From the NCBI GenBank assembly GCA_963678675.1, contig OY783195.1:11434479-11498478 (forward strand): 64,000 nt of DNA. The letters are read 5' to 3'. The DNA comes from Xiphydria camelus (lineage: Eukaryota; Arthropoda; Insecta; Hymenoptera; Xiphydriidae). A program made the position numbers and the translations under genes. Shown here piece after piece: positions 1 through 64,000 of this stretch; within the stretch, counting starts at the first letter, position 1, and every line of letters starts with the position of its first letter. The notes under the pieces were generated by a model, which did no database searches, had not been told where the DNA came from, and saw only the letters and a program-made list of their open reading frames with translations.

Positions 1-1085
1 AATACACCTGGATGAACCAAGTTTTAAAATGTTCAGACGTAAGTTTACCTGATTTTGAAGCTTGAATGTAAATGTTAGCTGGACGAAATAGAGATTCTTC
101 CACCCTTGGGCCAAATGTTCCTGTAGACTCCTTCAAAAGTATGTACAGTGGTGAAACAAGATGTCCACTTGCCGAAATGATAGGCATTATAGTATAGCTG
201 TGTGTCGTAGATGATACCGATTGGACCGTTGCTTCTACCGTTTTTACTCCTAATTTTGCCAATGTTCGCCCTGAATGTACTTCGAGGTTGAAGCCACTCT
301 CGTCTGCGTTATATATATCTTCAAATCCAATAGTTGGTATATTTAATTTTACGTTTGATACAAACGTCTTCGCAATATTTTGCAGGTTGTTAATATCTTG
401 GAATGTAGATTGCGTTCTGAATGTTGTTATTTTACGAGACACGATTTTATGCACTCTTTTAAATTTCCAAATCTACGATTTACTTGCCTTGAATTCGGAA
501 AGGTCCATCAAGTCCTTCGCCCTTAGAGCCCATAATCTTAAATCCATATCGTGAATAATAGATCTTCTGTCACAAGCATCTTCAAATCTTTGCAGAACGT
601 ATTCCGTAATAAATGCAATTTTATCTGCATTCATTCCACCTTTTTGTACACTTTCTTCCCATCTATATAGCTGTGGCAAAGATTTAACTTTGCGAAATTT
701 TGTCTGCACACTGGTGAGTGATCGTCGGGCTTTTTTTCCGCTTTTAAAAATTCAACAGCTTTTCTCTTATAACTTAAGTCGACTTTTCCACCTTCGTCAT
801 CAACAATGCATTCTGCAGGTTCAAAATTATCTTCCTCTTCTGCTGAAACTGTAGGGTATTCCACAACCTGTGCTCCATGGGGTTCAGATGGATTAGCAAA
901 ATCCAATACGTAATCGTATGCAATTAATGGTATATGAGATCTACGCTTCTAAAAGTGTTTATAATGTCACTAATTTGATTATGAACTTCAATTTCATCTG
1001 ATGTTATAGGGGTCTGTGCCAACTCCGTAATTTGAAACGTAGTCGTTAACATGTTTATTACGTTTGAAACGTTAATCGGCGCCAT
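1..1085 (-). pseudogene. pogo/Tigger-like transposase, N-terminal and central part, frameshifted
   Basis: The reading starts at the ATG complementary to 1,083-1,085. After an acidic leader comes YKRKAVEF, then a helix-turn-helix region ending VQTKFRKVKSLPQLYRWEES, typical of the CENP-B/pogo DNA-binding domain. The stretch at 1-470 corresponds to the start of the DDE catalytic domain that is better preserved at 43,776-44,447. The frame is lost at least once near 725-740, where a run of A residues differs in length, and a 2-bp insertion lies near 925. The copy is dead. The family is judged from the helix-turn-helix and the paralogous DDE domain, not from a search. Confidence 0.75.
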
Positions 1086-1995
1086 TTTATAATGAAAAGC
1101 CTTTGGAGCAATGATTAATAACTGTTTCCAATAGAATGGTAAATAATTGCAGTCGTAAATGTAACTGGAAATAAGCTACATCTATCAGCCATATTTATAT
1201 TATACTAATAAGAAAACATGTTTACAAAAGATTTTTTACGAACTGAAGAGAGATACCTTATCAACATGTAATGATAATAGTCACGAGCCAAACATGTTTG
1301 CAATACGCAAACCGGGATGTTTGCTAAAACGTTATCGGTGTCAGTGTCGACATAGATCCTGCGTCATTCAACGTTATCATTGAGGTTCATACGATCTTAT
1401 TTGTGTAGTTTGAAAAATACATGTCATTGATTCATTTCAATAAGTTTCATTCTTCATGTAATTGTAAGTACGTGTTTTGTTAAAATAATTAAAAACTGTA
1501 TGAAATGTATGTAAATAAAAATTTAGATATCGTTTCATAAGACAGTTTCACTGTTTAAGTCAAAACGGCCTTAAAGCTCGAGATTTTCTAAATTAAAAAA
1601 AAAGGATACATAATAGACTGCGGATATATGGAAAGAGGTTATATTAAGAGGTATTTTTACATAGACTTAAGAAATCCAAAAATCCATTTTTATGGGTCGT
1701 TGGTGGGGGTAACTTAAAAAAAAATTTTTTCCAGATTTTTTTTGCACCAGTTTTATAGATCGGAAAAAACCATAAAACTTTTATTTCAACTTTTTTCCCT
1801 TATCTTTCACCGTTCGGGAGTTATTCCGTGAAGAAGAAAAATCTGCATTTTTTTCAAAGGATGATTTCACCCCTTAAAATTGGAATTCAGCACCAATGAA
1901 AAATGTATGTATTTTTGTATTACGCTTGAACTACTCTACTTGCACACGGAATGGCGGAATTTTCTGAATTTTCGGGTTCCCTAACTTCCCTGGTA
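1..1995 (-). mobile_element. pogo/Tigger-like DNA transposon, copy 1 (cut by the window edge)
   Basis: The 5' end of the element is at 1,995 and it runs leftward out of the window. Its terminal sequence matches both ends of the second copy (18,621 and 45,929): after a start related to CAAGGGAAGTTAGGGAACCC comes a long AT-rich terminal repeat (about 1,230-1,995), then a transposase pseudogene. It keeps the uninterrupted version of the site where the giant composite element landed in copy 2 (GATCAC at 718-723), so it acts as an in-window empty-site control. Boundaries come from comparing the three ends; the flanking duplication is probably TA but is not clean. Confidence 0.8.
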
Positions 1996-2438
1996 AGTTA
2001 CTGGCAACTGTGCAGTTCACAATTATCCGAAAACAGCTTGGCCTCATGGAATCTTAAATTAAATCACTGAGATTAAAGAATATTAACCCAAATGTAGTCA
2101 AATTAAAACAAAGGGTTTACAGTTACTATTAGTTATATCAGTAAAGTACAAATATTGAAAGTACTTAAAATTAGATATTAAGATATTAATATATATGATT
2201 TTATAAGGAAAGTACAAATGTTAAAAGTGCTTATCATGGGTCTGATTGGGTTTTAGGGGTTTCCCCAATCCCTGGCAACCAATGTTGGGCCTATGTTTAC
2301 TAAATTTTTCCAACATTAATAAGACAAGTTAAAGACGAATTAAGTACCTATTAAATTAATTATTTTGAGTGGGAGTATTGATATATGCAAAATAAGTTAA
2401 TTTCATTTTTATGTATTTTTAATAAGACAAAGACTATA
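1996..2438. other. AT-rich spacer, no gene seen
   Basis: Low-complexity AT-rich DNA with a few short local repeats (AAGTACAAAT-like strings near 2,143 and 2,209). No open frame has recognisable content. Confidence 0.5.
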
Positions 2439-3006
2439 CAGGGTGTTCGGAAAAAACACCGACACAGAAATAGGGGTGATAGGTTACGTCATTACAAGTA
2501 TTTTGATATAAGGGACCTATACCCGCAAGCGCCCCCTTCTGGAGATATCAACTTTTCACGTTTATAACGACCGAGGTTGATCAAAGTAGAATAATAAGAA
2601 ACGTATCAAGGTGGTAACGAATATTTAATTTTACGAGATACAAAAACAATGTACTACAGCAAATGCTCAAAATGACGGCCACCCATGTCCATTCAACATC
2701 GGAAACGATTCTGGATAGATGTGCCACTGCGCAAACTGCTTGTGGAAAGGATAACCGCTTGGCTCAAGTCCTTGTACTTTTCGAAGATGATGCGGATACA
2801 AGGAGTTTTCATTTGTTTTTCAATTGTACAGGTAGACAAAAAACTCAATATTATTCTACTTTGATCAACCTCGGTCGTTATAAACTTGAAAAGTTGATAT
2901 CTCCAGAAGGGGGCGCTTGCGGGTATAGGTCCTTTATATCAAAATACTTGTAATGACGTAACCTGTCACCCCTATTTCTGTGTCGGTGTTTTTTCCGAAC
3001 ACCCTG
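2439..3006. mobile_element. 568-bp MITE with ~160-bp inverted repeats, TA target duplication
   Basis: It starts CAGGGTGTTCGGAAAAAACA and ends with the inverse, flanked by TA on both sides (2,437-2,438 and 3,007-3,008). Arms of about 160 bp match almost perfectly, for example the stretch carrying GGGGGCGCTTGCGGGTATAG in one orientation or the other. The ~240-bp centre has no intact gene. TA duplication and this terminal sequence suggest a non-autonomous Tc1/mariner-type element; the superfamily is an inference. Confidence 0.8.
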
Positions 3007-3354
3007 TATATTACATGTGTGTCTACATATGAGTTTTCATAAAATTCAATCAGTTAGATGTTTAATACTCATTTAATATTTCGTACATGCATATAAAAAT
3101 GCCTTATTTTATAATACATTCCTCACATTGTTGCCAAAAAGTAAAATCACGATACTCTCTCTCTGTTGCCAAAAAGTAAAATCGTAGAGGGCCCGTGGTA
3201 TCTCCGGATTTAGGCGATATTCGTATCAGTGCAAGTTCGAAAGATACGGGTTAGTCATTGCAAAAAAGGCCACGCGAAATAGTATATAGAAATAGTATGA
3301 CAGCTAGTTGACTAAAATTAATTTAACTTAACCAGGTAATTAAATTATCTGATC

Positions 3355-4512
3355 CTATACATCATGAGCAAAATGTTAGTATTATCAAAGGAATTCTAAA
3401 ATTTAATGATTACCCGCTTGATTTCATAGACAAGATTGTAAAACAAAGAATTAATGAAATTTACAATAGTTTATCCACTACGAGTAATGAAAGTAGGGCC
3501 AATATGAAAGCATCATTGTTTTACCATATGTGGGAGACTTACAATTAGTGAAAAGTTGAAAGCTGTCTTTAAAAAGTATAACATAAAAACTCTTTTCAAA
3601 ATTCAAAACACTTTTTCAAAGTTTTTTAATTCAGGAAAGGATAAGTTAAAGATAGATTTAAATAAAACAGCAATGTTGTTTACGAGATCAATTGTAAAGA
3701 TTGTGGTAAAAAGTATATCGGTGAAACTAGCAGATGCTCTAAGGTTTCTCGAGCGGTACAGGGGCTTATTCCCTGCTAAAATTTAGTCCACTGAAGTACA
3801 GTAACACTCTAAAGTATGTTCTTCGTGCGATGTGGCAACAACGTTTGACGTACGTGTGAGTAGTATGTGTGTATCTGTGAGTTCAAAAATGGAGCCCAAA
3901 ACATCTGGTCATGTATCTGCACGTCATGCAACGTTGCCACATTGACTTATCAAAGGTTAAATTTATAAAGAACAATTAATAAAAAAATAACAGGCTTCTT
4001 AATGAACGTGAAAATTGGTATAGATGATTTTAGTTCATTAAACTTGCTATTCAAAAAATTTCAGAATTTTGTCACTATTTTTCTCAGAAATATCGCGGTT
4101 TGTTGGTTATAACCCATAATAACGTATGTTATTTTGTTATTCAAAAATCTTTGCAACGAGCTTCTTAAAAGACTTGAAAATTTAACCGAATTTTTTTTAC
4201 TTCAATCTACCGAATGCAATCATTTTCAAGCATTTCTCACTATTTTTAGTATAACGCTCGAGAAACCTTAAAAAACGCTTATATGAACATCAATATAGTG
4301 TTAAAATGGGCAGAGAAAGCACTGGTCTTTCTAAGCATGCAATTGGCAATAAACATGTTTTTGAGTTTGATAATCCTAAAATTTTGTCACAAGAAAAACA
4401 TTGGGCAAAGAGAAAAATATTAGAAAGTTTTTATATTAACAAAATTAAAGACAATATAAATATTAAAACTGATAGTGTTGAACTTCATCAAATTTATCAA
4501 TCAATAATATAA
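3355..4512 (+). pseudogene. Penelope-like element C-terminal region with GIY-YIG endonuclease, broken
   Basis: Read across frames, the stretch from about 3,500 carries a linker typical of Penelope proteins (LPYVGDL then KTLFKIQNTFSKFF). Next comes VYEINCKDCGKKYIGETSR at about 3,680-3,735, which holds the CX2C and the YIG core of the GIY-YIG nuclease. The domain resumes after a 529-bp MITE as KRLYEHQY and ends GLSKHAIGNKHVFEFDN, WAKRKILES and a stop at 4,510-4,512. In addition to the MITE there is at least one frameshift near 3,670. The nuclease normally nicks target DNA for integration; this copy is dead. Confidence 0.85.
3741..4269. mobile_element. 529-bp MITE inserted in the Penelope endonuclease domain
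   Basis: It begins AAGGTTTCTCGAGCG and ends with the exact 15-bp inverse. Removing it rejoins the endonuclease reading frame between GETSRCS and KKRLYEH, which fixes the boundaries. No clear target-site duplication is visible and there is no coding content. Superfamily unassigned. Confidence 0.75.
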
Positions 4513-4726
4513 AAATTTAAATTTAAATGTAACAATAATAGGTATTGATTATAGAGATTGTTTATGGGTTATTAACAATATTTTTGAATTTGACATTATT
4601 AAGGTGACAGTGTTATTAGTAAATATTATTAGGGGGTTGAGAAGAAGAAAGTAATATAAGTAGGGAAGGGAGGGGATAACGGTTGTTAGATATATAAATA
4701 GAGAATTCAAGCATCTGTGGGTCATT

Positions 4727-4772
4727 ACGTCTCTGAAGAGGGTTCGAAAAGGAACCGAAACGTCAGACACGT
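4727..4772 (+). ncRNA. hammerhead-type ribozyme motif of the Penelope-like element
   Basis: The core is visible: ACGTCT (helix I 5' strand), CTGAAGA matching CUGANGA, a helix II hairpin GGTTC/GAACC, then GAAA, a two-base loop CG, UC and AGAC. The predicted cleavage is after the C of GAAACGTC. This very short helix III layout matches type I hammerheads reported for Penelope-like elements. It lies 215 bp downstream of the protein stop, in the expected 3' region. Activity is not shown. Confidence 0.65.
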
Positions 4773-4890
4773 GAAGTACTTGTTGTTAAAAGTTGTTTGT
4801 CCTGATAATTACCTAGTTAAGTTAAATTAATTTTAAACTACTACAGGCAACATAAGTATTACCTTAAGAAGTTAGTTGACTAATTCTATG

Positions 4891-5366
4891 TACATTACTG
4901 ACAATCGAATTCACATTTCGAACAAAACTAGATTACATTGAACCAGCAGCCAGATTTATTAACTCTTCGTTACTCACGTGGGTTTTTGAAACATAAAAGC
5001 TCACCTGTGTGGGGCGTACTCTACACTCTAGTTAAAAATTAACGTTTTCTTAGTGAAAAATTGAAATTTTTTAATACTTTTTTTTATTTTAAAGCTTGAG
5101 ATATTGCCTAATGATCTCACCATTTAAAAAAATTCATTTCATTTTCTAATTGAAAAAAAACTCGAAGTCTCGCTACATGAGGTCTCGGTTTTCAGACGCT
5201 CAGGCCTCCCTGCTGAGTTTTATTAAAAAATAGTATAAATAATAGATTAAGGATAGTTATCATACTCTCGTTTTATTAACGAAGGACAAATTAACAAATT
5301 GGAACAAGTTTTATAAAAAAATATTAAATATTAAATTAATTACAGACTGTTAAAAATCACTATTTA
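4891..5366. other. AT-rich spacer, no gene seen
   Basis: No coding signature, RNA gene or clear repeat boundary recognised. Confidence 0.4.
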
Positions 5367-5549
5367 ACCCTTTGCAGCGTTCTGTCGAAGAGACAAATCG
5401 GTTTTGTCCTGCGCTTTTGGTGCCAAATTCTTTAATGAAATGTTCCCGAGAGATACTGAAAGTGCCAACCTCGAAAAAAAAAACTCTAGGCGTGGCATGC
5501 AAAAAAGGAGGCTGGGGTGTAGCCTACACCCCACGTGAGCAATGAAGGG
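5367..5549. mobile_element. piggyBac-type MITE, TTAA target site
   Basis: A 183-bp unit is bounded by TTAA on both sides (5,363-5,366 and 5,550-5,553). It starts CCCTTTGCAGCG and ends with an inverted relative, CAATGAAGGG. The TTAA target and CCCTTTGC-like end are the piggyBac hallmarks. A 17-bp palindrome, GGGTGTAGCCTACACCC, lies near the right end. Confidence 0.7.
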
Positions 5550-5590
5550 TTAATTGAGGTATTCCATTACACAATACTTGTTTATAGACC

Positions 5591-5760
5591 ACATTCAGAA
5601 TTTTCTAGAATATTCTGGAACATTCTAAAACATTCAGGAACATTTCAGAACAATCTAGAATATTCTTGAATATTTTGGAATATTCTATAATATTTTGGAA
5701 CATTCTAGAACATCTTGGAACAGCCTGGACAGTTCTGGAAGAGTCCGCGATGTTTTTGAA
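5591..5760. repeat. 10-bp-period array with heat-shock-element grammar
   Basis: About 17 contiguous 10-bp units follow the pattern NNTTCNNGAA, for example TTTTCTAGAATATTCTGGAA at 5,601-5,620. Inverted TTC and GAA pentamers thus alternate every 5 bp, which is the binding grammar of heat shock factor. Units decay toward the right (5,721-5,760). It starts 42 bp after a piggyBac-type MITE. It could be a functional site cluster or just a decaying 10-bp satellite. Confidence 0.7.
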
Positions 5761-6350
5761 AATTGTATGATACTATAGAGGACTTGAGATAGTCGCTGTT
5801 AGAAGTCCATTGGTGGTCGGCACCCTTTTAACCCCTATATCTTCTGAATCAACCCCTGAGAATCCAAAACAAAAACTTCTTCATCGATGGGGGATGTAAG
5901 GCTACCATACCCTATAACCCCCATGGGGCTACGATTAGCGGTTCCAGAGTTTTATGGGAACCCACAGACTAACCACACATACTTTTATTATATATTGATT
6001 AATAAATGTATATTTGATACAACCAAATAATATAAGTTTTATTGTCTCAATGTTGTATATTTAATACAACCAAATATTTAGTTCTGGAAAATAAACGTAT
6101 TGAAATGAATGGTTTATTTGTCTTAAATGCGTCAATAATTAACTGATATTTAACACAAGATATTTCTTAATGGTTACGAAATATTGTAACTGTTAAGAAA
6201 TATTTCTTGAAATCTGCCAACTAAATACATTCCTTAACTACAATAAAATCTTTTTCTCAGTGTACTAACTTTAAGATAATTTTATAGAAATCGGCAGTAT
6301 TCAGTCAAGAATTAGCATCATTAGAAATGTACAGAGCTAAGCCGCAATTA
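5761..6350. other. Spacer, no gene seen
   Basis: No open frame with recognisable content. Two short near-repeats around a TATTTRATACAACCAAATA motif occur near 6,009-6,030 and 6,057-6,078. Confidence 0.4.
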
Positions 6351-8226
6351 GGGTAGAGGCACCGGTTATAGCCACTTTAACGAAGTTACATGATTCACTA
6401 TTGCATTTTATACGTATTTCTAAGTTATTTCCTTCGCGTAAACTAAACGTAGATAGAGGACACATTAAGGGAATTCCAGTCGGAGAAAAGAAAGAATTGC
6501 TGAATATAGAATTGTGTATAAAAAATAAATAGGTTCACAGGTTCACAATTGCTATATCTATCGGTTTTAGCCATTTTGCTCTAGATATAGCCACATGAAC
6601 GCACCAAATATAGCCACCACCTGCCAGTTACGTTTTACTAACATTATTAATGTTAATGAAGGCATAAAATAAAATAAAACTACTTTAAAAGACGTATATT
6701 AAATATTCGAAAATACAGAAGACATAATGTATCAAAAAGAAGTCTATATAGTAAGTATATCTCGGGCTTTTACAATCTCAAGCCATTTGTCAGAAGTTAA
6801 TACTGAAGGTAATACAGGCTGACAAAATTTAACGAAAACCCTAACCCAGAAACAGGACATTATGTGCCCGAAGGATTTTGGTACGCTGAATCCGAATCCG
6901 GCCTCAGAATTAACCCTATACGTCAGGTTTTCGAGATATCCTAACCTAAAAGTGCGAAAAACACGCTTTTCTGCTAAATTCGGGGTTATGTATCATCGCG
7001 AATAAATTTTTTTTCTAGAAACCGATAACGCCTTTCTAAAGCAGCACTCTTACCCTTTAAAACCACATCTCCAAATTTTGTATATCATTTTTTTTCATTG
7101 AGATATCTATGATTTAAACTAGGTACTTTTTCGCTATTTCAATACAGCATTGGGTCACATGCAATTTTTCAAATGAACCGATATATTATATCAGTCTTTT
7201 CTATATGTAATATGACAGGGTTGGGGGGTTGAGGACATTTGGGTTTTAATGGACTTAGGTTATACACTCCTAGGTTACAGGGTTGGGAGTTAAGGAAATT
7301 GCATGTGACCCAATGCTGTATTGAAATAGCGAAAGTACCTAGTTTCAATCATAGATATCTCAATGAAAAAAAATGATATACAAAATTTGAAGACATGGTT
7401 TTAAAGGGTAAGAGTGCTGCTTTAAAAAGGTGTCATCTGTTTTTAGAAAAAAAATTTATTCGCGATGATACATAACCCCGACTTTAGCAGAAAAGCGTGT
7501 TTTTCGCACTTTTAGGTTAGGATATCTCGAAAACCTGACGTATAAGGTTAATTCTGAGGCCGGATTCGGATTCAGCGTACCAAAATCCTTCGGGCACACA
7601 AGGTCAAGTTTCTGGGTCAGAAATTTGTCGGCCTGTGTAATTTAAGGGTATTTCGTTTTCTTTTTGTCGTTACGGATGAATCGGGCCATTTCCAAACATC
7701 TTGCAATATTTCTGAAACTGTTTTCTTCTGCTCTGCACTAACAGTACCCAAGGTGGCTATAACTGGTGAAACTCAAGCGCCAGTTTTAGCCATTTTGTGA
7801 CTAAAACTAGGAAAACCACTATTTCGCCGCTCCATTTATAGCCATCTTAATGTTATTAGGTTAGAACAAAAATTTCCTCTAAATTATGAAAAATAAGCTA
7901 GAGTAGGAACTTACATATGTAATAAAATCAAAATTGTCCCCCTGGCAGTTACGTTATGTGAAAATTGCTGGCACATTTGAATAGCGAGTTTCTTAACAAA
8001 ACTCTTAAGGATCAGTCAAATTCACAACCTTATCAGAGGTACCCGGCATTTACATATTTATGGTGGGAAAAAAGAGACATGCGCATTTCGAATTCAGTTG
8101 GTAACAATATGAGGCGGAAAATGAAAACTTTATTTGGCAAATTGCATGTCATTGGCCTTATTTAAAACAAAATAAAGTCGGAAATGGCTAAAACTGGTTC
8201 AGTGGCTAAAACCAGTGCCTCTACCC
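6351..8226. mobile_element. 1.9-kb TA-flanked element with subterminal TAGCCA repeats
   Basis: It starts GGGTAGAGGCACCGGTTATA and ends with the inverse (two mismatches over about 26 bp), flanked by TA (6,349-6,350 and 8,227-8,228). Copies of TTATAGCCAC or TTTTAGCCAT occur near both ends in inverted orientation, likely protein-binding sites. No transposase is recognisable; a 66-codon frame at 7,965-8,165 has no supporting features. A palindrome of about 0.8 kb sits inside. Confidence 0.65.
6815..7640. repeat. Large palindrome with ~350-bp arms
   Basis: The arm at 6,815-7,165 is repeated inverted at 7,285-7,640. Shared blocks include the inverse of GCATTGGGTCACATGCAA, the stretch around ATTCGCGATGATACATAA, and GGATTTTGGTACGCTGAATC. 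The ~120-bp centre is not repeated. It probably represents a foldback element inserted in the surrounding TA-flanked element. Confidence 0.75.
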
Positions 8227-9864
8227 TAGTTGTGGCCCACCTATGTAGAATTAGCCTTCTGTGTTTACTGAAAATAATACATACTCCGTAAAGCATCCAA
8301 TAGACGTGCAATATTATTGCGCAAAATTTATTGTACAATATATTGTTGGCTGCCCATAGACGTTCAATATTATTGCACAACAGTCGGGTTTGTGCTATTA
8401 AATTGAATCGTGTAGAGACAATATTGATGGTTGTGCAATCTGCTGGCATAGACGTTGCAATAATGTCAGTCCCCCTGCCGGTATTTTGTTTGGTGAATAT
8501 GTTGAGTGACACTGAATTTTGCTTCATTTTGATCGTCGTGGGCGTAAGTGCAAAAAAGAAGGAGAAACAGAAAGGAAAAAGAAGGAAATGGGCCAAACAA
8601 TGGTTTCTAGACAGAGAAAATAGTACACGATATTTCTCAATAAGGACCTCGTATTGTTCACCTTTTTCTTTACGCGATTGCTATAACACAGTCAAACAAA
8701 AAAAAGTGGGGTATACTTTTAATGCGATATATGTTATCCCTAGTAATTTTGCCTCCCGATCACGAATCCAGTGTCAAAATTTGGCCATCACATCACATTT
8801 TTTTTAATCTCAAAAATCCAGCCAGAAATCATGACTTTCAAAAAGTTTATGGACTTAAACCAAATTCGGTATTGTTACGAACTGGGTCGCTCAGATCTAT
8901 ATCGGTAAGGCCGGGTGTCCACCGGATCGGGCCGACCAGAATCGGGCCGATCGCTGAGCACTTGGGTATATCTACATATATATACCCTAGCTGTGTATAT
9001 GGGTCATTTCACAAGAAAACGACAAAGCGAAACCCATGGGGGGTCGGTAATTTACTTCATATATTTTTTTTCTTAAAGGTTTTTGGGTTCTAAACATACT
9101 CCCAAGTGGATTTTTTTATTGCCTTTGTTTAAACGGGATATCTCTCGACAATATTGAAAAATGTGATTTTCAGGGCTAATTTTCGAATAGAAGAAATGTT
9201 AATTTCAAAAAACTTCAAATACAAAAAGGTTTTGTTTTTGAACGTATTTTCTGGAAAAAATGCGGTATTACGAGTACCGGCAGAAGCGGGGAACCTTGGG
9301 GCAAAGCGGGAAGAAAGTAGTTTTTTCGTTAACGGTATATTATATATTCAGACGTTATTGAATATTACTATTTAAACATTTTTCACAAGAGCGATATCGA
9401 TCAAGGAAGAGATACAAATTTTATTTACAACTAAATTAACTTTCTTTACCCAGGTAAAATCGTACCCCGAATTAAGCTTGTTACAAGGTTGGCTGGCAAG
9501 ATAGAACCTTGCGGCAAGGTTGCAAAACAAGGCTGATGCAAGGTAAATTGGTTACGCGTCTCATTGTTGTAAGAGTATGTTATGCAAGCTTGTTTCAAGG
9601 TAGACTATGGCGCTTGGGACAAGGTTGCGTTGTCGGTAATGAGTCGGTAATGAAGAACATTTGAGGTTAGAATTAAATTTTTATATTTTATTGATAATTA
9701 AAATTGGGTTACAATATACAGCGATAGCATTACAAATTTAGAAAAACAATGTATAATACTAAGCCAAGTAAAATTTTGTTATTCCTACTTTACTATCACT
9801 AGGTTTACAGAACCCCGTCAATTTGACGGGTGACTTATTCAATCTCGATTGTTTAATAATATAT

Positions 9865-10545
9865 GAGATTAATTTAACTTAACTTTTATTAGGTAATAAT
9901 CAGGCCAAAAAACAACAAAAATCACTGCTCGTCTGACGTTTGGGTTCCTCTTTGAACGAATCCTCCATTGCGTCTCCGAAGAGGGTTCGGAGAGGAATCG
10001 AAGCGTCAGACGTGTAGTGATTTTTGTTGTTTTTTGGCCTGATTATTACCTAATAAAAGTTAAGTTAAATTAACCTCGTATATTATTAAACAATCCAAAT
10101 TGAATACCTATACCTCTATTGTGTAGAGCGAAATATAATGTACGGAAAAGTATTCTACCAATTTAGTCTAAAATCTCATAGATCCTTAAGATAATATTAC
10201 TTCTGTCGCCTATAGTTTAATATTAATTTAACTTAACTTTTATTAGGTAATAATCAGGCCAAAAAACAACAAAAATCACTGCACGTCTGACGTTTCGGTT
10301 CTTCTATGAACGAATCCTTCATTGTGTCTCCGGAGAGGGTTCGAAGAGGAACCGAAACGACAGACATGTAGTGATTTTTGTTGTTTTTTTGCCTGATTAT
10401 TACTTAATAAAAGTTAAGTTAAATATATATATTAAACTACAGGCAACAGAAGTAATATTATCTTAAGAATCTATGTGATTTTAGACTAAATTGATGGAAT
10501 ACTTTTCTGTACATTACATTTCGCTGTACAAGAAAGGTATATTAA
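9865..10545. repeat. Compound palindrome of Penelope-like termini with ribozyme relics
   Basis: Two near-perfect ~205-bp palindromes (about 9,872-10,075 and 10,220-10,425) are each bounded by TTAATTTAACTTAACTTTTA and its inverse. Their centres carry relics of the hammerhead core seen at 4,727: GAGGGTTCG, then CGAAGCGTCAGACG, and ACCGAAACGACAGAC. The segment between them (10,090-10,215) is repeated inverted at 10,430-10,545, so the whole block is a palindrome of palindromes. Core bases differ from the consensus (CCGAAGA, CCGGAGA), so these ribozymes are probably inactive. Confidence 0.7.
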
Positions 10546-11680
10546 CGTGGACTAAAATTTTATAGATATCGAGAGTTATCCGCCAAAATTACCGAAGAGT
10601 CTTCGGGAGATGTGGAGTCAAATCTTCAGTGACGACTGGATTGCTCTGCATGGTCCTATGACGTAGCCTGTGGGGCACCAGGTCTCATGCCCCTTCCTCT
10701 GATCTGAAATACGAATTCGATATAATACTCCTTATAAGAAATACGAATTCGATATAATACTGCCTACTATTAATCTCAGGGACGTTACTTACTTGATAGC
10801 TGAGCTGCCGCACTGACCAATGCCTGCGGTCTCCTTTCCATGTTACTTCGATCCGAGTCGATCGAATATCTGGCCTTCCTGAACCTCGCGTACCTCCTCC
10901 GGGCAATTTTTCCATCCTGGCTGCATCGATAACGCTGGATCTGCAACTGTATAAAAGACAAGCATATGAGATAATAAAGAAACTTATTCATCTATCTGCT
11001 TTTTGCAAATAATTTCATGAAATTAGCTATTAATACTTATCCTTCTATGCAGGAAGCTAGATAATACTTATTTTCTGCTCGTAGGTCCTTATTCCAGAGA
11101 TCTTACCACGAATGTTTTAACCCATTCCGTGTAAACGTGACTCATTCGTGTCCACGCGATTTTTAACCATTTGCGTGATGCAGTACGTAAATTCGTTATG
11201 GTTAAGTATATGGTTATCTAAACAATTCGATACGGTTTGCTGCTTTAGTGTATTTTTTCTAGAGGAATCCTTTTGAAATTTTTTGGAACGCATTTAAGAA
11301 AGTGGGGCTGGACACAAATAACCCACGTTTATACTCAACGTGCACTAAAGAAACGTTTGCACGCGTCAACATTAAACACTGACGGCTTCTTAACCAAAAA
11401 AAACACGCGTGAACCGAACTGATCGCCACTGACGCTAACCTCAATCTAAGGGCTCTATACGCTTCTTCCACTGACAGCTGAGGCGATGCGCACGCCACGC
11501 CGCGGATTTGTATGCCATCTATTCGCTAAGTGCAGGGCCGTCTCTAACGAGGGGCCATTTCGTGCCACGCACGAAGGCGCGTACGAAGGCGCACTAGCCA
11601 TGGGGCGCCGAAACTACAAAAGGGCGCTAAGCATGAAGATGTCTCAACATCTAGAGGCGGCCCGTATTCGCTAAGCTGCC
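10546..11680. other. No supported gene
   Basis: A tandem pair of AATACGAATTCGATATAATA units lies at 10,708-10,761. Short open frames (for example 11,259-11,498 minus and 11,486-11,674 plus) show no motif. The segment belongs to the body of the CCCAGGTA element. Confidence 0.4.
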
Positions 11681-12259
11681 GGCACAACCTTGCATTCGCC
11701 TTGTATTCACCTTGTCGTACGAACCTGGTATCTCTCTGTTATTACAAGCTTGAAATAGGCTAACGGTACAGGGCAGTGGTCAGTTTCGGCTATACAAGGA
11801 ACAGACAGGCTTGCAGCAACCCTGTATTAACCTTGCAGCGTAACCTTGCAAACGTACCTTGTAACAATGTTCAACCTTGCACAACTTGGACAGATTTCTA
11901 CCTGGGTATATATGAAAAAAATTGAAATACGTTAGGGTCCCCACTTTTCCCCGCATTCCCCTATACCCAAGTGCCCAGCGATCGTCCCGATTGTGGTCGG
12001 CCCGTTCCGGTGGACACCCGGCCTAATGGGTTCGAAGAGAAATAGGAAAAGAAGGAGATCCCTTGCCCGTCGTGGGTGAAGGGCAATCACACTCGGAAGG
12101 AAGATGAAGTTGGTAGCCGATGATCCGTCAAATGTCTTTATTTTAATATGGCCAAACAAATGATCTCTATGGCTGAACTAGCTATGAAACTACGATGTGT
12201 ATCTAATTGTAAGAACGAAAAGTGTGTAAAAGACGGAGTCGGTGGCTCGTTCGGCCCTA

Positions 12260-13197
12260 AAGCGCCAAATAAACGTGCAATATTATTGCGCAATATTGAT
12301 TGTACAATATAGTGTTGGCTGCCCATAGACATTCAATATTATTGCACAACAATCGGGTTTGTGCAATTAAATTGAATTGTGTAGAGACAATATTGATGGT
12401 TGTGCAATCTACTGTGCAAAGCTGGCATAGACGTTGCAATAATGTCAGATTAACTCATATATGAGGATTGGGCAAGGCATTTATGATCGTGTCGTCATTA
12501 AGCGGTACGAACCGATATTCCGAATTTCATTTCTCACGCCGGAACAGCTGTCAAAATGACCAAATGTCATGCGCAATACGTACTTCTAATCAACCTAAAA
12601 ATAATTGTGGGTGGCCAACCCTTATCCCAGGTAAATATGTAGCTTGTAAAACGCTTGTGCTTTATACCAGGTATAAAGAAGAGAGAGAGAGCATATATTT
12701 ATTCTTGGTATATTTATATTCTAGGTATAATTTGTCATTTGTAAAACCGGCCTTAAAAGTCATACGATTTTGATACACACGTTCAGACTTGCAGTAAAAA
12801 AGACTGTACACAATTGATTTTGCCCGATTTCATTCAAGCTCGACTTTCGATTCAACTCAAACCTCGACTTATATTAGATACACACGTTCCAACAAATCGT
12901 TTGATTTGGCTTGCACAAGCCAAATCGACCGACTTGCATGCATGTATGTAGCGGGCTTTAATCCGAGAAAGATACGGGACTGCAAACGCGTCAACAGCAC
13001 ACGTTTGTCGGAACAACGGGATATTGCTCAATATTACCCACATACGGTATAGTATTTTCCGAATTGCACAATATATTTCAAACTTTTTTGATTTCGTACA
13101 ATATATTGTACAACCCTTCAATATTAAATACACACGATCAATTATATTGAACAAATCCCAATATTGCGCAATAATATAGCATGTTTATTTGGCGCTT
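12260..13197. mobile_element. 938-bp MITE of the CAATATTATTGCGC family
   Basis: It starts AAGCGCCAAATAAACGTGCA, continues with CAATATTATTGCGCAA, and ends in the inverse. Arms of about 190 bp correspond to 12,260-12,450 and 13,005-13,197. It is a shorter relative of the outer element at 8,291-17,225 and sits inside it. No coding capacity. Confidence 0.7.
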
Positions 13198-13411
13198 AAT
13201 ATCAACCCTGAGCGTAGGAGTGGTGGGAGAAAAAACTGCAAACGGGAAAGGGAAAATCTAAATGTGGGTAGTGAGTCAGAGGTGGTTGTAGAAGAGAAAG
13301 GCAGATGTTTCGAGAGTGAATCAGTGATGATCGGAGAGGAAAGGGTGTAGGAGTCGGCAATGGTCAGAAGGAAAAAGGTCTAAACTTCTATTCTCTCTAG
13401 GAAATAGACCG

Positions 13412-16197
13412 GGAGCTGAGAGACATTGAATATGAAAAAATTGGTGACCTCATTCTGTTTGATGATTTGAGTTCAGAAAGACTTAAAAAATGATATCGTG
13501 GAGGTTGCCGGACGGGATTAGTGCCAATTTTTTTTTATCGGCCATTTAATAGGAGTTTTCGATTCCGTCGCTGTAGCTGTGAAAAAAACGTTGTTCTTGA
13601 CTATTAAAAGGTTGTTTGGGTAAGGTATGAAATTAAAAACGGCATCATCATAATACAATACAAATTTATTTATTAATGAAAAAGGAATAAGTGGTTTATA
13701 TAATTAATTATTATCGAAAACTAACAAAATTCTACAATTACGTAGGTAAGTTTTGACAATGGTTGTGGATGCATTTGCAAAGAGAGATACAATTAACGTT
13801 GCTTTTTTTACAATTACAGGACATTGTTCTGCAATTAGCATTACATTTGTAAGACTTGATTAAAGAATTTGGCAAAGGCGGTTTTGTCATTTGCACCGGG
13901 TGGAGCTGTCCATCTCGTCTTTCATAGCCAAACTGGAGAAAGTTCAGAGGCTCACATATTGGTTGTGAGGAATTTTTCCACAAATATGTTTGGGCTGCAG
14001 CTCTCTTAAGCAATGTAAATACAAAGCATCAGAAGTGCAAATAACTTTAGATATATTGAAATTGAAACCGATATTACGGGTAATTTTGACCTGAAACGTA
14101 GTTCATCTGCTGTGGATTTTTCTTTAGCAAATAAATAAGTGCAAACTTCTTTAATGTTCTTAAAATGCATCGGAGTTTCGGAGTTATTTACAAAAGTTGA
14201 GAGAGCATCCTGAACGAATACTTCGGATGCAGCGTTTAAACATTGCTTCTTAGTTGTAAATCGGCTTGTCGTGTCGCAACCTGTTAGAGCATGTAACGCG
14301 GGTAAAATATTACACATTTTTCCGCCAAGTTTTTCAGCTGCTAAATGACAGCTTAAAAGATTTCCTTTTTTACTCGATCCTTCAAACCAGATACCTCCAC
14401 ATCCAATGTTCGACAGTCTATGCCAAAAGTGAATGCTAAGCACGAAAACATCAGTATCCGAACTATTTATAATTACTTGTTCAATCCCTCCACGAACAGC
14501 GTGAAAAATATGGCTGAACATTCTACAATCTGCTTCTAGGTGATCAGAGAATTCATGTCTAGCAGTTCAGATAAACTATTACTTTGGAGCTTGAAGCATT
14601 TCATGGGGTCTTCATATCCACCGGTAATGAACAGTTCCGTTTCAGCATTGATGTTTAAAAAAGTTGGAGCATACATGGAAAGAAATTGAACAAGCTGCAG
14701 TTTCTTTTGAGGACAAGAAAAAAATCTGCAGTCGGCCGGGATTTTGGTTGAAGGACTTGATATAACAATTTGTTTCGGTTTCATTCCTTTCGATCGTAAT
14801 TGCGACTCAACGTACTTAATAGAAACCTCATCGTATCTATCGAAGATGACGTCAATTCTTTTGACGAAATGCTTGTATGAAAGATTCTGTATATGTTCGA
14901 AAAATGCAGTGGCAAAATCTCCGAAAGTATTATATTTTTGAAGTTGAATTTTATGCACTAGTGACATTCCATCGAAAATACAAATTTTCGAATGACCAGA
15001 TTTTATTATTTGCTGGAAAGTGTTGTTTTCACATACATGTACTTTTTGAATTTCGAGTACTAATGCTGATTTTGTACTTTTCCTGTAGAACCCTTCGTGG
15101 TCAAAAAGATATGTAGGGTAATCAAGTATTTCATGCGATAAAAAATGTCTAAGATCAAGTTCACGTTGTGATGCCACCATAAATGATTGTTGAAATGTAG
15201 TATTATTGGTTATGAGTTCTACTTTTTTATCACTACCTGTAGATTGCTTTTCTTTGGTGGGCTTGTTATTGAAATTATAAAATGGTTTTCTTGCTAGTGG
15301 GTCAAAAACGTATTTCTTCTTTAATTCAAACCGTTCAGTTTCGTACTCTTTTATCATCGATTCTCTAGTTTCTTTTAAATTCAGCAAACATTTGACAGTG
15401 TTGTCATCTGTAAGAGCTTCGGTGTAAATATTGCGAAGACCGAGATCTACATCGATGTTAAATATGTTGCAATCTGTTAAAGACAAAATCAAACTTTGAA
15501 TGTTTTGTTCGTCCTTCGCTATTCGTGCTTTACTCCACTCACTATGAAAGGAAAAATCAATGTCGCCGGTAGCATCACCTTCTATCTGAACGTATGATAC
15601 AATAGCATTGTGAATTGCATTTTTAAATGGATATAACAGTAACCACCGTTGAGTTGCATCTTCATTTTTAGTAATCCCTATCAAGCTTCCAGTTATAGCG
15701 GATGATCGATTCTGGGACTGCTCGAGTGCCACATCGCAACCAACAGAATTAAACTTACCTGGTGTTCTCTTAACTGACAGCATACTTTTTCGCAAATTGA
15801 CGACAACAAAACATGGTAATTGAATTATACAACCATTGCATCCACAACCATTGTCAAAACTTACCTACGTAATTGTACAATTTTGTTAGTTTTCGATAAT
15901 AATTAATTATATAAACCACTTATTTCTTTTTCATTAATAAATAAATTTATATTGTATTATGATGATGCCGTTTTTAATTTCATACCTTACTCAAACAACC
16001 TTTTAATAATCAAGAACAACGTTGTTTTCACAGCTACAGCGATGGAATCGAAAACTCCTATTAAATGGCCGATAAAAAAAATTGGCACTAATTCCGTCCG
16101 GCAACCTCCACAATATCATTCTTTAAGTCTTTCTGAACTCAAATCATCAATCAGAATGAGGTCAACGATTTCTTCATACTCAATGTCTCTCAGCTCC
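13412..16197 (-). mobile_element. 2.8-kb element with ~360-bp inverted repeats encoding a PIN-like protein
   Basis: The stretch from GGAGCTGAGAGACATT (13,412) to about 13,774 is repeated inverted at about 15,835-16,197 with roughly 95% identity. The arms flank a single rightward-to-leftward gene. Notably, the left arm includes the last codons of that gene (CIHNHCQNLPT and stop), so the right arm holds an inverted copy of its 3' end. No recognised transposase is present, so the element class is unknown. Confidence 0.65.
13738..15795 (-). pseudogene. PIN/FEN-like putative nuclease with cysteine-rich tail, frameshifted
   Basis: Three consecutive minus-strand segments (15,795-14,536, 14,521-14,006, 14,013-13,738) form one protein of about 680 residues split by two frameshifts (near 14,545 and 14,010). 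Motifs: IFDGMSLVHK, then VIFDRYDE, SSDTDVFVLS, ALHALTGCDTTSRF, and a tail with about ten cysteines ending CIHNHCQN. The acidic residues in DTDVFV and GCDTTS resemble the metal site of PIN/FEN-type nucleases, and the tail resembles CXC-type zinc modules. Proteins of this type are abundant in arthropod genomes and look transposon-borne. The function here is an inference; the copy is inactive. Confidence 0.6.
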
Positions 16198-16329
16198 TGC
16201 ACTAAAAGGCTTTGGATTGGAATACCCAGGGCGTACATGTGTATACCGCGGGTGAATGATAATCGGTGACGCGGAGGGAAGCGTAGTTGCGCTGCGCGTA
16301 ACAGTATAGGGGTTTTTTTGGGTCGCCGA

Positions 16330-16600
16330 TCACGAATCTGAAGTCGGATTTCAAAAATTAAAGATGGCGGATCAAATATGGCGGACGAGATTTTCAAAAA
16401 TTTTGAATTTTTGCAAATGTAACTTCATATTCGTAATCAGCGACCGAGAAAACCCCCCTGTACCAAATTTGGCATGAATCCGTCGATTTTCGAAAATTTC
16501 GTCCGCCATATTAGATCCGCCATCTTGAATTTTTGAAATCCGACTTTAGATTCGTGATCAGCGACCCAAAACCCCCCCTATACTGAATTTGGTTTAAGTC
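16330..16600. repeat. Hairpin-forming inverted repeat (ATGGCGGAT motifs)
   Basis: GATCACGAATCTGAAGTCGG with AAGATGGCGGATCAAATATG at 16,328-16,380 reappears inverted at 16,499-16,565. It lies inside the right arm of the outer 8.9-kb element. Confidence 0.6.
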
Positions 16601-17225
16601 CATTAACTTTTTGAAAATCATGATCCCTGGCTGGTTTTTTGAGATTAAAAAAAAATTTGATGTGATGGCCAAATTTTAACACCGGATTCGTGATCAGGAG
16701 GCAAGATTACTACGGATAACATATATCGCATAAAAATTATATCCCACTTTTTTTGTGTGACTGTGCACAGTTTTTTGAGGTTAGAAAGAAATGTGATGTG
16801 ATGGCCAAATTTTGACACCGAATTCGTGTTCAGGAAGTAAAATTACTACGGATAACATATATTGCATCAAAAGTATACCCCACTTTCTTTTGTGTGTACT
16901 GTGTAATCTTTGCTCTTAACGTCCTATAGAGCTGGAAGTCCATGGTACACTTCGATAAATTCCAAATTAAACTTTTTCTCCTCCTTTTTGTCTGCCACCA
17001 CGATACGTTCTCCACCACTTGTTGATACCAACTGACTGGAGTGACGGGGTATTGCATAATATTACCTACACACGGTACAGTATTTTCCGAATAGCGCAAT
17101 ATATTTCAAACCTTTTTGATTTCGTACAATATATTGTACAACCCTTCAATATTAAATACACACGATCAATTATATTGCACAAACCCCAATATTGCGCAAT
17201 AGTATTGCACGTCTATGGGCCGCTT

Positions 17226-17820
17226 AAGGTCTGAGGAAACGAATCGGCCGATCGCGCGACATAAGCGCCACTCGTTCCGCAACGTCGATGATTCGATCCA
17301 TCGCATCGCGGGGCCACGTTGACCTAGAACAGCTGTGATGCGCGATGGCGCGACACCCGTTCGATATGCGTAGCGCCAGTCTGCGCTATGTATTCGTTTT
17401 GCGCGGGAATTGCCGCGCGGTTTCTAAGAAAAGAATTTTGCCGACTCGAAGGTCCGCTGCAATCGTATTCTTCCCATCCGCAACTGTTACCTCACTGCCC
17501 GAGGGCGGAGCTTTATTTTCGTAGGTTGCACATGCGATTAGCGACCGATAAACCGGTAAGTATGCACATGCGAACGCGATGATCCGTAAATCTCGCGCGC
17601 TACCTGTCTTTTATATATGGTACGCGGGCGTGGTGTGGCCGCGATTTTCCCCGCTGGCAAAAAGAAGGAAAAAAACCTCACCGAGGAAGCCCTGCTGACG
17701 CGATACCCCGCATGTGCACTGGTCTCACCGTTAAAATTAGAAATTGAATTCGCAACAAAATCTCTTCTCGCGTGTACAAGTGACGTCGAGTAGAATATTG
17801 GCAATTTATGAAATATTATA
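17226..17820. other. CpG-rich unique segment, possible promoter or 5' exon
   Basis: GC-rich with dense CpG, unlike its AT-rich surroundings, and with no inverted repeat partner in the window. It contains ACCGGTAAGTATG at about 17,552, a good splice-donor match, and TATATAT near 17,611. Open frames (17,388-17,582 plus and 17,538-17,804 minus) have no recognisable domain. It may be a host promoter or untranslated exon. Confidence 0.25.
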
Positions 17821-17974
17821 TGTTTGGTCCCATAGACGAACTACTAGTTTTACAATGACTATCTGCTGACGCCCGCGCCCGCGCCGCCGGCATCGACACG
17901 AATTTTCGTTTTTAACGTTTCCGTCACGAAACTACTTTACGCCTGTATGTACTTGCGACTCTGTGATAATATCT

Positions 17975-18440
17975 ACATTTTGCCAAAAATCGAGTTGTGG
18001 AGTAAAACAAATAATCTGACTTTTCGTCATACGAATGTCTGTGGGAAATGATAATTTTCGAAATCAAGTAGTGTTACATTACCACGTAGTCGCTTTCGTG
18101 GATGGGTGTGTGTTTAGAGATATAAATTCTTTAGAATTAAAAGGAACCGTCCTGAAGTCCTTAAAAGAACCGTCCTAGCAAGCGTCAATTTCGAAGGAAA
18201 CCCGTTTGTACCAAAAGGTACCGATGTTACAGGGCGATTTACATTCGACCTATAAGAGTAAAGTCCCAGATATGTCGCTTGTACCGGGTTAGATTTGCAT
18301 GGTATTTTAAGAGAACATTATCAAAAATCTAGATATGCAATGGAACGCTATTGTACCAAATAGTACTGATGATACGGACTGATTTATATTGAACGTACAA
18401 GAGTAAAGTCCTATCTGTGTCTTGTACTGGAATATTGATA
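17975..18440. repeat. Dispersed repeat, inverted copy at 50,940-51,190
   Basis: Blocks such as TAAGAGTAAAGTCCCAGATA, GTACCGGGTTAGATTTGCAT and the GTTTGTACCAAAAGGTACCG region recur inverted near 50,970-51,180. Within this segment a weaker tandem relation links 18,165-18,290 and 18,330-18,430 (both with AAGAGTAAAGTCC then TTGTACYGG). No coding content. Confidence 0.55.
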
Positions 18441-19518
18441 ATTTGTATCGAGTTTTTTTGATGATTAAATCATTGCTCCAAAACTGCTGCCTTCTGTACC
18501 GCTCAATTCAAAATATATGTAAATTTGTTTATTTTTCACCCAGAAGCCGCATTTTCTGTACCGGCGAATTTTTTCGACCTTTATCAAACTTCGATATCAA
18601 CCTTCGGAAGTTGAACTAACAAGGGAAGTTAGGGAACCCGAAAATTGAGAAAATTCCGCCATTCCGTGTGCAAGTAGAGTAGTTCAAGCGTAATACAAAA
18701 ATACAATTCATTGGTGCGAAATTCCAGTTTTAAGGGGTGAAATCATCCCTTGAAAAAAATGCAATTTTTCTTCTTCACGGAATAACTCCCGAACGGTGAA
18801 AGATAAGAGAAAAAAGTTGAAATAAAAGTTTTATGGTTTTTTCCGATCTATAAAACTGGGCAAAAAAATTCTAGAAAAAAATTTTTTTTAAGTTACCCCC
18901 ACCACCGACCCATAAAAATGGATTTTTGGATTTCTTAAGTCTATGTAAAAATACCTCTTAATAACCTCTTTCCATACATCCGCAGTCTATTATGTATATT
19001 TTTTTTTAATTTAGAAAATCTCGAACTTTAAGGCCGTTTGGATATGAACAGTGAAACGGTCTTATGAAACGATATCTACATTTTTATTTACATACATTTC
19101 ATACAGTTTTTAATTATTTTAGCAAAATACGTACTTACAATTACATGAAGAATGAAACTTATTGAAATGAATCAATGACATGTATTTTTCAAACTACACA
19201 AATAAGATCGTATGAACCTCAATGATAACGTTGAATGACGCAGGATCTATGTCGACACTGACACCGATAACGTTTTAGCAAACATCCCGGTTTGCGTATT
19301 GCAAACATGTTTGGCTCGTGACTATTATCGTTACATGTTGATAAGGTATCCCTCTTCCGTTCGCAAAAAATCTTATGTAAACATGTTTTCTTATTAGTAT
19401 AATATAAATATGGGGCTGAAAGATGTAGCTTATTTCCAGTTACATTTACGACTGCAATTAGTTACCATTCTATTGGAAACAGTTATTAATCATTGCTCCA
19501 AAGGCTTTTCATTATAAA

Positions 19519-19852
19519 ATGGTGCCGATTAACGTTTGAAATTACGGAGTCGGCACAGACCCCTATAACATCAGATGAAATTGAAGTTCATAATAAAATT
19601 CGTGACATTATAAACACTTTTAGAAACGTAGATCTCGTACCATTAATTGAATACGATTACGTATAGGATTTTGCTAATCCATCTGAACCCCATGGAACAC
19701 AGGTTGTGGAGTACCCTACAGTTTCAGCAGAAGAGGAAGATAATTTTAAACCTGCAGAATGCATTGTTGACGACGAAGGTGGAAAAGTCGACTTAAGTTA
19801 TAAGAGAAAAGCTGTTGAATTTTGGAAAAGCGGGAAAAAGCCCGACGATCAC
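19519..19852 (+). pseudogene. pogo/Tigger-like transposase, N-terminal part (copy 2)
   Basis: It reads from ATG at 19,519, but the leader is shortened by a deletion relative to copy 1. After EYDYV there is a stop (TAG at 19,664-19,666) where copy 1 has a leucine codon. The frame continues DFANPSEPHGTQVVEYPT and YKRKAVEFWKSG, the start of the helix-turn-helix. It is cut at 19,852 by the composite element; the protein resumes at 43,535. Confidence 0.75.
19847..19852. repeat. 6-bp target-site duplication GATCAC, left copy
   Basis: GATCAC immediately precedes the AGTAGTTAAGC terminus and is repeated right after the other end (43,529-43,534). The uninterrupted paralogue carries it once (718-723). 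Six bp is the Maverick/Polinton length. Confidence 0.9.
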
Positions 19853-20098
19853 AGTAGTTAAGCTAGGACAGTTCTGGGCCGATTCGCGGCCTGGACTCCG
19901 TGCAGACAGGTCGCTTGCGTGTCGGCTCCGTTAAATTCGGAGCAGTTTCGCGGTTAACTCATGTTCGCGAGGTTGAGAATTAGTGGTCGATTGGAAGTGT
20001 GGTGCGGGAAGCTCGTAGTTAGTACCAGCTGTGTGTAAAGTGAATAAATCGGCCTCGCCAGCGAAAAGCCGGTCGAGCGTCGATCTCGGGCGGCAAAG

Positions 20099-22827
20099 AT
20101 GGCCTCCGTTGGTTCTCCGCCGCGACCCGGTAACGGGTTCGTGGGGGATTCCGACGGGGCATCTCAGCCCCTGAATGAGGGACGCAATTCTCCGCGAGGG
20201 CATGATTCCTCGTGTGAGATCACGGGAGTGGACTCGTCGTATGATTGGGTGCTGGATCTTCTGCTCCGAGTCGACGGCCCGGGTGAGGAGGACTCCATTA
20301 TGGAGAGTCGACGGGGCAAGACGCCATATGGAGAGGCGGCCATTGATGAGAGGGTTCCAATAGCATTCGCGCCGGAATTGCCGGCGGCCGTTTCCGGTGG
20401 AGCGAGTCCGGTGTTGGAAGACGCTGATTGGGCGCCGTTGCAGCCTTCCGGCAGGACCACCGGGGTTCCGGATATGGAGATAGTGAGCAGCGGGGAACGT
20501 GATGACGAGAGAAGAGGGGAGGATAGTGACGTATCCTACTCTTCCGTTTCCCTTTGCCATGGTGATGATGGTGCGCGGACCGTGCGCAAAGGCACGAAAC
20601 GTAAGAGCACACTCGACTACCTTTTCGGCGCGCAGGATCCGTCGCTGATGCCGACGGACGGAAAGAAGAAGGTGGTGAGGGGGCCCAAGGCTGGAGGCAA
20701 AACCAAAACGGCCGTGATAAAGCCGCATAGTGTGGCACATGCTGGATGGATGCCACCATCGATATCCGTGACAGAGAGGAGGTCCAACGTAACATCGAGG
20801 CAATCCTCGGGGCGGACCCGAATGGGGCGGCGCGTTTGCTCCGTGAATGGCTAGACGATATTGATGACGTGCGCTGCACGAGCAAGAACCTACAAGGACA
20901 GATCGTCGCAAAGCTGCGCAGGGCGGTCTCCTCGCTGCAGTGCGGGGTCGGAGTGGTCCTCTCCAAATTGACAGAAAGTGCATCGGCATCGGTGAATGTC
21001 GAGGACGCCTCAGTTTGGAAAATGCGTACGCGTGAACTCAAAGGACCGTGTGATTGCTCGTCTCAGAGCGGACGTCGGCAGTGAGGGTCGCAAATGATGC
21101 GGCTAAACGTGTGGATGCGGCCTTAGTGTCCGACTCGCTGATTTCTCAGGGTTGACGGTAGGCGGTAACGATGACGGTGCGGGCGCGTCCCCCCGTGGGG
21201 ACGTGCATTGGTGAGATTGAAGGCGGTGTTACGGAGTTACCTCCACCGACGGCCCCGCAGGCTGCTATTCCGCAACGGATGTCGGCGGGACAGCGCCAAG
21301 AATAGCAGCAGCAGCGGCAGCAGCAGCACCAACACCAGCAGCAGCAGCAGCAGCGTCTGCAAGAGCAACAGCGGTATCTGCAGGATCAGCAGCAGCGCTC
21401 GCAGGAGTAGCGCTTGTACCAGCAGAGATAGCAGTACCTACAGCAGCAGCCGCCACGGTCGGCTTCCCGAATTTCGGGAGAGATGGAGCGAGCCGAGATG
21501 TTGGCCGAGATTGACCGCTCATTGGAGAAACTTGGCACCTTGAGAAGGCAAGTATACACGGGAGTAAGTGCCACGCGCGGTTACGCGGGTGTACAGGTGC
21601 CCGTACTCGCCGAAGACGCGATACTACCTGGGAGGATAGATCGCGGTATTTCGAGCCCGGCTGCCGTTGTCATGAGTGACGACCCCGTCTCTGGCGGGAG
21701 AATTGATATTGGCGAGTTCCCACCGTTGAGTTACAATCCCGAGGCGGAGGGCTGGGCGACCTTCTCGAAGTCAAAGAAGAAACGTATCAGGAGGAGCCAT
21801 GTTGGCAGCGGTGTGGGCATTGTGAGAGGAGGTGCAGCGGCGACGTATCCCGACACGCGCCTCCCCCCCTCAATTATAGGCGAGTTATGCGCAGGTGCAG
21901 GGTCGTACGCAGCAGCAGCAACGTCAACAGCAGCAGTAGCGGCAGAGGCAGCTGCAGACGTGGTAGTGCCCGATTGCCAATGTGATGATCGACGGCAACA
22001 CGGCGCAGTCGCGGGCAAGCAAACCGCGAAGACGAATCCCGAAGTCAGCGGTGGTGGCGATTACTGCGAAAGCCCCGAGCTTTGAGTATGACAAGGCACT
22101 GACCGCGGCTAAGTCACGCATCGACCCAAAGGCGCTGGGAATTGTGGCGACAAACACGAGAAAATCAATTACTGGTGGACTGCTTGTCGAGATACACGGC
22201 GCTGACCCGAAGAGGGGCGCCGATGCACCGGCGGCGGAGATCCGGCGCGTTATCGGTGACGGTGAGGCCAAGGTTACGATGCCGGTGAAATGCAGAGAAG
22301 TTCGTGTATCCGGTATGGACGTGTCAATCACTCCGCGGGAGGTGGCGGAGTCGCTGGCGGAACTCGGTGGATGTGATGCCGGCGATTTCAAAGTCGGTAT
22401 CTTCCGGAAAGGACGGCGCGGCATGATCTCAACGTGGGCAAAACTTCCCCTTGCGAGCGCAGTCCGCATGGGCAATGCATCAAGGATGAGAATTGGATGG
22501 ACGGTCACGAGAGTCGAGCTGCTTGACAATCGTTCACTGCAATGTTACCGTTGCTGGAATTTTGGGCACGTGCAGACCAATTGCACGAATACGGTTGTAC
22601 GTACCGGTGCGTGTTTTACGTGTGGCGTGCACGGCCACACGGCGGACCGTTGCACTGCAACGGAACCGAAGTGTCTCCCCTGTATGGACTCTGGAGCCCC
22701 TTACGCGCATCGTATGGGTAGTGCGCGATGTTCGGCTGCGAAAGTGCGCGCTAATCTCTCATGGAGGGAGATAGCTCATCCCCCTCCTCCTCTAGTGGTG
22801 GCCCCGGTAGAAATGCGCGATGCCTAG
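20099..22827 (+). pseudogene. LINE ORF1 (gag-like, CCHC zinc knuckles), left copy
   Basis: It starts at ATG 20,099 with an acidic, Ser/Gly-rich N-terminal region. Then follow a basic patch (VRKGTKRKS), a region with VQRNIEAIL, a glutamine-rich CAG tract (21,300-21,430), and a C-terminal domain ending in zinc knuckles CYRCWNFGHVQTNC and CFTCGVHGHTADRC plus a third cysteine/histidine cluster beginning CLPC. Such proteins bind LINE RNA. Frameshifts are present near 20,742 (one base short against the right arm), 21,050 and 22,000, so no full-length product is possible. The stop (22,825-22,827) overlaps the ORF2 start. Confidence 0.8.
21300..21430 (+). repeat. CAG-rich (poly-glutamine) tract in LINE ORF1
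   Basis: Runs of CAG/CAA/CGG triplets, interrupted by CTG and GAG codons, encode a Q-rich stretch in one frame. It lies within the ~1.39-kb block that is deleted from the right-arm copy. A smaller CAGCAGCAG cluster follows at 21,905-21,950. Confidence 0.8.
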
Positions 22828-25800
22828 CTTCCTACAAGCGAATGTTAACCGTAGTGCGGACGCGCAGAACCTGTGCGTACAACATGCGTCGGAATGGGAT
22901 GTGGACATCGTGATTATTGCAGAGCTGCATAGAGCACCGGATGCCTCACCTTTCTGGTTCGTCGACCGTTCCGGGTTGGCGGCGATATATTGGCGCAGAA
23001 CACCCTCGTCAAGTTCAGTTCCGTGCGTGCACCGTTACAGTGGAAATGGATTTGTTATTGTCTCCTGGGACAGAATATACGTTGTGTCGTGTTATTTTTC
23101 GCCGAATGTAGCGCTACCACAGTACGAGGCGGCTCTGGTTGACTTACGCGAGGTAATACGTCTTTTCCTGGGGTGTTCTTTCATTGTTGCAGGTGACTTC
23201 AACGGTAGATCGCGCGCATGGGGCTGTAGGGCAAACACCGTGCGTGGCTCGCGCCTCGCCGATTTCTCGGCGGAGCTGGACCTGCGGCTGCTCAACATCG
23301 GTGCAGTTCCCACGTGTGTGCGAGCAACTGACGCGTCGGTAGTTGATCTTACATGGTCGACTCCGGGACTGCGTCATGCAGTTCTGGAATGGAGAGTACG
23401 AGCAGAATGTGAGTCATTGCCTGATCATCGTTATATCACGTTTCGAGTGTATGCGGGCCCTGCGACCGTTCGCGTTGCCCCGGGTGTTCGTGGGAATGAC
23501 CTCGGCCCCCGATTGGCTTCAGCGGCAATCTCTTTCGCGCCTCGCTCACTGCGATGTTTATGGTTATGCTGCGTTACGAGACGGAGGACGTTGGTATCGG
23601 TGAGCGGGTTGCTGCATTTTCAGAAGCGCTTAGGGAGGCATGCAATACTGCGGCGAAGCGTGTTCATGATGGTAACCACCTGCGCGAGGGCAAGAAGAAT
23701 ACGTACTGGTGGAACCCACGCCTCGCGAAGCTACGCGATGATTGTAAACGAATCCGTCGAATACTCGGTAGGCTTCGTAGAAGTCGCCGGCAGGAAAGAC
23801 GGCGTGCGATCGCCATCTTCGCTCGGGAAGTAGAACTCCGCGAGGCGTGGAAAATGTTGCGCAGGGAAATCCGTCGGGCTCGTGCAGCCTCGTGGCTGAA
23901 AATCGTGGATGCGTTAAATGGCGATCCGTGGGGGCGTGCCTACCGCATCGCCATGAAGAAACTCAAAGGCACCGGTCTTTGCGCGACTGAGACCACGCCG
24001 AACGAAGAGATTGTTCCGATTGTTGATGAACTTTTCTCGATGCCGGCTGTGGTGGACGTTGGTCGGTTGAGAACGCTGCGACGCCGACTCGGATTGCCGA
24101 CCCCGCCGCCCGTGCCGTTTGAAGGGGTTTCCCCCCTTCGCGTCAGTATGTCGGTACGAAAAAAGTGCGGAGGTAGTGCGGCGCCCGGTCCCGATGGAAT
24201 TCGCGGCACTTGGTTATATTGCGCGACGGATGAGTTCATTGAATCGCTTGCGAAACTCTTCACAGACTGCCTGACGCGCGGCGAATTCCCGCATGCATGG
24301 AAGATTGCTAACCTTGTACTGATCCCCAAGATGAACGATGAGAGGGTTGTTATCCCGGGTAAATTCCGTCCGATATGCCTGCTGAACGACATCAGTAAAG
24401 CCTTCGAGAGAGTAATGCGGTGCGAATTGTTGAGACACTGAATGTTCCGGGTCGAGCTGGCGGTGGCTTCTCGGATTCACAATTTGGCTTTCGGGAGAGA
24501 AGATCTACAGTAGATGCGATGTTGATCGTCAGGGAATTTGCGGAGAGTGTAAAGAACTGTGGGGAGGCGGCGGTCGCTGTTAGCCTAGATATTAAGAATG
24601 CGTTTAACAGCATCCCGTGGGTCTGTATCATTGAGCAGCTGGAAAATATGGAGATTCCTGCGTACCTTGTCGCTTTATTCGTGATTATCTGTCGGAGCGC
24701 AGTGTGCAGTTCCGCGGCTCCGACGGGGAAATTCACAATTGCGCGATCCGCGCCGGCGTCCCGCAGGGTTCGGTTGTCGGTCCCTTGCTATGGAACATCG
24801 CGTTCGATTATGTACTGCGCGGTACCCTCGTGATAGGTTGTCGCCTCGTGGCATATGCTGATGACACGCTCATTCTTGCGCGCGGCAATTGCTTTCCAGT
24901 GGCGATTTGCAATGCGGAAATGCAAGTCAATAGAACGATTGCGAGAATCCGCGATCTCGGGCTTACTGTCGCCGCTGCCAAAACATCGGCAATTGTGTTC
25001 GGTACTACGGCGAGAACCCGCAATGTCGGTTACATTCGGGTAGACGGGCATCGGGTCGAGGTCCGACAAACGCTACGCTGTCTCGGTGTCATGTTTAATA
25101 ATAAACTCACCTTTAGCGGGAATTTTGTTGCGATTAAGGAAAAGGCGGCGCGGGTCGTTCGCGCGCTCTCGGGACTGCTGCCGAATCTTCGGGGCCCGTG
25201 CGAGGCCAAGCGCAAGTTATATGCGCACATGCTGCACTCGGTGATGCTTTACGATTCGCCGGTGTGGCATGATCGTCTGGCTGCTAATAAGAGCAATCGT
25301 CAACGTTTTCTGAAGATACAGCGTTGCATAGCACTCCGTATTGTTAGCGCATATCGCTCTGTTGTGCTGCACGCGGCACTTGTTCTTGCCCGCTTGATAC
25401 CGGCGCATTTGCTGGCGAATATGTACGCGCGAATGTATTGGCGGATTAAAGAGTTGTGTGCGGACCCGGACACGCATCCGATAGAATATCGGTTAAACTG
25501 GCTGACGGCAAAAGCCGCGACGCTCGATGAGTGGAGAGTGGAGCTCGAGGATCGGCGCCTCTTCGGACACCGAGTTATCGACGCCATTCGCCCTCACCTG
25601 ACGAAATAGTACCCCCGGAAGCGCGGGGCACTGTCGTTTCGCCTCACGCAGCTGCTGACGGGTCACGGCTGCTTCGGGAGCTTTTTGTTCCGAATCGGAA
25701 GGGAGCCATCGCCGCGGTGTCATCACTGCGAGGCGGACCGCGATGACGCGCTGCACACACTCGAGCACTGCACTGCGTGGGATCGCGAGAGGCGCGACCT

Positions 25801-25966
25801 GCTGTTCCTCGTGGGGGACGTCTCTTGGAGGACGCTAATTCCGGCGATGCTCTCGAGCATCAGTGTTTGGTGCGCGGTGGCGAATTTTGCCACAAAGGTT
25901 ATGTCCCGTAAGGAGGAAGCGGAGAGAGAGCGTGAATACGCGGGACGGAACACACGTGCCATCTAG
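22820..25966 (+). pseudogene. LINE ORF2 (APE endonuclease, reverse transcriptase), left copy
   Basis: It starts at ATG 22,820, overlapping the ORF1 stop in ATGCCTAG. Endonuclease motifs: QANVNR, IIAELHR, VAGDFNGRS (about 23,190), VVDLTW, PDHRYITF. Reverse transcriptase motifs: GKFRPICLLND (24,360), SLDIKNAFNSIPW, AGVPQGSVVGPLL, YADDTLIL (24,856). The C-terminal finger CHHC...HTLEHC lies near 25,720. Breaks: a frame change near 23,500, a one-base loss with stop TGA at 24,439-24,441 (both shared with the right arm), a one-base deletion near 24,680 and TAG at 25,607-25,609 (left arm only). The enzyme would nick DNA and copy LINE RNA in place; this copy is dead. Confidence 0.88.
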
Positions 25967-26215
25967 TGGAGGCGTGGGGCTGAGAATTCGGTTCCAGGAG
26001 AAAGAGCGAGGCGAGTGCAGATTGGCGGCCGAGCGGTCGACGCCCGCTCATTCGTGCGCTTCGGGCAAGCCTCTGCATTGGCCCGTTTTGGAGGGAAAAT
26101 ACCTGATTGGTGCGCGGTGTTATCCTCAGCTCCTGCGCGATTCCGAACGCGTGCTCGCGGCAGGACATGTACGGACATTGTCTCGCGTGCCGTCAAGGTA
26201 TATAGAAGTATCAAC

Positions 26216-27103
26216 ATGAGCGGAAGATCGTCGCCATCGTCCCACTCAGCGTCGTCCCCGTCCTCGTCGCCATTGCGGGGACGAGACGGATCGTCGTACG
26301 GTGAGAGGAAGACCCTCGGAGACGGCCGCGAGCATAACGAAAAGCTCTTTGCGCCTTCAACGGCGGGGTCCTGCGGCGGGGCACCATTTGGCGTCGCAGG
26401 CGGGTGGCACGTGGCGGAGCGACGAAGTGGTGAAGCCGTCCTTCCGGGTCATCACCGTCGGCGCTATCGTAGATGCCGGGCCGGCAAGAAGGTTCAGGAA
26501 CAGCGGCGGCGTCAAGAGGCAGCGCGTGCGGTGTCGTCCCGGCAGCGGCGTTGCTCGCAGTCGCCGCCCTCGTCTCTGTCTCCGCGCTCGGAGGGCCAAC
26601 AACAGCAGCGGAAGGTGGCGGCGATAGGACTTCCGGAACCGCGTTCGCTGCCGAGCTTGACCCGGCGCCGGAATCCATCTGAGGAGCGTTCGCCCTCTGA
26701 ACAACGCCGTGATCCAGAGTGCGGTGCATCAGAAGTGATAGAGGAGGCTGCCATGGCCAGTGGCTCCGCCGGCCCCTGGACGGAAGATGCGCCGTCGGCA
26801 GCGGTGGAAGCAAAGCCTGCTCACGACACACAGGAGGGTGTCGACGAGGAGTTCGATGTGCCCCTCGTGTCGCCGGGCGAGATCCTAGAAAGGGCTCTCG
26901 CTGAGGGGGAGCGCGCGAGTCGCGAAGCGTCGGCTGCCCCGGTGCTACCTCATCATCTTATGGTCAAAATGTCGGGACTGATGAGGGAAGTACTGAAGCT
27001 GGCGCACGCCATGTTCCCTCCTCTCCGGGGGGAGACATGGCCGACGGTGGCTCCGACATCCTATGAGGCGGCTGCAGGGACTCGCGTTACTGTTTTTCGG
27101 TAG
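26216..27103 (+). CDS. Putative third ORF of the LINE, left copy (C-terminally truncated)
   Basis: It starts MSGRSSPSSHSASS about 250 bp after ORF2 and runs 295 codons. It is Ser/Arg-rich at the start, strongly basic in the middle (RRRYRRCRAGKKVQEQRRRQ) and better ordered near the end (LVSPGEILERALAEGER, LMVKMSGLMREVLKLAHAMF). The right arm encodes a matching C-terminal block and extends further (to 37,415), so the last residues here come from a deletion junction. I do not recognise the family. R1-clade elements usually have two ORFs, so a real third ORF would be unusual; the frame also shifts between the two arms, which weakens the case. Confidence 0.35.
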   Translation: MSGRSSPSSHSASSPSSSPLRGRDGSSYGERKTLGDGREHNEKLFAPSTAGSCGGAPFGVAGGWHVAERRSGEAVLPGHHRRRYRRCRAGKKVQEQRRRQEAARAVSSRQRRCSQSPPSSLSPRSEGQQQQRKVAAIGLPEPRSLPSLTRRRNPSEERSPSEQRRDPECGASEVIEEAAMASGSAGPWTEDAPSAAVEAKPAHDTQEGVDEEFDVPLVSPGEILERALAEGERASREASAAPVLPHHLMVKMSGLMREVLKLAHAMFPPLRGETWPTVAPTSYEAAAGTRVTVFR

Positions 27104-27981
27104 CTTTGATAGCACTGTGCTGGGATACGGCGCTAGCAAGTTGAAATTGTTCTGCCCGCCTCGGGCGTAGGAATGCGTGAATTCATGAGTTCGTGCGCTT
27201 GTGCGCTAGACGCGGGCGTGAGCAATACATGTGTACGCGCGCACGATGTCGCGCGTATACCGAATGGTGGTCGGCGATCATTAGTTCCTTTTTTCCCTTC
27301 ACCACCATTTTATCGTTGCATATCACGCACTCATTGTCCTTTTCTTTCCTATATTCATCCACATAGTTCTTTCTCATTGATACATTATCACCGTTATGAT
27401 TTACCTTGTTTCAAGTATTATTTGTCCGCCGTTATAGATTATGCATGACGTTTTCTCCTCTTCATACTTCACTCGCAATCACCGTTCATTCATTACCTCC
27501 ACCATCACCCATTCAACCCTTCCCTATTATCATCATCATATTCGGTGATGGCGAGCGTGTGTGAGTGCGGCGGCGGATGTGCTGCCTTCGCCCTGCGCTG
27601 CCATCATCGAAGACCAACACGTGGTGTCGTCGAAACCCTGCGGGCGCTCTCTCTTTGAGAGCTGCAACTGCGGTTGACCTCGGCGTGACGTTCACTGGTG
27701 TCACAGGCTATGGATCATTTGATTGGTGATGTGAGCGACACGCTCTCGCCCCGGGGACCTCGTTGAACGATGGCCCTTTTTCTTGAAGAGGCAGTGCCGG
27801 AGATCTCCAGCCCTTTGCGCAAGCGGAGGGAAGGGGCCGAGAAGACAAGAAGGGTTTAGTGGGTATTGGGACCCGCGACCTTGCACTATCTCGTCGCGGG
27901 CTCTCCCGAGTCCCACACACCTCCGAGTTCTAGCCAAACTCGGAGACGGTGCTTAAACGCATTTCCCCTTCTATAAAAAAA
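27104..27981 (+). other. LINE 3' untranslated region
   Basis: No coding signal. It is conserved in the right arm as 35,778-36,545 inverted, including the block AGCACCGTCTCCGAGTTTGG (inverse orientation here) next to the A-rich tail. ATCATCATCAT-like runs occur near 27,528. Confidence 0.7.
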
Positions 27982-28886
27982 GGACAGTTCTGGGCCACCC
28001 TGGTGACCCTAGACTTATCCCCACTCCCACCTGGGAACCCTAGCCTTACCCCCACTCCCGGAGCACCGCCATTGCTAGCCTAACCTTACCCCCACCCCCG
28101 GTTACCCCCACTCCCATCTGGGGACCCTAGCCTTAACCCCACTCCCAGAGCGCCGCCATTGCTAGCCTAACCTTACCCCACCCCCGGAGTGCAGCCATTG
28201 CTAGCCTAACCTTACCCCCACCCCACCCAACCGATCCACGAGAGCGATGACGTCACAGCTTCTCGATAGGCGCGCACGCGCACGCGCGCATGCGAGCCTC
28301 GCAGGTCCTTATAACCACCCCCCCCCACGTCACATTCCTGAGCGATGACGTTATACCACATTCCTGAGTGATGACGTCATAGCTAGGCGCGAACGCATTT
28401 GCCCCCACCCCACGACCGCCCCCGCGGTACAGACAATGCACGCAGCTTCTCAGCACAAGTAAGCATACTAACGAGTTGCATCTCGAGAGCCTGAGCTGGA
28501 CCTAGACGAAATTTCTTATCGCAATAGTCGAGCATCGAGTTGAGGCTCGCGCGACCACCGCGGCGCCATCGTTCGACCGAGCAGGTTCCGACAGGCCCTT
28601 GCTATGCGGTAAGCATGATGATGATGATGAAAACGTCACCGCGAGCTCCATACACCCAGGATACCTGACTGTACGCCAGCCCCTGGTGGGTGACAGCGAC
28701 CATGAGGATACACCCAAGATGTGTCTGTGGGGATACACTCAAGATGCAGCTCTGATGCTTCGTGGTCGAGATCAACACCCGATGCCCGCTGTGGAATAAC
28801 TGCGCCACGTCGCAGGCGTGCAGGATTCGACAGGCGCGTGCAGGTTCGGACCAGTCTTGCTACGCACCGCTGGCGAGCGAGCGCGG
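27982..28886. repeat. Remainder of the original terminal repeat, left
   Basis: It begins with the LINE target duplication GGACAGTTCTGGGCC. C-rich tandem repeats (about 28,010-28,230) built from GCTAGCCTAACCTTACCCCC and CCCTAGCCTTACCCCCACTC follow, then CpG-rich DNA with GATGACGTCA palindromes. Near 28,700 are two degenerate units related to the 25-bp array at 28,925. Partner: 34,798-35,777. Confidence 0.8.
28248..28379. promoter_or_regulatory. Two perfect TGACGTCA palindromes, left terminal repeat
   Basis: TGACGTCA occurs at 28,248-28,255 and 28,372-28,379, with a near match (GATGACGTTA) between. This is the full CRE site bound by CREB/ATF bZIP proteins. Matching sites occur in the right terminal repeat, in the core (30,110) and just upstream of the polymerase start (34,784). 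Confidence 0.6.
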
Positions 28887-28924
28887 CATATGGGTGACCT
28901 TGTTCGCTCATACCCCCGGCTGGG

Positions 28925-29174
28925 GTGTATCCTCAGAGATACATCTCGGGTGTATCCTCAGAGATACATCTGGGATGTATTCTCAGAAATACATCTGGGG
29001 TGTATCCTCAGAGATACGTCTGGGTTGTATCCTCAGAGATACATCTTGGGTGTATCCTCAGAGATACATCTGGGGTGTATCCTCAGAGATACATCTGGGG
29101 TGTATCCTCAGAGATACATCTGGGGTGTATTCTCAGAGATACATCTGGGGTGTATCCTCAGAGATACATCTGGG
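28925..29174. repeat. 25-bp palindromic tandem repeat, about 10 units
   Basis: The unit core is TGTATCCTCAGAGATACA followed by a short T/G-rich spacer. TGTATC and GATACA form a 6-bp stem with a 6-nt loop in every unit. Units differ at only one or two positions. Since 25 is not a multiple of 3, all three forward frames stay open, so the long frames here are not evidence of coding. It lies directly inside the left terminal repeat boundary, and two degraded units sit inside the terminal repeats. Confidence 0.9.
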
Positions 29175-29196
29175 ATAAAAGCGAATTCAAAAATTT

Positions 29197-29367
29197 ATGT
29201 GCGTTGATTCTGCTCCTCCTGCTACTCCAAAATATCCTCTCGATGCTGCCGCTATACAATCCCTACACCGGCAACTATACGCAGACTTCTGGCGGGGGAG
29301 GAAGGAGGAGGTTGATAAGCACGCTAAAGAGCAATCGTTGAGAGAAATTAGAGTTAAAACAGAATAA
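29197..29367 (+). CDS. Possible 56-residue protein
   Basis: ATG at 29,197, TAA at 29,365-29,367. The predicted peptide begins MCVDSAPPATPKYPLD and has a charged, helix-prone body (LHRQLYADFWRGRKEEVDKH). Its composition is protein-like and it starts just after the 25-bp array, facing the minus-strand gene at 29,569-29,943. There is no family match from memory. It could be the last exon or remnant of a longer gene. Confidence 0.25.
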   Translation: MCVDSAPPATPKYPLDAAAIQSLHRQLYADFWRGRKEEVDKHAKEQSLREIRVKTE

Positions 29368-29568
29368 TGAAGTACCGGGCTGCATCCTCCACAGCAAACG
29401 CCGCCGAGCCTTATCGACTAAACAATCTCGAGTGATGAGTTGCAATTTAACTTTTGAAATACATCGATGAGCAAGCGTTGAGAGAGAGAGAAATTATTTC
29501 TTTCGAAAGGTACAAATGAGCGAAGCACAATTTATTTTTTCATTCTTTATTCATTCATTCAGCATATT

Positions 29569-29943
29569 TTACTTCATGATAAACTCGAACAAATTGTACT
29601 TTCCGCCTAGATACTTCAAGTAGAGTTTGTTTTCACCACAGGCCTTCACCAGCTTGTTGAACTCCTCGTCATCATCGCCGTCCTTGAAAAGTTTGTTGAT
29701 TCGTGATGGGAGGAAGACTGTGAAGCTCTTCTGCAGTTCCGCCACGATCTTAAGCCTATATTTTGTGGTTACTTTCTTCAGACCAGTAATCAGGAACTCC
29801 TTCTCGATTTCCAGCTCAGCCAACTTTTTCGTCTCCAGATATCTAGCCGATCTGCCGAGCTCGTTCAGTTTTGAGAGGTCCATTTTTCTCAGCTGTTTCT
29901 CTAGCTGCGACTGATGTCGCCACTCCAAAGACACGGGGTTCAT
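29569..29943 (-). CDS. Small protein, 124 aa, possible single-stranded-DNA-binding (OB-fold-like) protein
   Basis: An intact frame from ATG (29,941-29,943) to stop at 29,569-29,571. The N-terminal third is charged and helical (QLEKQLRKMDLSKLNELG). The rest has alternating hydrophobic strands: FLITGLKKVTTKY, LKIVAELQKSFTVFLPSRI, then an acidic loop GDDDEE, and LYLKYLGGKYNLFEF. The TKY...VAEL...VFLPSR...LGGKYN pattern looks like a small beta-barrel, as in OB-fold DNA-binding proteins. Being beside a DNA polymerase on the same strand, a replication role is plausible. Both the fold and role are inferences. Confidence 0.55.
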   Translation of the reverse strand: MNPVSLEWRHQSQLEKQLRKMDLSKLNELGRSARYLETKKLAELEIEKEFLITGLKKVTTKYRLKIVAELQKSFTVFLPSRINKLFKDGDDDEEFNKLVKACGENKLYLKYLGGKYNLFEFIMK

Positions 29944-30109
29944 ATGGGTAATCGCAGCTCAGCAGTGGGGGAAATCGTGCGACTACCTAGCAGCCGCCAA
30001 CAACCAATCAGATTTCATGTTGAGCAAGATGGCACAAGCCATGCGCGTCAAGCCCGAGTGATTGCGCATAGGTATGCGCGCAGGTTCGGACTTGTCTTGC
30101 TGTGGCTGA

Positions 30110-30117
30110 TGACGTCA
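30110..30117. promoter_or_regulatory. TGACGTCA palindrome upstream of the small gene
   Basis: It lies 167 bp upstream of the minus-strand start at 29,943, in the context GATGACGTCATCGG, with GATGACGCCATCG nearby at 30,153. It matches the sites in the terminal repeats. Confidence 0.45.
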
Positions 30118-30174
30118 TCGGCTGCGCCTCCGCCGTACAGCTTCAGCCGAGCTGATGACGCCATCGTGACCCCT

Positions 30175-30345
30175 GTTCCCAGCTCGTGCAGGTCCCGACT
30201 TGTCTTGCTGTGCATTAAGCATGATGGCTCTTTTTTCGAGAACAGTTTACAACGGTGATGTTCCCAGCTCGTGCAGGTCCCGACTTGTGTTGATGCGCAT
30301 TAAGCATGATGGATCTTTTTCCGAGAACTGTTTACCACGGCGCTG
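30175..30345. repeat. 85-bp direct repeat, two units
   Basis: GTTCCCAGCTCGTGCAGGTC starts at 30,175 and again at 30,260. Each unit continues with GCATTAAGCATGATGG and CGAGAAC. A third, degraded start lies near 30,344. It lies between the two core genes. Confidence 0.8.
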
Positions 30346-30419
30346 TTCCTGGAATCGCAACGGCGGCTTTTACCGTCGGGGGATCACTGTTTAAATAATG
30401 AGCCAACATTTCATTCATC

Positions 30420-30580
30420 ATCCTTTTATTTGTATAAAAAAATTATTCGTCTTGACAATAAACGCAATCCTTGACCATGGAGCGCGGGGAGTCTCCACCT
30501 TTATTTGTGCAAAAGAAATTATCTATTTTGACAATAAACGCAAGCCTTGATCACGAGGCGCGGGGCGTCTTCACCTCTCG
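30420..30580. repeat. Direct repeat of ~76 bp with AATAAA motifs, two units
   Basis: Both units hold TTTATTTGT, then TTGACAATAAACGCAA, a CCTTGA block, and GCGCGGGG. The AATAAA words on the plus strand could serve as polyadenylation signals, although no plus-strand gene ends here. The flanking 30,590-30,927 has no gene. Confidence 0.65.
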
Positions 30581-30927
30581 GCACAACCCATCTACCACGC
30601 CGCTGACTGATTGGTATTCCACTGTGTCGAACTATCGACGATTCACACATACCCACGCACCTATATTTAAACTTTGTTCGTCGAATCGTATTTCGATCAT
30701 GACTGGTGTGAGAGCTATAAGTTATGTGTTTATATAAATTTGTCCTTCAGTTGCACCCCGAACAAGATCGTGCGCGGATCTATCGATGAATCGCACTTCA
30801 TCCACACATACACGCACACCTATATTTACATTCTTAATCCTATTCCTCTAGACCTATATTTACATTATTGTAAGCCTATTCCACACACGCACGCCAGTAT
30901 TACAAAAAATCATACGTATAAACTCAT

Positions 30928-33900
30928 TTACTCATCCACATCCATATTTATACTAGTAATTCTACAGCGTCCCCAGGGCAGAGTGTCCGTGGTGTCGGGA
31001 AGCAGGTACCTCTTGTTGTCGTGCGGACTGTGCGCGAGTTTGGTCTGCTCGATAGTCTGCACTTCGTGCAATCTCGACCGAAAGAGGTACTGCGATCGGT
31101 GTTGGGTCGTGTTTTGGCGCAAGCAGATGACGTAGTCGTCGAAATCGATGGTCCTCTTCAGCACCGCCATCTTGACGCCCTTGGCCTTCTTTATGTGGTC
31201 CTCGCCGTTGACCCGCACGCTGTACATTTTGCTGCGGGGTCCGACGAATTCCGTCATTATCTGGCCGCTGCACTCATCCTTCATGAGGCCGACCACCTTC
31301 TTGTTCGCCAGCGACATCTCGAAGGCGTTCTCGGCGGGGTAGTCGGACGTGTCGAAACGCTCAATGTGACGCTTCATCACGTCGTAGATGTTGACAGCCC
31401 GCACTTCGTAGATGAGCCTGTCGGTGTCAGTGTAGAGCAACTTGCAATTGCTCTCGAGGGTCGGAATCATGAAATCGTAGTGAAACTCGTAAACGCAGGT
31501 CTTGGACAAGTCGAGCACGCAGAACCCCACGTAGATAGGCTTGTTCATCAGAACCTCGATCTTGTTGAGTTGCACGGCTACGAGGTTTTCCGCAAAAGCG
31601 GCTCGGTTGTGGAAGTTGGGTTTGGCGATGAGTGCTTCGGCCCCGTACCTGCCATTCCACTTGGTTACGAGTTTGACGTCAACAGGTTTGCGCACGTTCT
31701 ACATGGTCTTGCCGAACACCGTATTGTTCATGAGTTTGAACAAGTTCTTCTCAAACACGTTACGGGCTCGTTTCCGCATGTCGCTGTTGAAGTCGATGTA
31801 GGTCTTGAGCCACGGTGACTGGTCGAATTTCAGGGCTCTGCGGATGTTGGCGATCCGTAGACCCTGCTCGAGAGCTTGCCTGAGGTTGCAGTAGTGGATG
31901 ACGTAGCGCGATTTCTTGTACAACGTCGTCAGAAGCTTGGGCTCCTTCGAACCCGGCGGTTTCATCTGCACCGGGCAGAGCGGCAGGTCTCGGTGGGCAT
32001 CGTGGATGGCTTCCGGATAGTCCAAGTTCACATCGAGTATGTATCCGATGGGCGAGTCGTCAGGCACATTCCACTGGAAGTCGTCGACGAGGTTCTCAAC
32101 CCACTCCAAGCCTCCGTACGGGATGTATTGCGTCATCGCCCAGCCACAGTACATGAGGTACTTTGTCTCCTCCTCGGGATTATAGTCTCTCATGTGCTCG
32201 TTGTTGGCTCGGGCGTAACGGTTGCTGAACTGGCTGACACCACCTCGAATGCCCCGCTCGACGAACATGAGCATATCGATATCGGTGAGCAGTTGCAGCT
32301 CGATCCCGGTGTACTTGAGCATGGCATCCCACGTGAGGCCGGGGGTGGTGTAGTAATGGGCTGAGTCCAGACCATACGCTTCGATGCAGTTGTCGCCAAA
32401 GTTCTTGAAAACATCGGCCAGCAGCATGACGTCGGTCTTCAGGTAGAGGTCCGCGTACTCGCCCAGAGTTGCGATGTTTAATTCCCTCCAGACCCTCTGG
32501 GCGTGCTCGTAGTCCTCGTCGGAGATGCCGCAGCCGTTGAGACGGCTGTGAAACTGTTGCTTGGTCGGCAACTCCGTCGCGTCCAGCTTGTCCCACGCGT
32601 CGATGAACTCGTAGGGGAAGACCCCTTTCCGCCTCAGCAATACAAACTGCTCGGCTCGGATCTGCGAGAACTGGCTCTTGGTTATCGGCGCCTCCGCGAG
32701 GTAAGACGCCAACTTTTCCAGCGACGACGCCATGAAGTGGAAGGAGTCGATGAATCGAAGGGCGATGTCGCTGCCCTTGAGATGTTTGGTGAACGAGACG
32801 TATCGCTCCATGTTCAGAGGCAAGAGGTTGATCCGACCGTCGATGCAGGTGGAAATTTCCTTGATGATGAGGTGACTGTCGTATCCGCTGAGGTTGTGGA
32901 AGACGACGGGGATGGTGCGCGAATCCTGGTAATTCAGGTTACAGCCCTCGTGCGCTGCGCCTCTGTGTCGGCCTGTAAGATGGCTGTGGTCACGAACTCT
33001 CTTCGCATCCAGCAGCGGCTTCTCGCAAACGTGGCAGGTGTCGGCAGCGCGAAAAGCCTCCTCCTGTTCCTCCGTGAGCAGGTGTATGGGTACGGTGTGC
33101 TGGAGGACTCCTTTGGCTTGCTCAGCCAGCTCCAAGAGTTCGCGTGCGAACCATTCAGCGGATTTCGGACCCCGAAAGCTGTTGTAGCGGGACAACGTGG
33201 CGTCGTAGCTGCACCGCACATAGTATCCCACGCTGAACGGTTCGTGCACTTGGCATACCCTCGTCTTGCTCGTCTGCCGCAGATCGACATTCTTCAGGAG
33301 GCACTCGAAGTCTGCGTAAACGATAAACGGCGCCTTCTCCTTGAAGTTGAAGTTCTCAAACGTCAAAGTGCTGTGCATCGGTGCGGGCATCTTGACCTTG
33401 CACCGATTTATTAGCCCACAGTCGACTTCGTGGGCTGCCAGCTTTTTAGTATTCCGGAAATAGTGCAGGCAGCGATCGCAGATATACTTCTTTCCATCCC
33501 TTCTTGAAAGTTGTGCGCTGACCAACCGAGAAAGGTCCTTTATCCACACGTAGTGGCAGACGATGGGAGTTTCGTCATCCTCGTTCTCTTCCCCCTCCTC
33601 ATCTCCCTCATCGACGTAGCGATCTTGAAGCATGAGGAAATTCACATGCTTGTCCTTCTTGTGCGAGGTAACGTGGATGGGAGCGACCTCAAATTTTTCT
33701 TCCTGCTTCAGCAGAATGTAGGCGTTGACCGAGAGCCCATTCTGCTTCTCAAACTTTGGGACCTCTCTCGGCATCACCGGGAAGTCTATGCCCACAAAGT
33801 TCAGTTCGTTTTCGTACGGTTTGTACACTGACACACGGCTGGGGTGCCTGCCCCAATCAACAGGATGCAATGCAGAAATGAGCGCCCAATTGAAACACTG

Positions 33901-34767
33901 GTCGTCGGTGTTCTGCACGTTGACGCATGCTTTCTTCTTCCTGATAAACTGTAGAAGTTCCAGGTAGGAGCTGCCTCGCATCGGGTTGTACCGGTTCACA
34001 CAGATGGTCAAGCTGATGACGACTCGTAAAGTCCAACCCGAGTCCCGCTCCTGGAATTCCTCCATTTGCCGGAGAATAGGTCCTCGCACATTCTCGACGA
34101 ACCACTGCGTCAAATCGGTCGTCTGCAGGATCGGGACGTTTCTCGTGGCGAAGGTCTTGAGCTCAACGATCGTCTCGCCATTCTTGACGATGCTGCATTC
34201 ACCCTCCAACACAGCATTCACCTTCAGCGCATTCTCTCTCTTGAGCGCGTTCTTGATGCGCGGTGTGAAGAGGGCCAGCGCGTCCTGCAAGTAGGCGGTG
34301 GGATCCAGGTTTTGTAGATTTACGATTACCCCGGTGCGGATGCGTCCGTCGAACGCCGATTGGAGATCCTCCCACGAGACACGATCGCCGCGTCTCTGCC
34401 CGCGTTGACCCAGACGGCCGCCTCTCACGAGCAGGCTTTTGAGTTTTTGACTGTAACACTTCACTTGTCGAATTGCAGCCAGGTACCGCTGTTTGGCGGA
34501 CACCGATGCCCCCTCTTGGCGCATCAATCGCCCGAGTACCCGCAAACTCACAGTCCCACGTTGGATCCACTGCGTGATCTCGTTGGGATCTACTCTTTTG
34601 TGAGCGATGAGTTCGAAAGCCCGTCGATGGGCGTTCAAGATATCCTTGCACTGTTCCGAAGACATGTTGTCGTTTCGCGGTCGCGGTGTGACTGGTGGCG
34701 TGATCGCGTTGCTTGGACAAAGACGTTGTGGCAGTAGAGGTGAGGTGGTGGTAGTAAACGCGTTCAT
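30928..34767 (-). pseudogene. Protein-primed-type family B DNA polymerase, one in-frame stop
   Basis: A single frame of about 1,278 codons is interrupted only by TAG at 31,699-31,701. N-terminal region about 1-420; a zinc cluster CDRC...HEVDC at 429-455; exonuclease motifs FIVYADFECLL (~487), HNLSGYDSHL (~625) and YLKTDVMLLADV (~777). An endonuclease-VII-like insert CHVC...RDHSHLTGRHRGAAHEGC lies at ~576-610. Polymerase motifs are DVNLDYPEAIHD (~912), KLMNNTVFGKTM (just before the stop) and YTDTDRLIYE (~31,415-31,430), with Arg where Ser is usual. Such enzymes copy linear Maverick-like and viral genomes from a protein primer. The stop removes the last catalytic motif from the main product, so I treat it as recently inactivated unless the stop is read through. 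Confidence 0.9.
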
Positions 34768-34783
34768 GCCTGTCGTGAAGCTA

Positions 34784-34791
34784 TGACGTCA
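34784..34791 (-). promoter_or_regulatory. TGACGTCA palindrome just upstream of the polymerase start
   Basis: It is centred about 20 bp before the polymerase ATG (34,765-34,767), at the inner edge of the right terminal repeat. It could be a promoter element with a very short leader, or lie in the 5' untranslated region. Confidence 0.5.
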
Positions 34792-35293
34792 TCGCTCACA
34801 CGCTCGGCTCGCCAGCGGTGCGTAGCAAGACTGGTCCGAACCTGTACGCCTGCGACGCGGCGAAGTTATTCCACAGCGGGCATCGGGTGTTGATCTCGAC
34901 CACGAAGCATCAGAGCTGCATCTTGAGTGTATCCCCACAGACACATCTTGGGTGTATCCTCATGGTCGCTGTCAGCCACCAGGGGCTGGCGTACAGTCAG
35001 GTATCCTGGGTGTATGGAGCTCGCGGTGACGTTTTCATCATCATCATCATCATCATGCTTACCGCATAGCAAGGGCCTGTCGGAACCTGCTCGGTCGAGC
35101 GATGGCGCCGCGGTGGTCGCGCGAGCCTCAACTCGATGCTCGACTATTGCGATAAGAAATTTCATCTAGGTCCAGCTCAGGCTCTCGAGATGCAACTCGT
35201 TAGTATGCTTACTTGTGCTGAGAGAAGCTGCGTGTATTGTCTCTACCGCGCGGGCGGTCGAGGGGTGGGGGCAAATGCGTTCGCGCCTAGCTA

Positions 35294-35510
35294 TGACGTC
35301 ATCGTTCAGGAATGTGGTTCGCTCGGCCCTATTACACGCGGGAAGTGGAGGAGTGGGGGTAAACGCATTCGTACCTAGCTATGACGTCATCACTCAGGAA
35401 TGTGGTATAACGTCATCGCTCAGGAATGTGACGTGGGGGGGGTCTGTAAGGACCTGCGAGGCTCGCATGCGTGTGTGCGCGTGCGCGCCTGTCGAGAAGC
35501 TGTGACGTCA
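35294..35510. promoter_or_regulatory. Three perfect TGACGTCA palindromes, right terminal repeat
   Basis: Sites at 35,294-35,301, 35,382-35,389 and 35,503-35,510, each followed by TCRYTCAGGAATGTG or a similar tail. With the left sites, 30,110 and 34,784 this makes seven perfect copies in about 7.9 kb of element sequence outside the LINEs. Confidence 0.6.
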
Positions 35511-35524
35511 TCGCTCGCGTGGAT

Positions 35525-35770
35525 CGGTTGGGTGGGGTGGGGGTAAGGTTAGGCTAGCAATGGCAGCACTCCAGGGGTGGGGGTAAGGTTAGGCTAGCAA
35601 TGCCGGCGCTCCGGGAGTGGGGGTAAGGCTAGGGTCCCCAGGTGGGAGTGGGGGTAACCGGGGGTGGGTGTAAGGTTAGGCTAGCAATAGCGGCGCTCCG
35701 GGAGTGGGGGAAAGGCTAGGGTCCCCAGGTGGGAGTGGGGATAAGTCTAGGATCCCCAGGGTGGCCCACA
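35525..35770 (+). repeat. G-rich tandem repeats in the terminal repeat
   Basis: Alternating units built from GTGGGGGTAAGGTTAGGCTA and GTGGGGGTAAGGCTAGGGTC, with GCAATGSCGGCGCTCC linkers. The same array is on the C-rich strand at 28,010-28,230. Runs of G4-G5 spaced by short loops could form G-quadruplexes, and GGTTAGG resembles the insect telomere repeat. Confidence 0.75.
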
Positions 35771-36545
35771 ACTGTCCTTTTTTTTTTATAGAAGGGGAAA
35801 TGCATTTAAGCACCGTCTCCGAGTTTGGCTAGAACTCGGAGGTGTGTGGGACTCGGGAGAGCCCGCGACGAGATAGTGCAAGGTCGCGGGTTCCAATACC
35901 CACTAAACCCTTCTTGCCTTCTCAGTCCTTTCCCTCCGCTTACGCAGAGGGCTGGAGATCTCCGGCACTGCCTCTTCAAGAAAAAGGGCCATCGTCCAAC
36001 GAGGTCCCCAGGGCGAGAGCGTGTCGTTCACATAACCAATCCAATGACCCGTAGCCTGTGACACCGGTAAGCGTCACGCCGAGGTCAACCGCAGTGGCAG
36101 TTCTCAAAAAGAGAACGCCCGCAGGGCCTCGACGACACCACGTGTTGGTCTTTGATGATGGCAGCGCAGGGCGCAGTCAGCACATCCGCCGCCGCACTCA
36201 CGTACGCTCGCCATCACCAGATATGATGATGATAATAGGGAAGGGTTGAATAGATGATAATGGAGGTAATGAATAAATGGTGATTGCGAATGATGTATGA
36301 AGGGGAGAAATCATAACTGGTAATGTATCAATGAGGAAGGAGGATTAATGATCGCCGACCACCATTCGATATACGCGCGATATCGTGCGTACGTACACAT
36401 GTATTGCTCACGCCCGCGTCCAGCGCACAAGCGCACGAACTCGTGAATTCACGCATTCGTGCGCCCAAGGCGGGGAGAACAATTTCAACTTGTTAGCGCC
36501 GTGTCCCAGCACAGCGCCATCAAGCTACCAAAAAACAGTAGCGCC

Positions 36546-37414
36546 GGCTCATTCAGCACAGCCTGAGCTACCGTGATACACGTACAATGCGAAATCCAAC
36601 CGCATAAATGGGGTAAAGTAACCGCGTGAGATCAGAATGGTCGCACATGCATCTTTATTATAACGCGCCTGATGGCGCATATTCCCTTGCAGCCGTTGAA
36701 ACGGATCTCATGCCACACACAGCTAGGGCGCTTATTCGCACCTGTGCGTATCCCACTAAACGCAAGACTCGAATCTCGCGCGGCAGGATCGTTTAGCAAC
36801 GCCCGCGCAAGACGGCGCGTCATGCGCCAGCCATCCCGCGCGCCATCGCCACCGCTAATAGTACGTTTTAATGGCTGTCACGGGCGTTACCACGCATCGA
36901 CAACGCGATGCGGGATTGAGCCCGCGCGACTGCTCCGACAATTCACTCAAGTACTCGCAATCACTCGGGATCCGGGACTCATTACCGCAATGTGCTTAAT
37001 GTTTCACAAATACGTGGACGCCTCGCACGCCGCGCTCGTGTAGCCTCCGCGCGCAAATATCACCTAACCTCAAATGGTACCATATCTGCAAGTGGGGGGA
37101 TGATATAAAGTGAATACAAACCAAGTGAAGAATAACAGAAGAAGGCAAAGACTTTAATGATACTAAATGAACTAAACTAGACAATGAACAATAATAAAAA
37201 ACAACGAACCGCTGTTGGTAACAAAAAACCCCCCACACTTAACCTATCTTAACCTATTCCACTTATAATGGGAAGGAGGGCGTCCAGAACGCGGAGCGAC
37301 CCGTCACCGTAGCATTAACCACAGTGAAACACCCATCAACGCCAAGGATGCCGCCGCCCCCGAGGACCGCATCGGAGACGGCGTGAACCCCCGACGCCTA
37401 CAACGTGCCGCGCT
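36546..37414 (-). other. LINE 3' segment present only in the right arm
   Basis: This block lies between ORF3 and the shared 3' region and is missing from the left arm. A 123-codon plus-strand frame (36,672-37,043) runs antisense to the LINE and has no recognisable motif. I see no boundary repeats that would mark it as a separate insertion, so a deletion in the left arm is the simpler reading. Confidence 0.5.
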
Positions 37415-38565
37415 CTAGACGCGCTCCTCCACATTACCGTCCCCGGCGACGTCGCCCCCATCTGCGGTCTCCGGCAAGGTGGCGGTCGGCGATAATGTCG
37501 GCGCCGCGGGCACCTCCGTTCCCAAGCCCCCCGGAACCATCTCCACTCTCAACGCTGAGTCCGTTGGTTGCCCCACGCCGCCGACGCCAGGTGTCTCGAG
37601 CACCCCACGGCTGCCCGTTCCACCACTCACAGTGATGCTTGATCCTGCGTCCCCAGAGATCGCTTCGTGCAGCACCGAACCCTCGGCGTCGCCGATCCCA
37701 TTATCCCGGGTCTCCGCAGCCACCTCGCAGAGTATCGGGGCCACCGTTGGCCATGTCTCAACCCGGAGAGGAGGGAACATGGCGTGTGCCAGCTCCAACA
37801 CCTCCGTCATCAGCCCCGACATCCTAACCATGAGGTGTTGAGGTGGCACCGGGGCAGCCGACGCTTAGCGACCCCCGCGTTCCCCCTCCGCGAAAGCCTT
37901 TTCGAGGATCTCGCGCGGCGACACGAGGGGCATCCCAAACTCCTCGTCAGCACCCTTCTGCACATCGCGCGCTGGCTTTACTTCCACCGCTGCCGACGTC
38001 GCAGCTTCCGTCCAGGGGCCGGCGGCGCCACTGGCTACAGCAGTCTCCTTTGTTACATCTGGTGCACCGCACTCTAGGTTACGGCGCTGTTCAGGGGGCG
38101 AACGCTCCTCAGAAGGGTTCCGGTTCAAGCTCGGCAGCGAACGCAGTTCCGGATGTCTTATCGCCGCCATCTTCCGCTGCTGCTGTTGGCCCTCCGAGCG
38201 CGGAGACAATGACAAGGTCGGTGACCGCGAGCAATGCCGATACCGGAACGACGCCGCACGCGCCGCTTCTTGACGCCGCCGCTGCTCCTGGACCTTCTTG
38301 CCGGCCCGGCATCCACGGTAGCGCCGACGGCGATGACCCGGGAGGACAGCCTCTCCATGGCGTCGCTCCGCCATGTGCCACCCGCCTGCGCCGCCAAATG
38401 GCGCCCCACCGCAGGACCCTGCCATTGAAGGCGCAGAGAACTTTCCGCAAAGCTTGCGGCCGTCTCAAAGGGTCTTCTTCTCATCGTACCATGGTCCGTT
38501 TCGTCCCCGCAATGGTGATGAGACGTGGACGACGCTGAGTGGGACGACGACGATCTTCCGCTCAT
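37415..38565 (-). pseudogene. Putative third ORF of the LINE, right copy
   Basis: It starts MSGRSSSSHSASSTS at 38,565. The conserved C-terminal block (LMVRMSGLMTEVLELAHAMF) is followed by about 90 more residues to the stop at 37,415, a Gly/Pro/Val-rich tail absent from the left arm. Frames change near 38,420 and 37,860, so the full reading is not open here. Confidence 0.35.
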
Positions 38566-38821
38566 GTTGACGTTAACTCTTCTAAACACCCTGACGGCAT
38601 GTGAGGCAATGTCCGTACATGTCCTGCCGCGAGCACGCGTTCGGGATCGCGCAGGAGCTGGGGGTAATACCGCACCACTATCAAGTATTTTCCCTCCAAA
38701 ATGGGCCAATAGAAAAGGCTTACCCGAAACGCACGAATGAGCGGGCGTCGACCGCTCGGCCGCCAATCTGCGCTCGCCTCGCTCTTTGTCCTGGAGCCGA
38801 GCCCTCAGCCCCACGCCTCCA

Positions 38822-41800
38822 CTAGATGGCACGTGTGTTCCGCCCCGCGTATTCATGCTCTCTCTCCGCTTCCTCCTTGTGGGACATAACCTTTGTGGCA
38901 AAATTCGCTACCGCGCACCAAACACTGATGCTCGATCCCACGCAGTGCAGTGCTCGAGTGTGTGCAACGCGTCATCGCGATCCGCCTCGCAGTGATGACA
39001 CCGCGGCGATGGCTCTCTTCCGATTCGGAACAGAAAGCTTCCGAAGCAGCCGTGGCCCGTCAGCAGCTGCGTGAGACGATACGACAGTGCCCCGCGCTTC
39101 CGAAGGTACCATTTCACCAGGTGAGGGCGAATGGCGTCGATAACTCGGTGTCCGAAGAGGCGCCGATCCTCGAGCTCCACTCTCCACTCATCGAGCGCCG
39201 CGGCTTTTGCCGTCAGCCAGTTTAACCGATATTCTATCGGATGCGTGTCCGGGTCCGCACGCAACTCTTTAACCCGCCAATAAATTCGCGCGTATACATA
39301 TTCGCAAGCAAATGCGCCGGTATGAAGCGGGCAAGAACAAGTGCCGCGTGCAACGCAACAGAGCGATATGCGCTAACAATACGGAGTGCTATGCAACGCT
39401 GTATCTTCAGAAAACGTTGACGATTGCTCTTATTAGCAGCCAGACGATCATGCCACACCGGCGAACCGTAAAGCATCACCGAGTGCAGCATGTACGCATA
39501 TAACTTGCGCTTGGCTTCGCACGGGCCCCGAAGATTCGGCAGCAGTCCCGAGAGCGCACGAACGACCCGCGCCGCCTTTTGCTCAATTGCAACAAAATGC
39601 CCGCTGAAGGTGAGTTTATTATTATACACGACACCGAGATAACGTAGTATCTGTCGGACCTCGACCTGATGCCCGTCCACCCGAATGTAACTGACGTTGT
39701 GGGTTCTCGCCGTGGTACCGACCGCAATTGCCGATGTTTTGGCAGCGGTGACAGTAAGCCCGAGATCACGGATTCTCGCGATCGTCCTATTAACTTGCAT
39801 TTCCGCATTGCAAATCGCCACCGGAAAGCAATTGCCGCGCGCAAGAATGAGCGTGTCGTCAGCATATGCCACGAGGCGACAACCCGTCACGAGGGTACCG
39901 CGTAGTACATAATCGAACGCAATGTTCCATAGCAAGGGACCAACAACCGAACCCTGTTGGACGCCGGCGCGGATCGCACAATTATGAGTTTCCCCGTCGG
40001 AGCCACGGAACTGCACACTGCGCTCCGACAGATAATCACGAGTAATGGCGACAAGGTACGCAGGGATCTCCATATTTTCTAGCTGCTCAATGATACAAAC
40101 CCACGGGATGCTGTTAAACGCATTTTTGATATCTAGGCTAACACCGACCGCCGCCTCCCCACAGTTCTTTGCACTCTCCGCAAACTCTCCGACGATCAAC
40201 ATCGCATCTACTGTAAATCTTCTCTCCCGAAAGCCAAATTGTGAATCCGAGAAGCCACCGCCAGCTCGACCCGGAACATTCAGTGTCTCAACAATTCGCA
40301 CCGCATTACTCTCTCGAAGGCTTTACTGATGTCGTTCAGCAGGCATATCGGACGGAATTTACCCGGGATAACAACCCTCTCATCGTTCATCTTGGGGATC
40401 AATACAAGGTTAGCAATCTTCCATGCACGTGGGAATTCGCCGCGCGTCAGGCAGTCCGTGAAGAGTTTCGCAACCGATTCAATGAACTCATCCGTCGCGC
40501 AATATAACCAAGTGCCGCGAATTCCATCGGGACCGGGCGCCGCACTACCTTCGCACTTTTTCCGTACCGACATACTGACGCGAAGGGGGGTAACCCCCTC
40601 AAACGGCACCGGCGGCGGGGTCGGCAATCCGAGTCGGCGTCGCAGCGTTCTCAACCGACTAACGTCCACTACAGCCGGCATCGGGAAGAGTTCATCGACA
40701 ATCGGAGCAATCTCCTCGATTGGCGTGGTCTCAGTCGCGCAAACACCAGTGCCTTTGAGTTTCTTCATGGCGATGCGGTAGGCCCGCCCCCACGGATCGC
40801 CATTTAACGTATCCACGATTTCCAGCCACGAGGCTGCACGAGCTCGACGGATTTCTCTGCGCAACATTTTCCGCGCCTCACGGAGTTCTACTTCCAGAGC
40901 AAAGATGGCGATCGCACGCCGTCTTTCCTGCCGGCGACTTCTGCAAAGCCTACCGAGTATTCGACGAATTCGTTTACAATCATCGCGTAGCTCCGCGAGG
41001 AGCGGGTTCCACCAGTACACGTTTTTCTTGCCCTCACGCGGATGGCTACCATCATGAACACGCTTCGCCGCAGTATCGCACGCCTCCCTAAGCGCTTCTG
41101 AAAATGCAGCAACACGCTCACCGATACCAACGTCCTCCGTCTCGTAACGCAGCACCGGAGATGTCATAAACTTCGCGGTAAGCGAGGCGCGAAAGAGATC
41201 GCCGCTGAAGCCAATCGGGGGCCGAGGTCATTCCCACGAACACCCGGGGCAACGCGAACGGTCGCAGGGCCCGCATACACTCGAAACGTGATATAACGAT
41301 GATCAGACAATGACTCACATTCTGCTCGTACTCTCCATTCCAGAACTGCATGACGCAGTCCCGGAGTCGACCATGTAAGATCAACTACCGACGTGCCAGT
41401 TGCTCGCACACACGTGGGAACTGTACCGATGTTGAGCAGTCGCAGGTCCAGCTCCGCCGCGAAGTCGGCGAGGCGCGAGCCACACGCACGGTGTTTGCTC
41501 TACAGCCCCATGCGCGCGATCTACCATTGAAGTCACCCACAACAATGAAAGAACACCCCGGGAAGAGACGTATTGCCTCGCGTTAGTCAATCAAAGCCGC
41601 CTCGTACTGTGGTAGCGGTATATTCGGCGAAAAATAACACGACACAACGTATATTCTGTCCCAGGAGACAATAACAAATCCATTTCCACTGTAACGGTGC
41701 ACGCACGGAACCGAACGTGACGAGGATGTTCTGCGCCAATATATCGCCGCCAACCCGGAACGGTCGACGAACCAGAAGGGTGAGGCTTCCGATGCTCTAT

Positions 41801-41909
41801 GCAGCTCTGCAATAATCACGATGTCCACATCCCATTCCGATGCATGTTGTACGCACAGGTTCTGCGCGTCCGCACTACGGTTAACATTCGCTTGTAGGAA
41901 GCTAGGTAT
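38822..41909 (-). pseudogene. LINE ORF2 (APE endonuclease, reverse transcriptase), right copy
   Basis: The start codon has decayed to ATA (41,907-41,909). The same endonuclease and reverse transcriptase motifs as the left copy are present, including YADDTLIL, and the 1.07-kb stretch 39,234-40,301 is open through the polymerase core. It shares the stop TGA (40,280-40,282) and the frame change near 41,200 with the left copy, but lacks the left-only deletion and nonsense codon. A ~75-bp deletion near 38,935 removes part of the C-terminal region after TLEHCTAWDR. Confidence 0.85.
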
Positions 41910-43277
41910 CACGCATTTCTACCGGGGCCACCACTGGAGGGGGAGGGGGCGAGTTATCTCCCTCCATGACAGATTAGCGCGCACTTTCGCAGCCGAACAT
42001 CGCGCACTACCCATACGATGCGTGTAAGGCGCTCCAGAGTCCATACAGGGGAGACATCCGTTGCGGAACAGCGGTCTGCGAGGCCGTCGGCGGGGGTAAC
42101 CCCGTAACACTGCCTTCGGTCTCTCCAATGCACGTCACCACATGAGGGCGCGCCCGCCCCGTCATCGTTACCGCCTTTGGGACCGCATCGCGCACGTAAC
42201 CCCGAGAAATCAACGAGTCAGACACTAAGGCCGCATCCACACGTTTAGCTGCATCATTTGCGACCCTCGCTGCTTCCACGACGTCCGCTCTGAGACGAGC
42301 AATCACACGGTCCTTCTCAAGAGACTCGCGCTCGAGTTCACGCGTACGCACTTTCCAAAATGAGGTGTCCTCGACATTCACCGATGCCGATACACTTTCC
42401 GTCAGTTTGGAGAGGACCACTCCAACCCCGCACTGCAGCGAGGAGACCGCCCTGCGCAATTTTGCGACCGTCTGTCCCTGTAGGTTTTTGCTTGTACAGC
42501 GCACATCATCAATATCATCTAACCATTCACGGAGCAAACGCGCCGCCCCATTCGAGTCCGCCCCGAGGATTGCCTTGATGTTACGTTGGACCTCCTCTCT
42601 GTCGCGGATATCGATGGTGGCATCCATCCAGCGATGTGCCACACTATGCGGCTTTATCACGGCCGTTTTAGTTTTTCCTCCAGCTTTAGGCCCCTTCACC
42701 GCCTTCTTTTTCCCCTCCGTCGGCATCAGCGACGGGTCCTGCGCGCCGACAAGATAGTCGCGTGTACTCTTGCGTTTCGTGCCTTTGCGCACGGCCCGCG
42801 CACCATCGTCACCATGGCAAAGGGAAACGGAAGAGTAGGATACGTCGCTATCCTCCCCCCTTCTCTCGTCATCACGTTCCCCACTGCTCACTATCTCCAT
42901 ATCCCAATCTCTGCAGGTCCTGCCGGAATGTGGCAACGGCGCCCAATCAGCGCCTTCCAACACCGAACTCGCTCCACCGGAAACGATCGCCGGCAGTTCC
43001 GGCGCGAATGCTATTGGAGCCCCCTCATCAATGGCCGCCTCTCCATATGGCGCCTTGCCACGTCGACCCTCCATAATGGCGCCCTCCCTACTCGGGCCAT
43101 CGACTCGGAGCAGAAGATCCAGCACCGAATCCTACGACGAGTCCACTGCCGTGATCTCACACGAGGAATCATGCCCTCGCGGAGAGTTACGTCCTTCATT
43201 CAGGGGCTGAGATGCCTCGTCGGAATCCCCCACGAACCCGAGACCGGGTCGCGGCGGAGAGAACCAGCGGAGGCCAT
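41902..43277 (-). pseudogene. LINE ORF1, right copy, with ~1.39-kb internal deletion
   Basis: It starts at the ATG complementary to 43,275-43,277. A frameshift near 43,260 and a nonsense codon after VDSS precede a 372-codon open stretch (43,125-42,007) that is intact where the left copy is shifted. The deletion joins CCGCAACGGATGTC directly to TCCCCTGTATGGACTC, removing the glutamine-rich tract and two zinc knuckles. The junction shows TGTC microhomology. Confidence 0.8.
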
Positions 43278-43528
43278 CTTTGCCGCCCGAGATCGACGCT
43301 CGACCGGCTTTTCGCCGGCGCGAGGTCGATTTATTCCCTTTACACGCCACTGGGGTACAAGCCACGAGCTTCCCGCATCACACTTCCACTCGACCACTAA
43401 CTCTCAATCTCGCGAACACGGGTTAACCGCGAAACTGCTCCGAATTTAACGGAGCCGACACGCAAGCGACCTGTCTGCACGGAGTCCAGGCCGCGAATCC
43501 GGCCCAGAACTGTCCTAGCTTAGCTACT

Positions 43529-43534
43529 GATCAC
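43529..43534. repeat. 6-bp target-site duplication GATCAC, right copy
   Basis: It directly follows the TAGCTACT terminus and restores the pogo/Tigger reading (TCACTCACTAGTGTGCAGAC). Confidence 0.9.
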
Positions 43535-44776
43535 TCACTAGTGTGCAGACAAAATTTCGCAAAGTTAAATCTTTATCACAGCTATATAGATGGGAAGAAA
43601 GTGTACAAAAAGGTGGAATGAATGCAGAGAAAATTGCATTTATGACGGAATACATTCTGCAAAGATTTGAAGAAGCTTGTGACAGAAGATCTATTATTCA
43701 CGATATGGATTTAAGATTATGGAATCTGAGGGCGAAGGACTTGGTGGACCTTTCCGAATTCAAGGCAAGTAAATAGTGAATTTGGAAATTTATAGAGTGC
43801 ATAGAATCATGTCTCGTAAAATAACAACATTCAGGACGCAATCTACGTTCCAATATAATGACAACCTGCAAAATATTGCGAAGACGTTTGTATCAAACGT
43901 AAAATTAAATATACCAACTATTGGATTTGAAGAAATATATAACGCAGACGAGAGTGGCTTGAACCTCGAAGTATATTCAGGGCGAACATTGGCAAAATTA
44001 GGAGTAAAAACGGTAGAAGCAACGGTCCGATCGGTATCATCTACGACACACAGCTATACTATAATGCCTATCATTTCGGCAAGTGGACGTCTTGTTTCAC
44101 CACTGTACATAGTTTTGAAGGAGTCTACAGGAACATTTAGCCCAAGGGTGGAAGAATCTCTATTTCGTCCAGCTAACATTTACATTCAAGCTTCAAAATC
44201 AGGTAAACTTACGTCTGAACATTTTAAAACTTGGTTCATCCAGTTGTATTTACCGAATACTGGCCATAAAAGCATGCTACTACTCGACTCATGGACGGGA
44301 CATTGTTCGAGTCAGCTAGAGACGTTGATCCCACAAGACAAAGAAGTACAATTTTCAATGATTCAGAAAAAAAACGATTGGCATTATTCAACCTTTAGAT
44401 GTATTTGGATTCAGGATTTGGAAGAATTTCGTTCGAACATTTTCTGATAATGTATTTCTTCAAGAGAAAGATATTAGTTTGCACTCGCGCAATGAAATAA
44501 TTAAATTGCAATCACATTAACACACAACCAGCTTTCGTCGCCTAGATTTAAAAATCTTTTCCGATATGCTTGGCTTAAAAGCGGATATCTCTAGAAACGC
44601 ATCCCGGTGAATTTCAAAACCCTGTAGATTTTTGTTACTTTAGGAGTGTAAAGCACATACCCAGATGTAGTATTTGTGGAGAAGCTGCTTTCATACGCCG
44701 TGCATGGTGTGCCGAGTATTACTGTTTTGAACATTTCTATGAACAATATCACTACTGTACAAATTATAATCCGTAA
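43535..44776 (+). pseudogene. pogo/Tigger-like transposase, C-terminal part (copy 2)
   Basis: It resumes the helix-turn-helix (QTKFRKVKSLSQLYRWEES), then a stop and frame change near 43,774. The DDE domain follows with YNADESGLNLE (first Asp), LLLDSWTGHCSS (second) and, in another frame, IQPLDVFGFR (third, about 44,385-44,415). The C-terminal zinc-type motif CSICGEAAFIRRAWC...YCFEHFY lies at about 44,670-44,735, with a stop at 44,774. Several frameshifts make it inactive. Confidence 0.8.
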
Positions 44777-44881
44777 TTTTAGTGTATTTGCCGTTTTCTA
44801 CCATTACAACTGTTTTAATGTATAATCCATTAATAAAATATGTACAATAGATACAAATAGTTTGTTTATCAGGATTCATTT

Positions 44882-44900
44882 AATGAATGAATGAATGAAT
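44882..44900. repeat. GAAT microsatellite
   Basis: About four to five GAAT units directly after the transposase region. Confidence 0.8.
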
Positions 44901-45045
44901 TCGTTTATTTATATGTCATAATTTAATTAATGTAACTGCGGATAAGCTATATGTATGTATATTATAAATATAATAATCATAAAACGTACTTACATAAGAT
45001 TTTTAAAGAATGATGAAGGGATATCTCACCAGCATGCAGTGATAA

Positions 45046-45233
45046 GGCCCGGTGCACACATCCGATTTTTCAACGTGCGGTGCCGCTGCAGCCCCGGAAT
45101 TGCGGCGGCGATACCATGGATAGATTGTGGCACGTTACCGAAGGTATGTGTGCAGCGCCACATTCTATCTATGGTATTGCCGACCGCAATTCCGGTGCCG
45201 TAGCGTTTAAAAGTCGGATGTGTACAGCGGGCC
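45046..45233. mobile_element. 188-bp Harbinger-type MITE in the pogo/Tigger terminal repeat
   Basis: It starts GGCCCGGTGCACACATCCGA and ends in the inverse. The left flank is TAA and the right flank TTA, one mismatch from a TAA duplication; the uninterrupted paralogue near 1,272 reads GATAATAGTC. The interior forms a near-complete palindrome. Confidence 0.65.
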
Positions 45234-45984
45234 TTATAGTCACGAGTCAAACACATTCCTATTATGCAAAACCTTATCGGCGTCAATGTCAACATAGATC
45301 CTGCGTCATTCAACGTTATCATTGAGGTTCATACGATATCTTATTTGTGTAGTTTGAAAAATACATGTCATTGATTCATTTCAATAAGTTGCATTCTTCA
45401 TGTAATTGTAAGTACGTATTTTGCTAAAATAATTAAAAACTGTATGAAATGTATGTAAATAAAAATGTAGATATTGTTTCATAAGACCGTTTCACTGTTT
45501 AAGTCAAACGGCCTTAATGTTCGAGATATTCTAAATTAAAAAAAAAGAATACATAATAGACTGCGGGTGTATGGAAAGAGGTTATTAATAGGTATTTTTT
45601 TACATAGACTTAAGAAATCGAAAAATCCAATTTTATTGGTCGGTGGTGGGGGTAACTTAAAACAAATTTGTTTCCAGAATTTTTTTGAACCACTTTTATA
45701 GATCGGAAAAAACCATAAAACTTTTATTTCAACTTTTTCCCCTTATCTTTCACCGTTCGGGAGTTATTCCGTGAAGAAAAAAAATCTGCATTTTTTCAAG
45801 GGATGATTTCACCCCTTAAACTGGAATTCCGCACCAATGAAATGTATTTTTGTATTACGCTTGAATTACTCTACTTGCACATGGAATGGCGGAATTTTAT
45901 GAATTTTCGGGTTCCCTAACTCTTCCCTTGTAAGAACAACTGTAATATCTTATATCCTTTAAAACAATGAAAACCAAAACATAA

Positions 45985-46480
45985 ATCAAGAAACACGGTA
46001 GATTCTCGCGGTATGTTCATTCAATTCAACGTCGCAGCACCCGTGTATCTTTACAGGAAAAATGTCTGCCCCCTTCACCCCTCAATTTTTACATCGAATT
46101 TTCTCAATAAATATATGGGTATAACCAAAACTATGCTCAGCTACGCCATATAAATTGATTATTCTCTATTGATAGAGACCAGAATAAATTTAATAAGTTA
46201 CATAATAACAGAGATTCATCCTTAACACAACGCGAAGCCACGCCCCTCCCGCCTAAAACTCGAGAATTTTAGATTTCTCGGCCGATATCTATATGTCAAA
46301 ATGTCACAAAAATTCCGGCAATCTTCGGCGATAGTCGGCCATGATCGGAAATGTGTATACATAGATGCGATCAAACACACACACGCACCATTGAATGTAT
46401 GAGTTATATTCCGGCTTTTTCATCGTCGACTGTTCGGCGATGATCGGAAATGCGTACCCAAATGCGACCACACGCATACG
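45985..46480. repeat. Dispersed repeat, direct copy at 58,603-59,060
   Basis: Shared blocks: CACCCGTGTATCTTTACAGG, CCCCCTTCACCCCTCAATTT, TTGATAGAGACCAGAATAAA and ATGTCAAAATGTCACAA. No coding content. Nothing else is seen up to 46,805 apart from a decayed tandem of CGGCGATGATCGGAAATG-like words. Confidence 0.65.
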
Positions 46481-48003
46481 CCATCAAATGTATATGAGAG
46501 AATATATATGTATGACTTCTCAAATGCCTGTATCTCGTTTCCTAATTACTTTAAAAATATTTTTTCTTTTTCCTTGAATTCAGAAATTTATAGCGAGCAT
46601 TTCCAGTACTGCAATTAATTCCATACAATAACATATATTATGGTTTCATGCCGATTATATATGTACAATTGCTCGTTTCATAATGGTGACAGTAAATGTA
46701 TCAATCTGTCAAATAGCTTAAAAAAAAGAAGGAAATGACATGACTCTATATTATCGACTATCGGATTATTTATACCTTACCGACTGCCGAAGTCAAATTT
46801 CAAGGTACCCCGATAGCCAGGTGGCTCCACAGTGGTGGCACTGTGGGCCCACCCGATAACTTTGAGAAACATCACAGTGATGTCTTGGTGCGTGCCCACT
46901 GGGGTACCACTGTCGCATCACGCAGTGTAAGCACTGAGTGAGGTTACGGTGACCTCCAGTGGATAAAGTAGGAGGTGTACCAATGAACAGGAAATTCATT
47001 TTTACTTTATAAAACAAAAGAAAAGGTTTATTTATTTCATACATACATATACGTACAACGCAAGTGAATGAATGTATATAGTATATAGGCAACACATTTT
47101 GAAAAATGAACATTACAATAATGAAACATTTAGGACATTTAAAATAAGTACATTATTTCACTAGAGTAACTGAAATGTTTTTAATAGAATTTTCTCGTCT
47201 AGTTCTATTTAAAATTTGAATTTTTAATTGAATTTTTTTATTTTCAAATGAGAAGAATTCCAAATTCTACTAATGAAGAGAAAATTGTATCAAAAACATT
47301 CTATCGATTCATTTCTGATCTCAAAAAGCTCATAAAACCAAACTAAGAATGATATTTACATAATTCAAAAGACTACGTAATACGGAAGAAAGTAAGAATA
47401 ATATAATGATAATTATAACGTTCTATAAGTTTATTTTGAGACAGAGTTCTCCCGTAATGCGAATAGTAAGGCGCTATTAGATGCGCAACGATATATTGAC
47501 ACCCTAATTGAAGACACAAGTGCATAAAGGGTCCATGTAACATTTGAAATGTTTTGAGATAATCATTTTATATGCACTACAAAATGAAAATATCGAGTAT
47601 GCTCAGATCCTTTATCAACTGTTAACTTTGTTAATCTTAATCATTTTGCTAATTTAACCTCGGCATACAAATTATACACAGCTAAACTTCTAAAAAGCGT
47701 TAGAAAATCATTTCTCACAAAAATGTCACTTAGACTCTTCATGCACTTGTGTCTTCAATTATCAAATCTCATAACTCTACTTTTAGTCAAAAATGTGATT
47801 GTAGTGCTATCTGTTACAAAAAAGATACTTCATAAGGTAGAGAAAATCATACAACTCCATATAATTTACATCTTAGACGTTAAGGGAATTGTTGACGGCG
47901 ATTTCTTCATAAATTCCTTGTCTCTGATAGGAGTTTCAGTATGTCCACCTCCACCATAGAAGTTGTCCTCCAGGAAATCCTGAAATCGAGATCGAGAAAA
48001 CTG

Positions 48004-48660
48004 TAGGATCCATCTTTGAAGTTTTTAAGTAAATAGAATGAAAAGAAAAATATAAAAAAGTAGGGGAAAGTCACACCATTTGTCTTCTTGATTCTTCGAC
48101 CTTCTTATCCTCAGATGTACTCGCTTCTCGATGACGTTTTTTCTTCCTCTCCCTAGTGCAATTGAGGGTTGGATTGCCAAATCATCACGATTGTTTCTTC
48201 CGTTCACGGCTTCGAGCCTTTCTTGTTCCTTCACCTTCTTCTTACGACGACATTCTTTCACACAGCTCTGAAAACTTCATTCTTGCCAAAGAGAAACTGT
48301 CTCTCGTGGGTCCGTCGAAACGCTGATTTTCCATCCTTGTATCTAAAAAAGTAATTTTTTTTCTCCTTTACAAACAATCAATTTCCAATACAGACAATTA
48401 GGAATACGGACAAATAGGACTTTCACAATAGTAAAAAATAATATTAAACGTTAATAACTTTGAATAAAAAAAATAGTTTTAAACAAAACTAGTAGAGAAT
48501 TAGAGAAAACTTTAGGATCTTTCTTTAAAGTTTTTAAGTAAACAGTATAAAAAGAAAAATATAAATAAGTAGGGGAAAGTCTCACCATTTAGCTTCTTGA
48601 TTCTTCGACCTTGCTCTCGTCAGATGCACTCGCCTCTCGATGACGTTTTTTTGGTGCTCT
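48004..48660. repeat. ~150-bp direct repeat, two copies
   Basis: 48,004-48,152 and 48,510-48,660 share AAGTAGGGGAAAGTC, TTCTTGATTCTTCGACCTT and CTCGATGACGTTTTTT. On the minus strand both could encode a basic/acidic peptide beginning RHREAS, followed by a GTGTGAC or GTGAGAC donor-like sequence, which hints at a duplicated exon. This is weak. Confidence 0.6.
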
Positions 48661-48842
48661 CTCCACACGGTCGCCTCACTTTTGCCAAGTCGAAGGAGAT
48701 AGGGAAGGCTGATATAACACGGAACGTAGTAACACAGTGTGCCTCAGCGTCGAGTATTACTTTTTCTGTAGTCCAGTCAATAGGAAGTTTTACCCTAAAA
48801 ACGCTCCGACTTTGCACTATATCGCCATAGTCGCGAACTCAA

Positions 48843-49410
48843 GCGCGACGCGGTGTCGGCGTCATGGTGGCCGCCATTGCAACGTGCCACGGGCCGTTGC
48901 GCGTCGCTTACATTTCACTTCACTACACTGATTTCACGCTTATCTCGGATACTCCTGAGGGCCTCCTCGGTGCCTCGGAGTAGATTCTTACGGGATTTAT
49001 TCACGCACTGTGTTGTTGTGTTGTTTCGCTGGGAGTGCGAAAACAAGCACGGCACGTCGTTGGCGTCGCTGTGGCCGCCATTAGCACGTGTCACTTTCCG
49101 TTGCGCGTCGTTTACGTTTCACTTATCCACACTAATTTCCCGCTTGTCTCGGTCGCTCCTGGGACCTTCTCGGTGCCTTGGAGCTCTCAGAGCAGAATCA
49201 CACGGGGTTTATACGCGCATTGTTTCACTGGGAATGCAATACGAGCGCGGCGCGACTTTGGCGTCGCTTTGGACGCCATTAGCACGTGTCGCGGCCACTT
49301 GCGCGTCGTTGGCATTTCACTTCACTACACTAATTCCGCACTTAGTTCGACCACTCTTGCGGGGCTTTTCGGTGTCTCGGAGTCTCCGAAGTGAATTCTC
49401 ACAGGTTTCA
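48843..49410. repeat. ~200-bp tandem repeat, three units
   Basis: GTGGCCGCCATTGCAACGTG (48,866), GTGGCCGCCATTAGCACGTG (49,070) and TTGGACGCCATTAGCACGTG (49,268) mark three units of 204 and 198 bp. Each carries GCGCGTCG, TTTCACTTC and TCGGTG blocks. CpG-rich compared with the surroundings. Confidence 0.8.
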
Positions 49411-49734
49411 CTGGTTTGGTGACTCTCCTGCAGTCGTCAGAGTCCTAGTTAAGCTATCGCCATAGTTAAGTAGCGCCATCGTGTGATTTTTTGGTGAAAG
49501 TCACTCTTGGCTGTTGGGGAGGGTCTCCTCGCAAAATGTCACTTGTTGTGCTCAGTGTGTAGCCACAGTGATTTCCCCTTCTGGCGATCACTGCGTGATC
49601 CCACAGTGAAGCTACGGTGGCAACACCAAGTAGCGCCACCGCGTGACTTTTTGGTGAAAGTCACGCTTGGCTACCGGGGTATCGGCCATAGGTATGACTT
49701 TGATCGGTTTGCCCGCGGACATACGGCAGTTATT

Positions 49735-50109
49735 CCGTATGTATCATCCCGAATTAAACAAGCAGAGATACCGACATTGTCGAAACTTTACCGACGGTCA
49801 AGAATTTTATAGTTAGAGTTGGCTTGAGGAGAGTGCGCTGTGTGTGCTGCGTGAGAGCGAAAAGTGTCAAACGTCTGATTTCCCGATAGCTGTTAATTCA
49901 AGAGATCGAAGTGTTTCGTCTATTATTCAATACTTCGATTTTCCGAATTGACAGCTATCGGGAAATCAGACGTTTGACACTTTTCGCTCTCACGGAGCAC
50001 ACACAGCGCACTCTTCTCAAGCCAACTCTAACTATAAAATTCTTGACCGTCGGTAAAGTTTCGGCAATGTCGGTATATCTGCTTGTTTAATTCGGGATGA
50101 TACATACGG
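49735..50109. mobile_element. 375-bp palindromic MITE (CCGTATGTATCAT family)
   Basis: It reads CCGTATGTATCATCCCGAAT inward from both ends and is a near-perfect palindrome centred near 49,920, including CTCTAACTATAAAATTCTTG inverted on the other arm. A second copy is at 57,046-57,420, with the small centre flipped. Confidence 0.8.
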
Positions 50110-50183
50110 TTTATGGAAATTCTTTCACGAACGCGAAATGTTCTGGGGAAAATATATATATTATCGAAACGTTAATTATAGTC

Positions 50184-50800
50184 ATTTCAAAATATCACGA
50201 GAATAAATCAAAAGTAACGTGGTTATAATTCATTGACTCGTATCGGTATAAAATGTGAGACTTTAATTTTGTGGTAATAAAAAGCTATTCTCCTACATGT
50301 ACATATTCTCCTCATGAATAAATTCCAAATAGGAGTGAAATCTTGTCACAAAAACAGATTCTCTGTAAAAAAGGCGGCATGTTCATTCAGTGCCAACAAA
50401 ATTGATACGTAAAATACTCTTCAAAAAAGATTAGAAATCAAATAAAATCGCCATGTTTAAGATTTATATATAAAAAATAAAAGGCATCATTTGAAAGGAA
50501 AATTATTGTAAATCAAATGTTACTAAAAAAGTCGACGACAAAAAATTTATAAAAAAATGTTCATAAAAAAGAACGCAAAATAAAAAATTAAGACAGATAG
50601 AAAATTATATTCGATGTTTATGCACTTATGATTTTAAATAAATTCATACACTCTTATATGATACCACCAGTATATAGTGGAAAAAATATGAAAACTTAAA
50701 CGCGGCAACTTCTTTTTTATGAAAATTTTTTAATCATTTTTTTGTCGAATTTTTTAGTAACTTGATTTACAATAATTTTCCTTTCAAATGATATTCTATT
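50184..50800. repeat. Dispersed foldback repeat, copy A
   Basis: It matches 62,158-63,045 through AATATCACGAGAATAAATCA, ACAGATTCTCTGTAAAAAA and CATACACTCTTATATGATAC. Copy A has lost most of its right inverted arm, which is retained in copy B. Confidence 0.75.
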
Positions 50801-50939
50801 ACAGAATAATGTATATAACTACCAATGAATAATCGATAGTGTTCTTGGACTACACTCATATGCCACGAACGTGGAAAACTCTGTAGCGTAGGTCTGCATC
50901 GGTATAAATGGAAGACCCTTACAATATTTGCTTTCTGAG

Positions 50940-51190
50940 ATGAGTACTAATGAACTGTGTAGGATGTAAGGAAGACGGTACTTTATTCTTGGTGTCATTG
51001 AAATCGCTGTACTTCATTTTTCCTTTTTCCACTACATATCTAGACTTTTGATAACGTTCCCTTGAAATACCATGCACATTTAACCCGGTACAAACTACAC
51101 AATTGGGACTTTACTCTTATAGGTAGAATACAAATCGCCCTGTAGCGTCGGTGTCATTTGGTACAAACGTTTTCTTCGAAAGGGTATATA
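50940..51190. repeat. Inverted copy of the dispersed repeat at 17,975-18,440
   Basis: GGTACAAACG, GGGACTTTACTCTTATAGGT and CATATCTAGACTTTTGATAA match that repeat inverted. It is cut by the transposon starting at 51,193. Confidence 0.55.
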
Positions 51191-51902
51191 TACCCTTTCT
51201 AATTCTACCGAAATGGTGATATTTTAAATTTCATTTTTCGCGATTTTGAACATGCCTCCAGAGTCAATTTCGGTTGATATTTCGATTATATGTGTAGAAA
51301 TGTGATGATTCACGCAGCAGTCGCGCTACAACTTCAAAAACCTCTGAGTAATAGCCCAATTCCCAAATTTCAGCACTAATACGTAAATGAGCAATGTTCG
51401 TGAATTGTAAATAATAATTTATTGTAAGTCAATCGAATTGGGATCATTTTAAAAATAATCTGACACAATCAGCTTATTTATAATAATTCTTTTATTATTT
51501 ATTCATTAGAAATACTGACTACATCTGTTTACAGCCATAAAAATATTTGTTTTTTAATAACTGGCTAATTCTGCGGCCGTTTTTTGTCTTTAGCTTACTC
51601 TTTTTTCTCTCGGTCTCTCTTCTATTGGAAAAATGTTTTTTCGCTTTGTGATATACAGAGAGAATGGTGAGGAAATCAGAATAAATTATGGACTTGAAAA
51701 TAGGTATCTGATAACACGTGGAAAGTTGTGTAAGGATTTGAATTACTTTCATTGGATTCTGAAAATTAAAGGAGAAAAAAGTAAAGTAGGTAAATACAAA
51801 ATAAAATAGACTAGGAATCTGAAAACACTTAAAATAAAAGAACGCGCACCGGGAGCTTCTCCTGAGAGACTAAATTGGGGGTATCTGAGGTACAATCTCA
51901 GA

Positions 51903-54263
51903 CTATTCTGTCGCAATTTGTTTCTTTTTACGCCCTCGAGAAGTCCTCTGCCTTGGCGCCAAATCCTCTTTATTTGAAGAACAAGACTGATTTTGTATTT
52001 TCCTACCTCGTACTTTCTTCTGGCTTGTCTCAGTGGAGTTTTCAGCTCCATATTTTTTTGTGGAAAGCGATGGTATATCATACTTGATTGTTCCAATTGA
52101 AAAGTGAGTACAGACGATGTGTGGAGGACATTGAAAACAACTTAATGAATTGAACCGAACAGTGGCTAAATCATCCTTCGTCCATCGATACTGATGTATC
52201 TTCATAGTACCTACGAACGGCTTCAATTGTGTGGGCACCACGTTGTTCATTTTAAGGATTTCTTCGGTTGTCACTGTATCAATGTGCACCCCTTTCACTT
52301 GAGTGCGCAGCGTTTTAACGAAGGTTTCAAAATTGCAGATATCATACCCGTACTTGACTTGATCGTCTGCTGACTTCTTCAGTCTACCTCCTATTCAATC
52401 TGATGGTCCTTTTCCATGCCCTCTCTCTGAGAAATTGTATGTGATCTGAGTGATCTGTGGATAAATCTGAGGAAGTACTTGTGTGATGAGGAAAAACATT
52501 GTTTTATTTCTGTACTGCGTGGTCGGACCATCACTTTGAAAGTGAAGCTTCATTACAGTGGGAAATTTGTGAAAATAGAAATCAAGAATTTTCTTTAGAT
52601 GAACCAGAATCGCTACAGGATCATGTCTCAGAGATTCCGACAGAGTTGTAAAGCCTTGGGAAAAGCCTGAAGCATACATCATACCCGTATGTAATGTGTA
52701 TTGGTCTTTGCTTGCTCCAAAGTGTACTGCTTGTACTTCACTGCTGTATTTACTGGTGTAATTTTGGCTAAAATCAACTAAGAAAAATATTTCTTCGTTG
52801 CTTAGATTCTCTCTCACTTCTTTCAAAACATTCCTTTGATGGGCTATGCGATATACATGTGCTATGAACAACTTCAATTCATTTTTGAATAATTCCACGG
52901 TTTTGTCGATGCTGCGTGTAATTTTCTTCTTTGTGGTGATTGTCACGTTGATAGGCTTTTGAGTTTTTCCATTGATACGTGTCTCCCTAGATGTTACCCA
53001 CATCATGTAGGATATTTCTCCATTGACATTCTTTTTATTAATGTCAACTTCTCTAGTTGAACAATCTTCACATATCCTGGACAGGCATTTCTCTGAACTT
53101 GAATTACATGTAATACTCGCTACAACTTTGTCCGTAGAATTTTCTCTGATGATCTTCACAGTGTGTAAGCCACTTACTAATAACTTAAAATTTTCGCAGA
53201 GAAAACAAGCACACGTATCTCTCTCAGTGACTTTGGGTTGAACGCAGTACGAAGGTCGATGTCTGGTAAAAAAAGCGTAACTAACTTGAAATGTAGCTTC
53301 ACGACAGAACTTCGTGTATAAATCTTTCATACTGGCACTCATATATCGCCTAGACACCATTTCGCCATTTATCTTCTTGTAATTTTTTTTCCCTGGGTCA
53401 ATTGTTGAGTTTTCTTCAAAAAATTCTTTAACTTTTTGCTTCACAAAATCAAATGTGCCTCTCGATTTTCGGGTACGTTTCAATGGATCTTCATCTGGAC
53501 GTACCCTAGAAGACACCACTGCAGCAATTTGTTTCTTCACAGAAGTTAGATGACGATACTTTCTAATAATTTTTCCACACAAAACTCTGCCTAGAATTTG
53601 TTTGAATTTGTCACTGTGAGATTCCTTGTAGGCAACTCTTAATTGTTCACTAAGAACTTCACCCGCAACAAGTCTTTTCTTAATGTCACCGCTCACATGT
53701 CTTCCGGTCAAAAATTTCTGTATTTTTGAATTTGGTGATGTAGGTTGTTTTTTATTTTTCATCCTGCTAACTCTTTTTCTCAATTTATCCACAGTCTTCC
53801 TCAACTCTACAATTTGTTCGGTCAATTTTGCGTTCTGACGATAACACTTTCTTACATTTTTTTTAATTCGTTTCTTTCCCACCTTAGCTTGCTTTGAAAG
53901 GGCATTGTTTCTACTATCATTCCCTCGCGAAGACGATAAATCCACTTTCCTTTTCTGCCGAGAATTCCTCTGCCACTCATTTTGTTTATTACGGCGAATC
54001 TTTTTCTCTTTGTTAGTTAGAACACCAACAGTCTTAATTTTACCTTCCGATTTTCGTTTTTGATTTCTCTTCCGTTCCTTTCGGCAATACTCTTCGTACT
54101 TTCCTGTATCTTCCTTAATTCTTGCTCTTCTTGCCCTTTCTGCCTCTCGTTTCTTCTGCAGCCGTTGTTTTCGATTTACATCATTTTTAGTCGGTTTGCT
54201 TTGTGTTATAGATTTTGAGGTTATGGTTTGATTTCGCCGTCGTAAATTATATTCTCGAGTCAT
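51903..54263 (-). pseudogene. Transposase-like protein (~785 aa), one in-frame stop
   Basis: One frame from ATG at 54,263 to stop at 51,903 is interrupted only by TGA at 52,395-52,397. N-terminal ~200 residues are very basic with a short coiled coil (AKLTEQIVELRKTVDKLRKR). A cysteine cluster (CACFLCENF ... CEDC) lies at ~350-400. Acidic motifs FFLVDFSQNY (~498), FQSDGPTTQYRNK (~578) and FSERGHGKGPSD (~612-622, right at the stop) resemble the spacing of an RNase-H-fold transposase. The C-terminal part ends in a Lys/Arg-rich tail. Proteins with the SDGP...HGKG signature are repeated in many animal genomes. The assignment as transposase is an inference. Confidence 0.6.
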
Positions 54264-54336
54264 CTTAAAAAGAAAATTGTGATTTTAATGAGATAAAATA
54301 ACAGAATCCAGTTTTAACAAAGAATATTACAAATGA

Positions 54337-54903
54337 GCCACGGTACTGACTGCCACGGTACTGACATTTCATGGTTAATTTAATCTATTTATATAATGAA
54401 TTGTCGTAGAGCAATTTCCAGTGAGAATTAAGTTTCGACCACTAAATATAGTGTAATATAAAATTTTCAAAACAAATCATTGAAGTAGTGAAAAGAAATC
54501 CCATACCACGGTACTGACAGAAAATTTTATGACATACCTTTTTCATATAAATTAAGCTGCTCCACTCCGAAAGATGATAATTTGAGCGGTTACCAACGAT
54601 GTATTTATGTCATATGAGGTTAAACAAATGAAATCTGACCGTCTGAGCCGTATTTCATACATTTGAAGCACTAGCACCGCAGTCAAAATAAAAAGTGACA
54701 CATTTGTTCAAAAGTAGTGGACAAACTTTAAACATTGTTTACCGCATTGAAATCAAATATTAAGTTGACTAATTAGCGTAAATTTGTTGATACTAGAACC
54801 CTTTTAAATACTAATTATGGATATAAAAATTGCACTATAAATAATAGTAGTAAATGTGGCGGAAATATTTATTTCTTGAAAATGGACATGCCACGGTACT
54901 GAC
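54337..54903. repeat. Four CCACGGTACTGAC motifs upstream of the transposase-like gene
   Basis: Copies at about 54,338, 54,353, 54,506 and 54,891, all in the same orientation and perfect over 13 bp. They lie between the gene start and the right terminal repeat. Likely protein-binding sites (self-regulation or transposase binding). Confidence 0.65.
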
Positions 54904-55088
54904 ATTTATCATTGTTTTTATGTACTTCTGGGACTTGAGCACGGTCGGTAAGGATAGTTTGGGACTGAAAACTTTAAATAATATAATTACATAAGAAAAT
55001 AATTCGGAATTGCAAGATTATCAATAGTTTAGAGATAAAAAACATGGTGGACAAAAATATCACAATTTCAGTAGAATCACCTAAAGGG

Positions 55089-56150
55089 TATATATATATA
55101 GCCGGATAATCATATAAAAACTGCTCCCGCTTGAATTTTTTTCCCATTCAGGTATATCTTGTGTTTATATATAAGTAAGCTCTCAGTAAATTTGTAGATC
55201 AAAATATTGATTTAATCAAAAGTTATTGTCGAAAAGCCAAAAAAAAAGGAAATTTTTGTTATCTCGAGAACCAGTCGACTGATTTTGCATAGCAAAATAT
55301 ATGTTATGCACCATCATGTAGCTATATTATAAAAAGAGTATTGGATTTGTTTCGCCCATAAATAAAGTAAAACAACAGGTTTGAATTTTTCAATTATTTT
55401 TTTCATATTTAAAATTACACCACCGCCGTTTTTTTAAATACAGATTCAAGCATGACTAAGCTATGACATATCATTTTTACAAGATGATTGGTATGGTGCA
55501 ACTAGTCGAAAAAAATTAATGAAAATAAAACCAATTATTCTTTGCTATATTAACAAATTCATGTCTTTTGATAAAAAATGTCGTGTATTCCAATTTCTCC
55601 GTACCCCACTTATGCAATACGGACGAAAATTCGAATTTGTTAATATATTTTATTAGCTGTACAACTTTGCTCCCGCCGTTTTTCTAACGTAATAGGTCGC
55701 AAAAAACGGTGGAAGCAAAGTATTAATTAATTAGAATTTTTATGCTAATAGTCTTTAATAATACCTTAACAGTTTAAATAGAAATAATTACTTTACAAAA
55801 AAATAATAGTATTTATTTACAATTACTAACGATAATACAATTTACTACATGTAATATGTATATGTACATATAAATTAAAATTAAATCAAATTAAATGTAT
55901 TATTTTAAGAACTGATATAGAAACTTTGTTTTAATCTTCATTACTTTCTTTGTAGAATAGTTTGCTTAATATTTCTACAGGTTTAATAAGCTTTGTTTGT
56001 TATCGCGCAAATGACGAATAATAAATAATTGAAGTTATATGGGAACAACAACCGATCGTTCGCGTTTGCCGTTTGAGTGTCTCCCACAGTACCCATTCTA
56101 ACAGATACCGCTATACCTCAAATACTAAGTTAGCTTTGTAAAGGGGAGAA
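55089..56150. other. AT-rich region, no gene seen
   Basis: No coding signature. A small imperfect inverted pair, GCTCCCGCCGTTTTT and AAAAAACGGTGGAAGC, occurs at 55,669-55,715, with a further CACCGCCGTTTTT at 55,420. Confidence 0.4.
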
Positions 56151-56662
56151 ATGACGGATTCAATAGATAATGATAATTATCATTATAATCGATCAGTCTT
56201 TCAAGCGGACGTTGTATTTCTTATCAAATTAAGAAGTGGGAATTCAAATAGTATGATTTTTTCCTTTTTACAGTTACAACGTGAACCACTTGTCTTCGAT
56301 TATTTTGACGAAGTTTTGACATCTTTCGAAAAAGATGTTCTCCCTTTTTATTTTGGTTTGAATAATGTTAACAGAGATAATCTCATAGAAAATGAGACTT
56401 CAAAAATTGCTATGAACTCTTGAATTCAGACAGTGAATTAATCGTTATTTGTGATGGTACGTACATTAGACATCAAAAAAGATCGAATAAGGAATATCAG
56501 CGCAAATTATACTTTGGCCAAAAAAAAAGGACCAAAAGTTATTTCAATGTGGGCAATATTATAATACGGATAATATTTATTAACGATTTTTTGGGTATTT
56601 TAAATGCGATTGATTGTCTACAAATTAATCAGTATATTTCAGCGTTAAGAAAATTAGAATAA
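56151..56662 (+). pseudogene. DDE-type transposase fragment (ISL2EU-like)
   Basis: Two overlapping frames (56,151-56,423 and 56,420-56,662) join as one protein split by a frameshift near 56,420. The first part holds LTSFEKDVLPFYFGLNNV and the second LIVICDGTYIRHQKRSN, then KEYQRKLYFGQKK. The CDGTY...HQK...EYQRK.SGQKK pattern is one I associate with ISL2EU/IS5-type transposases of animals, with the Asp of CDGT as first catalytic residue. The rest of the catalytic domain is missing or scrambled. Confidence 0.55.
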
Positions 56663-57026
56663 ACGTTTAAAATAGTGTTAGTGTGTTTTGTTCTTGTGTA
56701 TTATATTTTTCACGTGTATTACGACTCAGTGTGAGAATTAATTCTCTAATCGAACTGTTTAAAAACTATTAAAAAATGCCAAAAACATCAACTGAAAGAC
56801 AGCGTGCGGGGAAGGCGTTAAAACAATCACCTCAAAGTGCACCCAAGTGTGCAGAACAATATAGACAGAGACAGAAATCATTGATAAACGCAGCTGCAGC
56901 TCTTGTGTTGTAACTGACTCCTGAAATACCGACAGTTGATATTCGTCACTTTACACCGGAGCCATCCACAAGTCACGATGCGTCAACGTGTAGCATAGAT
57001 AACTCACATAACATAAATCAACCATA

Positions 57027-57671
57027 CCGTATGTCCGTCTCTGTACCGTATGTATCATGCCAAATTAAACAAGCAGATATACCGACACTGCCGAAACTTT
57101 ACCGACGGTCAAGAATTTTATAGTTAGAGTTGGCTTGAGAAGAGTGCGCTGTGTGTGCTGCGTGAGAGCGAAAAGTGTCAAACGTCTGATTTCCCGATAG
57201 CTGTCAATTCGGAAAATCGAAGTATTGAATAAAAGACGAAACACTTCGATCTCTTGAATTAACAGCTATCGGGAAATCAGACGTTTGATACTTTTCGCTC
57301 TCACGCAGCACACACAGCGCACTCTTCTCAAGCCAACTCTAACTATAAAATTCTTGACCGTCGGTAAAGTTTCGGCAGTGTCGGTATATCTGCTTGTTTA
57401 ATTTGGCATGATACATACGGTACTGGCCAGTTTGAAAGTTACCTTCGGATAGGCTTGGTCGGTAATCGAGACATTTATACCATAATTATAATTATTTTCG
57501 TAATTTCCATTATTCACAAATTCACAATTTCGAGGTTAGACGCCTCGATCTCCCGAATTGACATCAACTCTAACTGCCGACTCGACTTCTACCGTATTAA
57601 ATGACTCGAATACCGACCAAGTCTATCCGAAGGTAACTTTCAAACTGGCCAGTACAGAGACGGACATACGG
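57027..57671. mobile_element. Outer MITE (CCGTATGTCCGTCTCTGTAC ends)
   Basis: Flanked by TA on both sides (57,025-57,026 and 57,672-57,673). Its inverted arms include GGCCAGTTTGAAAGTTACCT and the inverse. It was itself entered by a second MITE near its left end. Confidence 0.75.
57046..57420. mobile_element. Inner palindromic MITE (second copy of the 49,735 family)
   Basis: CCGTATGTATCATGCCAAAT and its inverse, flanked by TA (57,044-57,045 and 57,421-57,422). Removing it rejoins the outer MITE arm CTCTGTA-CTGGCCAG. It is about 95% like 49,735-50,109, with an inverted central loop. Confidence 0.8.
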
Positions 57672-57889
57672 TACAGCAATTTCAGAGAAAATCAAAGCGC
57701 ACATAAAGAATTAAATAAGAAATTGTTCGATAACCCATTTGGATTCGTGTGCGGCATTTGTGATCGTCTTTGGTTAAAAAAAAAAACCAAAACGTGTGGC
57801 CGCCACGCGTGGAAGAAGTGAAACTTCGATACTGACGGGTAGAAAAGAAAACTAAACAAGTAATCAACAATAGTAATACCATGACATTT

Positions 57890-58170
57890 CAAGATAATGT
57901 AGTTAAGAGAGATATGGTTTTAAAAGCAATAGTACTACCATGACATTTTTATTACGCCATGGTATTACTATTGTTCGTTTCGCTCGTGCGGCAAACTTCA
58001 CACTCGTTAAAAACGGCGCGAACGCCTGAAGGATGAATTCTATTTTTTGTCACTAAGTGGCAAATACGAGGATGACAGGGTTTGGGGCATGGTGTTGTCG
58101 AGGGGGGGGGGGGGGGGGGGGGGAAGTATTTTTTAAAGTAAACAGAAATAAATAAACAAACAAAGAACTG
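57890..58170. repeat. Dispersed repeat with a 22-base poly-G run
   Basis: ACCATGACATT occurs twice (57,879 and 57,938), and GAATTCTATTTTTTGTCACT (58,034) recurs at 63,765. G22 spans 58,102-58,123 and may be of uncertain true length. Confidence 0.6.
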
Positions 58171-58173
58171 TAA

Positions 58174-58402
58174 CACATTCACTGCCGCTCTAATTTAGAT
58201 ACATTTTGCCCCATGCCAACTTCAAGTTAATAATTCTAACAATAACAAAATATATAAAAATCGTCAAAATTCCGAACCACGTGCACGTTTACGTCAAAGA
58301 ACCTTTACTCAAGTGCCAGCCTACACATGCACATGTAACTGCAGTGTCCAGTTCAAGCCTGAATGGAATAGAACGCTTATAAGCGACAGCGGCAGTGAAT
58401 GG
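58174..58402. mobile_element. piggyBac-like MITE (TTCACTGCCGCT ends)
   Basis: The left end CACATTCACTGCCGCT and right end AGCGGCAGTGAATGGG are inverted relatives. The right flank is TTAA and the left flank GTAA, one base from TTAA. 58,407-58,600 holds nothing recognisable apart from GGTTAGGTT. Confidence 0.55.
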
Positions 58403-58602
58403 GTTAAGTTAGGTTAGGTTCTGGCTTTGCGTCAGCTGTGTAGAGTTGTGCTGCTAATGCGTGGCATTGGACACACTGACTGTGCCAACTTAAAGTAATA
58501 ATTTCATCGATATCTCGAGTGTGCGACTTTTATTTCACGCACTGTGCAGGTTATTTCACGCACTGTGCCACCTTTCACGAATTGGTGTGTGAAACGTGAT
58601 CA

Positions 58603-59060
58603 AGAGACACGGTAGTGTCTCGCGGCATGTTCATTCACGCCAGAGCGCTCTCGCCTCTCGCCGCGAGCACCCGTGTATCTTTACAGGAAAGATGTCTGCC
58701 CCCTTCACCCCTCAATTTTTACATCGAATTTTCTCAGTAAATACACGGTTATAACCAAAACTATGCTTAGTTACGCCATATAAATCGTCTATTCTCTATT
58801 GATAGAGACCAGAATAAATGTTGTAAGTTATATATTAACAAAGATTTTTCCTTAGCAACGCGAAGCCACGCCCCTTGCCCCGAAAAGTCGAGGATTTCCT
58901 TTCTGGCTGCGATATATATATGTCAAAATGTCACAATTTTTTCGGCTATCTTCGGCAATGGTCGGAAACACATACAAGCGCCATCAAATGTGTGGGATAT
59001 ATTTCGGCTTCCATCGTCGATCGACTGTTCAGTGATGATCGTGTTCGGTGATGATCGATC
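58603..59060. repeat. Dispersed repeat, direct copy of 45,985-46,480
   Basis: See the shared blocks listed there. This copy contains a CpG-rich insert CGCCAGAGCGCTCTCGCCTC, and a short tandem of CGGTGATGATCG words near its right end. Confidence 0.65.
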
Positions 59061-59323
59061 GAAAGTGCGTGTACAAAAGTGCGACCGATAGGCGCGATGT
59101 GTCACCGCGAGTGCACCCGAGGAGCGTCTCCAGGGCTTGGATCCGACATATCGCGAGTGATCGGAGTGAATAGTGCCTCCCTATCATTTTTCCAACTCCA
59201 ATTCCTCGCGCTTCGCTCTCGACACGACGGCGGAAAAGTGGAAGCGACTGCTCGAGGAATCGGTTTTATCCCGCCTCCTAGTGATTTTCCTCCCACGGCC
59301 CTCGCTCGTGCACCCGCGACCGC

Positions 59324-59820
59324 ATGGTGGACTCTCCCCGACGGAAATTTATTCCTCGAGGAAGTCTCTCCGCGCTCCTCGTTGACGTCCGAGCGACGAT
59401 CGCTGCGAGGTTATCTTCCATAACCTATCCTTATGTCGCCTGGGTGATTATCTTCCTATCTCGGATGATTGACGGCAGCGTTCGCGCGAGAAGCTTCGAG
59501 GAGTTTCGCTCGCTGAAAGTAAAACGCATCGCGTCCACAGCCATGGTAAGTAATTTTTAGAAGTTAGAGGAAATGATCATTCGGATTTTTTCGATGCCTA
59601 ATAACCGAATTACACACCTCATACCTAATTGCAGAGAGAAGCTAGTGCCGCTGGCAGCCGTGAAGGAAGAGGTTATCGTCAACACGGTCGCCAGGAAAGC
59701 GATTTTAACTGCCTCTTCGGTCGCCGAGGCAAAGTCCGACCACTCTGGCATCGCTGGCTGGCTGTATCGGCGCCTCTGGTTTTGACCGTCAACCCAACAG
59801 AGGCTCGATGTAGAAAATGA
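59324..59820 (+). CDS. Weak candidate two-exon gene
   Basis: ATG at 59,324 opens a frame to 59,545, where CCATG|GTAAGTAA is a strong donor. An acceptor with a pyrimidine-rich approach, CTAATTGCAG, ends at 59,634. Joining in phase 0 extends the frame to TGA at 59,818-59,820, giving about 135 residues with an 89-bp intron, a normal size in Hymenoptera. Part of exon 1 is hydrophobic (SSITYPYVAWVIIFLSRM). The DNA is CpG-rich. No domain recognised; an alternative frame in exon 2 (REKLVPLAAVKEEVIVNTVA) looks equally protein-like. Confidence 0.25.
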
Positions 59821-59849
59821 AGGAAGGTGAACCAAATCTGTGCGAGAAG

Positions 59850-60620
59850 AAAGGTTCGTTGATTACTGTTTTCTCAATTGATATGTCGACTGATACTCAC
59901 CAACCGACGATTCATTCTCAATCCTGTTCCTCGTACCTTACGTATCGCTCACACCACTTTGTAGAACTCGTTCACCACTGACGCTCCCGTCCAGTTTTAA
60001 ATACTTCTTAGACACGCACGGAAATAATTTCTGAAACAAATAGGTATAAGGCGTGTCATTCAGTTGGACATCGAAAAACCCGAATGATTATTTCCTCTCA
60101 CTTCTAAACATTACTTACCATTTATTCAAAGATTCACAATTTCAAGCTTCGACTTCGATCTCCCAAATTAATGGCCATCGGAAGATCAGACGTTTCGCAC
60201 TTTTCGTAAGAACGTATATACGTGAAAGCGACAAGCGTCGTCTGATTTCCTGATGGCTGTCAATTCGGAAGATTACTTATCATTATTTTTCACCACCTCT
60301 ACAAGTTATTCAATACTAATTCAAAACTTTTATATTTTAAGGTTACACGAATCGCTTCGATCTCCCAAATGGACAGCTATTAGAAGATCTCCAGAGGGCT
60401 CGGATCTGCCATTTCGCGAGTGATCGGTATAAAATATACAAATATAGTAATAGCGTGTAGCATACGAACTGAACTAAAGAATAGCGTGTAATATAGAAAA
60501 CCTGTTGTTAATTCTATCGTTAACAACATATAGGTAGGTAAATGCACGGTAGACACATCCATAGTATCAGCGCGAGATAAGTATTTCAAAAAATAATCTA
60601 AGCAATTTAAAAATAAAATT
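59850..60620. other. No supported gene; short repeated words
   Basis: CTCCAGRGGGCTYGGATC and CGCGAGTGATCGG at 60,389-60,425 echo 59,128-59,167. A loose inverted pair around GATCAGACGTTTCGCACTTT and GACAAGCGTCGTCTGATTTC lies at 60,184-60,250. Confidence 0.45.
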
Positions 60621-60622
60621 CT

Positions 60623-61018
60623 TTATTTGGTACATTTGTTTGTGTGTGTGTGTGTGTGTTCGTGCGTGCGCGCGCGGGTGTTTGTATTTTTTTTTAAAAT
60701 AAACAGAAATTTTTTTAAATTTCTTCTTCTATCAGCAGAATTCCGCCTTCCTCTCCAGTATCTATAACCTTTTATGAACTGTTCGTGGTAGGAGGCAGCG
60801 ATCGATAATAGAGACTCGTCGTAGACAAGTTCGTCTATTAAAACTAAAAGGCAATTGGTGTGCAACTGGAACATCATCGCAGGAATAATTTGTCTACGAT
60901 TAGTCACAATCATTGATCGTTGCCCCCTACGATCAACAATTCGTACAAGGTAAATGCTTTGAAAGAAGTAAAAGTTACTTAGAGCAGGAATAGTTGAAAC
61001 GAAAATCGCATATTGCAA
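60623..61018 (-). CDS. Unrecognised 131-codon frame, low support
   Basis: The frame ends inside a TG/CG microsatellite (60,636-60,680), which supplies its HTHT-like tail, so the last ~25 residues are not informative. The upstream part (RRQIIPAMMFQLHTNCLLVL, then YDESLLSIAASYHEQF) has reasonable composition but no known motif. It could be an exon or chance. Confidence 0.2.
   Translation of the reverse strand: MQYAIFVSTIPALSNFYFFQSIYLVRIVDRRGQRSMIVTNRRQIIPAMMFQLHTNCLLVLIDELVYDESLLSIAASYHEQFIKGYRYWRGRRNSADRRRNLKKFLFILKKNTNTRARTHEHTHTHTNKCTK
60636..60680. repeat. TG/CG microsatellite
   Basis: TGTGTG run followed by TGCGTGCGCGCGCG. Confidence 0.9.
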
Positions 61019-61277
61019 TGAAAGTACTATGGGTGAAAGGCGCTCGGTGACAAGCCTGACATTCTCCGATCCATCGAGTCATCTTTTTACGGACAGGACA
61101 TGAGCTAGATCCTCTTCGGTTGCACCTGTACGAGATGACATGTCAGAAAATCGTGAGTTCATGAAAATCTTCTAACCTACTCGTTCTGCAATAATACCTC
61201 TAAAAAAAGAGAAAAAATCACCTCTAAAGTTGAGCTTGTAAGTATTTGTACAAGTTCTCAACAACGAGTTTCCAAGA

Positions 61278-61350
61278 GGCGGCGTGGCCGAGCGGTTAAA
61301 GCGCTAGTCTACTAACTCGGGGATCGCGTGTTCGAGGCTCCTCATGTGCT
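61278..61350 (+). tRNA. tRNA-Ser/Leu-like pseudogene (plus arm)
   Basis: The D-arm/A box TGGCCGAGCGGTTAAAGCGC is canonical, the anticodon-loop-like CTACTAA would read serine, and GTTCGAGGCTC resembles a B box. The acceptor stem does not close (5' GGCGGCG against CATGTGC) and the T stem is mismatched, so a functional tRNA is unlikely. Confidence 0.5.
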
Positions 61351-61741
61351 TCTTTTTTTTGCAAATAAAAATGTTCATTTAATCATAATTTGATAACAAT
61401 CAACGTTACTAATCAATATTTTTTTTAATTTCAATTATATTTTAATTCTGGGAGCTGTGTTGAAAAAAATTAAAATTGTAGAAAAATAGCAGTTATTATT
61501 CGCTTTCGGTGAGCTCAGGCTTACAATTTGTGGGATGATAATTGTCATAAAAGCACTCAAAACATAAATTAAGTTGACAATGACTACAGGAGATAAAACC
61601 GGTATTGCTGCAAGCGTAGGGAGTCTTCAATTTATTTAAAGGAAAGCATACTTCATTCACGTTGGAAAAAAAAATTATTTAATAACGTTGATTGTTATCA
61701 AATTATGATTAAATGAACATTTTATTTGCAAAAAAAAAAGA

Positions 61742-61813
61742 AGCACATGAGGAGCCTCGAACACGCGATCCCCGAGTTAGTAGACTAGCACTTTAACCGC
61801 TCGGCCACGCCGC
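61742..61813 (-). tRNA. tRNA-Ser/Leu-like pseudogene (minus arm)
   Basis: Inverted duplicate of the unit at 61,278-61,350 with one difference near the D arm (TTAAAGTGC for TTAAAGCGC). Same defects. Confidence 0.5.
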
Positions 61814-62157
61814 CTCTTGGAAACTCGTTGTTGAGAACTTGTACAAATACTTACAAGCTCAACTTTAGAGGTGATTTTTTCTCTTCTTTTTGAGTGTTGC
61901 ACCCTAGGGTTGTGGTGATGTACTATACTAGTGGTGCTCTATAAATGAGTAAAGATTCGGCCAAATCGGTGACCCAAAAGCCTGAGCCTCTCTTGTTAGA
62001 GAGTTGAAAGTAAAACGTCTTCATGGATTTCTGTAGACGACCAAAATATAAGAAAAATCCGATGGCCTGTAAATTCGAAAGCGGTATATGTTTTATTTCT
62101 CCAAAATACTAAGGCAAAGTTAAAAATATAAGGGCTCTCTAGTCTATAAGTCCCTTT

Positions 62158-63045
62158 CAAAATATCACGAGAATAAATCAAAAGTAACGTGGTTATAATT
62201 AATTGGCTCGTATCGGTATAAAATGTGAGACTTTAATTTTGTGGTAATAAAAAGCTATTCTTCTACATGTACGTATCTTCCTCATGAATAAATTCCAAAA
62301 AGTAGTGATATCCCCCCACAAAAACAGATTCTCTGTAAAAAAAGGCGGCATGTTCATTCAGTGCCAACAAAAATTGATACGTAAAATACTTTCCAAAAAA
62401 GATTTGAAATCAATTAAGATCGCCATGTTCAAGATTTATATATAAAAAGTAAAAGGCATCATTTGAAAGGGAAATTATTGTAAATCAGGTTACTAAAAAA
62501 TTCGACTAAAAAAATTTATAAAAAAATTTTAATAAAAAAGAACTTGCCGCGTTTTTTCCTTCAAAATAAAAAATTCAGACAGAGAATTATATTCGATGTT
62601 TATGCACTTATGATTTTAAATAAATTCATACACTCTTATATGATACCACCAGTATACCGAACGTCGCACGGGAAACCGATCAGGCGGGGGCCTTCTGGAT
62701 TTCTCTGAATTTGACTTCGACAGTGCAATTTATGAATCACTCTAGCACTGTCCAAGCACTGCCAATATTCGGTATAGTGAACAAAATATGAAAACTTAAA
62801 CGCGGCAAGTTCTTTTTTATTAAAATTTTTTTATAAATTTTTTTAGTCGAATTTTTTAGTAACCTGATTTACAATAATTTCCCTTTCAAATGATGCCTTT
62901 TACTTTTTATATATAAATCTTGAACATGGCGATCTTAATTGATTTCAAATCTTTTTTGGAGAGTATTTTACGTATCAATTTTTGTTGGCACTGAATGAAC
63001 ATGCCGCCTTTTTTTACAGAGAATCTGTTTTTGTGGGGGTTTTAC
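62158..63045. repeat. Dispersed foldback repeat, copy B
   Basis: The left arm (62,320-62,560) returns inverted at 62,790-63,045, e.g. GGCGGCATGTTCATTCAGTG and its inverse. A 116-bp MITE sits in the centre. Copy A is at 50,184-50,800. Confidence 0.75.
62657..62772. mobile_element. 116-bp TA-flanked insertion
   Basis: It starts CCGAACGTCG and ends CCAATATTCGG, flanked by TATA/TATA. It is absent from copy A, which reads CACCAGTATATAGTG straight through, so copy A is an empty-site control. Confidence 0.7.
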
Positions 63046-63345
63046 ATACGTTGACGACACCCGTAAAACTGAGTATTTGGCACTGAGTGCCATATTACAT
63101 ATGGTAATATACACGGTGGCATTCAGGGACGTTCGCGTCCCAACCGCTTACTATTATTATTATTATTATTAATATACACGGTAGCTTCGAAGAACATGTA
63201 GAATTATATACCTAGAATATGTAACATATGTCCATGGCACATACATAAATGTACATTCAACAAATATGCAATGGATGTTCAGAGTATATATGTCGTAGGC
63301 AAATAGTAACTTTAGGCAGATAGTATTTGCCTAGGCAAATAGCAT
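63046..63345. other. No gene; short repeats
   Basis: An ATT microsatellite (63,150-63,170), duplicated AATATACACGGTRGC words, and TTTGCCTAGGCAAATAG palindromic strings near 63,327. Confidence 0.5.
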
Positions 63346-63347
63346 TT

Positions 63348-63485
63348 GTGGCTTCGCTCGCTCCGCCGATTCTAACCTAACTTAACCTAATCTAACCTTA
63401 CCAAATCTAATTTACTTATATTTCAATGTGTTAGGTTAGGTTAGGTTTAGTTAATCGGCGGAGCGAGCGAAGCGAGCGAAGCCAC
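63348..63485. repeat. Hairpin with telomere-like TTAGG strings
   Basis: GTGGCTTCGCTCGCTCCGCC and its inverse form a stem of about 24 bp. The left half contains TAACCTAACTTAACCTAATC and the right half TTAGGTTAGGTTAGG, so the insect-type telomere repeat is itself part of the fold. Confidence 0.75.
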
Positions 63486-63499
63486 AATAGTATCTTATG

Positions 63500-63775
63500 T
63501 CATAAGGCGGAAATCCGAGGTTTTTCAGACTGTGTTTAATTAGGTCGTAACGCACGTGGCATGGTGAGGGGACGAGGCTCGCCTTCGTCTAGTCACTCGC
63601 CTAAACACAGTCTTAAAAATCCGACGATTTCAGCCGAATGACATATTAGATATGTTCGTTATAAGGGCGTGAAGCGCCGTTTTTAACGAGTGTGAAGTTT
63701 TTCGCACGAGCGAAGCGAGTGCGGCAATCACACAAGTTAAAACGACGCGAAACGCCCTTATAACGAATTCTATTT
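63500..63775. repeat. Two further hairpin units
   Basis: 63,498-63,645 pairs ATGTCATAAGGCGGAAATC-side text with GATTTCAGCCGAATGACAT and TTCAGACTGTGTTTA with TAAACACAGTCTTA. 63,655-63,768 pairs TTCGTTATAAGGGCGT with ACGCCCTTATAACGAA. Their shared compact layout suggests related foldback elements. Confidence 0.65.
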
Positions 63776-64000
63776 TTTGTCACTAAGTGTGAAATACGAG
63801 GTTGACGGGGTTGAGGACGCCCGTGAAACCGAGTTTTACACACTGAGTGACGAAAACTATTTTTCCTCACGAATGCCCATTTCTCAAAACAAAACAAACA
63901 GAAGTATACACGGCTCATTTCACGTTGCGTTTATCAGTTTGGAAAAAGGACTCACTTCGGACAAAACAATCTTTTGACAGCCTGCGGACTCCCGCTCGGT

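Follow-up and report, generated by a model that had tools for sequence, protein, structure and literature searches.

The locus described here raises the question of whether 23.7 kb of DNA in the genome of Xiphydria camelus, bounded on both sides by the same hexamer and consisting of a DNA polymerase core between two 9-kb inverted arms, moved as a single unit. The original prediction took it for one large Polinton-like transposon of a novel architecture, in which core and arms travel together. Analysis of the 64,000 nucleotides in which it lies (the window) leads to a different answer: the locus is a series of nested insertions of mobile elements, and the 9-kb arms do not represent a new type of element. 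In the explanation that we favour, to which we assign a probability of roughly 85% for the nest as a whole, a pogo/Tigger-like DNA transposon would have been entered by a Polinton-derived element, and this in turn by two R1-type LINEs. The layers, the duplications and A-tails, the LINE phylogeny and the occurrence of LINE-free copies are the directly demonstrated parts of this explanation.

The outermost layer is evident from the flanks, which are the two parts of a DNA-transposon copy split by the insertion. The left flank (18614–19852, plus strand) matches positions 718–1999 reversed at 93%, and the right flank (43529–44250, plus strand) matches positions 1–723 reversed at 96%, both within a paralogous copy at 1–1999. 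The label pogo/Tigger is that of the original prediction; a weak DDE_1 match, just below its cut-off, is found at 43776–44447. GATCAC is present exactly at both ends of the insertion (19847–19852 and 43529–43534), as had been stated, and the proposed empty site in the paralog (718–723, in reverse orientation) holds up, as the joined flanks align to the reverse complement of 601–880 with a single GATCAC at the insertion point. The pogo/Tigger-like copy served as the target for the element now found within it.

This second layer has inverted termini beginning with AG, as had been noted: AGTAGT in the 28-bp left tip (19853–19880, plus strand) and AGTAGC in the 28-bp right tip (43501–43528, minus strand). 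Between the arms lies a unique core (28884–34800) with the gene for a Polinton-type DNA polymerase B (PolB) on the minus strand (30928–34767), which is a continuous frame apart from one in-frame stop (31699–31701) and is represented by pieces at 31699–34767 and 30928–31698. A DNA_pol_B_2 Pfam match predicts a polymerase of the protein-primed type, one of the characters of Polintons/Mavericks, as are terminal inverted repeats with AGTAGT ends and the 6-bp target-site duplication, here seen as GATCAC together with the empty paralog. Duplication, termini and polymerase thus support the predicted Polinton-type insertion. The polymerase has 232 relatives, 120 of them listed, and these are insect proteins; a PolB that is 36% identical lies on a contig that also encodes an rve integrase and an A32-type ATPase. 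In the viral contigs, a first polymerase scan returned no relative and an alignment scan one; the alignment scan of the genome-contig collection returned none, and the 22-base tip pattern is absent from both collections.

An RVE integrase was not found by Pfam in the scanned ORF pieces and, because of this, the element is classed as Polinton-derived and not as a complete Polinton. Pfam also detected no packaging ATPase, protease or capsid gene in these pieces, although diverged capsid genes could escape such a search. The integrase of L001 had no match to the window and, among the 11 L001 proteins compared, PolB gave the only significant match. A 124-aa ORF (29569–29943, minus strand) may encode an OB-fold protein: it has one relative (48% identical), the strand order of its AlphaFold model (mean pLDDT 66) is OB-like, and the best PDB match in a fold search, the PRD1 single-strand-binding protein P12, is not significant (E 0.14). 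Integration of so short an element, with PolB and a small OB-like protein, may have relied on a Polinton-type integrase supplied in trans. An Rfam search of the window found nothing.

The arms form an inverted repeat (19852–28883 against 34801–43529) in which the largest indels reach 1.4 kb. They are mostly LINE sequence with the PolB core between them, as predicted, but their structure is composite: inside the transposon tip of 28 bp, each 9-kb arm contains an R1-type LINE and then ordinary terminal repeat over about 0.9 kb. On the left, the LINE (19881–27980, plus strand; about 8.1 kb) has a structured 3' end and a poly(A) tail, and is followed by the inner copy of its 15-bp target-site duplication, GGACAGTTCTGGGCC (27982–27996, plus strand), the outer copy being the last 15 bp of the tip. 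The remainder of the left terminal repeat (27997–28883, plus strand) contains tandem repeats at 28015–28224. On the right, the inverted LINE (35779–43500, minus strand; about 7.7 kb) lies between the tip, which includes the outer copy of its duplication, and the inner copy (35763–35777, minus strand; one mismatch), with the remainder of the terminal repeat at 34801–35762 (minus strand). Relative to the left LINE, the right one lacks about 1.39 kb and 70 bp and has 1.16 kb extra.

Along the plus strand, the left LINE carries a putative ORF1 (from 20099), a CCHC region within 21967–22827, and endonuclease (about 22820–23500) and reverse transcriptase (about 24400–25609) domains. Pfam and PDB matches indicate an APE-type endonuclease and an R1-type reverse transcriptase and, as in the R1 clade, the LINE ends in poly(A) and is flanked by a short target-site duplication. 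All five PDB matches of the endonuclease are to R1Bm, TRAS1 or R1, while the reverse transcriptase piece alone matches R2 proteins best, and weakly. The best relatives of ORF2 are 40% identical, and 2 of the 120 listed are named R1DM-like. The 5' boundary of the left LINE recurs in other genomic copies with different flanks; two other copies have 5' ends further upstream than the regions first fetched. A 5' ribozyme was considered and rejected: Rfam returned nothing at E 5, and the z scores of the fold were between −1.2 and −1.7.

Could such a composite nevertheless have transposed as one 23.7-kb Polinton with LINE-derived arms? The locus as a whole is bounded by GATCAC, and it has kept the tips of 28 bp that an integrase presumably needs, but we consider this improbable, as a separate 15-bp duplication and A-tail accompany each LINE, 28 bp inside the termini. 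The genome does hold further copies, one (C10) with a target-site duplication matching at 5 of 6 bp, and none of the five retrieved loci that carry other copies or fragments contained LINE sequence. The other copies measure about 7–8.3 kb between paired terminal repeats (8,307 bp in one LINE-free copy with two intact tips), and the cores of three LINE-free copies (L010, L011 and L013) are 93–94.5% identical to that of the element in the window. Finally, a query joining tip and LINE gave 33 genomic matches, of which the two in the window alone span the tip. Transposition of the whole as a unit is therefore not established, nor is the novel architecture, since the arms are terminal repeats of about 0.9 kb interrupted by independent LINEs. 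For the same reasons it is likelier, though not proven, that the LINEs arrived after the Polinton-type element had landed, presumably by target-primed reverse transcription, as the A-tails and duplications suggest.

To survey the positions chosen by this LINE family, 40 of 271 first-look candidates for its 3' junctions in the assembly were scored and 30 loci were examined. Six of the 30 loci, window copies included, lie within Polinton terminal repeats, and two near-identical flanks belong to distant relatives of the LINE within TTAGG repeats. The 3' flank starts with GG at 17 loci and with GT at 7, and 24 distinct flanks were counted, which is not the strict site specificity of R1, TRAS and SART; most insertions of the family lie before GG or GT, Polinton terminal repeats and TTAGG repeats included. 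Specificity for the Polinton tip was rejected because copies elsewhere have diverse flanks and none of the 31 other tip-plus-LINE matches spans the whole tip. In the terminal repeat, the site used in the window is one of three TAGG words on the strand concerned. That both LINEs occupy the identical base would be more simply explained by one insertion copied between the arms.

Whether one LINE insertion or two occurred can be assessed from the LINE sequences. Other genomic copies fall between the two window LINEs in the phylogeny; the right LINE groups with genomic copies (moderate support of 68–70 with all eight ORF2 sequences), and a clade of left and right LINEs is rejected (AU p = 3e-5 and 3e-7). 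In all the segments compared, the right LINE is closest to a copy from elsewhere in the genome, never to the left LINE. Non-CpG divergence between the arms is 5.4% and 13.9% in the LINEs against 2.9% in the enclosing repeat (p = 0.0045 and 6e-14), and the differences between the LINE ORFs carry a signal of purifying selection (omega 0.47 in ORF1 and 0.42 in ORF2) that is absent in wrong frames. The open frame downstream of ORF2 gave no clear signal (p 0.19 without and 0.024 with CpG sites); one of six non-coding control frames, from a terminal repeat, reached p 0.012 in the opposite direction. Judged by these comparisons, the two window LINEs are independent insertions from different source copies.

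The alternative is that one LINE entered one terminal repeat and was placed at both ends by homogenisation, through either gene conversion or, in the course of protein-primed replication, panhandle copying, one copy possibly being overwritten later by ectopic conversion. We took this seriously because of frame breaks common to both LINEs. A one-base frameshift (about 24414) is common to them and occurs in none of six other copies compared, seven ORF2 sites are exclusive to them among six copies, both arms were hit at the same base, and long identical runs (185 bp at 24320–24504) suggest exchange between arms. The second frame break (about 23450–23500) is not arm-specific, as close copies compared have equal length there. 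Set against the rejected clade, the nearest relative of the right LINE, and LINEs that have diverged further than the repeat around them, at an omega of about 0.4–0.5, a single insertion seems to us unlikely; there is some residual probability that, following such an insertion, a genomic copy converted one of the LINEs ectopically. Six of the seven shared sites lie in clusters (23376–23475 and 24415–24468) that we read as conversion patches. A conversion gradient from the loop was also tried and discarded, divergence not being monotonic with distance. With two independent insertions, LINEs of different source lineages would have entered separately at mirror-image sites, 28 bp inside each end, and short inter-arm gene conversion would later have copied a few patches, including the shared frameshift.

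Assemblies often go wrong at long inverted repeats, and the junctions might in principle be artefacts of this kind. We regard this as very improbable, as the arms differ by about 3–15% depending on the segment, with different indels, and two kinds of target-site duplication plus two matching flanks would hardly be produced by a false join.

The element resembles Polintons/Mavericks in its 6-bp duplication, AGTAGT-type tips, PolB gene and terminal repeats of about 0.9 kb; vertebrate Mavericks have terminal repeats of 46–1,447 bp, an (AGT)2 end motif and 6-bp duplications (PMC8097293). It differs in its length of about 7.8 kb without the LINEs, compared with 12.7–24.6 kb given there for intact vertebrate Mavericks (PMC8097293), and in that integrase, ATPase, protease and capsid genes were not found in its scanned ORF pieces. 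As for the LINEs, the endonuclease matches and poly(A) tail recall the telomeric R1-clade elements SART1 and TRAS1, as do the two distant relatives (2 of the 30 loci) located within TTAGG repeats, (TTAGG)n being the target of SART1Bm (PMC7265360); the window family differs in its loose use of targets in many contexts. Ngaro elements have likewise inserted repeatedly into Polinton-related elements, the endogenous mavirus-like elements of Cafeteria, but these are tyrosine-recombinase retrotransposons in a protist, as opposed to an R1-type LINE in an insect, and here the LINEs occupy the terminal repeats at both ends of one element. In Xenopus, Tx1L is a LINE inserted in the DNA transposon Tx1D; it belongs to a clade other than R1, and the window family lacks strict site specificity.

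A misleading reading as a giant element is thus replaced by a resolved nest of mobile elements. Tentatively, this genome may hold a self-contained family of integrase-less Polinton derivatives of about 8 kb, with a coding content limited to PolB and an OB-fold ssDNA-binding-like protein, that spread with 6-bp duplications. It may also hold an R1-clade LINE family that would prey on Polinton terminal repeats because of the likeness between their CCTTA/CCTAG-rich repeats and the TTAGG repeats of telomeres; here this hyperparasite would have entered the two ends of a single element independently. The locus remains of interest on both counts, as it points to a family of Polinton derivatives that have kept replication genes alone, and to a LINE family recurrent at the ends of Polintons, a situation akin to that of Ngaro elements in endogenous virophages.

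The Polinton-type element occupies positions 19853-43528 and is bounded by GATCAC at 19847-19852 and 43529-43534. Joined end to end, the flanks align with the paralog at 601-880 in reverse orientation, which carries a single GATCAC at the insertion point, so that the original prediction of duplicated target sites at both ends and an unoccupied paralogous site is confirmed. The tips start with AGTAGT at the left end and AGTAGC at the right, and the target duplication shows that something bearing these tips has integrated. The two arms (19852-28883 and 34801-43529) are mutually inverted repeats with large indels between them.

The tip sequence, GGACAGTTCTGGGCC, is repeated within each arm immediately behind a poly(A) tail (27982-27996 on the left; 35763-35777 on the right, with one mismatch), and an R1-type LINE lies between the two tip-sequence copies in each case (19881-27980, plus strand; 35779-43500, minus strand). 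A putative ORF1 (starting at 20099) was recognised, as were a CCHC knuckle, an endonuclease of the APE type and a reverse transcriptase, and the PDB matches of the endonuclease (E up to 1) are R1Bm, TRAS1 and R1 only. The final 141 bases of the LINE fold far more strongly than shuffled sequence (z -6.6), and two other genomic copies with unrelated flanks begin at the same first base. A query combining the tip with the LINE 5' end has 33 matches in the genome, with the tip covered by the two window copies only; six further matches (83-95% identity) begin at query position 25-29, and 25 other, more distant ones at position 23 or later. The arms, with a LINE between tip-sequence copies and an adjoining poly(A), give no support to the novel LINE-rich architecture originally proposed. 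Without its LINEs the element measures 7,854 bp, duplicate target sites counted in. Each LINE has a duplication of its own, and the search gave no further copy joining tip and LINE. The unit that transposed was therefore most likely one of about 7.8 kb, into which the LINEs probably inserted after it had landed, and the suggestion that 23.7 kb moved as one unit is not upheld.

The inner terminal repeat matches 141 places in the 357-Mb assembly. Among 230 candidates from this search 40 were scored; nine regions were fetched and five of these assessed as possible whole copies. Three (L010, L011 and L013) have cores of 93-94.5% identity, matches to PolB and to a small core ORF, and paired repeats on both sides, while L012 is a partly rearranged copy and L015 a fragment. 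L013 has 8,307 bp between intact tips and repeats of 1.2 kb, and its 6-bp flanks agree at 5 of 6 positions. LINE sequence is absent from all five stretches.

A gene for DNA polymerase B (34767-30928, minus strand) lies in the unique core (28884-34800); its one reading frame is broken only once, by an in-frame stop at 31699-31701. Its first piece matches Pfam DNA_pol_B_2 and 232 proteins; among the 120 listed, named relatives come from wasps, ants, beetles and one lacewing, one entry carries the name of a weevil's Rickettsia endosymbiont, and the best are 57% identical, Venturia canescens being the source of one. The host is probably an insect and perhaps a hymenopteran. A viral contig (L001) encodes a 36%-identical polymerase, with an integrase (rve) and an ATPase of the Pox_A32 type alongside, and PolB is the only one of its 11 proteins compared with the window to give a significant match. 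AGTAGT-type tips and a 6-bp duplication, both present here, are reported for Mavericks in PMC8097293. Since the scanned ORF pieces yielded no integrase or any other Polinton gene besides PolB, the element is classed as a Polinton derivative and not as a complete Polinton; its integrase may have been provided in trans, as the absence of this gene suggests.

For a small ORF in the core (29569-29943, minus strand) a single relative was found, 48% identical. Its AlphaFold model, from two-sequence input, has a mean pLDDT of 66 (five models span 35-66) and an OB-like strand order. A role in ssDNA binding is only suggested, because the best PDB fold match, the PRD1 single-strand binding protein P12, has an E of 0.14. 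A 25-bp tandem repeat of about 10 copies (28920-29174) lies just within the core's left boundary.

At non-CpG sites the inner terminal repeats differ between the arms by 2.9%, and the LINEs by 5.4% over 19881-25782 and 13.9% over 26211-27084. Within the LINE ORFs, third codon positions hold a disproportionate share of the differences (omega 0.47 for ORF1, 0.42 for ORF2), an excess that vanishes in wrong reading frames, and each LINE has private lesions. The region downstream of ORF2 (25967-27103; counterpart in 36540-38907) is the most divergent (14%) and gives no clear signal of codon-level selection; it includes an open frame in the left LINE, with no Pfam match, and an extra 1.16 kb in the right LINE that the left one lacks.

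In a tree of the 3' end, with ten sequences taken from 28 non-window LINE loci, the right LINE branches with L024, L023 and L026; L021 and L025 join next, and the left LINE falls outside this group. Both splits have a support of 99 (89 and 86 when a longer, partly poor alignment is used). With eight ORF2 sequences the right LINE groups not with the left LINE but with genomic copies C21, C6 and C10b (support 68-70); after removal of C10b, whose endonuclease part aligned badly, and the distant C29, which leaves six sequences, it groups with C21 and C6 at support 100. We favour two separate LINE insertions as part of a three-layer nest of target transposon, Polinton-type element and LINEs, and give this nest as a whole a probability of roughly 85%. 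A single insertion, subsequently copied between the terminal repeats, would agree with a one-base frameshift near 24414 common to both window LINEs and absent from six other copies aligned, and with seven ORF2 sites exclusive to the two among six tested copies; we consider it unlikely, however, as the right LINE groups elsewhere and a clade of left and right LINEs is rejected by the AU test (p = 3.2e-5 for ORF2, 2.8e-7 for ORF2 plus 3' end). Six of the seven exclusive sites lie in 23376-23475 and 24415-24468, and five fall within identical runs of 185 bp (24320-24504) and 106 bp (23421-23526), two of the four longest between the arms. Under two separate insertions, we take the frameshift, the exclusive sites and the identical runs to be the result of short inter-arm conversion. 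Another frame break, around 23450-23500, is not peculiar to the arms: five close copies agree with them in length at this point, and C29 is three bases longer.

That both LINEs entered at the same base by coincidence is not extravagant, because GG-type flanks are common and the used strand of the left repeat, without its LINE, offers just three TAGG (one being the insertion site) and no AAGG; on the opposite strand both words occur seven times. Across 30 LINE loci, among them the two window copies, the first bases after the poly(A) are GG (17), GT (7), GA (3) and TA (3), with 24 distinct 3' flanks. These loci are a sample (40 of 271 first-look candidates scored). By raw count, Polinton repeat sequence is the insertion context in 6 of the 30, and TTAGG repeats in two. 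CCTTA/CCTAG/CCTAA-type words are enriched in the Polinton repeat (11 vs 3.6 expected, 0/500 Markov simulations), and CCTAA/TTAGG alone occurs 3 times vs 0.7 expected (12/500). One 5'-truncated copy (L024/L049; G000 C10, ~32718-32721 kb) lies within an array of Polinton repeats; it has what appears to be a 16-bp duplication, and its orientation to the repeat is opposite to that of the window copies. Two distant relatives, L038 and L043, resemble telomere-specific R1-clade LINEs in having TTAGG repeats directly downstream; they may represent one duplicated insertion, as their flanks are near-identical.

Outside the element, a 622-aa ORF (52395-54263, minus strand) and adjacent ORFs of 171 and 419 aa (14006-15795, minus strand) have no Pfam match above cut-off. 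Palindromes in 49735-50110, 57043-57423 and 9836-10541 are possibly fold-back elements: two are mutually related (~375 bp each, 92-93% self-complementary) and two adjoin (~270 and ~430 bp, 84-85%).

Neither LINEs in Polinton terminal repeats nor integrase-less short Polintons are evidently reported in the literature searched, a weak sign of novelty because most subscription papers fall outside its coverage. The nearest precedent found for retrotransposons in Polinton-related elements is Ngaro in endogenous virophages, as described in PMC8547959.
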